DNA from: a virus
DNA: 34,730 nucleotides
Strand: one strand, 5' to 3'
Virus record (IMG/VR): IMGVR_UViG_3300033153_010880
Coordinates: 1-34,730 of that record
Shown here: one piece after another, positions 1 through 34,730 of the stretch
Position numbering within the stretch: position 1 is the first letter of the stretch
How the letters are laid out: each line of letters starts with the position of its first letter
Made by a program: the position numbers and the translations under genes
The notes under the pieces: model-generated
Told to the model about the DNA's origin: nothing
What the model saw: the letters and a program-made list of their open reading frames with translations, nothing else
Database searches by the model: none

Positions 1-114
1 CTCGTCAAAAGGTGGTACATCGACGACCTCAGTTACCTTAGGTTTTCTATTACACCCACAAAGCACCTCTCTTATAAAGGCCTTTGGTAACTCACTTAGC
101 TTACCCAAACGACC
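1..114. repeat. 114-bp direct repeat of the window ends (copy 1)
   Basis: Bases 1-114 are identical to 34617-34730. The repeat lies inside a coding region, and joining the ends restores one long open frame. This is the expected look of a circular or circularly permuted phage genome assembled with an overlap. Short exact terminal repeats of the T7 kind cannot be excluded but would be unusual inside a gene. The unit length is 34,616 bp. Confidence 0.95.
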
Positions 115-546
115 CTCATTTACAATCGAATACCCTTTTGATCCCGCTATCACCACCAGCCTATTACCGGTGAGTAGGTCTATCCCTTCTCTACCAAATG
201 CGTTATTTAAAGACTCACCTGTGTCATTTTTAAAAAAGTAATGAAGCCCCCCGTTTCGAGACCTTTCACAATACAGTTCTGAAAAATCTAGATCATAGTC
301 TTCACACCACAGCTTAAACAGACCTAGGCCGTCCTTGCCGTTTTTGACGTCGATATCAATACAGATAAGGTCTTCGAGTATTAAGGCGATCCCGTTGTAA
401 CCCTTCCCATAGATGTGGTGATAACCCTCAATGTCGTTAATGATTGGTGGTTTTGTAGATCGCCAATTTACAGGGAAGGTCAAGTCTTCATTAACAATAA
501 CAGGTACATACTTGCGTGGCCCGAAGAGTTCAATGGAATTTTTCAC
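1..546 (-). CDS. Primase-polymerase/helicase, N-terminal part (continues at 34730)
   Basis: This is the first 182 codons of a gene that the window boundary cuts. It runs off position 1 and continues at 34616 on the same strand, giving 686 residues in all. The start is GTG at 546-544, with AAGG about 8 bases upstream; the ATG just upstream is in another frame and soon hits a stop. The part seen here is the archaeo-eukaryotic primase (prim-pol) fold: CIDIDVKNG at residues 62-70 supplies the two metal-binding aspartates (64 and 66), and SRNGGLHYFF at 96-105 has the conserved GGxH histidine. The family makes primers, and sometimes extends DNA, for phage and plasmid replication. The gene diverges from the early rightward operon at 633, so the two may share a control region. 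Confidence 0.9.
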   Translation of the reverse strand, partial: MKNSIELFGPRKYVPVIVNEDLTFPVNWRSTKPPIINDIEGYHHIYGKGYNGIALILEDLICIDIDVKNGKDGLGLFKLWCEDYDLDFSELYCERSRNGGLHYFFKNDTGESLNNAFGREGIDLLTGNRLVVIAGSKGYSIVNEGRLGKLSELPKAFIREVLCGCNRKPKVTEVVDVPPFDE

Positions 547-585
547 TTTAATTACCTTTTGTATTGATTTTCATTTGTATCTATT

Positions 586-602
586 CTAAGTACGACACTT
601 AG
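586..602. promoter_or_regulatory. Inverted repeat between divergent early genes (candidate operator)
   Basis: CTAAGT and ACTTAG form a perfect 6-bp inverted repeat with a 5-base spacer. It sits in the 86-bp gap between the GTG of the primase gene (546, leftward) and the GTG of the ATPase gene (633, rightward). Divergent promoters must lie here. A weak pair, TTGTAT and TATTCT 17 bases apart, is visible just upstream on the + strand. The XRE-type protein at 2389 is a candidate ligand. The function is inferred from position only. Confidence 0.35.
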
Positions 603-632
603 GTTTTAATTACAAATAAAAAGAGGTGAAGT

Positions 633-1361
633 GTGGAAATATTCAAAGGTCCTCAATTAGATAAACCCTACAAGGTGGTGCTTTATGGCTCACCAGGTGT
701 CGGTAAATCCACTATGGCAAACACTGCAGAGAGTCCGATATTTTTAGATATCGAAAACGGTCTAACTAGAATTGATTGCCACAAGACACCAATCATTAAG
801 TCTATCAGTGATTTGAAAAAATCCGTGAGTTTTTTAATGAAGTCTGAAGAGTACAAGACTGTGGTGCTAGATACTGCAGATGCATTAGACCTGATCATAT
901 CTAATGAGATATGTACCAAAGCAGATAAACAAAGCCTGGCTGATTTCGGGTATGGTGCGGGATATGAAATGCTAAATAAAACTTGGAATAGCATACTGAG
1001 CGGTTTAGACATGCTCTACGACAAGGGTATGAATATCATAATTACAGCACACCCAATCATTAGAACGTTTCAAGACCCCACTGGAGACGCATACGACAAG
1101 TACACACTAAAGATACACCAAAAGCCTGCAGGCTCGATCATATCTAGATTTGATGGTGTATTTTTTATGGAATATGAAAAGGTCTTAAAGACTACCACTG
1201 GTGATAAAAAAAGAGCTATTGCCACAGGTGAGAGGATTTTAAACACTAAAAACAAATTGGCTTTTGACGCTAAGAATAGGTTTAACCTTCCTGATAAAAT
1301 AGTTATTGGTAAGGATTTTGATTTAAGTATTTTTGAGAAAATGATTAGAGGAGAAAAGTAA
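633..1361 (+). CDS. Sak4-like RecA-fold ATPase (phage recombinase)
   Basis: This 242-residue AAA/RecA-type NTPase has a Walker A motif, GSPGVGKS, at residues 19-26 and a Walker B strand, VVLD, at 77-80. A later ITAHP stretch fits a sensor segment. Length and motif layout match the Sak4 group of phage single-strand annealing/recombinase ATPases, which pair with a phage SSB. The next gene is such an SSB-like protein, which supports the call. The likely role is recombination-dependent DNA replication and repair in the host cytoplasm. The GTG start at 633 follows GAGGTG at a short spacing. It is the first gene of the rightward early operon, and the next gene begins one base after its stop. Confidence 0.8.
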   Translation: MEIFKGPQLDKPYKVVLYGSPGVGKSTMANTAESPIFLDIENGLTRIDCHKTPIIKSISDLKKSVSFLMKSEEYKTVVLDTADALDLIISNEICTKADKQSLADFGYGAGYEMLNKTWNSILSGLDMLYDKGMNIIITAHPIIRTFQDPTGDAYDKYTLKIHQKPAGSIISRFDGVFFMEYEKVLKTTTGDKKRAIATGERILNTKNKLAFDAKNRFNLPDKIVIGKDFDLSIFEKMIRGEK

Positions 1362-1754
1362 ATGGTATTTTTTGATGGTGACGACGTAAAGGATGCGCTT
1401 GTACTAGAGCCAGGCCGATACACTGGAATTATTAGTGGTGCTGAAACTGGTATTCCAAACAAAAACAAAACTGGTGAGCTTACATGGGTAACCTTTGAAG
1501 TTGAAGGTGAAGAGCAAACAATTAAAAAAAGCTTTAACCTAGTACATGATAACAAAACTGCAGAAAATATTTCTAAGGTGGAGTTTAAAAAGGTTGTGGT
1601 ACTAGCAACTGGTGATGCAAAATTAGAGTCTTTAGAAGACCTAATTGGTAAACGTGTTGGACTTAACATCTCTGTGAAAGAGTGGGAAGGTCAAGAGCGT
1701 AATGAGGTTAAGGGATTTTTTGCACCGACTAAATCTGAAGACTTACCATTCTAG
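1362..1754 (+). CDS. Single-stranded DNA-binding-like protein with acidic C-terminal tip
   Basis: This 130-residue, beta-rich protein resembles the DUF669/OB-fold proteins found beside Sak4-type ATPases. Its last residues, SEDLPF, imitate the acidic tip of bacterial SSB (DDDIPF in E. coli), the peptide that docks replication and repair enzymes. It probably coats single-stranded DNA and recruits the upstream ATPase or host factors. The ATG directly follows the stop of the ATPase gene and has a GAGGAG site 10-15 bases upstream, so the two are translated together. The identification rests on the tip, size and neighbour rather than on a strong sequence motif. Confidence 0.7.
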   Translation: MVFFDGDDVKDALVLEPGRYTGIISGAETGIPNKNKTGELTWVTFEVEGEEQTIKKSFNLVHDNKTAENISKVEFKKVVVLATGDAKLESLEDLIGKRVGLNISVKEWEGQERNEVKGFFAPTKSEDLPF

Positions 1755-1795
1755 TACATCTATTAAAAACCAAGACAAAAAAAGGTGATCCCTGT

Positions 1796-2074
1796 GTGAT
1801 TGTTTATTTTTTTGTTGGTAACAAGATGTTTAGAAAATGGGTTCTAGAGCGTGATTTTTATAGGTTAAAGTTTTTTGAAGACAACGTTGTGGAGTCAATT
1901 GAAGTTGACTCTACTAAAAGCTCTACCTTCCCAGAAATAAAAATCACTAGCTCTAGCCCTAGAATTTTAGATGTAAATAAATGCCCACACATATATATTG
2001 ATTGTGACGAAAAACAATTAACATTTATATGTGAGCGCTGTAATGAAGAGATCAGATTCGTGGAAGGCGTCTAA
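1796..2074 (+). CDS. Small protein with C-terminal zinc-binding cysteines
   Basis: This 92-residue protein is of unknown function. The N-terminal half is hydrophobic/aromatic and basic. The C-terminal third has Cys and His in KCPHIYIDC and CERCNEEI (about residues 62-87), suggesting a zinc ribbon. The start is GTG at 1796, with AAGGTGA about 6 bases upstream, a good site. Its 3' end overlaps the next gene by about 30 bases, so it belongs to the early operon. I do not recognise the family. Confidence 0.7.
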   Translation: MIVYFFVGNKMFRKWVLERDFYRLKFFEDNVVESIEVDSTKSSTFPEIKITSSSPRILDVNKCPHIYIDCDEKQLTFICERCNEEIRFVEGV

Positions 2075-2405
2075 AGCGTCTAGGCATTTAAGAGAGTTTT
2101 GTCTTTACTATCATCACCCTAGAACGATTGCTAAGGCAAGAGCAAAGGTTAAAGAGTATCTAACAAAAAAGGACGGTACTCCAAGTAAAAAATATTATGT
2201 TAAGTGGAAGTGTGAAAAGTGTGGCGAGTTATTTGAACAGGTAGATATGCACCACATCCATGCAGTAGGCAAACAACCAGATTGGCCCTACGATATTGAA
2301 GAGCTTGTTGGTTTTATTAGGCGGTTATTAGTTCCGGTTGAACAGTGGATGGTACTTTGTAGACCGTGCCACCTGGAGATTACACACAATGAAAACAAAA
2401 GTTGA
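2043..2405 (+). CDS. HNH endonuclease
   Basis: This 120-residue HNH-type nuclease has a structural zinc-binding pair, CEKC (residues 57-60), matched by CRPC (106-109). The catalytic core DMHHIHAVG is at about 68-76, with a further His at 110 in CRPCHLEITH. The family cuts DNA using one metal ion. In phages these are either homing enzymes or factors for recombination and packaging. Placement among replication genes rather than beside the terminase suggests an early DNA-processing role. ATG 2043 is preferred, although GTG 2031 in the same frame is possible; neither has a clear ribosome site, so translation may be coupled to the overlapping upstream gene. Confidence 0.85.
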   Translation: MKRSDSWKASKASRHLREFCLYYHHPRTIAKARAKVKEYLTKKDGTPSKKYYVKWKCEKCGELFEQVDMHHIHAVGKQPDWPYDIEELVGFIRRLLVPVEQWMVLCRPCHLEITHNENKS

Positions 2406-2688
2406 GCTAGATAAAGAAAAAGAATTAAGACGATTAAAAAGACAACACGCTAGAAAAGCTAGGCAGGTTTTTTATAAAGTGGATACGGTCGAATTAAAAA
2501 GATCAATGAGACGATCTACTTTAACACAGACACAGATAGCTAAATCAGTAGGAATACATCTTAATTTTATTAGCGCGTTTTGTTGCGGACGTATGAACCC
2601 AAGTAAGGACGAACTAATTAAGTTATGTGCGAAATTAAAAATAACACAGCGCTCGATTAGTGCGCGTAGAGTAGAGGTGCTTTTATGA
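2389..2688 (+). CDS. XRE-type helix-turn-helix DNA-binding protein
   Basis: This 99-residue protein has a strongly basic N-terminus (KELRRLKRQHARKARQ) followed by an XRE/Cro-like helix-turn-helix at about 46-83. That region contains LTQTQIAKSVGIHLNFIS and a PSKDELIKLC helix. It probably regulates transcription at the phage's inverted-repeat operators. ATG 2389 is chosen because GGAG lies about 11 bases upstream; a longer in-frame form from 2338 would run inside the HNH gene and looks spurious. It overlaps the end of the HNH gene and the start of the next gene (ATGA), typical of tight operon coupling. No partner repressor or integrase is visible, so it is more likely an early-late switch than a lysogeny factor. 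Confidence 0.75.
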   Translation: MKTKVELDKEKELRRLKRQHARKARQVFYKVDTVELKRSMRRSTLTQTQIAKSVGIHLNFISAFCCGRMNPSKDELIKLCAKLKITQRSISARRVEVLL

Positions 2689-3188
2689 GTCATTCATTAA
2701 ACGATTTATTAATGTTGTTAAACCAGGTAGACGACGGAATGGTTATGCTATCTGGTGAAGACATGCAAACAGCTATTGGTGATATTAAGGATAAAGTAGA
2801 CGACCTTAATTATGTTAAAGATAAAATGGAGTCAGAGATTGCAAGACTCAAAGGCCTAGAGGTAGAGGTAAAGACAAAACGTCAAGGAATAGAAAATAGC
2901 CTAAAGCGTTTAAAAGAATATGTTACCTATTCACTTCGTAACTCAGAGACAGAGATACTACATGGTGAGACTCATACACTTAGGGTTAGAAAAACTAAGT
3001 CTGAAAAACTAAAGAACGTGGTGTTAGACCTTGATATGGTCTCATATCTTGAAAGAAAATATACTGGGTCGGTAGCATATAAGTTAAACTCTTCGATCTT
3101 AAAGCCACAGCTAGAGGATAGTGATAAAGAAAAGTTTTACGAACGAACTGAGTCGTACACCACCTCTTTTAAAGTAAGGAAAAAGTAA
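2685..3188 (+). CDS. Gp157-like phage protein
   Basis: This 167-residue protein matches the layout of the Siphovirus Gp157 family (PF05565). A long central coiled coil of alternating charged residues (about 30-90, including IENSLKRLKEYV) is followed by a short beta region with the RVRKTKSEKL pattern and a Lys-rich end. Family members sit in phage recombination/SSB operons. One streptococcal member was linked to a phage-resistance phenotype, but the biochemical role is not settled. The start codon overlaps the stop of the XRE gene (ATGA), with GAGGTG upstream. Confidence 0.75.
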   Translation: MSHSLNDLLMLLNQVDDGMVMLSGEDMQTAIGDIKDKVDDLNYVKDKMESEIARLKGLEVEVKTKRQGIENSLKRLKEYVTYSLRNSETEILHGETHTLRVRKTKSEKLKNVVLDLDMVSYLERKYTGSVAYKLNSSILKPQLEDSDKEKFYERTESYTTSFKVRKK

Positions 3189-3398
3189 ATGAAAGAAATG
3201 GACGAACAGGTAATTAGAAAACTAGACGAAAGACTAGCCTCATTAGAGGAAAAGGGAAAAACTACATACGTAGAAATAGTTAGAGAGCTCGAAGACTTTA
3301 GACAAGGCGACGAAATAAACGATATGTTTATTAAACTTCTTTTAAAAAAATTGGAAGTTCTAGAGAAAAGAGTAGGGCTTTTAGAAAATGAAAAATGA
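3189..3398 (+). CDS. Small coiled-coil protein
   Basis: This 69-residue, highly charged protein is mostly predicted coiled coil, with heptads of Leu/Ile in KLDERLASLEEKGK and LLKKLEVLEKRVGLLE. It follows the Gp157-like gene with no gap and has an AAGGAAAA site upstream. Its function is unknown; it may dimerise or bind another early protein. Confidence 0.6.
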   Translation: MKEMDEQVIRKLDERLASLEEKGKTTYVEIVRELEDFRQGDEINDMFIKLLLKKLEVLEKRVGLLENEK

Positions 3399-3636
3399 AA
3401 ATCTAAGAGTTCAAACCTTCCAAGTTGAAAATGGAACTATCCAAGAGTTAGACGACGAGATTAATAAATGGTTAACTCTTCAAAGGCAAGTAGAAATAGT
3501 AGATCGTAAACAAACTGAAAGTTGCTGTGCTTACATAATTGACGACGAACCCGTAGTTTGTTGGAACTTAACAGTTAGTATTATGTACCAACCAATTAAT
3601 AAAGGTATTAGACCTACAAAACTTAACAACAAATAG
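3388..3636 (+). CDS. Small protein with a Cse60-like pattern
   Basis: This 82-residue protein is the last gene of the early operon. The pattern VQTFQVENG...LDDEINKWL...VEIVDRKQTESC...LTVSIMYQ resembles the small alpha/beta Cse60/DUF2758 family, known from Bacillus sporulation genes and also found in phages. I suggest this from memory of the pattern only. The gene overlaps the preceding one by 11 bases and is followed within 25 bases by a hairpin terminator. Confidence 0.55.
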   Translation: MKNENLRVQTFQVENGTIQELDDEINKWLTLQRQVEIVDRKQTESCCAYIIDDEPVVCWNLTVSIMYQPINKGIRPTKLNNK

Positions 3637-3660
3637 GTTATCGCATTAGCCTAATAGTAG

Positions 3661-3695
3661 GGCCTCCCACCAAACAAAGGTGAGAGGCCTTTTTT
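3661..3695 (+). terminator. Rho-independent terminator of the early operon
   Basis: An 11-bp stem (GGCCTCCCACC with GGTGAGAGGCC, one C-A mismatch) has a 7-base loop, AAACAAA, and is followed by six T. It sits 24 bases after the last rightward early gene. The T-run touches the stop codon of the convergent leftward small gene, so early and late transcripts meet here. Confidence 0.9.
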
Positions 3696-3844
3696 CACTT
3701 AGGCATAAGCCAGCTTCTAAGTGCAGACACCAACATATCGTCTATGCTGGTATCAGTTCGTTCGGCCATTTTGTCTAGCCAATCGAAAATCTCTTCTCCC
3801 CAAAGCTTAATAATTAATTGAATAACCATCCAAATCTTGTCCAT
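3695..3844 (-). CDS. 49-residue amphipathic small protein, last gene of the late operon
   Basis: This short gene starts at ATG 3844 with AAGGGG 6 bases upstream and ends in TGA at 3697-3695. The product begins MDKIWMVIQLIIKLWGEEIF, a hydrophobic/aromatic helix, followed by an acidic region and a C-terminal helix ALRSWLMP. It lies 2 bases after the preceding membrane-protein gene. Size, position at the operon end and an amphipathic helix fit a lysis accessory peptide, but no family is recognised. The strong ribosome site is the main support for it being real. Confidence 0.6.
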   Translation of the reverse strand: MDKIWMVIQLIIKLWGEEIFDWLDKMAERTDTSIDDMLVSALRSWLMPK

Positions 3845-3846
3845 AC

Positions 3847-4125
3847 TTAACCCCTTTGTTTAAGTTCTTTAATAACCTCAAAAGCAGTTTTGAGATTTGT
3901 CTCAGTTATTATTTGAGACTTTTCTAAAGCCTCAATTTTATGAATTTGATGTTCTGAGTTTTTTCTAAACTCTTCAAGTGCTACGATCTTTTGACTTAGG
4001 GAATTGATCTTATTGGCAAGGTTTTCAAGTAAGGTGTTTTGTCGTTGGAAGTGGTACTTGAGAAAAAATATCACAAGACTACTTGAGCCTACGACGGTAC
4101 TACCTATTACTAGCTGTTCGTTCAT
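3847..4125 (-). CDS. Membrane-anchored coiled-coil protein (possible spanin or holin partner)
   Basis: This 92-residue protein has one N-terminal membrane segment (about 5-24, VIGSTVVGSSSLVIFFLKYHF), then a long coiled coil (about 28-90). This layout resembles an inner-membrane spanin (Rz-like) or a small anchored lysis factor. It overlaps the upstream gene by 26 bases in another frame, as lysis genes often do. No outer-membrane lipoprotein partner is encoded next to it, which weakens the spanin reading. Lysis function is inferred from topology and position at the end of the late operon. Confidence 0.6.
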   Translation of the reverse strand: MNEQLVIGSTVVGSSSLVIFFLKYHFQRQNTLLENLANKINSLSQKIVALEEFRKNSEHQIHKIEALEKSQIITETNLKTAFEVIKELKQRG

Positions 4126-4351
4126 TAGTTTCGATCCTAAAAGCAGCTTCGTCGCTTATTATTGTTGGTGATTTACGCTCACCTATAATATTACCACGAG
4201 TCCCTTTGAGATCCAAATTTCTAACATCTAAGTTTAATGGTTTATATGCATATTCTTTAGGTTTAAGATTTCTAATTAAGTAGATAACTAAAACAATGGT
4301 GACTAGTGATATCACTATGTTAAAGGTGCTTAGAGCATTTAAAACATCCAT
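4100..4351 (-). CDS. Single-pass membrane protein (lysis candidate)
   Basis: This 83-residue protein has one membrane segment near the N-terminus (about 9-27, TFNIVISLVTIVLVIYLI). A polar, basic tail follows with no other motif. It overlaps both neighbours: the GNAT gene stop and the next coiled-coil gene. A pinholin-like or spanin-partner role is possible. No family is recognised. Confidence 0.55.
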   Translation of the reverse strand: MDVLNALSTFNIVISLVTIVLVIYLIRNLKPKEYAYKPLNLDVRNLDLKGTRGNIIGERKSPTIISDEAAFRIETNERTASNR

Positions 4352-4857
4352 TCTTTTGCCTTTACTGAATACAGGTGAGCGTCTAAATAATCGCCATCTT
4401 TAAAATAAAAATCCCGTCTATCCCCTTCAAATTTCATACCTATCTTTTCAAAAGTACCCGAAGCAGGATTACCAGCAAACGTCTCACCCCATATGAGGTT
4501 TAAGTTTAGATCTCTAAACCCATGGGTAAATAAAGTTTTAAGAGCTTTACAGGAAAACCCCTGGAGCTGGTATTTTCTAATAATGTACAAAGAAAACTCG
4601 GCCCTTCGGTTTATCATGTCTATGTCCGTAAGGCCGCACACCCCTACTATCTCTTCTGAAGAGTTATGAACTTCAAACATAGAAATCTTAGGGTCGTCGT
4701 TTTGTTTGATAAACCATTCGTGCTGATCTAGTTCAGAGATTAAACCGGTTTGTCTACACCACCTTCTAATCTCTGGGTCGTTTCTTTGGTTGCGCATGAT
4801 CTCAAGATTTTCCTGGGTGATGGGTTCTAACACCACACCATGTTTAAAATCAATCAT
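4339..4857 (-). CDS. GNAT N-acetyltransferase, PseH-like
   Basis: This 172-residue GCN5-type acetyltransferase begins with the LEPITQENLEIMRNQRN segment typical of sugar-amine acetyltransferases of the PseH/RimJ branch. It also has the EIVGVCGLTDID strand (about 69-80), AEFSLYI (86-92) and an acetyl-CoA loop at YQLQGFSCKAL (96-106), followed by NPASGTFEKIGM (130-141). PseH transfers acetyl from acetyl-CoA to the 4-amino group of a UDP-6-deoxy amino sugar in pseudaminic acid synthesis. Five other sugar genes in this genome make a sugar substrate more likely than a protein one. It is the last sugar gene in the leftward cassette and overlaps a 63-aa gene upstream by 8 bases. Confidence 0.75.
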   Translation of the reverse strand: MIDFKHGVVLEPITQENLEIMRNQRNDPEIRRWCRQTGLISELDQHEWFIKQNDDPKISMFEVHNSSEEIVGVCGLTDIDMINRRAEFSLYIIRKYQLQGFSCKALKTLFTHGFRDLNLNLIWGETFAGNPASGTFEKIGMKFEGDRRDFYFKDGDYLDAHLYSVKAKEWMF

Positions 4858-5041
4858 TTTCTAACGTCTCCAAAGTCCACTCTATAGCGTCGATAGGTGT
4901 TATCTTTTCCTTATCAAACAATTGGTGAAGCGTAGATAGGTAGGCTTCAGTTTTACCTTTTAGCTTACTTTCTAGTTCGTTTATCTCAACTTGCATTCCT
5001 TTAAGAGTAATTATTAAATCTCTAATATCATCCTTGTCCAT
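4850..5041 (-). CDS. Small helical protein inside the sugar cassette
   Basis: This 63-residue, acidic, all-helical protein (IRDLIITLKGMQVEINELES, then a second helix) has no recognised family. It overlaps the aminotransferase end by 14 bases and the acetyltransferase start by 8 bases, so it is translated as part of the cassette. A possible role is a small partner of a neighbouring enzyme; nothing more can be said. Confidence 0.55.
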   Translation of the reverse strand: MDKDDIRDLIITLKGMQVEINELESKLKGKTEAYLSTLHQLFDKEKITPIDAIEWTLETLEND

Positions 5042-6224
5042 TCTCTCTCACTTTCATAGCAAAGGGTGAAGAGGGCATATCGCCTTCAAGTTGTACGTTA
5101 CCTTGTTTAATTTTAAATAGGATTTGTTCTATATAAGCCAATACCTCTTCATTGTGAGATATATGAGCAAAATTATAAAACCAGCTCTTGCAAAAGAGGA
5201 TACGTGCTTTTGCACACTCTTGAAAAAATAAAGCTCTTGTAAGCTCATCGCCTTCAAATACCCCCCTAGTTGGATAGCCGACGATTTTAATTTTCTCTGG
5301 TAAAAACTTGTTAAACTCATCTATGAAATGTTGGCCTTCAGCCCAAAGGTAATTGATATTAAAATCTGATTTTCTCTGCATTAAATCCACAACGGCCTGG
5401 CAAGCTACAAGAGATAAAACCTCCCCTGCATAGGTGGAGCTAATAAAATAGTTACCGTCCATGATTTCTTTTTTACCACCAACTGCAGCTAGTGGTAAGC
5501 CGTTTGCCATAGCCTTACCAATAATAATTAAATCTGGATAGATATTAAAATTTGAAGCGCACGAATAGTCTTTATATCTAAAGCCGGTAATTACCTCATC
5601 AAAGATTAATATAACTCCAGTCTCATCGCACCTTTCTTTTAAGGCTTTTAACCATTCAATGCGCTCTCTAGAGTTATCCACAATTACAGGCTCCACAATT
5701 ACTGCAGCCACCTTTTTTGTAACATCTTTTAAACTCTTTAAAGTTTTTACAAAGTCTCTTTTGGGAACACCACTAGCAGGTGGTGTTAAACCAACAAAGT
5801 CGTCATGCCACCCATGATAGCCTTCACTAAGCACCACATCTCTACCAGTTGCAGACCTTGCTATTCTTATAGCTGCAGTACAGGCCTCACTACCACTTTT
5901 TAAAAACTTAAACTTATCCACAAATGTAAAAATCTGCTTTAGCTTTTCAGCGCACTCCACCTCATGGTGAGTAGGAAAACTATGAGAAAAACCTCCATAA
6001 AGATTTTTAATAATAGCCGCGTTTACAGTTTCGTTACCGTACCCCACAAGGTTCGCACCAAGGCCGCATATGTAATCTAGATATTTATTGTTATCTAAAT
6101 CATAGAGGTGACTACCAACACCACCTCTAACCTGCTTAGGGTAAATTCCATTTACATGACTTCTAGGATGTTTTGAATTTGTCAGTACATCCTGGGCAAT
6201 ACAATTTTGAGCTCTAATCCACAT
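5028..6224 (-). CDS. Class III PLP aminotransferase (GSA-aminomutase-like)
   Basis: This protein of about 398 residues has the class III aminotransferase/glutamate-1-semialdehyde aminomutase fold. It shows GSEA (about 111-114), YHGWHD (136-141), FDEVITGFR (208-216, with the PLP-ring aspartate) and the PLP lysine in IIGKAMANG (Lys 237). Beside a sugar dehydratase, oxidoreductase and cytidylyltransferase it most likely puts an amino group on a keto-sugar rather than taking part in haem synthesis. It may replace PseC, which normally belongs to a different aminotransferase class. ATG 6224 is preferred, a few bases after the upstream stop; an in-frame TTG at 6248 is possible but has no good site. 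Confidence 0.85.
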   Translation of the reverse strand: MWIRAQNCIAQDVLTNSKHPRSHVNGIYPKQVRGGVGSHLYDLDNNKYLDYICGLGANLVGYGNETVNAAIIKNLYGGFSHSFPTHHEVECAEKLKQIFTFVDKFKFLKSGSEACTAAIRIARSATGRDVVLSEGYHGWHDDFVGLTPPASGVPKRDFVKTLKSLKDVTKKVAAVIVEPVIVDNSRERIEWLKALKERCDETGVILIFDEVITGFRYKDYSCASNFNIYPDLIIIGKAMANGLPLAAVGGKKEIMDGNYFISSTYAGEVLSLVACQAVVDLMQRKSDFNINYLWAEGQHFIDEFNKFLPEKIKIVGYPTRGVFEGDELTRALFFQECAKARILFCKSWFYNFAHISHNEEVLAYIEQILFKIKQGNVQLEGDMPSSPFAMKVRENGQG

Positions 6225-6228
6225 AATA

Positions 6229-6930
6229 TTAATACCTAAATAGTCCAAAGTTTTGTTGTTTAATTTTCTCTGTCTTTCTCTGTACTGACTCGTAGTTATT
6301 TCTAACCCTGATCAGTTCCTCTTCAGTGTCCACACTAATTTTAATAGTACTGAAATCATGGTGTCCTATAATATGAGCTATCCTTGCCCAACGTGGTGGT
6401 TTTTTCCTTAGCATAGTGGTGACGTGTTCTTTGTCCTCGGCCAATGTTACTGTCTCCAAAAGATAGTCCATAGCCTCACGACTCATGATCTCACAATCAA
6501 AACCGTCAGGCATAGTTCTGGTCTCTGGACAAACGTTATGTACATAGTCAAGTCGATGTTTAACACACGTCATTATATGCTTGGTAATAAGAGGGCTTGG
6601 AATTAAAGGGCAATCTGCAGTAATACGGACCAAATATTTAGGATCGTATTTCTCTAAAGCTTTTCCGTATCTACTTAGTACGTCGTCCTCTGATCCTTCG
6701 ACTATGTTTTTATGATACTTTTTAAAAGACTCGTCGCCAAAAGGTATTAACAAACAAACTGAAACATGTATTCCATGGTTCACGCTTTTTCTATTAATAT
6801 GATTGGCTGCACTTTCGCACGTATCAATAACATGCTCGATTATTTTCTTATCACCAACTTCCATAAAGCATTTACCTGGAAGTCTGGCATTACCACTACG
6901 TGCTTGTATTCCTATCAGGACATTTATCAT
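6229..6930 (-). CDS. Sugar cytidylyltransferase (SpsF/PseF/NeuA-like)
   Basis: This 233-residue nucleotidyltransferase has a nucleotide-binding loop, QARSGNARLPGK, at 9-20. EDDVL (81-85) and RITADCPLI (102-110), with the metal-binding aspartate, are typical of SpsF/CMP-acylneuraminate synthetases. It should activate a 3-deoxy sugar acid with CTP to give a CMP-sugar, the last step before transfer. The NeuB-type synthase at 26.1-27.1 kb would supply such an acid. It overlaps the oxidoreductase gene upstream by 35 bases and precedes the aminotransferase. SpsF-type enzymes are a sister group to NeuA, so the exact sugar cannot be read from the sequence. Confidence 0.85.
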   Translation of the reverse strand: MINVLIGIQARSGNARLPGKCFMEVGDKKIIEHVIDTCESAANHINRKSVNHGIHVSVCLLIPFGDESFKKYHKNIVEGSEDDVLSRYGKALEKYDPKYLVRITADCPLIPSPLITKHIMTCVKHRLDYVHNVCPETRTMPDGFDCEIMSREAMDYLLETVTLAEDKEHVTTMLRKKPPRWARIAHIIGHHDFSTIKISVDTEEELIRVRNNYESVQRKTEKIKQQNFGLFRY

Positions 6931-7531
6931 TTAAATATTCCACTACTTTGCTATGTGCGTGAACAATGTAATTTAAATCAGGTTTGGGATTTTCCAGCCA
7001 GTCTTCAATGTTTTTGACATATGCCATATCCATATCAGCAATAGAGACAGGAGCCCCATTAATTTGACAGGACCATAGAGGGCTATCGTTTTTTAATTTC
7101 ACACTAGATTTAGCTAAAGCTAAAATACTAATGCAATCCCATGCTAGAGAGTCCTTGCCTGTTTTGAAAAAATTGTATGAAGTATGACCTTCATAATCTC
7201 TTGGGTAATTTAAATATTTATATTGATTAATCATTTGAAGGTTTAAACTAGGAAGGTCCCTTAGTCCCCAAAGATCCTTAATTCCATGCTCAATTATAGA
7301 AAGAGGCTTTTCACAAAGTATGGGCACGTTACCATTTTGGTAATATAAATTTCTAATGATCTTTAAATGAGAGTGAGTTGACGTCGCTACAATAAAACCG
7401 TCGCAATCTTTAGTGGGGGGGTTAATTCCTAAGTCAATATCAACGTGTTCAACTTTAAGGTAGTCAAGTATCTTACAATACCTTTGGCCCATGTTACCTA
7501 ATGCTCCCACCACACCTATCTTTTTTAACAT
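6896..7531 (-). CDS. Short Gfo/Idh/MocA-type oxidoreductase
   Basis: This 211-residue protein has a Rossmann NAD(P)-binding N-terminus (IGVVGALGNMG at 5-15), the FIVATSTHSH segment (46-55) and the hallmark CEKPLS (73-78) of Gfo/Idh/MocA sugar dehydrogenases. Usual members have about 330-400 residues, so the C-terminal substrate domain is reduced. The frame is open and the gene overlaps both neighbours, so this looks like a compact form rather than a recent break. The likely role is oxidising a sugar hydroxyl to a ketone, which the nearby class III aminotransferase could aminate. It starts at 7531, overlapping the stop of the dehydratase gene. Confidence 0.75.
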   Translation of the reverse strand: MLKKIGVVGALGNMGQRYCKILDYLKVEHVDIDLGINPPTKDCDGFIVATSTHSHLKIIRNLYYQNGNVPILCEKPLSIIEHGIKDLWGLRDLPSLNLQMINQYKYLNYPRDYEGHTSYNFFKTGKDSLAWDCISILALAKSSVKLKNDSPLWSCQINGAPVSIADMDMAYVKNIEDWLENPKPDLNYIVHAHSKVVEYLNDKCPDRNTST

Positions 7532-8367
7532 GGTAGCACCTCGTCAATCATAGCGTTTATTTGTTTGTCTGAAAGTTTTGGAGCGTTGTCACTACGAAGA
7601 CAATAACTATGATTTGAAATCAAACACTCATGTATTTTCTCACCAGGTCTAATACCTATCTCTTCAGTCTCATGTTTAATATCTAGCCTTTTAGCAATAA
7701 GCTCTATTAGGTTTGCTATGCTAGTCGCCTTCATTGGCGGGACATGTAAACCAAATGGGGCTCTTTTGATTTTCTTTGAAACAAAATCAATAGCGTCGTC
7801 CAGGGTAATAAAAAACCTAGTCATGTCTCCATGAGTTATGTAAGCCTTTTTCTCTTTTTTAAGTGTCTTAACAAATTGGTGTATCACGCTACCTCTAGAG
7901 CCAAACACGTTACCCCAACGAAAAACATAGTACCCATTAAGTTTGTCTTTTAACCAAATGGACTCACCAAGGCCCTTACTCATGCCGTAAGCATTTATAG
8001 GGAGCACGGCTTTATCAGTTGAGAAATAAATACATCTACCAACCTTAGTGTTAAGGCATGAATGATAAACGTTTTGAGTTCCTAAAACATTTGTCTTTAT
8101 AAACTCGTCTACAAACCTCTCGCCTTTATCCACATGCTTTAGAGCTGCAGTATGAAAAACTATATCGTAATGTTTTTCTCTAAAGACTTCAGAGACTCTT
8201 TCTTTATCTCTGATATCACCAAGCAAGTAATTAAAGTCTGGGAAATCTTTTTGCATTTCGTATTGCTTTAATTCGTCTCTAGAGAAAATAGTGATATTAT
8301 TTTCTTTATAAAACTCAGCAAGCTTTTTCCCTAAAGAGCCTGTACCACCAGTAATTAAGATATTCAT
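7525..8367 (-). CDS. UDP-GlcNAc 4,6-dehydratase, PseB/FlaA1-like
   Basis: This 280-residue short-chain dehydrogenase/reductase has the NAD(P) loop TGGTGSLG (6-13), FSRDELKQYEMQ (28-39) and GDIRDKERV (50-58). The catalytic residues Asp118, Lys119 and Tyr127 lie in STDKA and YGMSK, with the same spacing as the FlaA1/PseB triad. RWGNVFGSRGSVI, MTRFFITLDDA and EIGIRPGEKIHECLI are also characteristic of PseB. The enzyme converts UDP-GlcNAc to a 4-keto-6-deoxy sugar, the first step of pseudaminic acid synthesis. It begins with a GAGGTG site and overlaps the membrane-protein gene upstream (ATGA). It is slightly shorter than bacterial homologues but has all key residues. Confidence 0.88.
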   Translation of the reverse strand: MNILITGGTGSLGKKLAEFYKENNITIFSRDELKQYEMQKDFPDFNYLLGDIRDKERVSEVFREKHYDIVFHTAALKHVDKGERFVDEFIKTNVLGTQNVYHSCLNTKVGRCIYFSTDKAVLPINAYGMSKGLGESIWLKDKLNGYYVFRWGNVFGSRGSVIHQFVKTLKKEKKAYITHGDMTRFFITLDDAIDFVSKKIKRAPFGLHVPPMKATSIANLIELIAKRLDIKHETEEIGIRPGEKIHECLISNHSYCLRSDNAPKLSDKQINAMIDEVLPC

Positions 8368-8606
8368 TTCACACCTCTTGGATTATGAATGAAAATCTCT
8401 TCAGGTGAAATACGCTCAACTCTTATAAGAGCGTCACCAGCCATTAAGTCTCGTAAAAACTCCTGAAGCTCAATAGATTGTTGCTGTGGTGGTTGTGTGA
8501 TTAATCTACGCTGTGTTCGGTGATAGCGATAACAAAGGATGGTTAAAATAATGTTAACAATAATAGACCACGATAAACCAATAATAAAACTTAAATCAAT
8601 ACTCAT
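8364..8606 (-). CDS. Small membrane protein at the head of the sugar cassette
   Basis: This protein has about 80 residues from ATG 8606. It has one membrane segment (about 5-24, LSFIIGLSWSIIVNIILTILCY), then a basic and Gln-rich cytosolic tail ending IRVERISPEEIFIHNPRG. A longer reading from TTG 8675 would overlap the terminator stem and is unlikely. Its stop overlaps the PseB start. It could be a holin, or a membrane anchor for the sugar enzymes. No family is recognised. Confidence 0.55.
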   Translation of the reverse strand: MSIDLSFIIGLSWSIIVNIILTILCYRYHRTQRRLITQPPQQQSIELQEFLRDLMAGDALIRVERISPEEIFIHNPRGVK

Positions 8607-8650
8607 ATAAATACCCATAATAAAAATAAAACATTTTGTTACAATAAAGG

Positions 8651-8683
8651 AAAAGAATAGCCCTTGCAAGAGCAAAGGCTATT
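8651..8683 (-). terminator. Hairpin terminator after the tail-fibre gene
   Basis: Read leftward, AATAGCCTTTGC and GCAAGGGCTATT form a 12-bp stem (one G-T pair) with a 4-base loop, followed by CTTTTCCTTT. It begins 8 bases after the stop of the tail-fibre gene. It divides the structural genes from the sugar and lysis genes, which must be reached by read-through or by a promoter I could not locate. Confidence 0.8.
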
Positions 8684-8690
8684 TGCTTAT

Positions 8691-9800
8691 TTACGCGGCC
8701 TCATATTGCATTGTAAGCCTCACGTATTCTGCGGACCCTGGTGATGACCAGGTTATGCTAGAGCCTGCACTATTAGCGAGAAATCTAATGTAAGTCTCCC
8801 CATCGTTTGCATATGGGCTCACATCTGCCGTAGTGCTAGCACCGAGATTAAAAAGCCAAGCACTACCGAAATGGTTGTACCCATTAACGGTGAAAGGTAG
8901 TCCAGTAACCTCAATAATACCCGTATTACCAATATTATTCACAGAGTCAAACTCTATCGACACATTAACTAATCTACCTATCTTTGTATAGGTTCCAGTT
9001 TTAACAGTTCCGGTCCCGCCTGTCGAACCTATTAAAGTACCCGTCCATGTTCCCTCCGCATAGGTTTTTAAAGACCCTTCAATAATCCAACCTGTACCAT
9101 TTGATTGCACAGTAATAGAATTGTATTGTTTAGTAAGGTTTACTGTCGTAGATCCGTCAATAGTCTCAGCACCTTCACCATCTACGATACAATCGTTTGT
9201 CCCGCTATCCACTTTTTTAATAGTAATAATTCTATTAGTGTTATCAGCTGCAGTTGGAAGAGTTACGGTTTTATCTGTGCTACTACCAGTAGTCATTAAG
9301 ATAGTTCTAACCTTGTCTATATCTGTAATGGTGTAATCCGCACTTTTAGCACTTGTTGCCATTTGTCCAGGTACCCATGACATAACAGCGCTACCGTCGT
9401 TTATCATTGATTGACCTGCAACTCCCGCATTTACCGGTAGGGTAATAGTGTAGGTAGCACTCATTGAAGAGCTCCCTGTAATACCTACTCTTTGAGAGTT
9501 TTGGCCGAAATAAAGAGCATTAATACCTTTGGAGCTAGTACCAATGTCATAGGTGGAGTCGAGCTTTATTGCTATGGAGCTAGCTAAAGATCCAAGTATG
9601 GTTATATCGTCCGCACCACCGTTACCTAATGTAACATTACCGTTTGCTGTCAACGTCCCTGCAACTGTTAAAGCTGCAATACTAAAATCGATAGTACCAT
9701 CGGAAGTACCGTTTACAACGTCTTGAAAGTTGGTATTAACCTGTGTTGCGTCTGCAGTAGTTCCGTTTGTGAATGTATTTGTAATAGTTAAACTTGCCAT
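8691..9800 (-). CDS. Tail fibre / receptor-binding protein
   Basis: This 369-residue protein is rich in Thr, Gly, Ser and Asn. The N-terminal segment NTFTNGTTADATQVNTNFQD resembles the attachment region of many phage fibres. Beta repeats follow (TVAGTLTANGNVTLGNGGAD), then a region with DIDKVRTILMTT and TVTLPTAADNTNRIITIKK, common in fibre shafts. A C-terminal beta-sandwich (about 240-369) may bind the receptor. It is the last structural gene before a terminator and lies 3 bases after the ejection-protein gene. No catalytic depolymerase motif is visible. Confidence 0.75.
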   Translation of the reverse strand: MASLTITNTFTNGTTADATQVNTNFQDVVNGTSDGTIDFSIAALTVAGTLTANGNVTLGNGGADDITILGSLASSIAIKLDSTYDIGTSSKGINALYFGQNSQRVGITGSSSMSATYTITLPVNAGVAGQSMINDGSAVMSWVPGQMATSAKSADYTITDIDKVRTILMTTGSSTDKTVTLPTAADNTNRIITIKKVDSGTNDCIVDGEGAETIDGSTTVNLTKQYNSITVQSNGTGWIIEGSLKTYAEGTWTGTLIGSTGGTGTVKTGTYTKIGRLVNVSIEFDSVNNIGNTGIIEVTGLPFTVNGYNHFGSAWLFNLGASTTADVSPYANDGETYIRFLANSAGSSITWSSPGSAEYVRLTMQYEAA

Positions 9801-9803
9801 GAT

Positions 9804-11975
9804 TTAGCGTCCTCCTAGTTGTGGTGTATTATTACCACCTAACTGTGGTTTAAATGTAAGATTATTTAATGGTGAAGGCTGGTTAAAGTTACTAGCTCCA
9901 GCTCCAGCAATTGCACCACCAGTTGTTACAGGACTTGAAAATACTTTACTAAGCCTTGAAAAGATATCCTGTTCTAGTGGTGCTTTAGTTCTAAGGTTTA
10001 AAGTGAAATCTCTTCGTAAACTTTGAAGGTTATCTAATATTGCTCTAAATCTAAACACCTCAAATCCTCTTGGAGTCCCTGAAGGTCCAGTTGGTTTTGG
10101 TACGTTTTGTAAAAAGATTTGAAGGGCTTTAGCTTTTTTCTCTGCATTTTCTCCAAACAAAAGCTTAATACTTTCTGGAGGTAATGCGTTTATTTTTTTA
10201 GATAGCTTTAATGGGTTTACTTCACCACCAACCGAAGAGCTCTCTGCAATCTCTGCTATCCTGGAGCCTCTTAACTTTTCAAAGGCCTCTGGAAAATCTG
10301 CTTTAACTTTAGCAATCTTTTTAGGATCGTTGGTGTTAAGGATTTTCTTTATCCGCTCTATTTCTGGAGTTTTTTCTAAAAACTTTTGAAGTGCTCTTTT
10401 AGGGCCGCCCTTTAATTTTTCACCAGGCTTTAAGATCACGTTAGATATTTCACCAATAGACTCTTTATAAATTTGATCTGCAAGCTCTATATCTGCTTTT
10501 GCTTTTTTAAAGAACTCACCTTTACCACCTTTTTCTAAATCTGCTTTCTCTGCTAGGTCAAGTAAAGTTTTAGACCTTGTTTCTGTGGCGGCTCCATACA
10601 AAGGACTTAATGCATCTCTTTTAGAAAAGTTACCGGAGTCTGATCCAATGATCCTACCGATTGAAGTCTTAAACTTTTTAAGATCGTCAAGGTTTTTAAT
10701 CTGACTTATAATTTCGTCTTCACCAGTATCTATATTTTTTTCAACTTTAAAGATTGATTTCTCTACATCACTAAGAGCGCCCATTGCCTCTTTATCAAAC
10801 TTAAATTCTTTCTGAAGTTGCTCTATTTTAGCTTTTAATGGAGATACATTAGGCGTAAATGCTTTACGTTTAAATTGATTTTCTAGACCTGAATAGATAG
10901 CCTCTGCAGGTGCAAGTTTTGTCGCTAGGTCTTCAGATAGCATTTGACCCACCTCATCACCTAACTCAAACTTAGATTTACTACTAGCCTCTGAAACAAG
11001 TGCATCCGCTACCTCTTGGACCGCTTGCTTGTTTTGCTCTATTTGTTTACGTGTCGATATCCCGCCAATCATGCCACCAGACTGAGCTTGTGCACTTTCT
11101 AGCTCTTGGACAATTCTAGAGTCAAACAATTGACCTGGAGTTGCTTTAGCACCAAGTTCTCTGGCTGCAGCTTCTATTTCTGGAGCTGTCTTTTTAAGAC
11201 CACCTTGAAACTTAGATAGGCCTTTACTAATTACCTTGCTAGTACCTTTTAATACTGTACCACCACCTCTAAGAGCTGCAGGTAATAAAGCGCCAATTGC
11301 ACCAGCTTGTAGTATTGGCTGTCCTTCAATCTCTTCCCTAGCTCCAAAAGCCTTAGAAGCTAATTGTCTACCCGTTTCAAATAAAGCAGTTGTTACACCA
11401 CCACCAAGGGCTTTACCAACACCGATACCAGCACCAATGCCTACTGGGCCTAATGGAGCTCCAGTAAGACCACCGACGATAGCACCACCGGTCTCAGCTA
11501 GTGTAGCAACGGCTCCCTCGATGATATCACCAACTACATCAAATGCATCAAATGCGTCGATACCTTCAGGGTCTACGGGCTTAAAGTTTACGTCGGTTTC
11601 TTTTCTAACCTCTAGATTGCCATCGATAAATCTAGTTTGAAAACCTTTTCTTTTAAAGTAAGTCTCTTGTACTTGTGGGTTTTGATCAATAATGTTTTTA
11701 GCCACAAACCTATCAAAGCCACCAGCTCCACCAGTGGTGAAAAAGCCCATGTCCTCTGAGGGATTTGTTTCAGCCACCTTTTTAAAAACTTTATTTCTAA
11801 GCTGCGGTATTCTAGGGTCGTCAGGGTTTTCGGCCTCTAGTTTATTTGAAATCTGAAAAGCTCTAACGTCGTCCTGATTAACCCCTAGTTTACCCATGAT
11901 TTGAGGGGCTGCAGAGTTTGTCGGGTCTTCAGCTAAAATATCTAACGCTCTTCTATCGTCTGCTATCTTTGGCAT
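9804..11975 (-). CDS. Large internal virion / DNA-ejection protein
   Basis: This 723-residue protein has a charged N-terminus and a glycine-rich hydrophobic region (about 155-205, with GAIVGGLTGAPLGPVGIGAG). A long helical, Lys/Glu-rich middle is followed by a Pro/Asn/Gly tail (SPLNNLTFKPQLGGNNTPQL). Short-tailed phages carry such proteins inside the capsid and push them into the cell envelope to make a DNA channel; the glycine-rich stretch could span membrane. Position after the other ejection genes and before the fibre supports this. No lytic transglycosylase motif is seen. Confidence 0.65.
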   Translation of the reverse strand: MPKIADDRRALDILAEDPTNSAAPQIMGKLGVNQDDVRAFQISNKLEAENPDDPRIPQLRNKVFKKVAETNPSEDMGFFTTGGAGGFDRFVAKNIIDQNPQVQETYFKRKGFQTRFIDGNLEVRKETDVNFKPVDPEGIDAFDAFDVVGDIIEGAVATLAETGGAIVGGLTGAPLGPVGIGAGIGVGKALGGGVTTALFETGRQLASKAFGAREEIEGQPILQAGAIGALLPAALRGGGTVLKGTSKVISKGLSKFQGGLKKTAPEIEAAARELGAKATPGQLFDSRIVQELESAQAQSGGMIGGISTRKQIEQNKQAVQEVADALVSEASSKSKFELGDEVGQMLSEDLATKLAPAEAIYSGLENQFKRKAFTPNVSPLKAKIEQLQKEFKFDKEAMGALSDVEKSIFKVEKNIDTGEDEIISQIKNLDDLKKFKTSIGRIIGSDSGNFSKRDALSPLYGAATETRSKTLLDLAEKADLEKGGKGEFFKKAKADIELADQIYKESIGEISNVILKPGEKLKGGPKRALQKFLEKTPEIERIKKILNTNDPKKIAKVKADFPEAFEKLRGSRIAEIAESSSVGGEVNPLKLSKKINALPPESIKLLFGENAEKKAKALQIFLQNVPKPTGPSGTPRGFEVFRFRAILDNLQSLRRDFTLNLRTKAPLEQDIFSRLSKVFSSPVTTGGAIAGAGASNFNQPSPLNNLTFKPQLGGNNTPQLGGR

Positions 11976-11978
11976 TAG

Positions 11979-13004
11979 CTATCTCCCCAATGGTGATGGT
12001 TTTTGAGGTACAAGTCCTTGTGGTTTTAATGGAGTCGGTTTACCTGGTTGTGGCTGTGTTAAAAACCTATTTAAAAAGTCGCCTTCGGTCTCTGCAGCCT
12101 GGGCCTGTGACTCACCAGGTATTTGAGCACCACTAAGTAATTGACGTTGTTGCTGTGGCCTTAACTCTCTTAGTAAATCGGTCCTTAATTTAGTGAATTG
12201 CTGATCGATCACCAAATCAGGATCTAACCCAAATTGTTCTGATAAAGTAGTGAACCTAACATTTGTTTCCTCTTGAGCGTCCAGTTGAGCCAGCATATTT
12301 TCTTTTGCTGACATTAAGATACGTGCTCTTTGTTTAGGTGATAGCTTTTGACCTTGAGAGAAATACTTTTCTCTTAATTGAAAAACTCTTTCGTCAAGAG
12401 GTGAGCTCTCTTCAGCTGTTCTAAATTCACTTTCTCTAACTACTGAACCAGGATCTAAAACTTTCATATAATTAAAGATCAAAGCTAAATCACTTGCACC
12501 TGTGGGTTTAGACGTTTCTGCAGAGGCCCTCACTTTATTAAAGCCTACAATAGCGTCTTTACTCCCCAACTTGTCAGAGGAATTGTCAAATCTAGTTGAA
12601 AGCCTGTCAAGTCTATCATTTTTCTTTTCAAGTTTTGATGCCTCGTCTTCAGCTTGTTGAGCAAACTTTTTAACTTGTTCTTTAGTATGGAAAAATCTGC
12701 TTTTAGTTTCTTCGGCTGATTTTGTTTTTACATTAAATTGCCGTGCTTGCTCAAAACCTCTTTGACCCTCTTGAACTGGAGAGAGTCCAGTTTCAGCGAT
12801 ATCTCTTTGTTCAATATCACCACTTGCAACTCTTTCTCTTTGCTCCGACTGCCTTTTAGCCTCTGTGATCTGAATACCTCTAAGTTCATTTTGCTGCAAT
12901 GCCGATCCAATATTTGCAATCTTATCTAGAGGGTCTTCCCTAGGTGCATCTCTCTCAACTCTCTGAGACTGAGCCTTTGGTTGTGCAACGCTAATAATAC
13001 CCAT
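11979..13004 (-). CDS. Internal virion protein with LDPGSVVRE motif
   Basis: This 341-residue, highly charged helical protein contains FNYMKVLDPGSVVRESEF (about 180-197), followed by LREKYFSQGQKLSPKQRARI. I recognise this segment as recurring in ejection/internal proteins of short-tailed phages. The N-terminus is Arg/Glu-rich coiled coil and the C-terminus is Pro/Gln-rich. It begins one base inside the previous gene's stop and is followed by the large ejection protein, forming an ejection-protein block. Confidence 0.65.
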   Translation of the reverse strand: MGIISVAQPKAQSQRVERDAPREDPLDKIANIGSALQQNELRGIQITEAKRQSEQRERVASGDIEQRDIAETGLSPVQEGQRGFEQARQFNVKTKSAEETKSRFFHTKEQVKKFAQQAEDEASKLEKKNDRLDRLSTRFDNSSDKLGSKDAIVGFNKVRASAETSKPTGASDLALIFNYMKVLDPGSVVRESEFRTAEESSPLDERVFQLREKYFSQGQKLSPKQRARILMSAKENMLAQLDAQEETNVRFTTLSEQFGLDPDLVIDQQFTKLRTDLLRELRPQQQRQLLSGAQIPGESQAQAAETEGDFLNRFLTQPQPGKPTPLKPQGLVPQKPSPLGR

Positions 13005-13447
13005 TATACAAACCTCCTATTACCTTGTTGTGATCTAGCTAAAGCCTCTCCTATTGGAGCCTGAAATTGTGCTTGTTGCTCTGGTGGTAAAGCTGCAATA
13101 GCTTGTTGAGCTGCTTTTAAAGTCTCTAGAGGATCTTCCTGGCTTGCTTGCATACGTCTTGAAATTGCGCTTTGAGTTGTTTGAACTCCACCCGCACTTT
13201 GAGGTGCACCACCTCCACCCTCTTGAGTTATTTTAACTGGGTCGATTAGATTACCTGCAGCTGAGCCCAGTCCCATACCTCCACTAGCGCCAGTGAGTGC
13301 ACCTCCAGGCCCTCCAGCTATGCCGCCTACAACACCACCGGCAATTGCGCCTATTGCGCCTAGGGCCTGTCCAAATCTACCACCGGACTTTTTTTGCTTA
13401 GGAGCTTCCCTCCTTGGTGCTGGTACTGATACTTGCATTATTGGCAT
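13004..13447 (-). CDS. Small glycine-zipper virion protein
   Basis: This 147-residue protein has a basic N-terminus, then a glycine-rich hydrophobic stretch (about 24-65, including GAIGAIAGGVVGGIAGGPGG) that could insert into membrane. A Gln/Ala-rich C-terminus follows. It overlaps the neighbours by one base on each side within the ejection-protein block. It is probably a small ejected protein; the exact role is unknown. Confidence 0.6.
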   Translation of the reverse strand: MPIMQVSVPAPRREAPKQKKSGGRFGQALGAIGAIAGGVVGGIAGGPGGALTGASGGMGLGSAAGNLIDPVKITQEGGGGAPQSAGGVQTTQSAISRRMQASQEDPLETLKAAQQAIAALPPEQQAQFQAPIGEALARSQQGNRRFV

Positions 13448-14238
13448 TAGGCTCCCTCCTCAGTAATTCTTTTGATTTCCATAGCAATGCGTAATCTACC
13501 CCCAGGATTATTTATCCGCTTCATTTCTGTTTGTAGAGCGGCTATTTTAGCGCTAGCCGTAGTTCCTTTTGGTGCAACCGCTGTACTACTTGTGGGGCTT
13601 GTGGGGCTTGTAGCTGGGCTTGTTGTGGGTGCGCTCGTTTGAGGCATACCAGATGATCTTAACTGATCAGCTGTAAAGCCTGCAGCCTTTTGTTGTACAA
13701 TCCTTGCTGGAACAATGCCTGCAGCCAGGTCCATATTAAATTGAGAAATAATTGAGTTTAAATCAAACTCTTGATTGAATTGATCGCTTTGAAGTGTTCT
13801 ATTTAATCCGGCTTCTGACTTAGCAAAATTCAGCTGGTTTAATGCTTGCTCTGCAGCAAAGCCTTGACCACCTAATCTCTCACCTCTAGCAAACTCTCGA
13901 CCTAACTTAGCTTGTCCAGCTCCAAAAGTCTGGCTTGCCTCACGCTCACCTTTTTGGAATTCACGTTGTGCTTGTATTTCGCCAGCTCTTTGACGCTCAC
14001 CGGACTCTGCAACTGCTAAACCTTCCCTTGCCTCACCTAAAGCCTTTTGACCTCTTTGTTGAGTTTGTTGCTCTAGTTTTATTGACTCACCACTTCCAGT
14101 TGCACCTAGTGACGCAAACCTTCGTTTAAGAGCCTCTTGTTGTTCACCGACACCGGCCTTAACATCTTGTTCCGCACGTTTTCTAAGCAGTCCAAACCGT
14201 CTACCTATTGCGTCGTTTTGTGGAGTTCCGTTTGCCAT
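13447..14238 (-). CDS. Gln/Glu/Arg-rich helical virion protein
   Basis: This 263-residue protein is almost entirely helical, with repeated short segments such as ERQRAGEIQAQREFQ, AKLGREFARGERLGG and QFNQEFDLNSIISQF. A Thr/Ser/Pro linker near residue 205-220 is encoded by short tandem repeats around 13590-13635. It sits directly after the tail-hub gene (next base) and before the glycine-zipper gene. It is likely an internal ejection protein comparable in place to P22 gp7/gp20 or T7 gp14, but I cannot show homology. Confidence 0.6.
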   Translation of the reverse strand: MANGTPQNDAIGRRFGLLRKRAEQDVKAGVGEQQEALKRRFASLGATGSGESIKLEQQTQQRGQKALGEAREGLAVAESGERQRAGEIQAQREFQKGEREASQTFGAGQAKLGREFARGERLGGQGFAAEQALNQLNFAKSEAGLNRTLQSDQFNQEFDLNSIISQFNMDLAAGIVPARIVQQKAAGFTADQLRSSGMPQTSAPTTSPATSPTSPTSSTAVAPKGTTASAKIAALQTEMKRINNPGGRLRIAMEIKRITEEGA

Positions 14239-16140
14239 TTATCTACGCCCTTTCAAGTTGTAAGTTATGTTAAGACCTAAAATCTTGAATTTTTGATCTA
14301 CTTTATTTTGGTTATCAAACTTAAATTGTATTCGCTTACCGTGAACTGTACCAAGGAATTTTTTAAGTTCCTTTTCGTTCTCACCACCTCCCCATGGGTC
14401 CGTGCCTAATCTAATCGTGCCCCAAAGGTTTGAGCCAGGATCTAAATCAATAACTGTGGTGTTACCGTCGCCTTTATCAGAGTCTACCTTTTGGGTAAAG
14501 TTCATAAAATAAGCGCCTGGTTGCTCATAAAGGATGTTGGTACTTCTGAAATCTTTTTCAAAAGTATCTTGTCCATTATTACCACTAAACTCTTTAGTCC
14601 AGTAATACGAGTTAATAGCCGTGTTATTGTCGTTAAATGTATCACTATTCATAGCATACATAAAACCATCGTCGTCACTAGTTGCATAATAAAGAGTACC
14701 GTCTAATACAGCCATTTGAGCTGCACTTAATCCCGTCCATGGAGACCAGGTAAACTTTTGAGGTTTACCAAGGTTTTCGATTGAAAAGTCAAAAACATAA
14801 ATCCTATTATTTATAATGCTACCGCTTGCATACGTGACAGTAATGTAAGCCTTGTTTTGATACACCATAGAGCTGATATTTCTTAAAAAAGACTCTTGGA
14901 TATTAAACATATCCGGCTCTATTTTATCTGACTTTAAAAAAGAACCTGCAGCTGAAACGGTTAATAGCGTCGCGTTTGGATCTACGGTATCACCTGATAA
15001 AGCCGCAAACCCTACAAACTTTTCAGACTGTGTAGCTGCAAACATAACTTTGTTTGAGTACATAAATGGAGCAAAAGGACTATTACTTCCAAATGGAGTT
15101 CTAACCTTTATATCCGACCAGTCCGAAGGGCTTGTAGTCGGCATGTAAATAATCCAAGTAGAGTTTTGGCAAAATACCACTACCGAGTTATCGTACACAG
15201 CTAGGCCTTTAGGGATATCACCACTGGTATCACCGATACGCCTGAAACTTGTTGCTTTAACAACGTAGGGGTTTGCTATTTCTGTGTACTTTATAAAATT
15301 AGTTGCGTTGTCAATCATAAATAAACGGGCTTGGTGAAATAGCACACAACAATAATTAGGTGGCTCACCTTGATCGGTTGGAGCTGTCGCGCCTAAAGCC
15401 CCGTCGGCAATACCGTCCTCATAGGTTGTTGTGGTGTTATCGTCAATTGTCGTAACAAGTTTAAACGCTGTACCACTTGCCTCTGTTCTATAAATCTTTC
15501 TAGTGTTAACTCCAAAGCTTTGTGGAGCTACCGGAATAGATGTAAGCAAGGCGTTTTCGGTTGCAGCCGTCCAGGTGGAAGTTACTGGGCTTACATCGCC
15601 CTCAACTAAATTAGAATTGATATAAGTGAATTTATATTGATAGTCACCGGTTAGTTCTGTTCCTGTGGCTGCAGTTGCTACCGTAGATGTAGTGGTTGGA
15701 GCTGGTACACCGTGCCTTGTAAATTCCGCACCATTGTATTTGTATGGGGACTCTGTACCGTTACCATAAAATATGTAGTCTTCATACTCTGCAGCGCTTA
15801 CCCTTACACCAGGTGTAAAAATACTTTGAGCCGATGGTATTGTAATAAACGAAGTACCTTGTAAATCATATAAAGTACCACCAAACCAAGCTGTCATTGT
15901 TTCACTAGCGTCGCTATCATGCCTTACATAAAGACCATCACAAGCAAAAGACCCCACAGCTGCAGTATTTACTAAATCCGTGCCGCCCCTGGTCTCAACG
16001 CTACCTCTACCGAAAACCACATTTTGACAATCTGGTGACTCATTGTCGGGTATTAACTGGACGTCAAATTTATTGTTAAGACCCCCATCGAACCCGATCC
16101 GACCTTTAGACGGATAAATAATATCAAATTTACTACCCAT
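14239..16140 (-). CDS. Tail hub / nozzle-like stabilisation protein
   Basis: This 633-residue beta-rich protein starts with SKGRIGFDGGLNNKFDVQLI, then NESPDCQNVVF and GSVETRGGTDLV. This opening is shared by short-tailed-phage tail tube or stabilisation proteins (P22 gp10-like/T7 gp12-like). Repeated blocks such as VRVSAAEYEDYIFYGNG and SVVVFCQNSTWIIY fit a beta-propeller. The C-terminus has LWGTIRLGTDPWG. It should seal the portal/adaptor and carry the fibre. It follows the adaptor gene by one base. Confidence 0.75.
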   Translation of the reverse strand: MGSKFDIIYPSKGRIGFDGGLNNKFDVQLIPDNESPDCQNVVFGRGSVETRGGTDLVNTAAVGSFACDGLYVRHDSDASETMTAWFGGTLYDLQGTSFITIPSAQSIFTPGVRVSAAEYEDYIFYGNGTESPYKYNGAEFTRHGVPAPTTTSTVATAATGTELTGDYQYKFTYINSNLVEGDVSPVTSTWTAATENALLTSIPVAPQSFGVNTRKIYRTEASGTAFKLVTTIDDNTTTTYEDGIADGALGATAPTDQGEPPNYCCVLFHQARLFMIDNATNFIKYTEIANPYVVKATSFRRIGDTSGDIPKGLAVYDNSVVVFCQNSTWIIYMPTTSPSDWSDIKVRTPFGSNSPFAPFMYSNKVMFAATQSEKFVGFAALSGDTVDPNATLLTVSAAGSFLKSDKIEPDMFNIQESFLRNISSMVYQNKAYITVTYASGSIINNRIYVFDFSIENLGKPQKFTWSPWTGLSAAQMAVLDGTLYYATSDDDGFMYAMNSDTFNDNNTAINSYYWTKEFSGNNGQDTFEKDFRSTNILYEQPGAYFMNFTQKVDSDKGDGNTTVIDLDPGSNLWGTIRLGTDPWGGGENEKELKKFLGTVHGKRIQFKFDNQNKVDQKFKILGLNITYNLKGRR

Positions 16141-16141
16141 A

Positions 16142-16777
16142 TTAGTAAGTCCTTAGCTGTACAGGGTCTACCACGTTCCTATCTCTCACCACTGCAAACC
16201 TATCACCACGTTTACGCTTTGCTCTGTCTCTAACAGCTTTAACAACGGCCTCTCGCCATAAGTTCATATGATAAGACGCGCTTGTTAAATCTTTGTCTTT
16301 TGCGAAAAAGGCACTAAGGACAAAATCTATTATGTTGTGGTGATATTCAACTGGAGTAACAAGACTAGAGCTATCTGTGATAGTTTGAGCCTTTTCATAG
16401 GTAAACATCCTAATAGTGTCACCAGTTGTGTCGGGAGTCGGGTAAAGGATAACAATATCATTCCAAATAGCGTAACCAGTCGGTGTACCAGTAGGATCGT
16501 TGTTATCGTTTTTAGGATCGTCTTTTAGCTCTTGTTTTAAGAGCTGATCGTCCTTATAGGTAACTCTCTTTATAGAAAAAGTATTCGTAGGATATGAATA
16601 CTCTCTTTGATCAGCTACCGACAACGTGGTGAACTCACCTTCGTTTGCAAGAGCCTCTGTGGTCAATTGCATTTCAGCTTGTGTGATAAGATCGAATATC
16701 ATGTTTTGTGGAAAAAAATCATCGCCTACCGCGTTGTAGCGAAGACGAACTGAGTTTTCTATTTCTAATGGAGTCAT
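16142..16777 (-). CDS. Head-to-tail adaptor protein
   Basis: This 211-residue protein begins MTPLEIENSVRLRYNAVGDD, followed by MIFDLITQAEMQL and a beta region (TLSVADQREYSYPTNTFSIKR, WNDIVILYPTP). Helical RDRAKRKRGDRF comes near the end. This is the layout of the adaptor (gatekeeper) of short-tailed phages such as phiSU10-like and T7 gp11-like proteins, which forms a ring under the portal. The genomic place just before the hub gene fits. The start has AGAGG about 8 bases upstream. Confidence 0.8.
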   Translation of the reverse strand: MTPLEIENSVRLRYNAVGDDFFPQNMIFDLITQAEMQLTTEALANEGEFTTLSVADQREYSYPTNTFSIKRVTYKDDQLLKQELKDDPKNDNNDPTGTPTGYAIWNDIVILYPTPDTTGDTIRMFTYEKAQTITDSSSLVTPVEYHHNIIDFVLSAFFAKDKDLTSASYHMNLWREAVVKAVRDRAKRKRGDRFAVVRDRNVVDPVQLRTY

Positions 16778-16805
16778 GTAAAACCTCTAAGTCCAAGATG
16801 TTGAA

Positions 16806-17177
16806 CTAATACCCTGTTCGGTGTATGAGGTATCGCTTGCACTGGCTGGAGTGTAGTCTGATAGTGTAGTCTGATACTATCTGTGAGACGACGTTCGATT
16901 TGTCGCCTGGAAAAACATAGTTGTAATCACCAGAAAATAACTCAATGCTTGGAGTATCCGCGTCTATTGCTGTGATATTACCAAACACTTTAATAAATGA
17001 GAGACTAACAGAGTCGCCTGGGGCTAACGACTCTGATAAAACTTTCAAAAAGATTAGAGGGAGGTCTTTACTTATGCCCCAATTGTCAGTCCCCCACTCC
17101 ATAGTCCCCCACACATTTACGGGACTAGCACCAAGTAACGTAAAGGAATTTGTTATTGTCTGAGCTAAATCAGCCAT
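16806..17177 (-). CDS. Virion protein with duplicated, frameshifted C-terminus
   Basis: This 123-residue protein has unknown exact role; NVWGTMEWGTDNWG (about 21-34) is a Trp/Gly pattern also seen in the hub protein and in other phage tail proteins. The C-terminal 15 residues appear to be out of frame because of a perfect 13-bp tandem duplication at 16851-16876. Removing one copy gives an ending of YTPASASDTSYTEQGISSTS-WT that stops at 16787, 9 bases before the adaptor start. This restores the tight spacing seen elsewhere. As written, the gene leaves a 28-base gap instead. It starts at 17177, overlapping the upstream stop by one base. Confidence 0.7.
   Translation of the reverse strand: MADLAQTITNSFTLLGASPVNVWGTMEWGTDNWGISKDLPLIFLKVLSESLAPGDSVSLSFIKVFGNITAIDADTPSIELFSGDYNYVFPGDKSNVVSQIVSDYTIRLHSSQCKRYLIHRTGY
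16851..16876. repeat. Perfect 13-bp tandem duplication (two copies)
   Basis: GTGTAGTCTGATA occurs twice in a row. Thirteen is not a multiple of three, so the duplication changes the reading frame of the gene it lies in. It could be a recent replication slip, a phase-variable site or an assembly artefact. Confidence 0.9.
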
Positions 17178-17620
17178 TACGAAATTGTTACCTTGGTTGT
17201 TACAGTTAAAGTATCGTTTGCGCCTTTGTTCACCACAGCTTCGGTGTCTCTTGAAAACATAATTCCGGCTGTATTGCTATCAAACAAACCATACTCAACT
17301 ATTGCTCCAGTACCAACACCACTTGCCATTGTTGCAGTTACTTCATAGATAGCGTTTGCAGAGTTTGAAGCTGTACCTGTTTGTCTTGCAACTTCAGTTC
17401 CCAAAATTGTATTTGAGGTTGCCTCTGTAGTGCTATCTGTACCTACACCAATATAAAGAGCTGTGAAGGTTTTTGCAGAGGTTGTGGCCTCTGCTAGAAA
17501 ACTAGCTAAAAACGACTTACCACCTTCAGTGATTATGTTTTTGCCAAATTTCTCTTCTTTTAACTCCCCTGGAGCTCCATATAATCTAACGTGCCAATGT
17601 CCTATTAGATCAACACTCAT
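17177..17620 (-). CDS. Virion protein (fibre or tail accessory family)
   Basis: This 147-residue protein starts at ATG 17620, which has GGAGAG 5 bases upstream and lies 1 base after the previous stop. A longer reading to 17656 overlaps the zinc-finger gene without a site. KNIITEGGKSFLASFLAEA followed by YIGVGTDSTTEATSNT and LGTEVAR is a pattern I have seen in short phage structural proteins (a helix, then a beta domain with GxGT). Function within the virion is uncertain. Confidence 0.65.
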   Translation of the reverse strand: MSVDLIGHWHVRLYGAPGELKEEKFGKNIITEGGKSFLASFLAEATTSAKTFTALYIGVGTDSTTEATSNTILGTEVARQTGTASNSANAIYEVTATMASGVGTGAIVEYGLFDSNTAGIMFSRDTEAVVNKGANDTLTVTTKVTIS

Positions 17621-17621
17621 G

Positions 17622-17996
17622 TTAACTCTCCAATAGTTTGTCCCTTGCATCCTCATCTACCATGATATCAGCATGGGACTCTTTTATGTGCCTGCTTAGT
17701 GTGCTTTTAGATTGATACTCTTTATTACACGCCATACATACATACACTTTTTGTTTAAGTTCTTTTTCTTTAGCCTCTAAGGAAGCTGCAGGCTTTTCAA
17801 GTCTAATCATTTTAAAAGATGTAGGGTCTTGAACACCACTATCCATGATAGGTTGTTTAAATGTACCTTTGAAAATAACAGCCTTATCCTGATCCATTTC
17901 AATAAAACTATGTGGTGGAATATGAATCTTTTCCCCTTGAAAAAGTTCGTCGTAAGGGAATTCGTTATCGTTCCACACTTTAGTTAAATCACTCAT
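17622..17996 (-). CDS. C2H2 zinc-finger protein in the structural block
   Basis: This 124-residue protein has a beta-type N-terminal domain (about 1-66, with IHIPPHSFIEMDQDKAVIFKG), a Lys/Glu helix, then a classical C2H2 finger. Cys87, Cys90, His103 and His108 lie in YVCMACNKEYQSKST-LSRHIKESH (C-x2-C-x12-H-x4-H). The N-terminal part resembles small virion proteins encoded near the adaptor or decoration genes. The finger may bind DNA or stabilise a protein contact. Such fingers are rare in phages. It lies between decoration and tail genes. Confidence 0.75.
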   Translation of the reverse strand: MSDLTKVWNDNEFPYDELFQGEKIHIPPHSFIEMDQDKAVIFKGTFKQPIMDSGVQDPTSFKMIRLEKPAASLEAKEKELKQKVYVCMACNKEYQSKSTLSRHIKESHADIMVDEDARDKLLES

Positions 17997-18008
17997 AAAA
18001 ATATCCTA

Positions 18009-18359
18009 TTAATTAGATGAACAAATAATTTTATAACCTGCAGCTACCACGGGAGCTGAAGGTATTTTAACTTTAATATATCTAGCGTGTATTGGAAGCT
18101 CTACAACTGCACCGTTTGCAACATTAGCATGTACCTGAACTGGTACTGGAGCCGTCGCACTTGTTGGAGCGTAGTATGCATCGTAATAAGTTCCACCACT
18201 CTCACTAGCGATCTGAATAGATGCCGTAGTTTTTGATATCATCGAAGGGACCATTAAAGATACCTTGCCGTAAGCACCACCAAGATCAACTTCACCTGAG
18301 ATTGTGCCGGCACTTGCAATGGTTGCATCAAAAACCGTAATAGGTCCAATAGTAGACAT
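18009..18359 (-). CDS. Probable capsid decoration or spike protein
   Basis: This 116-residue beta-rich protein is rich in Ala, Ser, Thr and Val and has no charge clusters. It is built of strands such as ASIQIASESGGTYYDAYYA and YIKVKIPSAPVVAAGYKIIC. It belongs to the group of small genes between the capsid protein and the tail genes. Role in head decoration is inferred from position and composition. Confidence 0.55.
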   Translation of the reverse strand: MSTIGPITVFDATIASAGTISGEVDLGGAYGKVSLMVPSMISKTTASIQIASESGGTYYDAYYAPTSATAPVPVQVHANVANGAVVELPIHARYIKVKIPSAPVVAAGYKIICSSN

Positions 18360-18361
18360 GT

Positions 18362-18631
18362 TTATCTCCCGAATACTGTCAAATAAAAGTCGTCGCCACT
18401 TGTAGCGCCTGTGATAGCAATAGAGCCAGCGCTTGCTGTGCTTGCAGCTAGTTCGTTTATCTTAAGGTTAATAGTTGTTGAAGCTGCACTTTTTGCAGTT
18501 AAGTGTGCGCCAGTTAGTACGTCCATACCTGTGTCAATTGTACCCGTTGCAGCGTCGGCTGTGACTACTAATTGGTGAACTCTAGAGTTACCAAATACTG
18601 TTTTATCTGCAGTTACTACTGTGTATGCCAT
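18362..18631 (-). CDS. Small beta-rich virion protein
   Basis: This 89-residue protein of Ala/Thr/Gly-rich strands ends DDFYLTVFGR. It begins 11 bases after the Maf-like glycosyltransferase gene and is followed 2 bases later by a similar small protein. Probably a decoration protein; it is a plausible substrate for that transferase because it is Ser/Thr-rich, but nothing shows this directly. Confidence 0.55.
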   Translation of the reverse strand: MAYTVVTADKTVFGNSRVHQLVVTADAATGTIDTGMDVLTGAHLTAKSAASTTINLKINELAASTASAGSIAITGATSGDDFYLTVFGR

Positions 18632-18642
18632 TAGTTTATCTC

Positions 18643-19668
18643 CTAAAAAAGTACTGTTTTTGACTCAATTTCAGGGGTTTCAGCTTGTCCCCTTAAATGC
18701 TCGTGCATTCCATATAACTTAAACACATCCTCTAGGTCCATTTGTTCTAATTGTACTATATTACCTTCCCTATATGCACCAAAAATACCACCTTCAGTCG
18801 CATTGATGTACTTACCTGGAACTTGTAGCACCACATAATCAAACCAGCATTTAAAGTTATAATAAGACCCCCATGTAAGCACTCTATTGCCAAAGATATC
18901 GACCGCGCTTACACATTGACCGATATTCTTATCGTATTTAGAGTCCCAGGCGTGAAAGGTTCTTTTCTCTTCGTTAGAAAAACAAAAGTCTGTACCAACA
19001 AAGATTGTAGTCTGGGATCCAAGATATCCTTTAGCTATGTAAAGGCATGCACCTAATACAGTTCCACCATTACTGACAAAAGTGTAAAAAGGCTCTATTT
19101 CTTTAATTTCGTCTCTTATTTCGTCACTTGGTATCGGGGCATTGTAAAGATAAATTTCACCTTGCCACTTTCTGAGTAGGTCGGGGTGAGAGCCGATGTA
19201 TGCTATTAAAGCACGGTCCTTCGTTTTGTTCCAATAATCCTCTTCGGACTTAGAGCCACCTTCACATACCTCTTCGATGGTCACCGGTCCAGCGTCAAGA
19301 GATACATAAAAGTCCGGTTCGGCTCCTAAGTCTTCCATGTAATGGAAGTTATGAAGGCAAGATATCAGTCTCACCCCGTTTGGCCTGTTTTTCAAAAGAT
19401 GAGCATTCTTTTTTAATGAAGGGCCGCTACCAGCAATAATGATCGGGTCATGTTGAAACTTATTAAAAAGTTGCCCTAGACCATGATCTTTAAAACTACC
19501 AAAACGTTTTTTGTTTTCGCGCATATTGGATAACCACGTATCTCGCCACTTGTCCATGGTTGCGTCGTCCGCACTACAAGACTTTTTGTACAAATCTTGC
19601 TTTTGAACAGGTGGTTGCATTATGTAGTTTTGTAATTCCAATAAAATGTTTGCGGTCTTAACCTTCAT
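18643..19668 (-). CDS. Maf/DUF115-type glycosyltransferase-like protein
   Basis: This 341-residue protein has a helical N-terminus (1-72), then the DUF115/MptE-like core: PIIIAGSGPSLKKN (75-88), LISCLHNFHYMEDLGAEPDF (101-120) and YVSLDA (121-126). A later FVSNGGTVLGACLYIA and TIFVGTDFCF complete the pattern. In bacteria this core is shared by Maf flagellin glycosyltransferases, which add pseudaminic or legionaminic acid from CMP-sugars to Ser/Thr, and by MptE. Here the phage also encodes sugar-acid synthesis genes, so a transferase for virion proteins is the most economical reading. It is embedded between decoration genes, with GAGGA upstream. Confidence 0.75.
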   Translation of the reverse strand: MKVKTANILLELQNYIMQPPVQKQDLYKKSCSADDATMDKWRDTWLSNMRENKKRFGSFKDHGLGQLFNKFQHDPIIIAGSGPSLKKNAHLLKNRPNGVRLISCLHNFHYMEDLGAEPDFYVSLDAGPVTIEEVCEGGSKSEEDYWNKTKDRALIAYIGSHPDLLRKWQGEIYLYNAPIPSDEIRDEIKEIEPFYTFVSNGGTVLGACLYIAKGYLGSQTTIFVGTDFCFSNEEKRTFHAWDSKYDKNIGQCVSAVDIFGNRVLTWGSYYNFKCWFDYVVLQVPGKYINATEGGIFGAYREGNIVQLEQMDLEDVFKLYGMHEHLRGQAETPEIESKTVLF

Positions 19669-19690
19669 TTAAAAATATCCTCATCAATAA

Positions 19691-20170
19691 TTAAAATACA
19701 GAAATATAAGCACTTCCACTTGCATTTGATACTATCTCTGCAAGAGCTTTTCCGAGTACAGGACCGTTTCCAGTTGTGTTGGAGACGTTGACAAAAGTGC
19801 CATTGTCTGCAATTTCAACCATGCCACCAGCTGCAACTGTCGCGCTAGTTCCGTCCATTTCAATGTTAGTGATACCTTTGGTTACTAACCAGCCGTATGT
19901 ACCAGTTGTAAGTGTTGCATTTCTACAAACACCAACAACAATATCAGCACTTGTTACAGCTGAAACTGTACAAGACATGTCAGTAGCGCCAGCAACCAAA
20001 ACAGCGCCCAAACCTGGGTCGATGTCTTCACCACCTGCATTGTAAACCCAAACATACTCACGACCAGCTGCATTCATTCGAGTACCGACTGCAGGATGGT
20101 TTGCACCTAAAGCTGCAGTTACGTGTGATACACCGAACATTCGTACTGGAGAGTCAGAATAAAAAGCCAT
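19691..20170 (-). CDS. Head decoration protein
   Basis: This 159-residue beta-rich protein starts MAFYSDSPVRMFGVSHVTAA and contains YVWVYNAGGEDIDPGLGAVL and VVGVCRNATLTTGTYGWLVTKG, as in phage decoration or stabilising proteins encoded after the capsid gene. A strong AAGGGG site lies 6 bases before the start. It is 10 bases beyond the capsid gene. Presumably displayed on the capsid surface. Confidence 0.65.
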   Translation of the reverse strand: MAFYSDSPVRMFGVSHVTAALGANHPAVGTRMNAAGREYVWVYNAGGEDIDPGLGAVLVAGATDMSCTVSAVTSADIVVGVCRNATLTTGTYGWLVTKGITNIEMDGTSATVAAGGMVEIADNGTFVNVSNTTGNGPVLGKALAEIVSNASGSAYISVF

Positions 20171-20180
20171 GATTTTCCCC

Positions 20181-21104
20181 TTAAGCAGTTAAGCCAGTTA
20201 GTGCGCCATGTAGACGGTTATTACTAGAGCCAAAAGCTCCCATCCATACAAAACGTCCAACCATAACTCTTTGGTTAATAGGTCGTTGGAAGTCGTCAAA
20301 CTTAAAGTTTGCTTTTGGATGATAGAAAAGGTGCGCATGTTTCTCGTTAACCATAAACACGTGGTTTGCTGGGCAATGAGAGTCAGAAATAAATGGAGAT
20401 CCGTTAAACATTAGTGCAGTAAAACCGCCCTTAGCTGTTTCAGAGTCCATAAATCTTTGTTGTGGCTGAAGTAGATTGTAGTAACGATTGTAGTTTGCTC
20501 TTGTTGCCAAAATCACACTAGGTATTTCGTTATCAATAGAAGCGTCTTCGTAAACACTTTGGAGAGCTGCGATAGTCATAGTAGTTGTAGTACTATCGAC
20601 TTGTCCTTGCCACCAAGAGTTTGTTGATTGACTAATTCCACCAACTGTTTGATCTACAGCTACAATATCTCTAAGGCCAACAATAGACTTGGAGTCTGTA
20701 CCGTCGGAATAAAGGCCTGTACCTAAAGAGTCTTTAATTGTTTTTTCTGCGATCTGCATTTTACTTTTAACAAGACTTAGAACCTGTGCATCACCACTGT
20801 TCTTTAGCTCGTCCTCTTCAGTAACGGTTACATTAGAGTACAAAGACTTCCAATTATAACGGGCCGCTGAGATATTGTCATTGTCAGTTGTATCTAAAGT
20901 CTCGGCTCCAGAAAACCAGCCACTAGCAGTTGTAGTTGCATAGTTTAGAGGTACGTCGATTGTAGTTCCACCACCTATTGACTTATAGGCTCCCTGGGAC
21001 TTAATGCGCTTTAGATATGGGTTTGAGTCGAAAATGTTATCATACATTTGCTTTACAACAAATTTATGAGTAATTGCATTTAACTGGTCTATTGTAAGTG
21101 CCAT
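20181..21104 (-). CDS. Major capsid protein (HK97 fold)
   Basis: This 307-residue protein lacks an obvious cleaved N-terminal delta domain. Its pattern (FDSNPYLKRIKSQGAYKSIGGG, WKSLYSNVTVTEEDELKNSG, ILATRANYNRYYNLLQPQQR, FNGSPFISDSHCPANHVFMVN) fits major capsid proteins of short-tailed and related phages. A strong AAAGGAG site lies 7 bases upstream, as expected of the most abundant virion protein. It is preceded by the scaffold gene and followed by decoration genes. Confidence 0.88.
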   Translation of the reverse strand: MALTIDQLNAITHKFVVKQMYDNIFDSNPYLKRIKSQGAYKSIGGGTTIDVPLNYATTTASGWFSGAETLDTTDNDNISAARYNWKSLYSNVTVTEEDELKNSGDAQVLSLVKSKMQIAEKTIKDSLGTGLYSDGTDSKSIVGLRDIVAVDQTVGGISQSTNSWWQGQVDSTTTTMTIAALQSVYEDASIDNEIPSVILATRANYNRYYNLLQPQQRFMDSETAKGGFTALMFNGSPFISDSHCPANHVFMVNEKHAHLFYHPKANFKFDDFQRPINQRVMVGRFVWMGAFGSSNNRLHGALTGLTA

Positions 21105-21121
21105 TGATTTACTCCTTTAGT

Positions 21122-21991
21122 TTAAAGTTGTATACCGTACTCATTGGCTGCCGCTGAAAATGCATCGTCCATACTTTGAATACGATACGTTTGTTGGTTT
21201 CCACTTAATCTAGGAGCGTCGCCTTGCGATATGATCCCTTGTTTAGTGTTCGCCTGAATTTGAGACCCCAAATCCTTTTTGGCTTGCTCTACCGAATTCC
21301 TTACCAACGTGTCATGGTAAAAATCCCGAAATGCAGCGCGAAAGGTATTAATACCTGTGTTGTGTGCGTGCTCTAGCACTTGCATTTCTAAAGATTTTCC
21401 ACTTGCTGGGTCGGAGTAATCGAAGTCAACGTCCTTGTATTGATCACGAACAGTTGAGATTTCGTCTGATAGAACCCTATCGTCTTGTTGCCTCTGATAG
21501 TTTTGCATGAAGTTATCCATGCTCTCTATTTTTTGCGCAAACTCTGGAGGGATATTCGTAGCCGGTTGTTGGTTTTGAGTCCCTTGATCCTGAATTTGTG
21601 ATCCTCTATTTTCCCAAGCCTGGTTTACATGCTCGGCCCACTGAGGATTTTGACGTGCGTAATCGTCATATGGTTGCCATTTACTACGCATGTCTTCAAC
21701 GCCTTGCTTTTCAGTTACAAAAGCGTCTCTTTCACCCTTTAGTCCTTGCATGTTTTGAGCATAGTTGTAACCCATGGACGCACGCTTTAAAACGGTCTCG
21801 ATGTTTTCGCTCACATCTTTATTTGAAGACCGATATTCTAAAGTTTTATCCTTGTATGCATCACCTTGCCACCAGGGGGTATTAACCTCTGGCGCTTGCT
21901 CAACTACTGGCGCGGCCTCTACTTGATTAGTAGGCTGGCCCTCATCAAACACTTGCTCTATTGGCTCGTTTAAATTTGTATCAATATCCAT
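21122..21991 (-). CDS. Scaffold protein
   Basis: This 289-residue, acidic, Gln-rich and mainly helical protein begins with an acidic, Pro/Val-rich region (1-40). It continues with coiled segments such as ALKGERDAFVTEKQGVE-type heptads and FAQKIESMDNFMQNYQRQQDD. Size, composition and position between portal and capsid genes match phage scaffolding proteins that shape the procapsid and then leave. No protease gene is visible. Confidence 0.7.
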   Translation of the reverse strand: MDIDTNLNEPIEQVFDEGQPTNQVEAAPVVEQAPEVNTPWWQGDAYKDKTLEYRSSNKDVSENIETVLKRASMGYNYAQNMQGLKGERDAFVTEKQGVEDMRSKWQPYDDYARQNPQWAEHVNQAWENRGSQIQDQGTQNQQPATNIPPEFAQKIESMDNFMQNYQRQQDDRVLSDEISTVRDQYKDVDFDYSDPASGKSLEMQVLEHAHNTGINTFRAAFRDFYHDTLVRNSVEQAKKDLGSQIQANTKQGIISQGDAPRLSGNQQTYRIQSMDDAFSAAANEYGIQL

Positions 21992-22013
21992 TTATAAAAA
22001 TCCTTTTAAAAAA

Positions 22014-22271
22014 TTAAACCATACCTTGTGGTCCTGCAGGTATTCCGCCCTGTTCAGCTGGTACAGCGCCACCTTGTTCTGGAGCTCCACCACCGCCTGC
22101 AGCGGCCTCGGCTATTGCTATAAACTCTTGTTGTACACCAAGCATTCTTTCACCAAGCTCTGGTGGAAGTTGTTCAGATAAAGCACCAAGCATTTGAGCT
22201 ATGGCCTCAACTGGGTTTGTCTCTGGTTGCCCCTCTTGTGGTGCTTGTTCTGGTGGTATTCGTGCGCCCAT
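22014..22271 (-). CDS. Small Pro/Gln/Gly-rich protein after the portal
   Basis: This 85-residue, low-complexity protein (PPEQAPQEGQPETNP, then a helix VEAIAQMLGALSEQLPPE) ends in repeated GG and EQGG. It starts at the last base of the portal gene and lies before the scaffold gene. It is perhaps a scaffold cofactor or virion component. Confidence 0.5.
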   Translation of the reverse strand: MGARIPPEQAPQEGQPETNPVEAIAQMLGALSEQLPPELGERMLGVQQEFIAIAEAAAGGGGAPEQGGAVPAEQGGIPAGPQGMV

Positions 22272-24064
22272 TACTGTGCTCCTTGTTGTGCGGCTGCAGC
22301 GGCCTCGGCCTCTTGACGCTCGGCTTGCCTTGCCATTATTTTATCTTTGTCTGGGTAATCCAAAATATTTAAAACTTCCTCAGCGTCAATGATCTGTCTA
22401 TCAAATAAAGCAAAGGCTTTATTTTCTTTTTCAGCGACGCTAAACGGAAGTGTCGAACCTGTATTAACTCTAACATCAAAGCTTGCTTCCATAACAAACT
22501 CTTTAGGTCTACTCGGAACCTCTTCACCTTTTTCGTTAGTAACAAACTCTGTCACCACACCAACCTTTTGAGGGCCTCTGTCTTCAATAGATATCTGAAA
22601 GAACTTCATAGTCTCATCTTTACCTACAATCCTAAAAATCTTAGGCATTCGGTAAAACTGCATAACCCTTGCAAGCCATTGCTCACCAACCTCTCTTAGA
22701 TAGCCGTCTAGGTTACGCATCTTTTGTTTAATGCGTGTTCGGCTAGCGTCCATGAGCTGTTCGATTGCGCTGGCTGCAGTTACGCTCCCTGGAGTTTGTC
22801 CCTTAGATACATCTTGAGACCCAGATACATTGTTAAACCAAACTTCCATTTGACTTAGCATATTCATATAGCTTGGATTAATACCAAGGCCTTGCTCACG
22901 TCTTACCTCTGAGCCTGCATTTTTCTCAATGATCATACCTGGAGCGTTTACAAAGTTGTTTGTATCCACACCAGCTGAAGTATCTACAATCCAAGCAGGG
23001 TTACCCATTAGGTTGACGATATCCAGAGTAAAGCTTAGGATCTTGTTAAATACTTGCTGTGGTGAGGCTAGTTGCTCAACTTCACTCACTCCCCAAAACT
23101 CCCTGGGAAGGATGTAGTTGTTTAGCTTAGCAAAAGGAATTTTACCGTCTTCGTAAGGGAGCTCTTCGTCTACCAGTAAAGCACCACTTGCAATTACTAC
23201 CATGCGGCCTTTAGGGAACTTCTTTCTAAGCTGGTAAATCTCATTACCCTCTTCGTCCTCGTCTTTAGTCTCTTCCAGGTCCGATGGTTTTAGATATCCG
23301 GTAATAAGCAGAGTTTTTTCGTTGTCTGTGGAAGCGCCACTAAACATCTTTTCCGCTATCTCTGGCATGTCTCTATCTGTGGTGAAAGTACGAAGTTTAA
23401 AGTCGTTTAAGTCTGTCTTTGAAGACTTAACAAAGTCCATAATGTCGGCTTTAATAAACTCAGCACTCTTTGGGTACATTTGTTTAAGGCGCTTAGTCTC
23501 TATCGGCTTAGCTACAAAGAACCCAATAGAGTCGGGGTCGTTTATATCGTTACACTCAGGATCAGGATAACAATAAAACGGGTCTTCGGACTTATACACC
23601 ACACTACCAAGTCCGAAGTCTAGCTTTTCGTCAAACGTTTGAGAGCTAAAGCCAGTACCATAAATGTAGCTATCATAAAGAACTTCTGTAACTTCCCTAA
23701 GCCAGTTATGCTTTTCCCAGTCGGACTCAGCTAGCTTTTCTAATACCTCGGCAAACTCTTTGTCTGAAGGATTTTGTGGAAGGAATGAAAAGCGGGGTCT
23801 TACGTCGGTTTGTAAGGGGACGTTTGATTGGATGGTAGTCCATATCATGTTGACTACCTCGGAATGCCAAAAGCTAGGTCTTTTAGAAGTCCACTGGGCA
23901 CCACGGAAAAACTTATAGAAGCTCATGAAATTTCTATCATACTTGGATTTTGCTTTTTTCCAAGATTGAAACAATTTCATAGTGTCTTTAATTGTTTGCT
24001 GATCTTTTTCAGGGATATCGGGGTTAGGTCCGTCTTGTGATCCACTTTCTACAAAGTCACTCAT
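22271..24064 (-). CDS. Portal protein
   Basis: This 597-residue protein has a helical N-terminus, the FRGAQWTSKRPSFWHSEVVN segment, and WTTIQSNVPLQTDVRPRFSF. A central LNNYILPREFWGVSEVEQLA and a stem-helix stretch with GSVTAASAIEQLMDASRTRI and KQKMRNLDGYLREVGEQWLA follow. These are typical of portal proteins, the dodecameric ring through which DNA enters and leaves. It follows the zinc-ribbon and large terminase genes in the usual packaging order. The C-terminus is Ala/Gln/Glu-rich and probably extended helix (barrel-like). Confidence 0.85.
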   Translation of the reverse strand: MSDFVESGSQDGPNPDIPEKDQQTIKDTMKLFQSWKKAKSKYDRNFMSFYKFFRGAQWTSKRPSFWHSEVVNMIWTTIQSNVPLQTDVRPRFSFLPQNPSDKEFAEVLEKLAESDWEKHNWLREVTEVLYDSYIYGTGFSSQTFDEKLDFGLGSVVYKSEDPFYCYPDPECNDINDPDSIGFFVAKPIETKRLKQMYPKSAEFIKADIMDFVKSSKTDLNDFKLRTFTTDRDMPEIAEKMFSGASTDNEKTLLITGYLKPSDLEETKDEDEEGNEIYQLRKKFPKGRMVVIASGALLVDEELPYEDGKIPFAKLNNYILPREFWGVSEVEQLASPQQVFNKILSFTLDIVNLMGNPAWIVDTSAGVDTNNFVNAPGMIIEKNAGSEVRREQGLGINPSYMNMLSQMEVWFNNVSGSQDVSKGQTPGSVTAASAIEQLMDASRTRIKQKMRNLDGYLREVGEQWLARVMQFYRMPKIFRIVGKDETMKFFQISIEDRGPQKVGVVTEFVTNEKGEEVPSRPKEFVMEASFDVRVNTGSTLPFSVAEKENKAFALFDRQIIDAEEVLNILDYPDKDKIMARQAERQEAEAAAAAQQGAQ

Positions 24065-24438
24065 TATTTACTTCCCTGTACTTCAATGCTGTTACTAAAA
24101 TAATCGTCGTAGGTCTTTTGCTTTTTGTCTTCACGCTGTTTTTCGAAACTAGTGTGCATTTTGTTGGGGTCTTCGTTACCTATTTCTACTAAATTTCGTT
24201 CTTTAGCTATTGTAGCACGATGTTTCGAGTTTTTCACCACTGTACCTAATGCCGGACAATAAGCCGACTCTTCGACTTTCTCACCGTAAAACGTACCACC
24301 AACAATCATGCGGTTACTTTTAGTGAGCTCAGTGTTGCATTTAGGACACACCTCTAGATCGTCAATATTTTCCATTGGCTTGTAAACATCGAACTCATGC
24401 TCACAGTCGCATCTATATGGATAACACCTTGCTACCAA
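24064..24438 (-). CDS. FmdB-type zinc-ribbon protein
   Basis: This 124-residue protein has a zinc ribbon like FmdB. Cysteines in RCDCEHEF (10 and 12) and CPKC (31, 34) bracket VYKPMENIDDLEV, followed by NRMIVGGTFYG. The C-terminal half is basic and helical. It lies between the terminase and portal genes, overlapping both by a few bases. It may help DNA packaging or regulate transcription; the family has no fixed phage role. Confidence 0.7.
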   Translation of the reverse strand: MVARCYPYRCDCEHEFDVYKPMENIDDLEVCPKCNTELTKSNRMIVGGTFYGEKVEESAYCPALGTVVKNSKHRATIAKERNLVEIGNEDPNKMHTSFEKQREDKKQKTYDDYFSNSIEVQGSK

Positions 24439-25748
24439 CTCTCTACCCCCTTAGGTCTTTCTTTTAGGATATCTGTTAAGTAATCCTGGGTTCTAACCTC
24501 TTGTCGAGCACTTTTAATTATTGACGATCTAATGTGAGTAGATTTTATAACATTAATATCAAAGGTTGCAATAGTAATATATCTATTCACGTCCATTGTG
24601 TGATCGTGCTGTTTAACTGGAAGCTTGTCTTTTTGATCTGCATTAGTATTAACTTCCTTATATTCAGGATAGTGATACGTCTCCATTTCATTAATAGTGT
24701 AACGGCCACATGCACTAAATATTTTAAATCGTCTAGTTTGTATCAGTTCATAGAATTTATCTAAACCAAGCCTTATCTCGTTATTAGCACCAATACAAGT
24801 TAGATGGTTTTTATTAAACTCCATTATGTACTCAGGCCTGGAGGGGTCGGCATAAAAAAGCTCTATTGGAAATATCTTTCTAGCTCTAAGCGCCACCTCT
24901 AACATGCTAGCTATCGTATGTCCGGACTTGTAGTGCTCAAAAACTTGGTAATGCCTACCTTCAGGGGTAATAGCTCTAACAAGTAAAACAAAAGGATCAT
25001 TGTACCCCCAATCGATACCACCAAAGAACCTAGTACCTGCAGGGAGCTCTTTAGGTAAGCAGATGTTTTCGTCCTCATCGAAGCAATCATAAACAAGACC
25101 TTCCATTTTATCGAATTGACCACCGTACTGCATATTAAAACGCCTGGGGTCCATGGTACGCTTTTTTCGTTCGTATTCTTTCTCTGGAAAATACGGGTTA
25201 TCTTTAGAGGTCTTTTGGACAAGCAGGCACTCGTCCATGATAGCCTTGTTACCTTTTCGATACGGCCTAATGTAATCCTTATAGAGCCAATTAAGAGAGT
25301 ACGGACTAGTAACAATTCTAATTGGAGCCTCTAGAAATGAGGCCCTTCCTTGGATTACTTCCCAAAAGTACAGGGAGTACAGTCCGGCCTCATCACACAA
25401 GATACCTTTAACGTCGGTGATACCTACTGCAGAGTCGGGATTAACTCCAGTTCTAAACCAGATTGTTGGACCCTGGTACATGATAAAGCAGTTGTTTTTC
25501 TTATCGAAATGACCCAGGCCTTTCATTGCAGCTAAAAATGGTGGAAGTGTGGATTGTGTCAAGATAGGAAAAGACGGGCTTGTAATGATAAAGTTGTTTT
25601 TAGACTCTGGGTGTTTATGGATCATCATTTTGAGCCACATTACACCACTCATGGTCTTGCCCCACTGAATTCCAGTTGCAGCAATCACAATGGGTTTATC
25701 TGAAAATATTACATCCTCTTGAGCCTGGGTGTGCGGTTTAAATAGCAT
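24432..25748 (-). CDS. terL: Terminase large subunit
   Basis: This 438-residue packaging motor has an N-terminal ATPase with ATGIQWGKT (Walker A, 24-32) and GILCDEAG (Walker B, 115-122, with catalytic Glu120). The C-terminal RNase H-like nuclease has GGIDWG (243-248, metal-binding Asp246) and FYADPSRPEY later. It cuts concatemeric DNA and drives it into the procapsid. It starts directly after the 118-aa gene and overlaps the zinc-ribbon gene by 7 bases. Confidence 0.92.
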   Translation of the reverse strand: MLFKPHTQAQEDVIFSDKPIVIAATGIQWGKTMSGVMWLKMMIHKHPESKNNFIITSPSFPILTQSTLPPFLAAMKGLGHFDKKNNCFIMYQGPTIWFRTGVNPDSAVGITDVKGILCDEAGLYSLYFWEVIQGRASFLEAPIRIVTSPYSLNWLYKDYIRPYRKGNKAIMDECLLVQKTSKDNPYFPEKEYERKKRTMDPRRFNMQYGGQFDKMEGLVYDCFDEDENICLPKELPAGTRFFGGIDWGYNDPFVLLVRAITPEGRHYQVFEHYKSGHTIASMLEVALRARKIFPIELFYADPSRPEYIMEFNKNHLTCIGANNEIRLGLDKFYELIQTRRFKIFSACGRYTINEMETYHYPEYKEVNTNADQKDKLPVKQHDHTMDVNRYITIATFDINVIKSTHIRSSIIKSARQEVRTQDYLTDILKERPKGVESW

Positions 25749-26105
25749 TTATGCCTTACTTTCTCCTTCAACGCCACGCTTCTCTCTGTCCATCTTCCTT
25801 ACTTTCAACACACACAGAGCATGATCAAGATCTGTCATAACTATTTTATTTTCATCACAAGGGAACTTGTCATCTAACCCTTTAATAATGAGCCATGCAG
25901 TCTTAATGATTGTATCAACCTGACACCCATTCACACCATTCTCTTTGATTGGGCCGTCTTGGATTTTGAAGGTTATTGTATTTTGCTCATGGTCAATGTA
26001 AATAGGGGAATCTTCAGTAACCCAATTAATCCCTTCTTCTCCTTCGTGAGGTTCAACCTTAAACCCACCAATCTCTCTCACACCCTTTAAAGTCTCTAGT
26101 GCCAT
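25749..26105 (-). CDS. 118-residue phage protein with GVNG/RGVEG signature
   Basis: This protein is of unknown function. FKIQDGPIKENGVNGCQVDT (about 46-65) and the C-terminal KMDREKRGVEG recall a widespread small phage family with GVNG and DRExRGVEG elements that is usually left as hypothetical. I cannot name the family safely. A very strong ribosome site (AAGGAGGT, 5 bases before ATG 26105) suggests high output. It sits between the sugar synthase and terminase genes, a spot where small terminases occur, but the sequence does not look like one. Confidence 0.65.
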   Translation of the reverse strand: MALETLKGVREIGGFKVEPHEGEEGINWVTEDSPIYIDHEQNTITFKIQDGPIKENGVNGCQVDTIIKTAWLIIKGLDDKFPCDENKIVMTDLDHALCVLKVRKMDREKRGVEGESKA

Positions 26106-26140
26106 GATTTACCTCCTTAAATAATTAATTAACTAGTTTA

Positions 26141-27070
26141 CTAAAGAGCATACCCCGCCTTTATATCATACTCAGCTTTAGTACCTTCTACTTCCTTCCA
26201 GTCCATTGGATTAACGTAACCATAATTACAATGACTATCCTTTTTAATCCTAAACGCACCATAGTTCAGTCCGTACCTTAGCACATCACCTTTTATAATA
26301 CGTTTCGTCGCCACAAGTCTTCGGTTATGAAGTAACACCATCGGGGTCTCACTAGTAGAAAAGTTACAGATAGGATCATCTTTATCTCTAAGGTATCTGG
26401 TCATGTTATCAAACTGATCAGAGTTTAGTGAATGTCCTGAGTCTGGAGTTTTAGCGTCGATACATGTTAGATGTTTTTCTAGCACCACTCCCATGTGGTG
26501 GTGTATTGCCATATAGGGAGCGTAGTAAACGTCGAGTGTATGGTCTGAATACCCAACTTTAAACCGTCCACTACTGAGAGCTCTAAGCCTATCAATTTTC
26601 CTAAGATCGTGATCTCTGCAGGGGTATGAGCTAGAGCAATAAAGAAAGGTGGTGTCGTCATGGTCTTCAACGTACTCCATTACCTGGAGTATCTGCTTTT
26701 CAGTCTTACCACCTGTGGATATAATTAGAGGCTTGTTCGTCTCCATTGCAGCGTCAAGTAATTGAGGGTAGCACATATCTGAGCTAGCTATCTTATGCCT
26801 ATCTACGAACTGATCGATCCGTTTAAGGTCTTTAGGGCAAAAGGCTGTACAGGCTAGCTCTATTTTGTAGTTATTCGCTACCAGTTTGAGCTTACCAATC
26901 CAATCGATCGGTAGCTCGTAACCCATTTCACCTTTAAGGCCGTACATAGACTTGTGGTCGTAACACTGAAACTTAACTACATCGGCTCCAGCTTGTTTAG
27001 CTTCATAGATCGAAGCTACACAATCACCATAGGTTTTCCAATTACTTCCAATATCCGCAATAATTAACAT
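26141..27070 (-). CDS. NeuB/PseI-type sugar acid synthase
   Basis: This 309-residue TIM-barrel enzyme of the NeuB family has VVKFQ (31-35), KIASSD (93-98), GYSDHT (173-178) and EKHLT (198-202). It ends with an antifreeze-like/SAF region (RRLVATKRIIKGD, 250-262). NeuB enzymes join phosphoenolpyruvate to a six-carbon N-acyl amino sugar (NeuB/LegI/PseI) to make a nine-carbon nonulosonic acid. It is a little shorter than the usual 330-350. It stands 18 kb from the other sugar genes, between a structural gene and the terminase block, on the same late strand. AAGGA lies upstream of the start. It cannot be told from sequence whether sialic, legionaminic or pseudaminic acid is made. Confidence 0.88.
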   Translation of the reverse strand: MLIIADIGSNWKTYGDCVASIYEAKQAGADVVKFQCYDHKSMYGLKGEMGYELPIDWIGKLKLVANNYKIELACTAFCPKDLKRIDQFVDRHKIASSDMCYPQLLDAAMETNKPLIISTGGKTEKQILQVMEYVEDHDDTTFLYCSSSYPCRDHDLRKIDRLRALSSGRFKVGYSDHTLDVYYAPYMAIHHHMGVVLEKHLTCIDAKTPDSGHSLNSDQFDNMTRYLRDKDDPICNFSTSETPMVLLHNRRLVATKRIIKGDVLRYGLNYGAFRIKKDSHCNYGYVNPMDWKEVEGTKAEYDIKAGYAL

Positions 27071-27081
27071 AAATACATTCC

Positions 27082-28422
27082 TTAATCATCAATCAATATA
27101 ATATCAAATTGTCCTGCAGCGTCTCCACCTGCAGCTCCAGATTTAGCAGATAGCTTTATTTCCGCACCAGCTGGCATTAACAGTGGTACATAAAAAGGTA
27201 TGTACCCTGAAGTTGCATTGTCTAAAACAAGTATGTCCTGAAATAGAAATATGCCAGGAATTAAAGCCCTATCGTATCTTTCAACGGTAGCTCTTAGTCT
27301 TAAGTCTACTTTTTTGGTAATGCCCGAAGCTTGCCAGCCTACTACATATCCCTTTTTACCAGCTGGAACTTTGTACCTACCTGATAGGGATTGATTACCA
27401 CCAGCTGTAACGTACTCAAAAACAGTTCCCGCACCTAGGCCTCTAATACTTATATTACCAACTGCAACACCATTAGATCCAACGGATTTAGTATGAGCCC
27501 ATTGGATAAAAGTAATGTCTGTGGCTGAAGTTGTTACTGCAGTAGTTCCATTCATTATAACTGTTTCGGATTGTTCTGCATTACTACTATCAAGATAGTG
27601 GAATTCTAGAGTTCTAACGCCTGTGCCTACTGGAGCCCCGTCGTCCGCTGCATTACTAGACACCACCTCTAACTGAACTCCACCAGGTGAGCCAAGTACT
27701 GTGGTCGCTGGCACTTCGGTCAAATCATCTAGTACCGTTGTACTGACAGTATCTTTTCGGCCTGGTATGGAATACATCTTAATACCAGAAATATTCCTAC
27801 GTGCTACCTCGAACAAAAAGTCTGTGGTAGATAAAGCTTTTTCAGCTGTAACATTGGCATTAACAAATGTACCGGCTGCAGTTTGTCCAGTAAGTACTGA
27901 CTTAACTAACCTGGCGTCGTCGTCAGCAACAATAGCGTCCTGAATTCTATGACTAGACGGTAAAGCGTTACCTCTTTTTAAGACCGTATGAAGCCTAAAG
28001 GCTCCCTGATCTACACCACCGTTAGTGTAGCTCACTCTAATGTACTCAAGTGCTGGTTGAATACTAAACGTTTTTCCAACACTAGCAGGTATTGTGTACT
28101 TATCGTCACTATCCCAATGAATAGATCCAATACCATTTTCAGTATGACCCTGTTCAATTAATAACCCGTCGGTAGCGCTTACCTGGTCTGCAAACACTGT
28201 AATAAATATTATTGAGTAGGGAAGTATCTCTGTGGGTACACCGGTAAAGGTAACACCAGCTAAGAGAGTATCATGTGAGCTATTATTGTCGTCAATAACT
28301 CCATTTAAACTAGCGTCATTACCTTCACTATCAAAGGCTGCAGTCCTAACTATTGACTCAGCTGCATTTTTATCTAAAAACTTATTTCTTTCAAGATCGG
28401 CTGTGTGTAATGCGTCTACCAT
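27082..28422 (-). CDS. Large beta-rich virion protein (spike/fibre candidate)
   Basis: This 446-residue, Thr/Ser/Val/Gly-rich protein is made of beta strands, with WQASGITKKVDLRLRATVER and an ending of FDIILIDD. Near the middle SIPGRKDTVSTTVLDDLTEV and LTGQTAAGTFVNANVTAEK fit a tail or capsid spike family that I have seen beside terminase genes in marine-type phages. No enzymatic motif is visible. It follows the small terminase candidate by 4 bases and precedes the synthase gene, so it is a plausible carrier or ligand of the glycan. Confidence 0.6.
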   Translation of the reverse strand: MVDALHTADLERNKFLDKNAAESIVRTAAFDSEGNDASLNGVIDDNNSSHDTLLAGVTFTGVPTEILPYSIIFITVFADQVSATDGLLIEQGHTENGIGSIHWDSDDKYTIPASVGKTFSIQPALEYIRVSYTNGGVDQGAFRLHTVLKRGNALPSSHRIQDAIVADDDARLVKSVLTGQTAAGTFVNANVTAEKALSTTDFLFEVARRNISGIKMYSIPGRKDTVSTTVLDDLTEVPATTVLGSPGGVQLEVVSSNAADDGAPVGTGVRTLEFHYLDSSNAEQSETVIMNGTTAVTTSATDITFIQWAHTKSVGSNGVAVGNISIRGLGAGTVFEYVTAGGNQSLSGRYKVPAGKKGYVVGWQASGITKKVDLRLRATVERYDRALIPGIFLFQDILVLDNATSGYIPFYVPLLMPAGAEIKLSAKSGAAGGDAAGQFDIILIDD

Positions 28423-28426
28423 GGGC

Positions 28427-28858
28427 TTACTCCATATCGATTGTGTTAGTATCTACCATTTTAGAACCAAGCTCGACCTGTTCGCCACTTCTGCGTTGTA
28501 TGATAGTCGGGGCCGGTACTGTTATTTCTTTAACATCCTTAACTTTACCAATTAATCGGTCTAAGATAAAGTCCAGCCTTCGGTAATCCCCCTCTTTAAT
28601 ACCCTTAGATATGATCATACATATCCAATGATCAATAGTTTGCCTAGATTTATCAGCTAAAATACCATCGATCTCGTCCATATTCTTTTGGAGCATTTCG
28701 GTGAGTTTGACTTCGACAAATTCTTTGGAGAGTTTTCTAGCTAAGGTGAGTTCTTTAGGTCCGCTAATACCAAGAGGATTTCTAACCTCTCCCTTTTTAG
28801 GAGCTACCAGGTTTTTATAACCTTTAGCACTTCCTTTTAATTCTTTATCATTACTCAT
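28427..28858 (-). CDS. Small terminase subunit candidate
   Basis: This 143-residue protein has an N-terminal KKGEVRNPLGISGPKEL segment like the GNP/NPxG region of terminase-linked DUF5681 proteins, a helical centre, then GDYRRLDFILDRLIGKVKD (about 92-110), which is common in small terminases. The basic, helical make-up and position as first gene of the late operon fit DNA recognition for packaging. It is separated from the large subunit by three genes, which is unusual. The start at 28858 lies about 30 bases after the predicted transcription start. Confidence 0.65.
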   Translation of the reverse strand: MSNDKELKGSAKGYKNLVAPKKGEVRNPLGISGPKELTLARKLSKEFVEVKLTEMLQKNMDEIDGILADKSRQTIDHWICMIISKGIKEGDYRRLDFILDRLIGKVKDVKEITVPAPTIIQRRSGEQVELGSKMVDTNTIDME

Positions 28859-28895
28859 AAATCCGTAACGATCCTAATCATTGTTATAAATAACC

Positions 28896-28924
28896 AATAT
28901 AACTGATAAATTAAACTTAATCAA
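28896..28924 (-). promoter_or_regulatory. Sigma70-like promoter of the late operon
   Basis: Read leftward: -35 TTGATT (28924-28919), 17-base spacer, -10 TATATT (28901-28896). Transcription would start near 28889, about 30 bases before the first late gene. The match to the host consensus (4/6 and 5/6, ideal spacing) suggests use of host RNA polymerase. No phage RNA polymerase gene is visible. Confidence 0.6.
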
Positions 28925-28944
28925 TATCCACAATCATAAATAGC

Positions 28945-28957
28945 TGTAATCATTACA
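28945..28957. promoter_or_regulatory. Palindrome TGTAATcATTACA upstream of the late promoter
   Basis: This is a perfect 6-bp inverted repeat around one central base, 21 bases upstream of the late -35 element. Related AATCAT/AATCAA elements recur at about 28876, 28919 and 28932. It is a candidate activator or repressor site. Confidence 0.4.
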
Positions 28958-29059
28958 TACAAAATTCATAAAAAATACAACCTAAAATCTCTTAACATTC
29001 CAGCAATCTAGCACATGGATTAAATTAATTCAAAAAAATACCGATAACATATTTAGAAC

Positions 29060-29080
29060 TAAAACACGGGACGTGTTTTA
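29060..29080. promoter_or_regulatory. Inverted repeat TAAAACACG-gga-CGTGTTTTA before the lipoprotein gene
   Basis: This is a perfect 9-bp inverted repeat with a 3-base centre, 24 bases before the start of the 161-aa lipoprotein gene. It may act as an operator or as a leader hairpin. The whole gap 28859-29104 (246 bp) is AT-rich and holds the late promoter and these two palindromes, but no gene that I can see. Confidence 0.5.
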
Positions 29081-29104
29081 CCACCAACAACAAAGGGGTT
29101 TACC

Positions 29105-29590
29105 ATGGAAAACAATTCACTATTAGTAGCGACCGTTAACTTTTTGCTTCCGATCACATTGGCTGTTTTACTCACAGCCTGTGGACAAGACGAGGGGAGC
29201 TCAGCTGAAGAGGTTATCGAAGAGCCTACAGTTGAGACCTATGCCAGAGTACACACTCACTTAGATCTAGGTCTTTTATGCACCGACACTATTTCACTTT
29301 ACAAGGATCAGTACGTTATGATTAACAGCTGCAAAGATTACAACGACGACGGTATTTCAAAGGAAGAGGTCGAGAGAGGTAGCTTTATAAAAACAGATAG
29401 TTCAATTATTTTCACACCAACCGAGTCAACGTGTACCGCTAAGGGTTTAGAGTCATATAAAAAGGCTGCATATTTCACCGAAGAGAGTCTTGTAATAGCT
29501 GAAGTTATCTATGAATATGCAGGTTCTAGCTATCTACTAGTTGGGAATACTATCCAAGGTTGTTGGGATGGTAACGACTTCACTGAGTAG
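29105..29590 (+). CDS. Predicted secreted lipoprotein
   Basis: This 161-residue protein has a hydrophobic N-terminal segment (about 7-25) ending in a lipobox LLTAC (Cys26), then an acidic spacer and a Cys-containing beta-rich domain. It should be attached to a membrane after lipid modification. Phage lipoproteins often block superinfecting phage or serve as outer spanins; neither can be decided here. It starts with AAGGGG 6 bases before ATG and is transcribed rightward, opposite to the late operon. Confidence 0.75.
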   Translation: MENNSLLVATVNFLLPITLAVLLTACGQDEGSSAEEVIEEPTVETYARVHTHLDLGLLCTDTISLYKDQYVMINSCKDYNDDGISKEEVERGSFIKTDSSIIFTPTESTCTAKGLESYKKAAYFTEESLVIAEVIYEYAGSSYLLVGNTIQGCWDGNDFTE

Positions 29591-29602
29591 TTATCATCTG
29601 TT

Positions 29603-29622
29603 AGTCCAGGGACGGACTCTTT
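29603..29622 (+). terminator. Weak hairpin after the lipoprotein gene
   Basis: AGTCC and GGACT pair over a 6-base loop, followed by CTTT. The stem is only 5 bp and overlaps the next promoter, so termination would be partial at best. Confidence 0.3.
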
Positions 29623-29647
29623 ACACCCCCTCCAAATATGCTACACT
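29620..29647 (+). promoter_or_regulatory. Promoter for the miniprotein-hydrolase pair
   Basis: -35 TTTACA (29620-29625; 5 of 6), 16-base spacer, -10 TACACT (29642-29647) with an extended TGC just before it. It lies 36 bases before the ATG of the zinc-knuckle gene. This suggests separate control of these two genes. Confidence 0.5.
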
Positions 29648-29682
29648 GAATACATCACCACAACATTACAAGGAAAAAGACT

Positions 29683-29835
29683 ATGAAAGTTAAGACTCTG
29701 TGTGTGTGTGGCACTAAGTTTAAACACGAAGAGCACGACACTAATATAAAGTGTCCAGTTTGCCATAACCAATATTTTGAAGAGATTGAGGAAGAGATCC
29801 ATGAGGATCTTTGTGACATTTTTGGAGGTGAGTAA
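29683..29835 (+). CDS. 50-residue zinc-knuckle miniprotein
   Basis: This gene starts at ATG 29683, with AAGGA about 9 bases upstream, and its stop overlaps the next start (TAATG). The product has CVC (7-9) and CPVC (24-27), a likely zinc site, then an acidic helix (FEEIEEEIHEDL). It resembles small rubredoxin-like zinc-ribbon proteins. Role unknown; it is translationally coupled to the hydrolase lipoprotein. Confidence 0.7.
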   Translation: MKVKTLCVCGTKFKHEEHDTNIKCPVCHNQYFEEIEEEIHEDLCDIFGGE

Positions 29836-30779
29836 TGAGATTTTTGTTTAGTGCGTTTATTGTTTTTTGCATGGTGGCTTGTAGTTCGTGCGGTACGACT
29901 ACCAGACCAGAGTGCCCGAAGTGCCCCGACCCAATACCGAGTCCTGAACCTGATCCGGCTCCACCACCACAGCCTGATCCAATACCAACACCGGACCCTA
30001 TCCCCGAACCTGATCCTATTCCGGATCCTGAACCTGATCCTGAACCACCACAAGACCCAGACGAAAAGCCGTTTTGTGTAAACCCAAACCTAGACCCAGT
30101 AAAGCCAGGGCCGTACTCTGTTAGAGAAAAAACTGAGGGCTCGGTAAAGCTTTTCATTCCACAGGGACTACCAAGAGATTGCATTGCACCGATAGCTCAT
30201 TTCTCAAATGGAACTGGAGCCAGGTGTGTTTTTTACAGAGGCCTACTAAAACACTGGGCAAGTCATGGGTACATAGCCTCATGTTTTGAGTCCTCTTCCA
30301 CCGGTAGTGGTGAAGCATGCTACAAAGGCCTAGAGGCTGCAGGGCGTCAAAACAACGCTAGCCTAGCTTACATACTGTCAAGTGGGCATAGTCAAGGTGG
30401 AAGTGCTAGTAATCATTGCGCTTTTAAGCTAGAACAGCGTGGCTTCAAAGGTAAGGGCGTGGTAGTCGGTGTCCAGAGTGCCTGGGGCATGGGATGGACT
30501 TCATACCGAAGAGATTTACCTAAGATCAAAATGCCAAACTTTGAGATCTCAGGCTCTAAAGACACGGTAATCTCACCACCAAGAGTAGGCGCTGGTTACA
30601 AGCTTATTACATCTGAAAAGTATTGGTATTCAGCTGAAGGCGCTAGTCATATGAACCCTCAAAACTGGGCTCAAGTAGGCGGCCTGGTGTTTGCAAACTG
30701 GAAGTTATTAGACTCAGAGTATGCAAAAGAATATTTTCTAGCCTTACCAAATTCCAGGGAATGGTCTAACATGGACTAG
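29835..30779 (+). CDS. Lipoprotein alpha/beta hydrolase with proline-rich stalk
   Basis: This 314-residue protein has a signal peptide ending in lipobox MVAC (Cys16). A stalk of repeated Pro-Asp/Glu pairs follows (about 31-78, such as PIPEPDPIPDPEPDPEP), then a compact alpha/beta hydrolase domain. The nucleophile elbow is GHSQG (Ser186), with Asp243 in GSKDT and His272 in GASHM as the likely triad. The domain resembles cutinase/PET-hydrolase-like esterases. The stalk would hold the enzyme away from the membrane. A role in removing esters (for example O-acetyl groups) from host surface sugars, to block superinfection or ease release, is a hypothesis. The start overlaps the previous stop. Confidence 0.8.
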   Translation: MRFLFSAFIVFCMVACSSCGTTTRPECPKCPDPIPSPEPDPAPPPQPDPIPTPDPIPEPDPIPDPEPDPEPPQDPDEKPFCVNPNLDPVKPGPYSVREKTEGSVKLFIPQGLPRDCIAPIAHFSNGTGARCVFYRGLLKHWASHGYIASCFESSSTGSGEACYKGLEAAGRQNNASLAYILSSGHSQGGSASNHCAFKLEQRGFKGKGVVVGVQSAWGMGWTSYRRDLPKIKMPNFEISGSKDTVISPPRVGAGYKLITSEKYWYSAEGASHMNPQNWAQVGGLVFANWKLLDSEYAKEYFLALPNSREWSNMD

Positions 30780-30807
30780 AACTAACTCGAATGATATTTC
30801 CTTCGTG

Positions 30808-30838
30808 CCCTCACTATCACTGATAGCGGGGGTTTTTT
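30808..30838 (+). terminator. Terminator after the hydrolase gene
   Basis: CCCTC-A-CTATC and GATAG-C-GGGGG form a 10-bp stem with one A-C mismatch and a 3-base loop, followed by six T. It lies 29 bases after the hydrolase stop and faces the end of the convergent endolysin gene. Confidence 0.85.
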
Positions 30839-30872
30839 ATGTTAGTAAACTGTTAGTACATATTGCCGCACA

Positions 30873-31223
30873 TTAATAAGCCCACATCTTTTTAGGCCCA
30901 GACCTACCATCTAAATGCACAAAGGTTTTAGAGACGCCAATACTTAGGCCCTCGTCTAATAGCCTACTCACTAGCTCCCAAAGCTCGTTTGCGTCCAGAT
31001 TTTTGGTACTCACGTCGATCGCTAATCCACTTAAATGAAAACTAGATTTAGCACCACCTGCATCTCGATTGTGCTGAGGACACCTATAACCAGAGTTTAT
31101 TATGAGAGGTTTATGCAGGTCGTGCCTAATCTTATCCAAGATATCTATTAAATCGAAGTCGGCCTTGTTCACACCACAACCACACTTACACTCAAACTCA
31201 GCTAGAGAGAAATATTTAAACAT
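30873..31223 (-). CDS. M15-type D-Ala-D-Ala peptidase endolysin
   Basis: This 116-residue peptidase has SGYRCPQHNRDAGGAKSSFH (44-63) and HLSGLAIDV, giving zinc ligands His63, Asp70 and His103 (in FVHLD), as in the M15_3 family. It should cut peptide cross-links in peptidoglycan at the end of infection. ATG 31223 is chosen because GAGG lies about 6-9 bases upstream; an extension to 31274 would run through the opposing promoter. It has no signal peptide, so a holin is needed. It is separated from the candidate membrane lysis genes near 4 kb. Confidence 0.88.
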   Translation of the reverse strand: MFKYFSLAEFECKCGCGVNKADFDLIDILDKIRHDLHKPLIINSGYRCPQHNRDAGGAKSSFHLSGLAIDVSTKNLDANELWELVSRLLDEGLSIGVSKTFVHLDGRSGPKKMWAY

Positions 31224-31241
31224 GTACACCTCACAAAAGAC

Positions 31242-31270
31242 TTGACAATTAAAAACACGATCGCTATGAC
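31242..31270 (+). promoter_or_regulatory. Sigma70 promoter with perfect -35 for a tiny membrane gene
   Basis: -35 TTGACA (31242-31247), 17-base spacer, -10 TATGAC (31265-31270; 4 of 6). It points rightward, away from the endolysin start 19 bases to the left, and lies 26 bases before the ATG of a 29-residue membrane peptide. Confidence 0.6.
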
Positions 31271-31295
31271 GCACCCAGAAAGAGAGGGAATTGAT

Positions 31296-31385
31296 ATGGT
31301 TTATTTTATCATTGGGGTGGTTTTAATTCAAATTGTGGGCGTATGGACGTGGCATAGGTTTATAAAAAACCAGCCTAGATTTTGA
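31296..31385 (+). CDS. 29-residue single-pass membrane peptide
   Basis: The product starts MVYFIIGVVLIQIVGVWTW, a membrane segment, followed by a basic tail HRFIKNQPRF. ATG 31296 has GAGGGA 6 bases upstream, and a strong promoter lies just before. It is too short for family assignment. Its orientation is opposite to its neighbours, so it may be independently expressed early. It could be a holin/antiholin-like or superinfection peptide. The following bases to 31502 show no further gene that I can support. Confidence 0.55.
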   Translation: MVYFIIGVVLIQIVGVWTWHRFIKNQPRF

Positions 31386-31502
31386 ACGGCCTACTCAAAT
31401 ACTCCCCACATTCATAATCCTTGGATGACACAAACTTTTGGCCTGTAGTCTGGGAGTCCCGCTGCAAAAGGAACCTACTAAGTAATTGGGATATCGTCAA
31501 GG

Positions 31503-31691
31503 TCAACCTGGTCTACAATTACTATCAAACAGCTTAATAGTAGCTCTATGTCCCTTAATCTCTTCAATCATCGGCTCTAGATACTGCACTAGATCAGTTA
31601 CGGATGTAATACGCTGATCATCTCCAAAGAGATATGGATAAACAGCCTTATACTTTGCTATTTCCTGTTCAATCTTTTCTAAATCTAGCAT
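31503..31691 (-). CDS. 62-residue small protein, end of the miniprotein operon
   Basis: This helical acidic protein (LDLEKIEQEIAKYKAVYPYL) is the last gene of the leftward miniprotein string and overlaps the gene before it by 7 bases. The final residues FDSNCRPG look irregular; a different frame just beyond would read VDLDDIPIT. Function unknown. Confidence 0.55.
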   Translation of the reverse strand: MLDLEKIEQEIAKYKAVYPYLFGDDQRITSVTDLVQYLEPMIEEIKGHRATIKLFDSNCRPG

Positions 31692-31993
31692 TTTTTAACC
31701 CTCTTTTTTATACCTTCCAATTCCTCATCGCTACATATTTCTGTAAGCTCAGATAAAAGACTATTATTATATTTTATAAGCTTTTGAGATTGGCCTTGAG
31801 CCGTTGAAACAGCTTTAATTAACAATTCTTGTTGTCCTCTTAATGCATCAATATTTCCTTGATATATATTATTATTTTCACGCAAAACTTTTTTATCATG
31901 AAAACAAAAATACCAAATTGATAGTATATGCATGATCCCAATAATCACATTCATTCCGAATACTACAATCATCATTTCATTAATTCCCATCAT
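31685..31993 (-). CDS. Membrane-anchored helical protein
   Basis: This 102-residue protein has an N-terminal membrane segment (about 6-30, MMIVVFGMNVIIGIMHILSI) followed by a helical, Gln/Leu-rich region and a Lys-rich end. The start overlaps the stop of the 22-residue peptide gene (ATGA). Topology is similar to small holin/antiholin-type proteins, but no family is recognised. Confidence 0.55.
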   Translation of the reverse strand: MMGINEMMIVVFGMNVIIGIMHILSIWYFCFHDKKVLRENNNIYQGNIDALRGQQELLIKAVSTAQGQSQKLIKYNNSLLSELTEICSDEELEGIKKRVKKC

Positions 31994-32058
31994 AATCCCC
32001 CATCATTTTTTAAAACCAAAACAACAAACACAAATAGAATTATTAAATCAATCTGCAT
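31990..32058 (-). CDS. 22-residue hydrophobic peptide
   Basis: The product is MQIDLIILFVFVVLVLKNDG followed by two residues, essentially one membrane helix. GAGGGG lies 5 bases before ATG 32058, and the stop overlaps the next start (ATGA), so it is placed as a real gene in the string. Too short for homology claims. Confidence 0.5.
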   Translation of the reverse strand: MQIDLIILFVFVVLVLKNDGGL

Positions 32059-32060
32059 TT

Positions 32061-32279
32061 TTACCCCTCTTTGTTCATACAAAGTTCGCACCAAACACGA
32101 AAATCACCATACCCATATGGAACAGCATGCATCATATAAGCTCCGCCATAATAAACTGGCTTACCACAATCATGACAAATATTTTTTTTGGCTTCTATCA
32201 TTCCTTCATATATTATTTTACTAGTTTCTTCACATTCCTTGTTATGCCATTCAGATATTTTTACCGGATAAATACTCAT
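32061..32279 (-). CDS. 72-residue zinc-binding miniprotein
   Basis: This protein has ICHDCGKPVYYGGAYMM (34-50) and CELC (64-67), two CxxC pairs that would bind one zinc. The start overlaps the previous stop (ATGA) and follows GGGGGAAG. Function unknown; similar miniproteins in phages often bind host proteins. Confidence 0.65.
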   Translation of the reverse strand: MSIYPVKISEWHNKECEETSKIIYEGMIEAKKNICHDCGKPVYYGGAYMMHAVPYGYGDFRVWCELCMNKEG

Positions 32280-32449
32280 TTCTTCCCCCTAATTTTTTCT
32301 ACCCAATCAGGATGCTTTTTATGATTAAGCGGTGACTCATGACATTTGTTTTCACATACCGCATAATACCCTTCTCGGCTTCTGTCATCTGCAATAACCT
32401 TACCCCCGCATGTTTTGCATTGCACATCTTCTAAATAATAATTACTCAC
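32276..32449 (-). CDS. 57-residue zinc-ribbon miniprotein
   Basis: This protein has CKTCGGKV (11-18) and CENKC (32-36), likely a zinc ribbon, then a His/Lys-rich tail. GTG 32449 is chosen because AGGGGT lies 5 bases upstream and it overlaps the preceding stop; a longer form from 32521 would lie inside the upstream gene. Function unknown. Confidence 0.6.
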   Translation of the reverse strand: MSNYYLEDVQCKTCGGKVIADDRSREGYYAVCENKCHESPLNHKKHPDWVEKIRGKK

Positions 32450-32651
32450 TTTTACCCCTAATTTTCTTCCATTCGCTTTCAGAATAAAATCCTGTTTTAT
32501 ATTCGCTATCACGACGAACACAAATTTGCTTTACTTCCGTTCCGTTTACACTCATGCCGACCGTATTAGAAAAATTATAATCTTTGCAGGTGTAGCCTAC
32601 ATTCGGTTTGAATATGTAAAAAAATAATGTTGCTGTTATTATTATTTTCAT
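32442..32651 (-). CDS. Small secreted protein
   Basis: This 69-residue protein starts with MKIIITATLFFYIFKPNVGY, a short signal-like hydrophobic segment. A polar domain with two Cys (in TCKDYN and KQICVRRD) may form a disulphide outside the cytoplasm. ATG 32651 has GGGGGG about 5 bases upstream and overlaps the previous stop (ATGA). No lipobox. Function unknown. Confidence 0.55.
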   Translation of the reverse strand: MKIIITATLFFYIFKPNVGYTCKDYNFSNTVGMSVNGTEVKQICVRRDSEYKTGFYSESEWKKIRGKSE

Positions 32652-32791
32652 AATTCCCCCCAATCATAACCAAAAGCAAATGGTCCAACACCAATAACAA
32701 AAAATGACTCTTCAAAATCTAAACCTATTGCTAAGGCCCACTTCTTAATATCAAAATCCGCAAAAAAACCTCTCACCCCATTAAATGGCAT
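32648..32791 (-). CDS. 47-residue first gene of the miniprotein operon
   Basis: This gene starts at ATG 32791 with GGGAGG 4 bases upstream; its stop overlaps the next start (ATGA). The product, beginning MPFNGVRGFFADFDIKKWAL, is aromatic- and acid-rich and ends FGYDWGEL. No family recognised. It is the first gene downstream of the repeat array, so its promoter probably lies among the repeats; a weak TTGCAT/TATGAG pair, 17 bases apart, is visible near 32825-32855. Confidence 0.55.
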   Translation of the reverse strand: MPFNGVRGFFADFDIKKWALAIGLDFEESFFVIGVGPFAFGYDWGEL

Positions 32792-32864
32792 ACCACCACC
32801 TCCCACATAGTTTATCTCTAAACCTTCTCATAGCGTGTGATTAATTTTTATGCAATACGAAATA

Positions 32865-33084
32865 AACCTGTCGAACCTGTACGAACCTGTACAGGACCTG
32901 TACATGCTTTTGTCAGGTTAAGTTATTAATAATAAAAAAAAAAAATATAACCTGTACATAAATGGGGGGGGGTACGTCCCTAAATAGGGGTATAGCCCCC
33001 TTGTCTTTTTGTACAGGATTGATGTTTCGTGAATTATCTCGGGGAGTAAACCTGTAAAATGCTTGTACAGGTTGTGTACAGGTT
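32865..33084. repeat. AACCTGTAC repeat array with A-rich tract (candidate replication origin)
   Basis: Nine copies or near-copies of AACCTGTAC occur here. Forward copies start at 32865 (partial), 32874, 32884, 32895, 32949 and 33049 (partial). Reverse copies lie at 33011 (shorter), 33065 and 33076. The third forms a full palindrome CCTGTACAGG at 32886-32895. The first four are spaced 9-11 bases, about one helix turn. An AT-rich stretch with a run of 12 A lies at 32918-32950. This is the makeup of iteron origins: initiator sites next to an easily melted region. The gap 32792-33101 holds no gene. An operator array for a repressor is the main alternative. Confidence 0.6.
32964..33001. other. G-run and alternative hairpins inside the repeat array
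   Basis: A run of nine G (32964-32972) is followed by CCCTA-AA-TAGGG (perfect small hairpin) and AGGGG-tatag-CCCCT, then a T-rich stretch. The G-run could pair with CCCCC at 32996-33000 instead, so several structures exclude one another. The last hairpin also resembles a weak rightward terminator. It could be a replication-start or terminator structure. Confidence 0.4.
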
Positions 33085-33101
33085 TGCCAGCTTGTACGTT
33101 T

Positions 33102-34730
33102 TCAATCTGGCTGGCGCTTTATAGTTTTTTTGTATTTTCCCAATACTATAAACCGCTTATCTTCTAAGATAGCCGAACGAAGAGACCTTAGCAAGTACTC
33201 GTCTTCCTTTTTCCTAAAGAATTTTCTAGTGAACTCGGCAAAAGGAACCGCACCTGTGGATAACTCAGAGGCCGCCTTGATAACCGCTTTTTCTACGGGG
33301 TCGTCTTCATTGGTAAAAAGCTCGATACTTCGAAGCGCCATGTACTCGGCCAAATCTGCACCAAAGTTTAAATCCTCTTTTAAGATTTGTATTTTCTTAG
33401 ATGGCCTATTAAGAGCCGCCACTCTGGCTGCAAACTCTGTGGCCTTGTCCATAGCAAAATGAAAGAATTGTTTATTGTCTCCAAAGTTTTCTTTATGAGC
33501 TTTCATTTTTTCCCAAAGACTCCATGAGTATTCAATCATTTCGTCAGAGATAGTTACATTGGCGTAGACACCTTCACCACTAAGAGCGCTCATATGAGTT
33601 TTGAAAAATCTAACGTCGTCGTCTCTAAGTATCTTGTAGGTCGATGATTTAAACCGAACCTTGTAGAGCTCTTTATCCACCTCTTTACGTTTCAGATAAA
33701 CGAACGAAGGCCGACGGATAAACCCGCCACCATAAAAAGCATTAGACCGATACGAGTCGAAAGTTTTAAACGTGTCATTAAGTACCATATTGATAAACGG
33801 CTCTTTAATCTTTTCGATGGTAGCACCTGTCACTGCAGTACGGCCTACGATCTCACCACCACGTCCTGTGGAGTATGCAGTAAGGAATGTTTCCTTAGCT
33901 GAGAAAGTGCCCTCAGAGTTGAGAAATTGAGCCCCCTCGTCCAGAAAAAGGTTTTGAGTCCTTTTCTGTGAGAGTTCTTTAAGGAGCGCCTTGTTGCTAT
34001 CTGGGAACTTGTCAGTTAATCCCGTAAGCCTATCGTCGATACGACGCACCTCTTTATTGAACTGGTGCATATTGAAACTTTTGCCAGAGATAGGGTGGCC
34101 TAGTTGCTGCATTAGAAAGTTTAGGTTAGTCCCGCCAAAGTAAAGCTTGCCTCCAAACAAGTAAGCAGGGAGTAGCTGGGTGTAAAACATAGTGGCGGCC
34201 TCTGGCTCCATGTTTGCCCTTTTGATAGCAAGCTCTACAATCTCACCGGCCCTACCTGGAGCTAGGGGCATTGGACCTTTACGAATATCCTTTTGGGTGC
34301 TCACTGGTTTATTTAAAAATCCAAAGTCTACCACCGGTTCAACGTATCCAAAGTCTGTGGCCTCATGACGTACCGACCCCCAATGAAAAGAATAGTTAGA
34401 ACTCTTCAGGCCCGACCTATTTAACATCCACTGCTTGTTGGTGATCTTAGGCTTTTGCCCTGTTCTGACTTCCCACTTTGTTTGGTTTAAAAATTTATCT
34501 GCTAACTTCAGGGCGTCGTCTAAAGTAAAGCTATCATTTAATAACAGCATGTATTTCGACCAGGGTGTTTCATCGTCCCAGTAGTCTTCAGGAAAATAAG
34601 ACAACAACTTGACACACTCGTCAAAAGGTGGTACATCGACGACCTCAGTTACCTTAGGTTTTCTATTACACCCACAAAGCACCTCTCTTATAAAGGCCTT
34701 TGGTAACTCACTTAGCTTACCCAAACGACC
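33102..34730 (-). CDS. Primase-polymerase/helicase, C-terminal part (begins at 546 across the join)
   Basis: This is the remainder of the 686-residue replication protein, ending in TGA at 33104-33102; the last 114 bases duplicate 1-114. After the prim-pol domain comes a PriCT-like helical stretch (about residues 175-230), then an ATPase region resembling DUF3987 primase-helicases. GHPISGKS at about 355-362 fits Walker A (GxxxxGKS), and LFLDEG at about 405-410 fits Walker B. The protein therefore probably primes and unwinds DNA as a single polypeptide. I see no separate DNA polymerase or helicase gene, so replication probably recruits the host polymerase. The TTG at 34724 is an internal codon, not a start. 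The AACCTGTAC repeat array begins 18 bases beyond the stop, a sensible place for an origin used by this protein. Confidence 0.85.
   Translation of the reverse strand, partial: GRLGKLSELPKAFIREVLCGCNRKPKVTEVVDVPPFDECVKLLSYFPEDYWDDETPWSKYMLLLNDSFTLDDALKLADKFLNQTKWEVRTGQKPKITNKQWMLNRSGLKSSNYSFHWGSVRHEATDFGYVEPVVDFGFLNKPVSTQKDIRKGPMPLAPGRAGEIVELAIKRANMEPEAATMFYTQLLPAYLFGGKLYFGGTNLNFLMQQLGHPISGKSFNMHQFNKEVRRIDDRLTGLTDKFPDSNKALLKELSQKRTQNLFLDEGAQFLNSEGTFSAKETFLTAYSTGRGGEIVGRTAVTGATIEKIKEPFINMVLNDTFKTFDSYRSNAFYGGGFIRRPSFVYLKRKEVDKELYKVRFKSSTYKILRDDDVRFFKTHMSALSGEGVYANVTISDEMIEYSWSLWEKMKAHKENFGDNKQFFHFAMDKATEFAARVAALNRPSKKIQILKEDLNFGADLAEYMALRSIELFTNEDDPVEKAVIKAASELSTGAVPFAEFTRKFFRKKEDEYLLRSLRSAILEDKRFIVLGKYKKTIKRQPD
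34617..34730. repeat. 114-bp direct repeat of the window ends (copy 2)
   Basis: This is an exact second copy of bases 1-114. It should be counted once in the biological genome. Confidence 0.95.

Follow-up and report, generated by a model that had tools for sequence, protein, structure and literature searches.

Bacterial Maf enzymes use CMP-nonulosonates as donors and glycosylate Ser/Thr residues (PMC11339370; PMC3426422). For Clostridium Maf, an E. coli laboratory strain in which CMP-Neu5Ac accumulates has been used (PMC11339370). Flagellin loci of Aeromonas, Campylobacter and Clostridium carry Pse genes together with Maf, and they share with the phage locus described here PseB- and PseH-like proteins, NeuB/PseI and a CMP-transferase feeding a Maf-family protein (PMC3426422, PMC11339370). 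The Bacillus subtilis sps legionaminic acid pathway has an SpsF-type cytidylyltransferase, the NeuB-like SpsE and an acetyltransferase in common with the phage (PMC7439481). Cellular PseB-PseC-AKR-SpsF-AT3-PseG-PseH-PseI clusters (Aeromonas, Colwellia, Undibacterium, Endozoicomonas) share with it both gene order and the pairing of SpsF with a class III aminotransferase (AT3). A Gfo/Idh fold beside an aminotransferase and an acetyltransferase is also found in the WlbA/WlbE and GnnA dehydrogenase–aminotransferase routes. Among viruses, mycobacteriophage capsid and tail proteins are described as decorated by phage-encoded putative glycosyltransferases (Freeman et al. 2023, as cited in PMC12619734, PMC11256854).

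Sugar genes in a complete phage genome

The window, i.e. the whole 34,730-nt stretch of DNA analysed, is a complete phage genome, because it has an exact 114-base direct terminal repeat at both ends and a 694-codon ORF is restored when the circle is closed. Pfam matched each of the six enzyme families named in the initial annotation as well as the Maf/DUF115 protein (Table 1). The weakest of these matches, to the short Gfo/Idh-type dehydrogenase, is backed by a predicted Gfo/Idh fold (AF2, pLDDT 90) with WlbA as the best PDB match. The late-strand location was likewise borne out, as all seven genes lie on the minus strand along with structural genes.

Table 1. Features of the phage genome and the evidence for each
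Feature	Coordinates	Strand	Basis
Direct terminal repeat, first copy	1..114	none	exact 114-base match to 34617-34730
PseH-like GNAT acetyltransferase	4339..4857	-	Pfam Acetyltransf_3 7e-16
Small ORF, aminotransferase/acetyltransferase interval	4850..5041	-	position; no family match (Pfam)
Class III (GSA-like) PLP aminotransferase, AT3	5028..6248	-	Pfam Aminotran_3 8e-39
SpsF-like cytidylyltransferase, probable CMP-sugar synthetase	6229..6930	-	Pfam CTP_transf_3 7e-9
Short Gfo/Idh-type NAD-dependent dehydrogenase	6896..7531	-	Pfam GFO_IDH_MocA 1e-4 (just below gathering score)
PseB-like NDP-sugar 4,6-dehydratase	7525..8367	-	Pfam Polysacc_synt_2 2e-68
Small, probably membrane-anchored protein heading the sugar cassette	8364..8675	-	profile matches in relatives
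Maf/DUF115 (MptE-like) protein, proposed CMP-sugar:protein glycosyltransferase	18643..19668	-	Pfam 2e-23
Putative decoration protein, directly before DUF115	19691..20170	-	syntenic in 82/84 loci
Major capsid protein (MCP)	20181..21104	-	PHROG major head protein 2e-61
Terminase large subunit (TerL), usual downstream neighbour of NeuB	24432..25748	-	PHROG terminase 1e-41
NeuB/PseI-family nonulosonate synthase, C-terminal SAF-like domain	26141..27070	-	Pfam NeuB 3e-37
Direct terminal repeat, second copy	34617..34730	none	exact match to 1..114

The Pse and Neu labels given to these proteins stood at the level of family membership, but the equivalog cut-offs for PseB, PseH, NeuB, PseI and PseD were not reached. 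The PseB-like protein scored 223 bits against the NCBIfam PseB model (cut-off 408), the GNAT protein 61 bits against PseH, its best NCBIfam model (cut-off 93), and DUF115 17 bits against the flagellin modification protein PseD (cut-off 670). NCBIfam scores do not tell NeuB from PseI for the phage synthase. Among solved structures, its best relative, at 5e-20, is the pseudaminic acid synthase 8h2c. Since none of the proteins reaches these cut-offs, they are distant members of the PseB, PseH, NeuB, PseI and PseD families rather than those enzymes by name.

Catalytic residues, counted per column on alignments of phage copies, are almost invariant. The PseB-like proteins keep TDK and Lys throughout and Tyr in 24 of 25 copies, and the Glu and Lys of the Gfo/Idh EKP motif are invariant in 24. 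AT3 retains the PLP Lys and Asp in 27 of 28 copies. The synthase combines a NeuB domain with the attributes of the nonulosonate synthase family, namely four catalytic Lys/His residues (invariant in 28 copies) and the SAF Arg (in 26). Similarly, the SpsF-like enzyme has the CTP_transf_3 fold and conserved Arg/Lys/Asp motif of the SpsF/PseF type, with R11, R16, K20, D106 and H169 invariant in 26 copies, and is probably a CMP-sugar synthetase.

Conservation in an uncultured lineage

Relatives were found by DUF115 and alignment queries of viral contigs, among which the NeuB of this genome had no match as a lone query. The same DUF115 protein is encoded at about 150 IMG/VR loci, and the sugar genes are widespread in this never-cultured group of bacterial viruses rather than a single case. 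All seven genes (PseB, Gfo, SpsF, AT3, GNAT, NeuB and DUF115) are present in 20 of the 32 long records, and in all five of those with exact terminal repeats. Among the 31 relatives, sugar genes occur in 24–27, DUF115 in 30, the capsid gene in 29 and presumed replication genes in 0–1. NeuB, DUF115 and SpsF had no tblastn match among 50,697 phage records, and no match to a cultured phage was found. AT3 matches in the same records were mostly GSA-aminotransferase-like stretches in sparsely annotated entries.

The order fibre-PseB-Gfo-SpsF-AT3-GNAT is common to the lineage (long records, n=32), and profile searches place the small, probably membrane-anchored protein next to this cassette in most of the 32 records. 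NeuB is located about 18 kb away. In 33 of 37 loci it is found on the upstream side of TerL. PseB is absent from three records (G012, G024, G025) and Gfo also from three (G012, G029, G036), so neither is strictly required. Small ORFs resembling the one between the aminotransferase and acetyltransferase genes occupy the same site in many relatives, with weakly conserved sequence. Synteny and conserved catalytic residues in 20–30 divergent relatives rule out chance or an annotation artefact as the source of the gene set.

The absence of PseC and PseG, pointed out for this genome in the initial annotation, extends to its relatives. The models for PseC-type DegT (PF01041) and PseG (TIGR03590), both of which match in control genomes, had no match in any of the 32 records (this genome and 31 relatives). 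The canonical Pse route is therefore incomplete in these phages. The class III enzyme, suggested as a possible replacement for PseC, is indeed present without it, yet cellular clusters hold both. The phage AT3 has its best four matches from cells in Colwellia, Aeromonas, Undibacterium and Endozoicomonas (32–35% identity). They lie in PseB-PseC-AKR-SpsF-AT3-PseG-PseI clusters, one of them with Maf, and the class III enzyme sits there alongside PseC, not in its stead. For this reason, we do not accept simple replacement as proven and regard it as one of two live options.

The DUF115/Maf protein and the head operon

The predicted structure of DUF115 (AF2, pLDDT 95) was ranked by Foldseek closest to Maf (5mu5), followed by HPPK and then, still significantly, by the sialyltransferase ST8SiaIII. 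The match to Maf is limited to the core (TM 0.50 normalised by query length), and archaeal HPPK has the same fold. The protein has the PF01973 core with a sialyltransferase-like fold expected of the Maf family. The extra N- and C-terminal domains of flagellar Maf are absent (341 aa versus the 666-residue chain in 5mu5).

The order MCP-decoration-DUF115 is fixed (79/79 and 82/84 loci), DUF115 coming directly after the decoration gene in 82 of the 84 loci that could be tested. The decoration protein is a putative one, its role deduced from the fact that it follows the capsid gene. Virion and host surface had both been proposed as targets. Because DUF115 is fixed in the head operon of the whole phage lineage, its location favours the virion, with a structural protein as the presumed acceptor.

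In partial Mantel tests on divergence, which are liberal and were controlled for TerL and portal distances, NeuB correlates with AT3 (r 0.62), SpsF (0.44) and DUF115 (0.40), whereas DUF115 shows 0.05 with MCP and 0.01 with the decoration protein. Thus, DUF115 divergence follows the sugar enzymes rather than its structural neighbours. A structural gene at 14239 likewise correlates with NeuB (r 0.43). In one relative (G035), NeuB, PseB, SpsF and GNAT are missing and the AT3 has also lost its PLP Lys and Asp; this phage keeps DUF115 without the pathway.

Proposed pathway, alternatives and known systems

Profile, fold and comparative evidence support the proposal that the phage has a pathway of the nonulosonic-acid type and a Maf-like transferase to go with it. 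We consider it fairly likely that the phage makes a CMP-activated pseudaminic/legionaminic-type nonulosonic acid and attaches it to its own virion protein in the host cytoplasm; the particles of these viruses are thus likely to be coated by the viruses themselves with a sialic-acid-like sugar. The PseB-like dehydratase would produce a 4-keto-6-deoxy sugar, to which the class III aminotransferase would add an amino group, the ketone perhaps being prepared by the Gfo/Idh dehydrogenase. GNAT may then acetylate the aminated sugar, NeuB condense the free sugar with PEP, and the SpsF-like enzyme make the CMP-sugar. Finally, the stand-alone DUF115/Maf protein would transfer it to Ser/Thr in a structural protein, either while the head is being assembled or earlier. 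A bolder version, tentative and somewhat short of an even chance, has an undescribed nonulosonic acid as a core virion function of this uncultivated lineage. The route to it would be shortened, with a class III aminotransferase and Gfo/Idh standing in for PseC and without PseG, and a minimal stand-alone Maf would place it on heads, amounting to a virus-encoded sialylation-like coat.

A serious contender, though we would not put it at even odds, is that the host already has a Pse/Leg pathway, which takes care of the PseC and PseG steps or provides the sugar in free form. This pool would then be redirected or extended by the phage enzymes, for example by an extra Gfo/AT3 oxidation and amination, and DUF115 would transfer the resulting phage-specific sugar. 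The lack of PseC and PseG in 32/32 records fits such an arrangement, as does the coexistence of AT3 and SpsF with PseC and PseG in cells, which implies that the cellular AT3 does something other than PseC. Moreover, Gfo together with an aminotransferase and an acetyltransferase resembles WlbA/WlbE-type chemistry, in which oxidation is followed by amination, and WlbA is the best fold match. The phage PseB, NeuB and SpsF copies would then be redundant, yet their catalytic residues are intact across a very diverse lineage.

Other readings depart further from virion glycosylation. Modification of host flagellin or another host protein by DUF115, leading to a superinfection block or surface change, would agree with the flagellin glycosylation by known Maf proteins (PMC11339370, PMC3426422), and perhaps with the small membrane-type protein that precedes PseB across the lineage. 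We nevertheless find it unlikely: DUF115 has a constant place between the decoration and head genes, we noticed neither a flippase nor a polymerase nor a gtr-like set in the 34,730-nt genome, and the phage protein is about half as long as the 666-residue Magnetospirillum Maf chain. We also strongly doubt that the genes serve separate ends, with PseB/Gfo/AT3/GNAT/SpsF devoted to a different nucleotide sugar and NeuB to a host sialic acid analogue. The distance of NeuB from the cassette and the unseparated NeuB/PseI scores would allow this, but NeuB divergence goes with that of AT3 and SpsF more closely than phage phylogeny explains, the genes are jointly lost or decayed in G035, a single cluster holds all of them in cells, and SpsF works in Bacillus subtilis CMP-legionaminate synthesis (PMC7439481). 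The family name and the second rank of archaeal HPPK could suggest that DUF115 is a pterin/nucleotide kinase (MptE/HPPK) and no transferase. This is very improbable, and was ruled out as the main reading, given that Maf ranks above HPPK, sialyltransferases are significant too and the divergence of DUF115 is coupled with NeuB and AT3.

If virion glycosylation by this pathway is true, a large group of environmental phages has a sialic-acid-like coat as a core trait, as firmly kept as the capsid gene, and this coat could change adsorption or shield the particles. To our knowledge, protein glycosylation of phage particles has few known cases, and we found no earlier report in the literature of its nonulosonic-acid-based form. 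The set provides a small Maf and possibly a shortened pathway. It also offers an uncluttered context in which to ask what is made by the SpsF-AT3 pair, a common feature of bacterial Pse clusters.

The phage set differs from each of its closest counterparts. For mycobacteriophage virions, which are alike in relying on phage-encoded glycosyltransferases, the citing papers report no nonulosonic-acid pathway or Maf. Compared with the WlbA/WlbE and GnnA routes, the phage aminotransferase is of class III and its Gfo has only about 200 aa. The Bacillus subtilis sps pathway employs the SpsC aminotransferase and SpsG, serves the spore crust and has no Maf (PMC7439481). The cellular clusters contain PseC and PseG, both absent from the phage, and an aldo/keto reductase where the phage has Gfo/Idh; AT3 identity between the two is 32–35%. 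Flagellin loci, too, differ in having PseC and PseG, whereas the phage uses Gfo/Idh and encodes a 341-aa stand-alone Maf core within a virion operon.

Pathway genes in a complete phage genome

The window carries an exact 114-base repeat at both ends; when it is closed into a circle (34,616 bp), an open frame of 694 codons re-forms over the junction. It is therefore a complete phage genome, and genes missing from it are truly missing. The initial annotation had listed six enzyme families of nonulosonic acid synthesis and a Maf/DUF115 protein, and all seven are indeed found at the positions it gave, on the minus strand alongside structural genes (Table). The best informative NCBIfam models were PseH, PseB, NeuB/PseI and, weakly, PseD, with all matches under the equivalog cut-offs. 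The predicted model of Gfo (pLDDT 90) is closest in fold to WlbA, an NDP-sugar dehydrogenase.

Coordinates of the pathway proteins (starts, Pfam names) and other features
Feature	Position	Description
GNAT	window 4339	GNAT
AT3	window 5028	class III aminotransferase
SpsF	window 6229	CTP_transf_3
Gfo	window 6896	Gfo/Idh, slightly under threshold
PseB	window 7525	Polysacc_synt_2
DUF115	window 18643	MptE-like/DUF115
NeuB	window 26141	NeuB
Small ORF between AT3 and GNAT	window 4850-5041; relatives e.g. L022:1192-1440, L026:3121-3315	60-95 aa; many members
Small protein directly before PseB	window 8364-8675	N-terminal hydrophobic stretch, conserved C-terminal motif; most members
Relative G035	L222:8140-9087	shortened AT3, with Ala and Asn at PLP Lys/Asp positions
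Collagen-like ORF	L026:18915-20000, running into L027	522 aa, Gly-X-Y; just upstream of TerL in G012
Putative lipoprotein	window 29835-30779	proline-rich; matches a chlorophyllase-type hydrolase weakly; no counterpart found in relatives

Column counts on alignments of phage copies revealed conserved catalytic residues. Equivalents of NeuB K53, K129, H215 and H236, numbered after the Neisseria enzyme, are kept in 28/28 copies and the SAF arginine in 26 (the other two are gaps). PseB retains TDK and the second Lys in 25/25 and Tyr in 24/25, Gfo its EKP in 24/24, and SpsF its motif residues in 26/26. The PLP Lys and Asp of AT3 are present in 27 of 28 copies, the sole exception being G035. This phage has lost NeuB, PseB, SpsF and GNAT and retains DUF115. 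AT3 appears to decay after pathway loss, which would be expected of an enzyme acting in that pathway; G035 itself may use host sugar. An unplaced 228-aa ORF before its TerS may be a methyltransferase.

Spread and gene order

IMG/VR relatives, 44–62% identical in DUF115 scans, were collected with the DUF115 protein alone (19) and then with its alignment (149, of which 80 were kept). They form a single syntenic group ordered TerS, NeuB, TerL, portal, scaffold, MCP, decoration, DUF115, tail genes, fibre and sugar cassette. The putative decoration gene directly follows MCP in 79/79 loci and is itself directly followed by DUF115 in 82/84; in the remaining two, the called ORFs overlap, probably due to the start codon chosen. 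NeuB lies upstream of TerL in 33 of the 37 loci with room. In three loci (L006, L007, L012) two ORFs take the place of an intact MCP gene (in L007, 242 and 73 aa); an intron or insertion may be the cause.

Thirty-one longer relatives were examined in full. Together with the window, 20/32 records carry all seven genes, including all five with exact terminal repeats (the window, G028, G030, G031 and G040). The cassette keeps the order fibre, small membrane-type protein, PseB, Gfo, SpsF, AT3, GNAT, with PseB relocated ahead of TerS in G021 and G042. Sugar genes are detectable in 24–27 of the 31 relatives, close to MCP and TerL (29 each) and DUF115 (30), whereas for the window's presumed replication genes the count is 0–1; the sugar genes thus behave as virion genes. 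The small protein before PseB is a candidate spanin, holin or pathway anchor.

The proposed transferase and its candidate acceptors

The predicted DUF115 model (67 sequences, pLDDT 95.4, pTM 0.93) matched, in order, the Magnetospirillum Maf glycosyltransferase (E 6e-9), archaeal HPPK and human sialyltransferase ST8SiaIII, the latter including CMP-sugar complexes. Maf enzymes, whose PF01973 domain is similar to sialyltransferase Cst-II, modify flagellin at Ser/Thr using CMP-nonulosonates (PMC11339370); in Aeromonas caviae, cytoplasmic transfer of pseudaminic acid is attributed to Maf1 (PMC3426422). Compared with the 666-residue Maf chain, phage DUF115 (341 aa) is the core only.

Despite its site between capsid genes, DUF115 follows the sugar enzymes in divergence. 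In Mantel tests controlled for TerL and portal distances, sugar enzymes correlated with one another (NeuB–AT3 r 0.62, SpsF–AT3 0.58, NeuB–SpsF 0.44) and with DUF115 (NeuB and AT3, 0.40 each), in contrast to DUF115–MCP (0.05), DUF115–decoration (0.01) and NeuB–MCP (0.01). This is support rather than proof, since the test is liberal and NeuB shows a correlation with one structural gene as well (14239, 0.43). In the most likely mechanism, a CMP-nonulosonate made by the phage would be attached by DUF115, within the cytoplasm, to a virion protein. The decoration protein, MCP, the fibre (26% Ser+Thr) and two small Ser/Thr-rich proteins, 18362 (25%) and 17177 (23%), are candidates for the acceptor.

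Missing steps and cellular counterparts

As initially noted, PseC and PseG are missing: DegT-type PseC and PseG were not found in 32/32 records. Two routes remain. AT3 might perform C4 amination instead of PseC, with a phage or host activity freeing the sugar from UDP; alternatively, PseC and PseG would come from the host, with Gfo, AT3 and GNAT together adding a further modification. Some members have lost PseB or Gfo, showing that those steps can be met in other ways. The small protein between AT3 and GNAT, often helical-looking and in several members bearing a loose C-terminal P-x-x-A-h-D-h motif, occupies the position held by PseG in cellular clusters.

The four best AT3 matches in a genome scan (Colwellia, Aeromonas, Undibacterium, Endozoicomonas) are exactly the ones in nonulosonate clusters, which comprise PseB, PseC, aldo/keto reductase, SpsF, AT3, PseG, PseH or another acetyltransferase, and PseI; the Aeromonas locus also has a Maf gene. 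Among SpsF relatives in 398 genomes of the phylum of the cellular matches, SpsF–AT3 pairs and fusions recur, mostly with PseC and aldo/keto reductase nearby. Apparent fusions in bacterial loci L250, L251, L253 and L257, single proteins of ~680–720 aa, support a joint role in nonulosonate metabolism. In a Moritella Pse cluster, an SpsF-like domain fused to aldo/keto reductase is a proposed NeuA replacement (PMC7371886), and B. subtilis SpsF functions in CMP-legionaminate synthesis (PMC7439481). Phage NeuB forms one group (support 100/100) apart from 12 cellular sequences, a small outgroup, and so may have one origin.

NeuB, DUF115 and SpsF had zero matches among 50,697 phage records, and a search of mainly open-access literature did not turn up any description of a nonulosonic-acid pathway that a phage uses for its virions. 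Gene order in the phage cassette matches that of the cellular clusters, except that PseC and PseG are absent and Gfo/Idh takes the place of aldo/keto reductase. Among known kinds, the nearest are mycobacteriophages with glycosylated virions (Freeman et al. 2023, as cited in PMC12619734 and PMC11256854).

Follow-up and report, generated by a model that had tools for sequence, protein, structure and literature searches.

A Probable Replication Origin with Two-Way Iterons and a 200-bp Dyad 3' of a PrimPol Primase-Helicase Gene in a 34.6-kb Phage

The region at 32865-33084 of the phage record IMGVR_UViG_3300033153_010880 is probably a phage replication origin of the PICI/P4/pRN1 type, recognized by the adjacent primase-helicase. 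This reading rests on a repeat array and a dyad that are both far beyond chance, their position 3' of the primase-helicase gene, the recurrence of this layout in other phages with a primase of this class, and a concerted change between the phages Axy19 and nyashin_LB6. All coordinates refer to the window, which is the whole stretch of 34,730 nucleotides that was analyzed.

Repeat elements and dyad symmetry

The array is made of CCTGTAC-type elements in both orientations. Ten of these do not overlap, seven being exact and three degenerate. An additional exact core on the minus strand at 32889 overlaps the one at 32886, forming the palindrome CCTGTACAGG and bringing the exact cores to eight. On either strand, all the exact cores fall within 32876-33082. 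The 9-mer AACCTGTAC/GTACAGGTT is present in five exact copies in the array and in one copy elsewhere in the genome (9089). When the genome was simulated 300 times with a first-order Markov model, the highest count of any 7-mer was 5 per 250 bp; the array has eight exact cores in about 200 bp. The elements of the region are as follows.

32867 (CCTGTCG), 32876, 32886, 32897, 32951, and 33051 (CCTGTAA), plus strand: 7-bp cores
32911 (CCTGACA), 33011, 33065, and 33076, minus strand: 7-bp cores
32865-32904, plus strand: left iteron set, four AACCTGTAC-type elements including the palindrome
32911-32919, minus strand: degenerate inverted iteron AACCTGACA, mirror partner of 33049
32920-32948: A+T-rich tract with A12, proposed from its sequence as the melting site
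32949-32958, plus strand: iteron AACCTGTACA, mirror partner of 33010
33010-33019, minus strand: iteron ATCCTGTACA
33049-33057, plus strand: iteron AACCTGTAA
33064-33084, minus strand: right iteron set, a pair of inverted AACCTGTAC elements at 11-bp spacing
32884-33084: imperfect dyad of 201 bp centered on 32984, with four mirrored iteron pairs, proposed as the origin core

The original prediction was correct about the location of the cluster and its two orientations, but it counted nine elements where we count ten. It also described four elements spaced near one helical turn, and the intervals of the left four are indeed 9, 10, and 11 bp. The A-rich tract that it placed between the elements was found as well: the iteron sets at 32865-32904 and 33049-33084, together with the elements at 32949 and 33010, lie on either side of 32920-32948, the A-rich part of which is 32930-32948. 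The entire array is contained in the intergenic gap 32807-33101. As predicted, the region is free of coding sequence, with no open reading frame of at least 50 amino acids between 32806 and 33102. An origin of the lambda O type, in which the iterons are inside the initiator coding sequence, was ruled out since this array is intergenic. No cluster of DnaA boxes was found, and the single consensus match nearby (33255) is inside the primase gene.

The dyad was missed by the original prediction. About its center (i+j = 65968), 62 of 100 positions are complementary, while the genome averages 25.7 (sd 4.6) and no other center exceeds 44, making this 200-bp element the strongest dyad of the genome by far. 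Four iteron pairs fall exactly on the center, an arrangement equaled in 2 of 50,000 random placements by a test designed after the dyad had been seen. Positions of the dyad that lie outside the iterons are also complementary in 28 of 63 cases (p ~0.001). The strand folds into one nested hairpin.

A hairpin of this kind might work as RNA, by terminating or processing the primase transcript or as a structured noncoding RNA. The RNA fold of the dyad region is strong (z -6.7 over 246 nt), and terminator-like matches on the plus strand number four against a mean of 1.1. Those matches, however, are on the strand opposite the primase transcript, and the array region has no match in Rfam. A hairpin also does not require the helically phased direct repeats of the left set, and in other phages unrelated arrays occupy the same place without a full hairpin. 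We therefore consider an RNA function very improbable.

The primase-helicase gene and its neighbors

A 114-bp direct repeat is present at both contig ends (1-114 is the same as 34617-34730). The map therefore closes, with a length of 34,616 bp, and contains the primase gene in full, which the original prediction had also overlooked. At about 34.6 kb, the record represents the complete phage map, either circular or circularly permuted. The primase-helicase gene is on the minus strand, running from 546 to 1 and then from 34616 to 33102 across the contig junction, and encodes about 687 amino acids. It and its divergent neighbors were assigned as follows.

1-546, minus strand: N-terminal Prim-Pol part of the primase gene (PF09250 above cut-off; PHROG DNA primases)
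33102-34730, minus strand: C-terminal part of the PrimPol primase-helicase gene (terminal repeat, phrog_3022, hhalign)
586-602: perfect CTAAGT-N5-ACTTAG palindrome within the divergent early promoter
633-1361, plus strand: Sak4-like single-stranded DNA annealing ATPase, first gene of a divergent replication/recombination operon (phrog_124, E 1e-48; PF13479)
1362-1754, plus strand: DUF669-type protein, probably SSB-like (weak PF05037; phrog_2300)

The full protein matches phrog_3022 (DNA primase) over residues 50-487. When compared by hhalign to 15 PrimPol-DUF3987 proteins, it is collinear over residues 49-616 (probability 97.5%, E 5.8e-12). DUF3987 itself gave no direct Pfam match in this protein, and a Walker A motif, GHPISGKS, was recognized by eye. 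Judged by these alignments, the protein has a Prim-Pol domain, a linker, and a DUF3987-like P-loop helicase in collinear order, as in PrimPol-DUF3987 primase-helicases. The last ~70 residues could be read by eye as three helices and a wing. AF2 models made without an alignment had a pLDDT of 35 for the whole primase and 67 for the tail, with no meaningful fold match; such single-sequence models are of too low a quality, and helical matches such as RbcX carry no meaning. The last iteron base (33084) is 17 bp from the primase stop (33102), with the array 3' of the gene. The earlier claim that the array adjoins a prim-pol/helicase gene on its downstream side was thus upheld.

Another possible explanation is that the elements are operators of a phage regulator, controlling the operon that runs leftward from 32806 toward the lysis genes. 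The array is upstream of the minus-strand genes at 32806-30873, the phage encodes an XRE-type HTH protein (2338-2685), which, or another HTH protein, could be that regulator, and one sigma-70-like promoter match is present on the minus strand (32958-32929). However, promoter-like matches in the array region are no more common than in shuffles (1 compared to a mean of 2.4), and the region, with its ten sites spread across 220 bp, its dyad, and its A12 tract, is more than a usual operator. The iteron elements are also absent from the divergent early promoter (546-633), which has the CTAAGT-N5-ACTTAG palindrome instead. That palindrome is likely the operator of a repressor and is unlike the iterons. 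Phages of this primase class have the layout in common but not the regulator. Overall, the operator explanation is unlikely.

Among the proteins scanned, which were part of the open reading frames, no phage DNA polymerase, no Rep_3- or RepA_N-type Rep initiator, and no partition or recombinase family was seen. GC and AT skew were uninformative about an origin in this genome, since gene orientation dominates both.

The layout in relatives and in other PrimPol-DUF3987 phages

The original prediction proposed searching for the repeat in relatives, and the outcome was mixed. No close homolog of this primase was found in IMG/VR, phage collections, plasmid collections, or GTDB genomes, and no close homolog of the array was found. 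A search with the capsid gene gave 19 relatives, with best segments 58-73% identical; the two longest are 34.5 and 36.7 kb and each has 123-bp terminal repeats. Neither these two nor the fragments contain a match to this primase. The capsid relatives carry another replication module, and the eight largest of them, which were read fully or nearly so, have no comparable intergenic array, although this absence is weak evidence since several relatives are fragments. Repeat clusters found in capsid relatives, ATGCTGC x10 in G001 and GCCAGA in G007, were rejected as repetitive coding or simple sequence. The latter relative has a simple GCCAGA-type hexamer array between genes (L023 7918-8180). A motif scan with one exact iteron pair returned only a chance match in coding sequence (L002). 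Two collections each gave more than 100 stretches with a triple-repeat pattern, and profile search found no PrimPol gene in those examined. As far as this can be tested, the array appears to travel with the replication module rather than follow the structural lineage.

Packaging, partition, and site-specific recombination sites can also contain arrays of repeats with inverted symmetry. Here, the small terminase-like gene (28430-28858) and the large terminase gene (24435-25748) are 4-8 kb from the array, no partition or recombinase family was found among the proteins scanned, and the array is missing from relatives by capsid and terminase while accompanying the primase class. A site of any of these three kinds is thus a poor candidate, with a very low probability.

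Other iterons were found in phages of the primase class. For 21 PrimPol/DUF3987 phages and the window, the 300 bp that follow the primase stop on its 3' side were compared, each with 60 shuffles. The window has 9 copies of AACCTGTA in this region, above 60/60 shuffles. Three phages have strong arrays directly 3' of the primase, also above 60/60 shuffles: Halfdan (GTATAAGG x8), Axy19 (GTTTACGG-type x12), and Vibrio 1.117.O (TCCCCTTA x11). Their counts were equaled in 0/60 and 0/100 shuffles. In these three and in the window, the array is the richest or joint-richest window of its own locus. Weaker arrays in Eidolon (count reached in 2/60 shuffles) and Kimi (9/60) are suggestive. In most of the 21 phages, the sequence directly 3' of the primase has no significant array; RcTitan, BUCT627, pPA-3099, VC8, pYD21-A, VLCpiS13b, DLP_1, and PSTCR7 showed none that was convincing at this position. 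Where iterons are present, they occur in both orientations with an AT-rich tract alongside or between them, and their sequences are unrelated between phages sharing the layout. Several class members also share a gene order, with a Sak4/SSB-like operon divergent from the primase. Unrelated arrays at the same 3' place support the iteron-origin reading of the original prediction. Its statement that the region resembles plasmid origins more than common phage origins was not supported in this respect, since the comparison suggests that an array of this kind is not unusual among phages of this primase class.

Some Septimatrevirus-like phages (DoCa8, KL1, Ab26) have a repeat-bearing AT-rich gap further downstream of the primase. 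For KL1 and Ab26, the repeat counts of the gap were reached in 2/100 and 1/100 shuffles. All these gaps are leads only, since they were chosen after inspection. The AT-rich core of Halfdan recurs in DoCa8, a Xanthomonas phage (L314 3001-3076), where three small genes separate it from the primase upstream, as though the origin had been displaced by gene insertion.

If a protein and its DNA sites change specificity, iterons and the primase C-terminal half are expected to diverge jointly, and such a case is seen in Axy19 and nyashin_LB6. The gaps of these phages (L066 5333-5679 and L313 3001-3332, respectively) can be aligned at 69% identity. All 12 of 12 iterons, at matching positions, have changed together from GTGTTTTCGG in Axy19 to GCGTTGTATG in nyashin_LB6, with the spacers between them largely retained. 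Between the two primases, identity is 96-100% over residues 1-300 but 62-86% in most blocks from residue 401 on, with low values near the C-terminus. These phages appear to be a natural pair in which initiator and iterons switched specificity jointly. The HTH protein upstream of the primase differs too (75% identity) and remains a candidate partner, so the binder of the iterons is not uniquely assigned.

Comparison with known origins and proposed mechanism

In the pri-rep-ori modules of PICIs and SaPIs, the origin is immediately 3' of the primase-helicase/initiator gene, and iteron sets specific in sequence to each element flank an AT-rich region (PMC6092414, PMC7581432). Helicases of SaPI and SCC elements bind iterons downstream of their own genes, and the isolated C-terminal domain of SCC Cch2 binds iterons (PMC7581432). 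Like EcCICFT073, SaPIbov1, and SaPI5, the window has its array immediately 3' of the primase-helicase gene, with iteron sets on either side of an AT-rich region. In contrast to those elements, it is a complete tailed phage that encodes its own capsid and terminase, its helicase is DUF3987-like, and its iterons form one exact 200-bp dyad. That the window is itself a PICI satellite was ruled out, since terminase, portal, major head protein, and more virion genes are present.

The pRN1 origin is a stem-loop 3' of a PrimPol-helicase gene (PMC4234260, PMC3869888). Like pRN1/BIP-1, with its PrimPol-SF3-wHTH gene, the window has a PrimPol-helicase fusion with the putative origin just 3', and its dyad gives the long stem-loop (z -5.6 as DNA). 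The pRN1 structure is without iterons and has a 21-nt stem and a 58-nt loop, whereas the stem in the window is built from iterons.

The alpha protein of the satellite phage P4 has a Toprim primase, and P4 needs a second site, crr. A P4 alpha-type replicon was ruled out here, since the primase domain is a Prim-Pol (AEP, PF09250). The likeness to P4 is that one protein combines primase and helicase; in alpha, the same protein also binds the origin repeats (PMC4234260), as we propose for the window protein. Halfdan, Axy19/phiAxp-1, nyashin_LB6, Vibrio 1.117.O, Eidolon, and Kimi share with the window the primase class and an array with an AT-rich tract 3' of the gene. They differ in having other iteron sequences and no full 200-bp dyad, and the origin is unannotated in their records. 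For the term "plasmid-like" in the original prediction, "satellite-like" should be the better description: the array resembles PICI/SaPI, P4, and pRN1 hairpin origins more than those of classical RepA-type iteron plasmids.

Under the origin reading, the primase-helicase would use its C-terminal half to bind both iteron sets, which face in opposite directions, and would probably do so in the form of two head-to-head oligomers. Opening would follow, either at the A-rich tract or through extrusion of a hairpin from the dyad. Two helicase rings could load from the mirror halves and move apart, with the PrimPol domain priming and the host replisome elongating. Sak4 and the DUF669-type protein may then support recombination-dependent replication.

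We also put forward a broader proposal, with somewhat less than even confidence. PrimPol-DUF3987 phages may be a class of self-initiating replicons whose origin is an array of iterons in both orientations, located 3' of the primase gene. The iterons would evolve jointly with the C-terminal half of the primase, the two forming a single specificity cassette that can be swapped. The 200-bp iteron hairpin of the window would merge PICI-type and pRN1-type origins. The two-way layout, so far described as a unique trait of satellites (PICIs), appears from these comparisons to occur in several ordinary phages. A prior description elsewhere is possible, as the literature comparison covered open-access papers. 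For most virulent phages, to our knowledge, no origin has been mapped. If the proposal is true, those of the whole class could be found just 3' of the PrimPol-helicase gene, and it would bear on the source of satellite replicons and on competition between satellites and helper phages.

Two other gene groups in the window were seen. Genes at 4339-8367, named by eye from their sequences, resemble acetyltransferase, aminotransferase, cytidylyltransferase, oxidoreductase, and nucleotide-sugar epimerase genes. This block is kept in capsid relatives and is perhaps a phage-borne nucleotide-sugar pathway. At 29105-30779, two plus-strand genes lie within minus-strand late genes. Their products are lipoprotein-like and proline-rich (the latter weakly chlorophyllase-like), and the two genes are possible morons.
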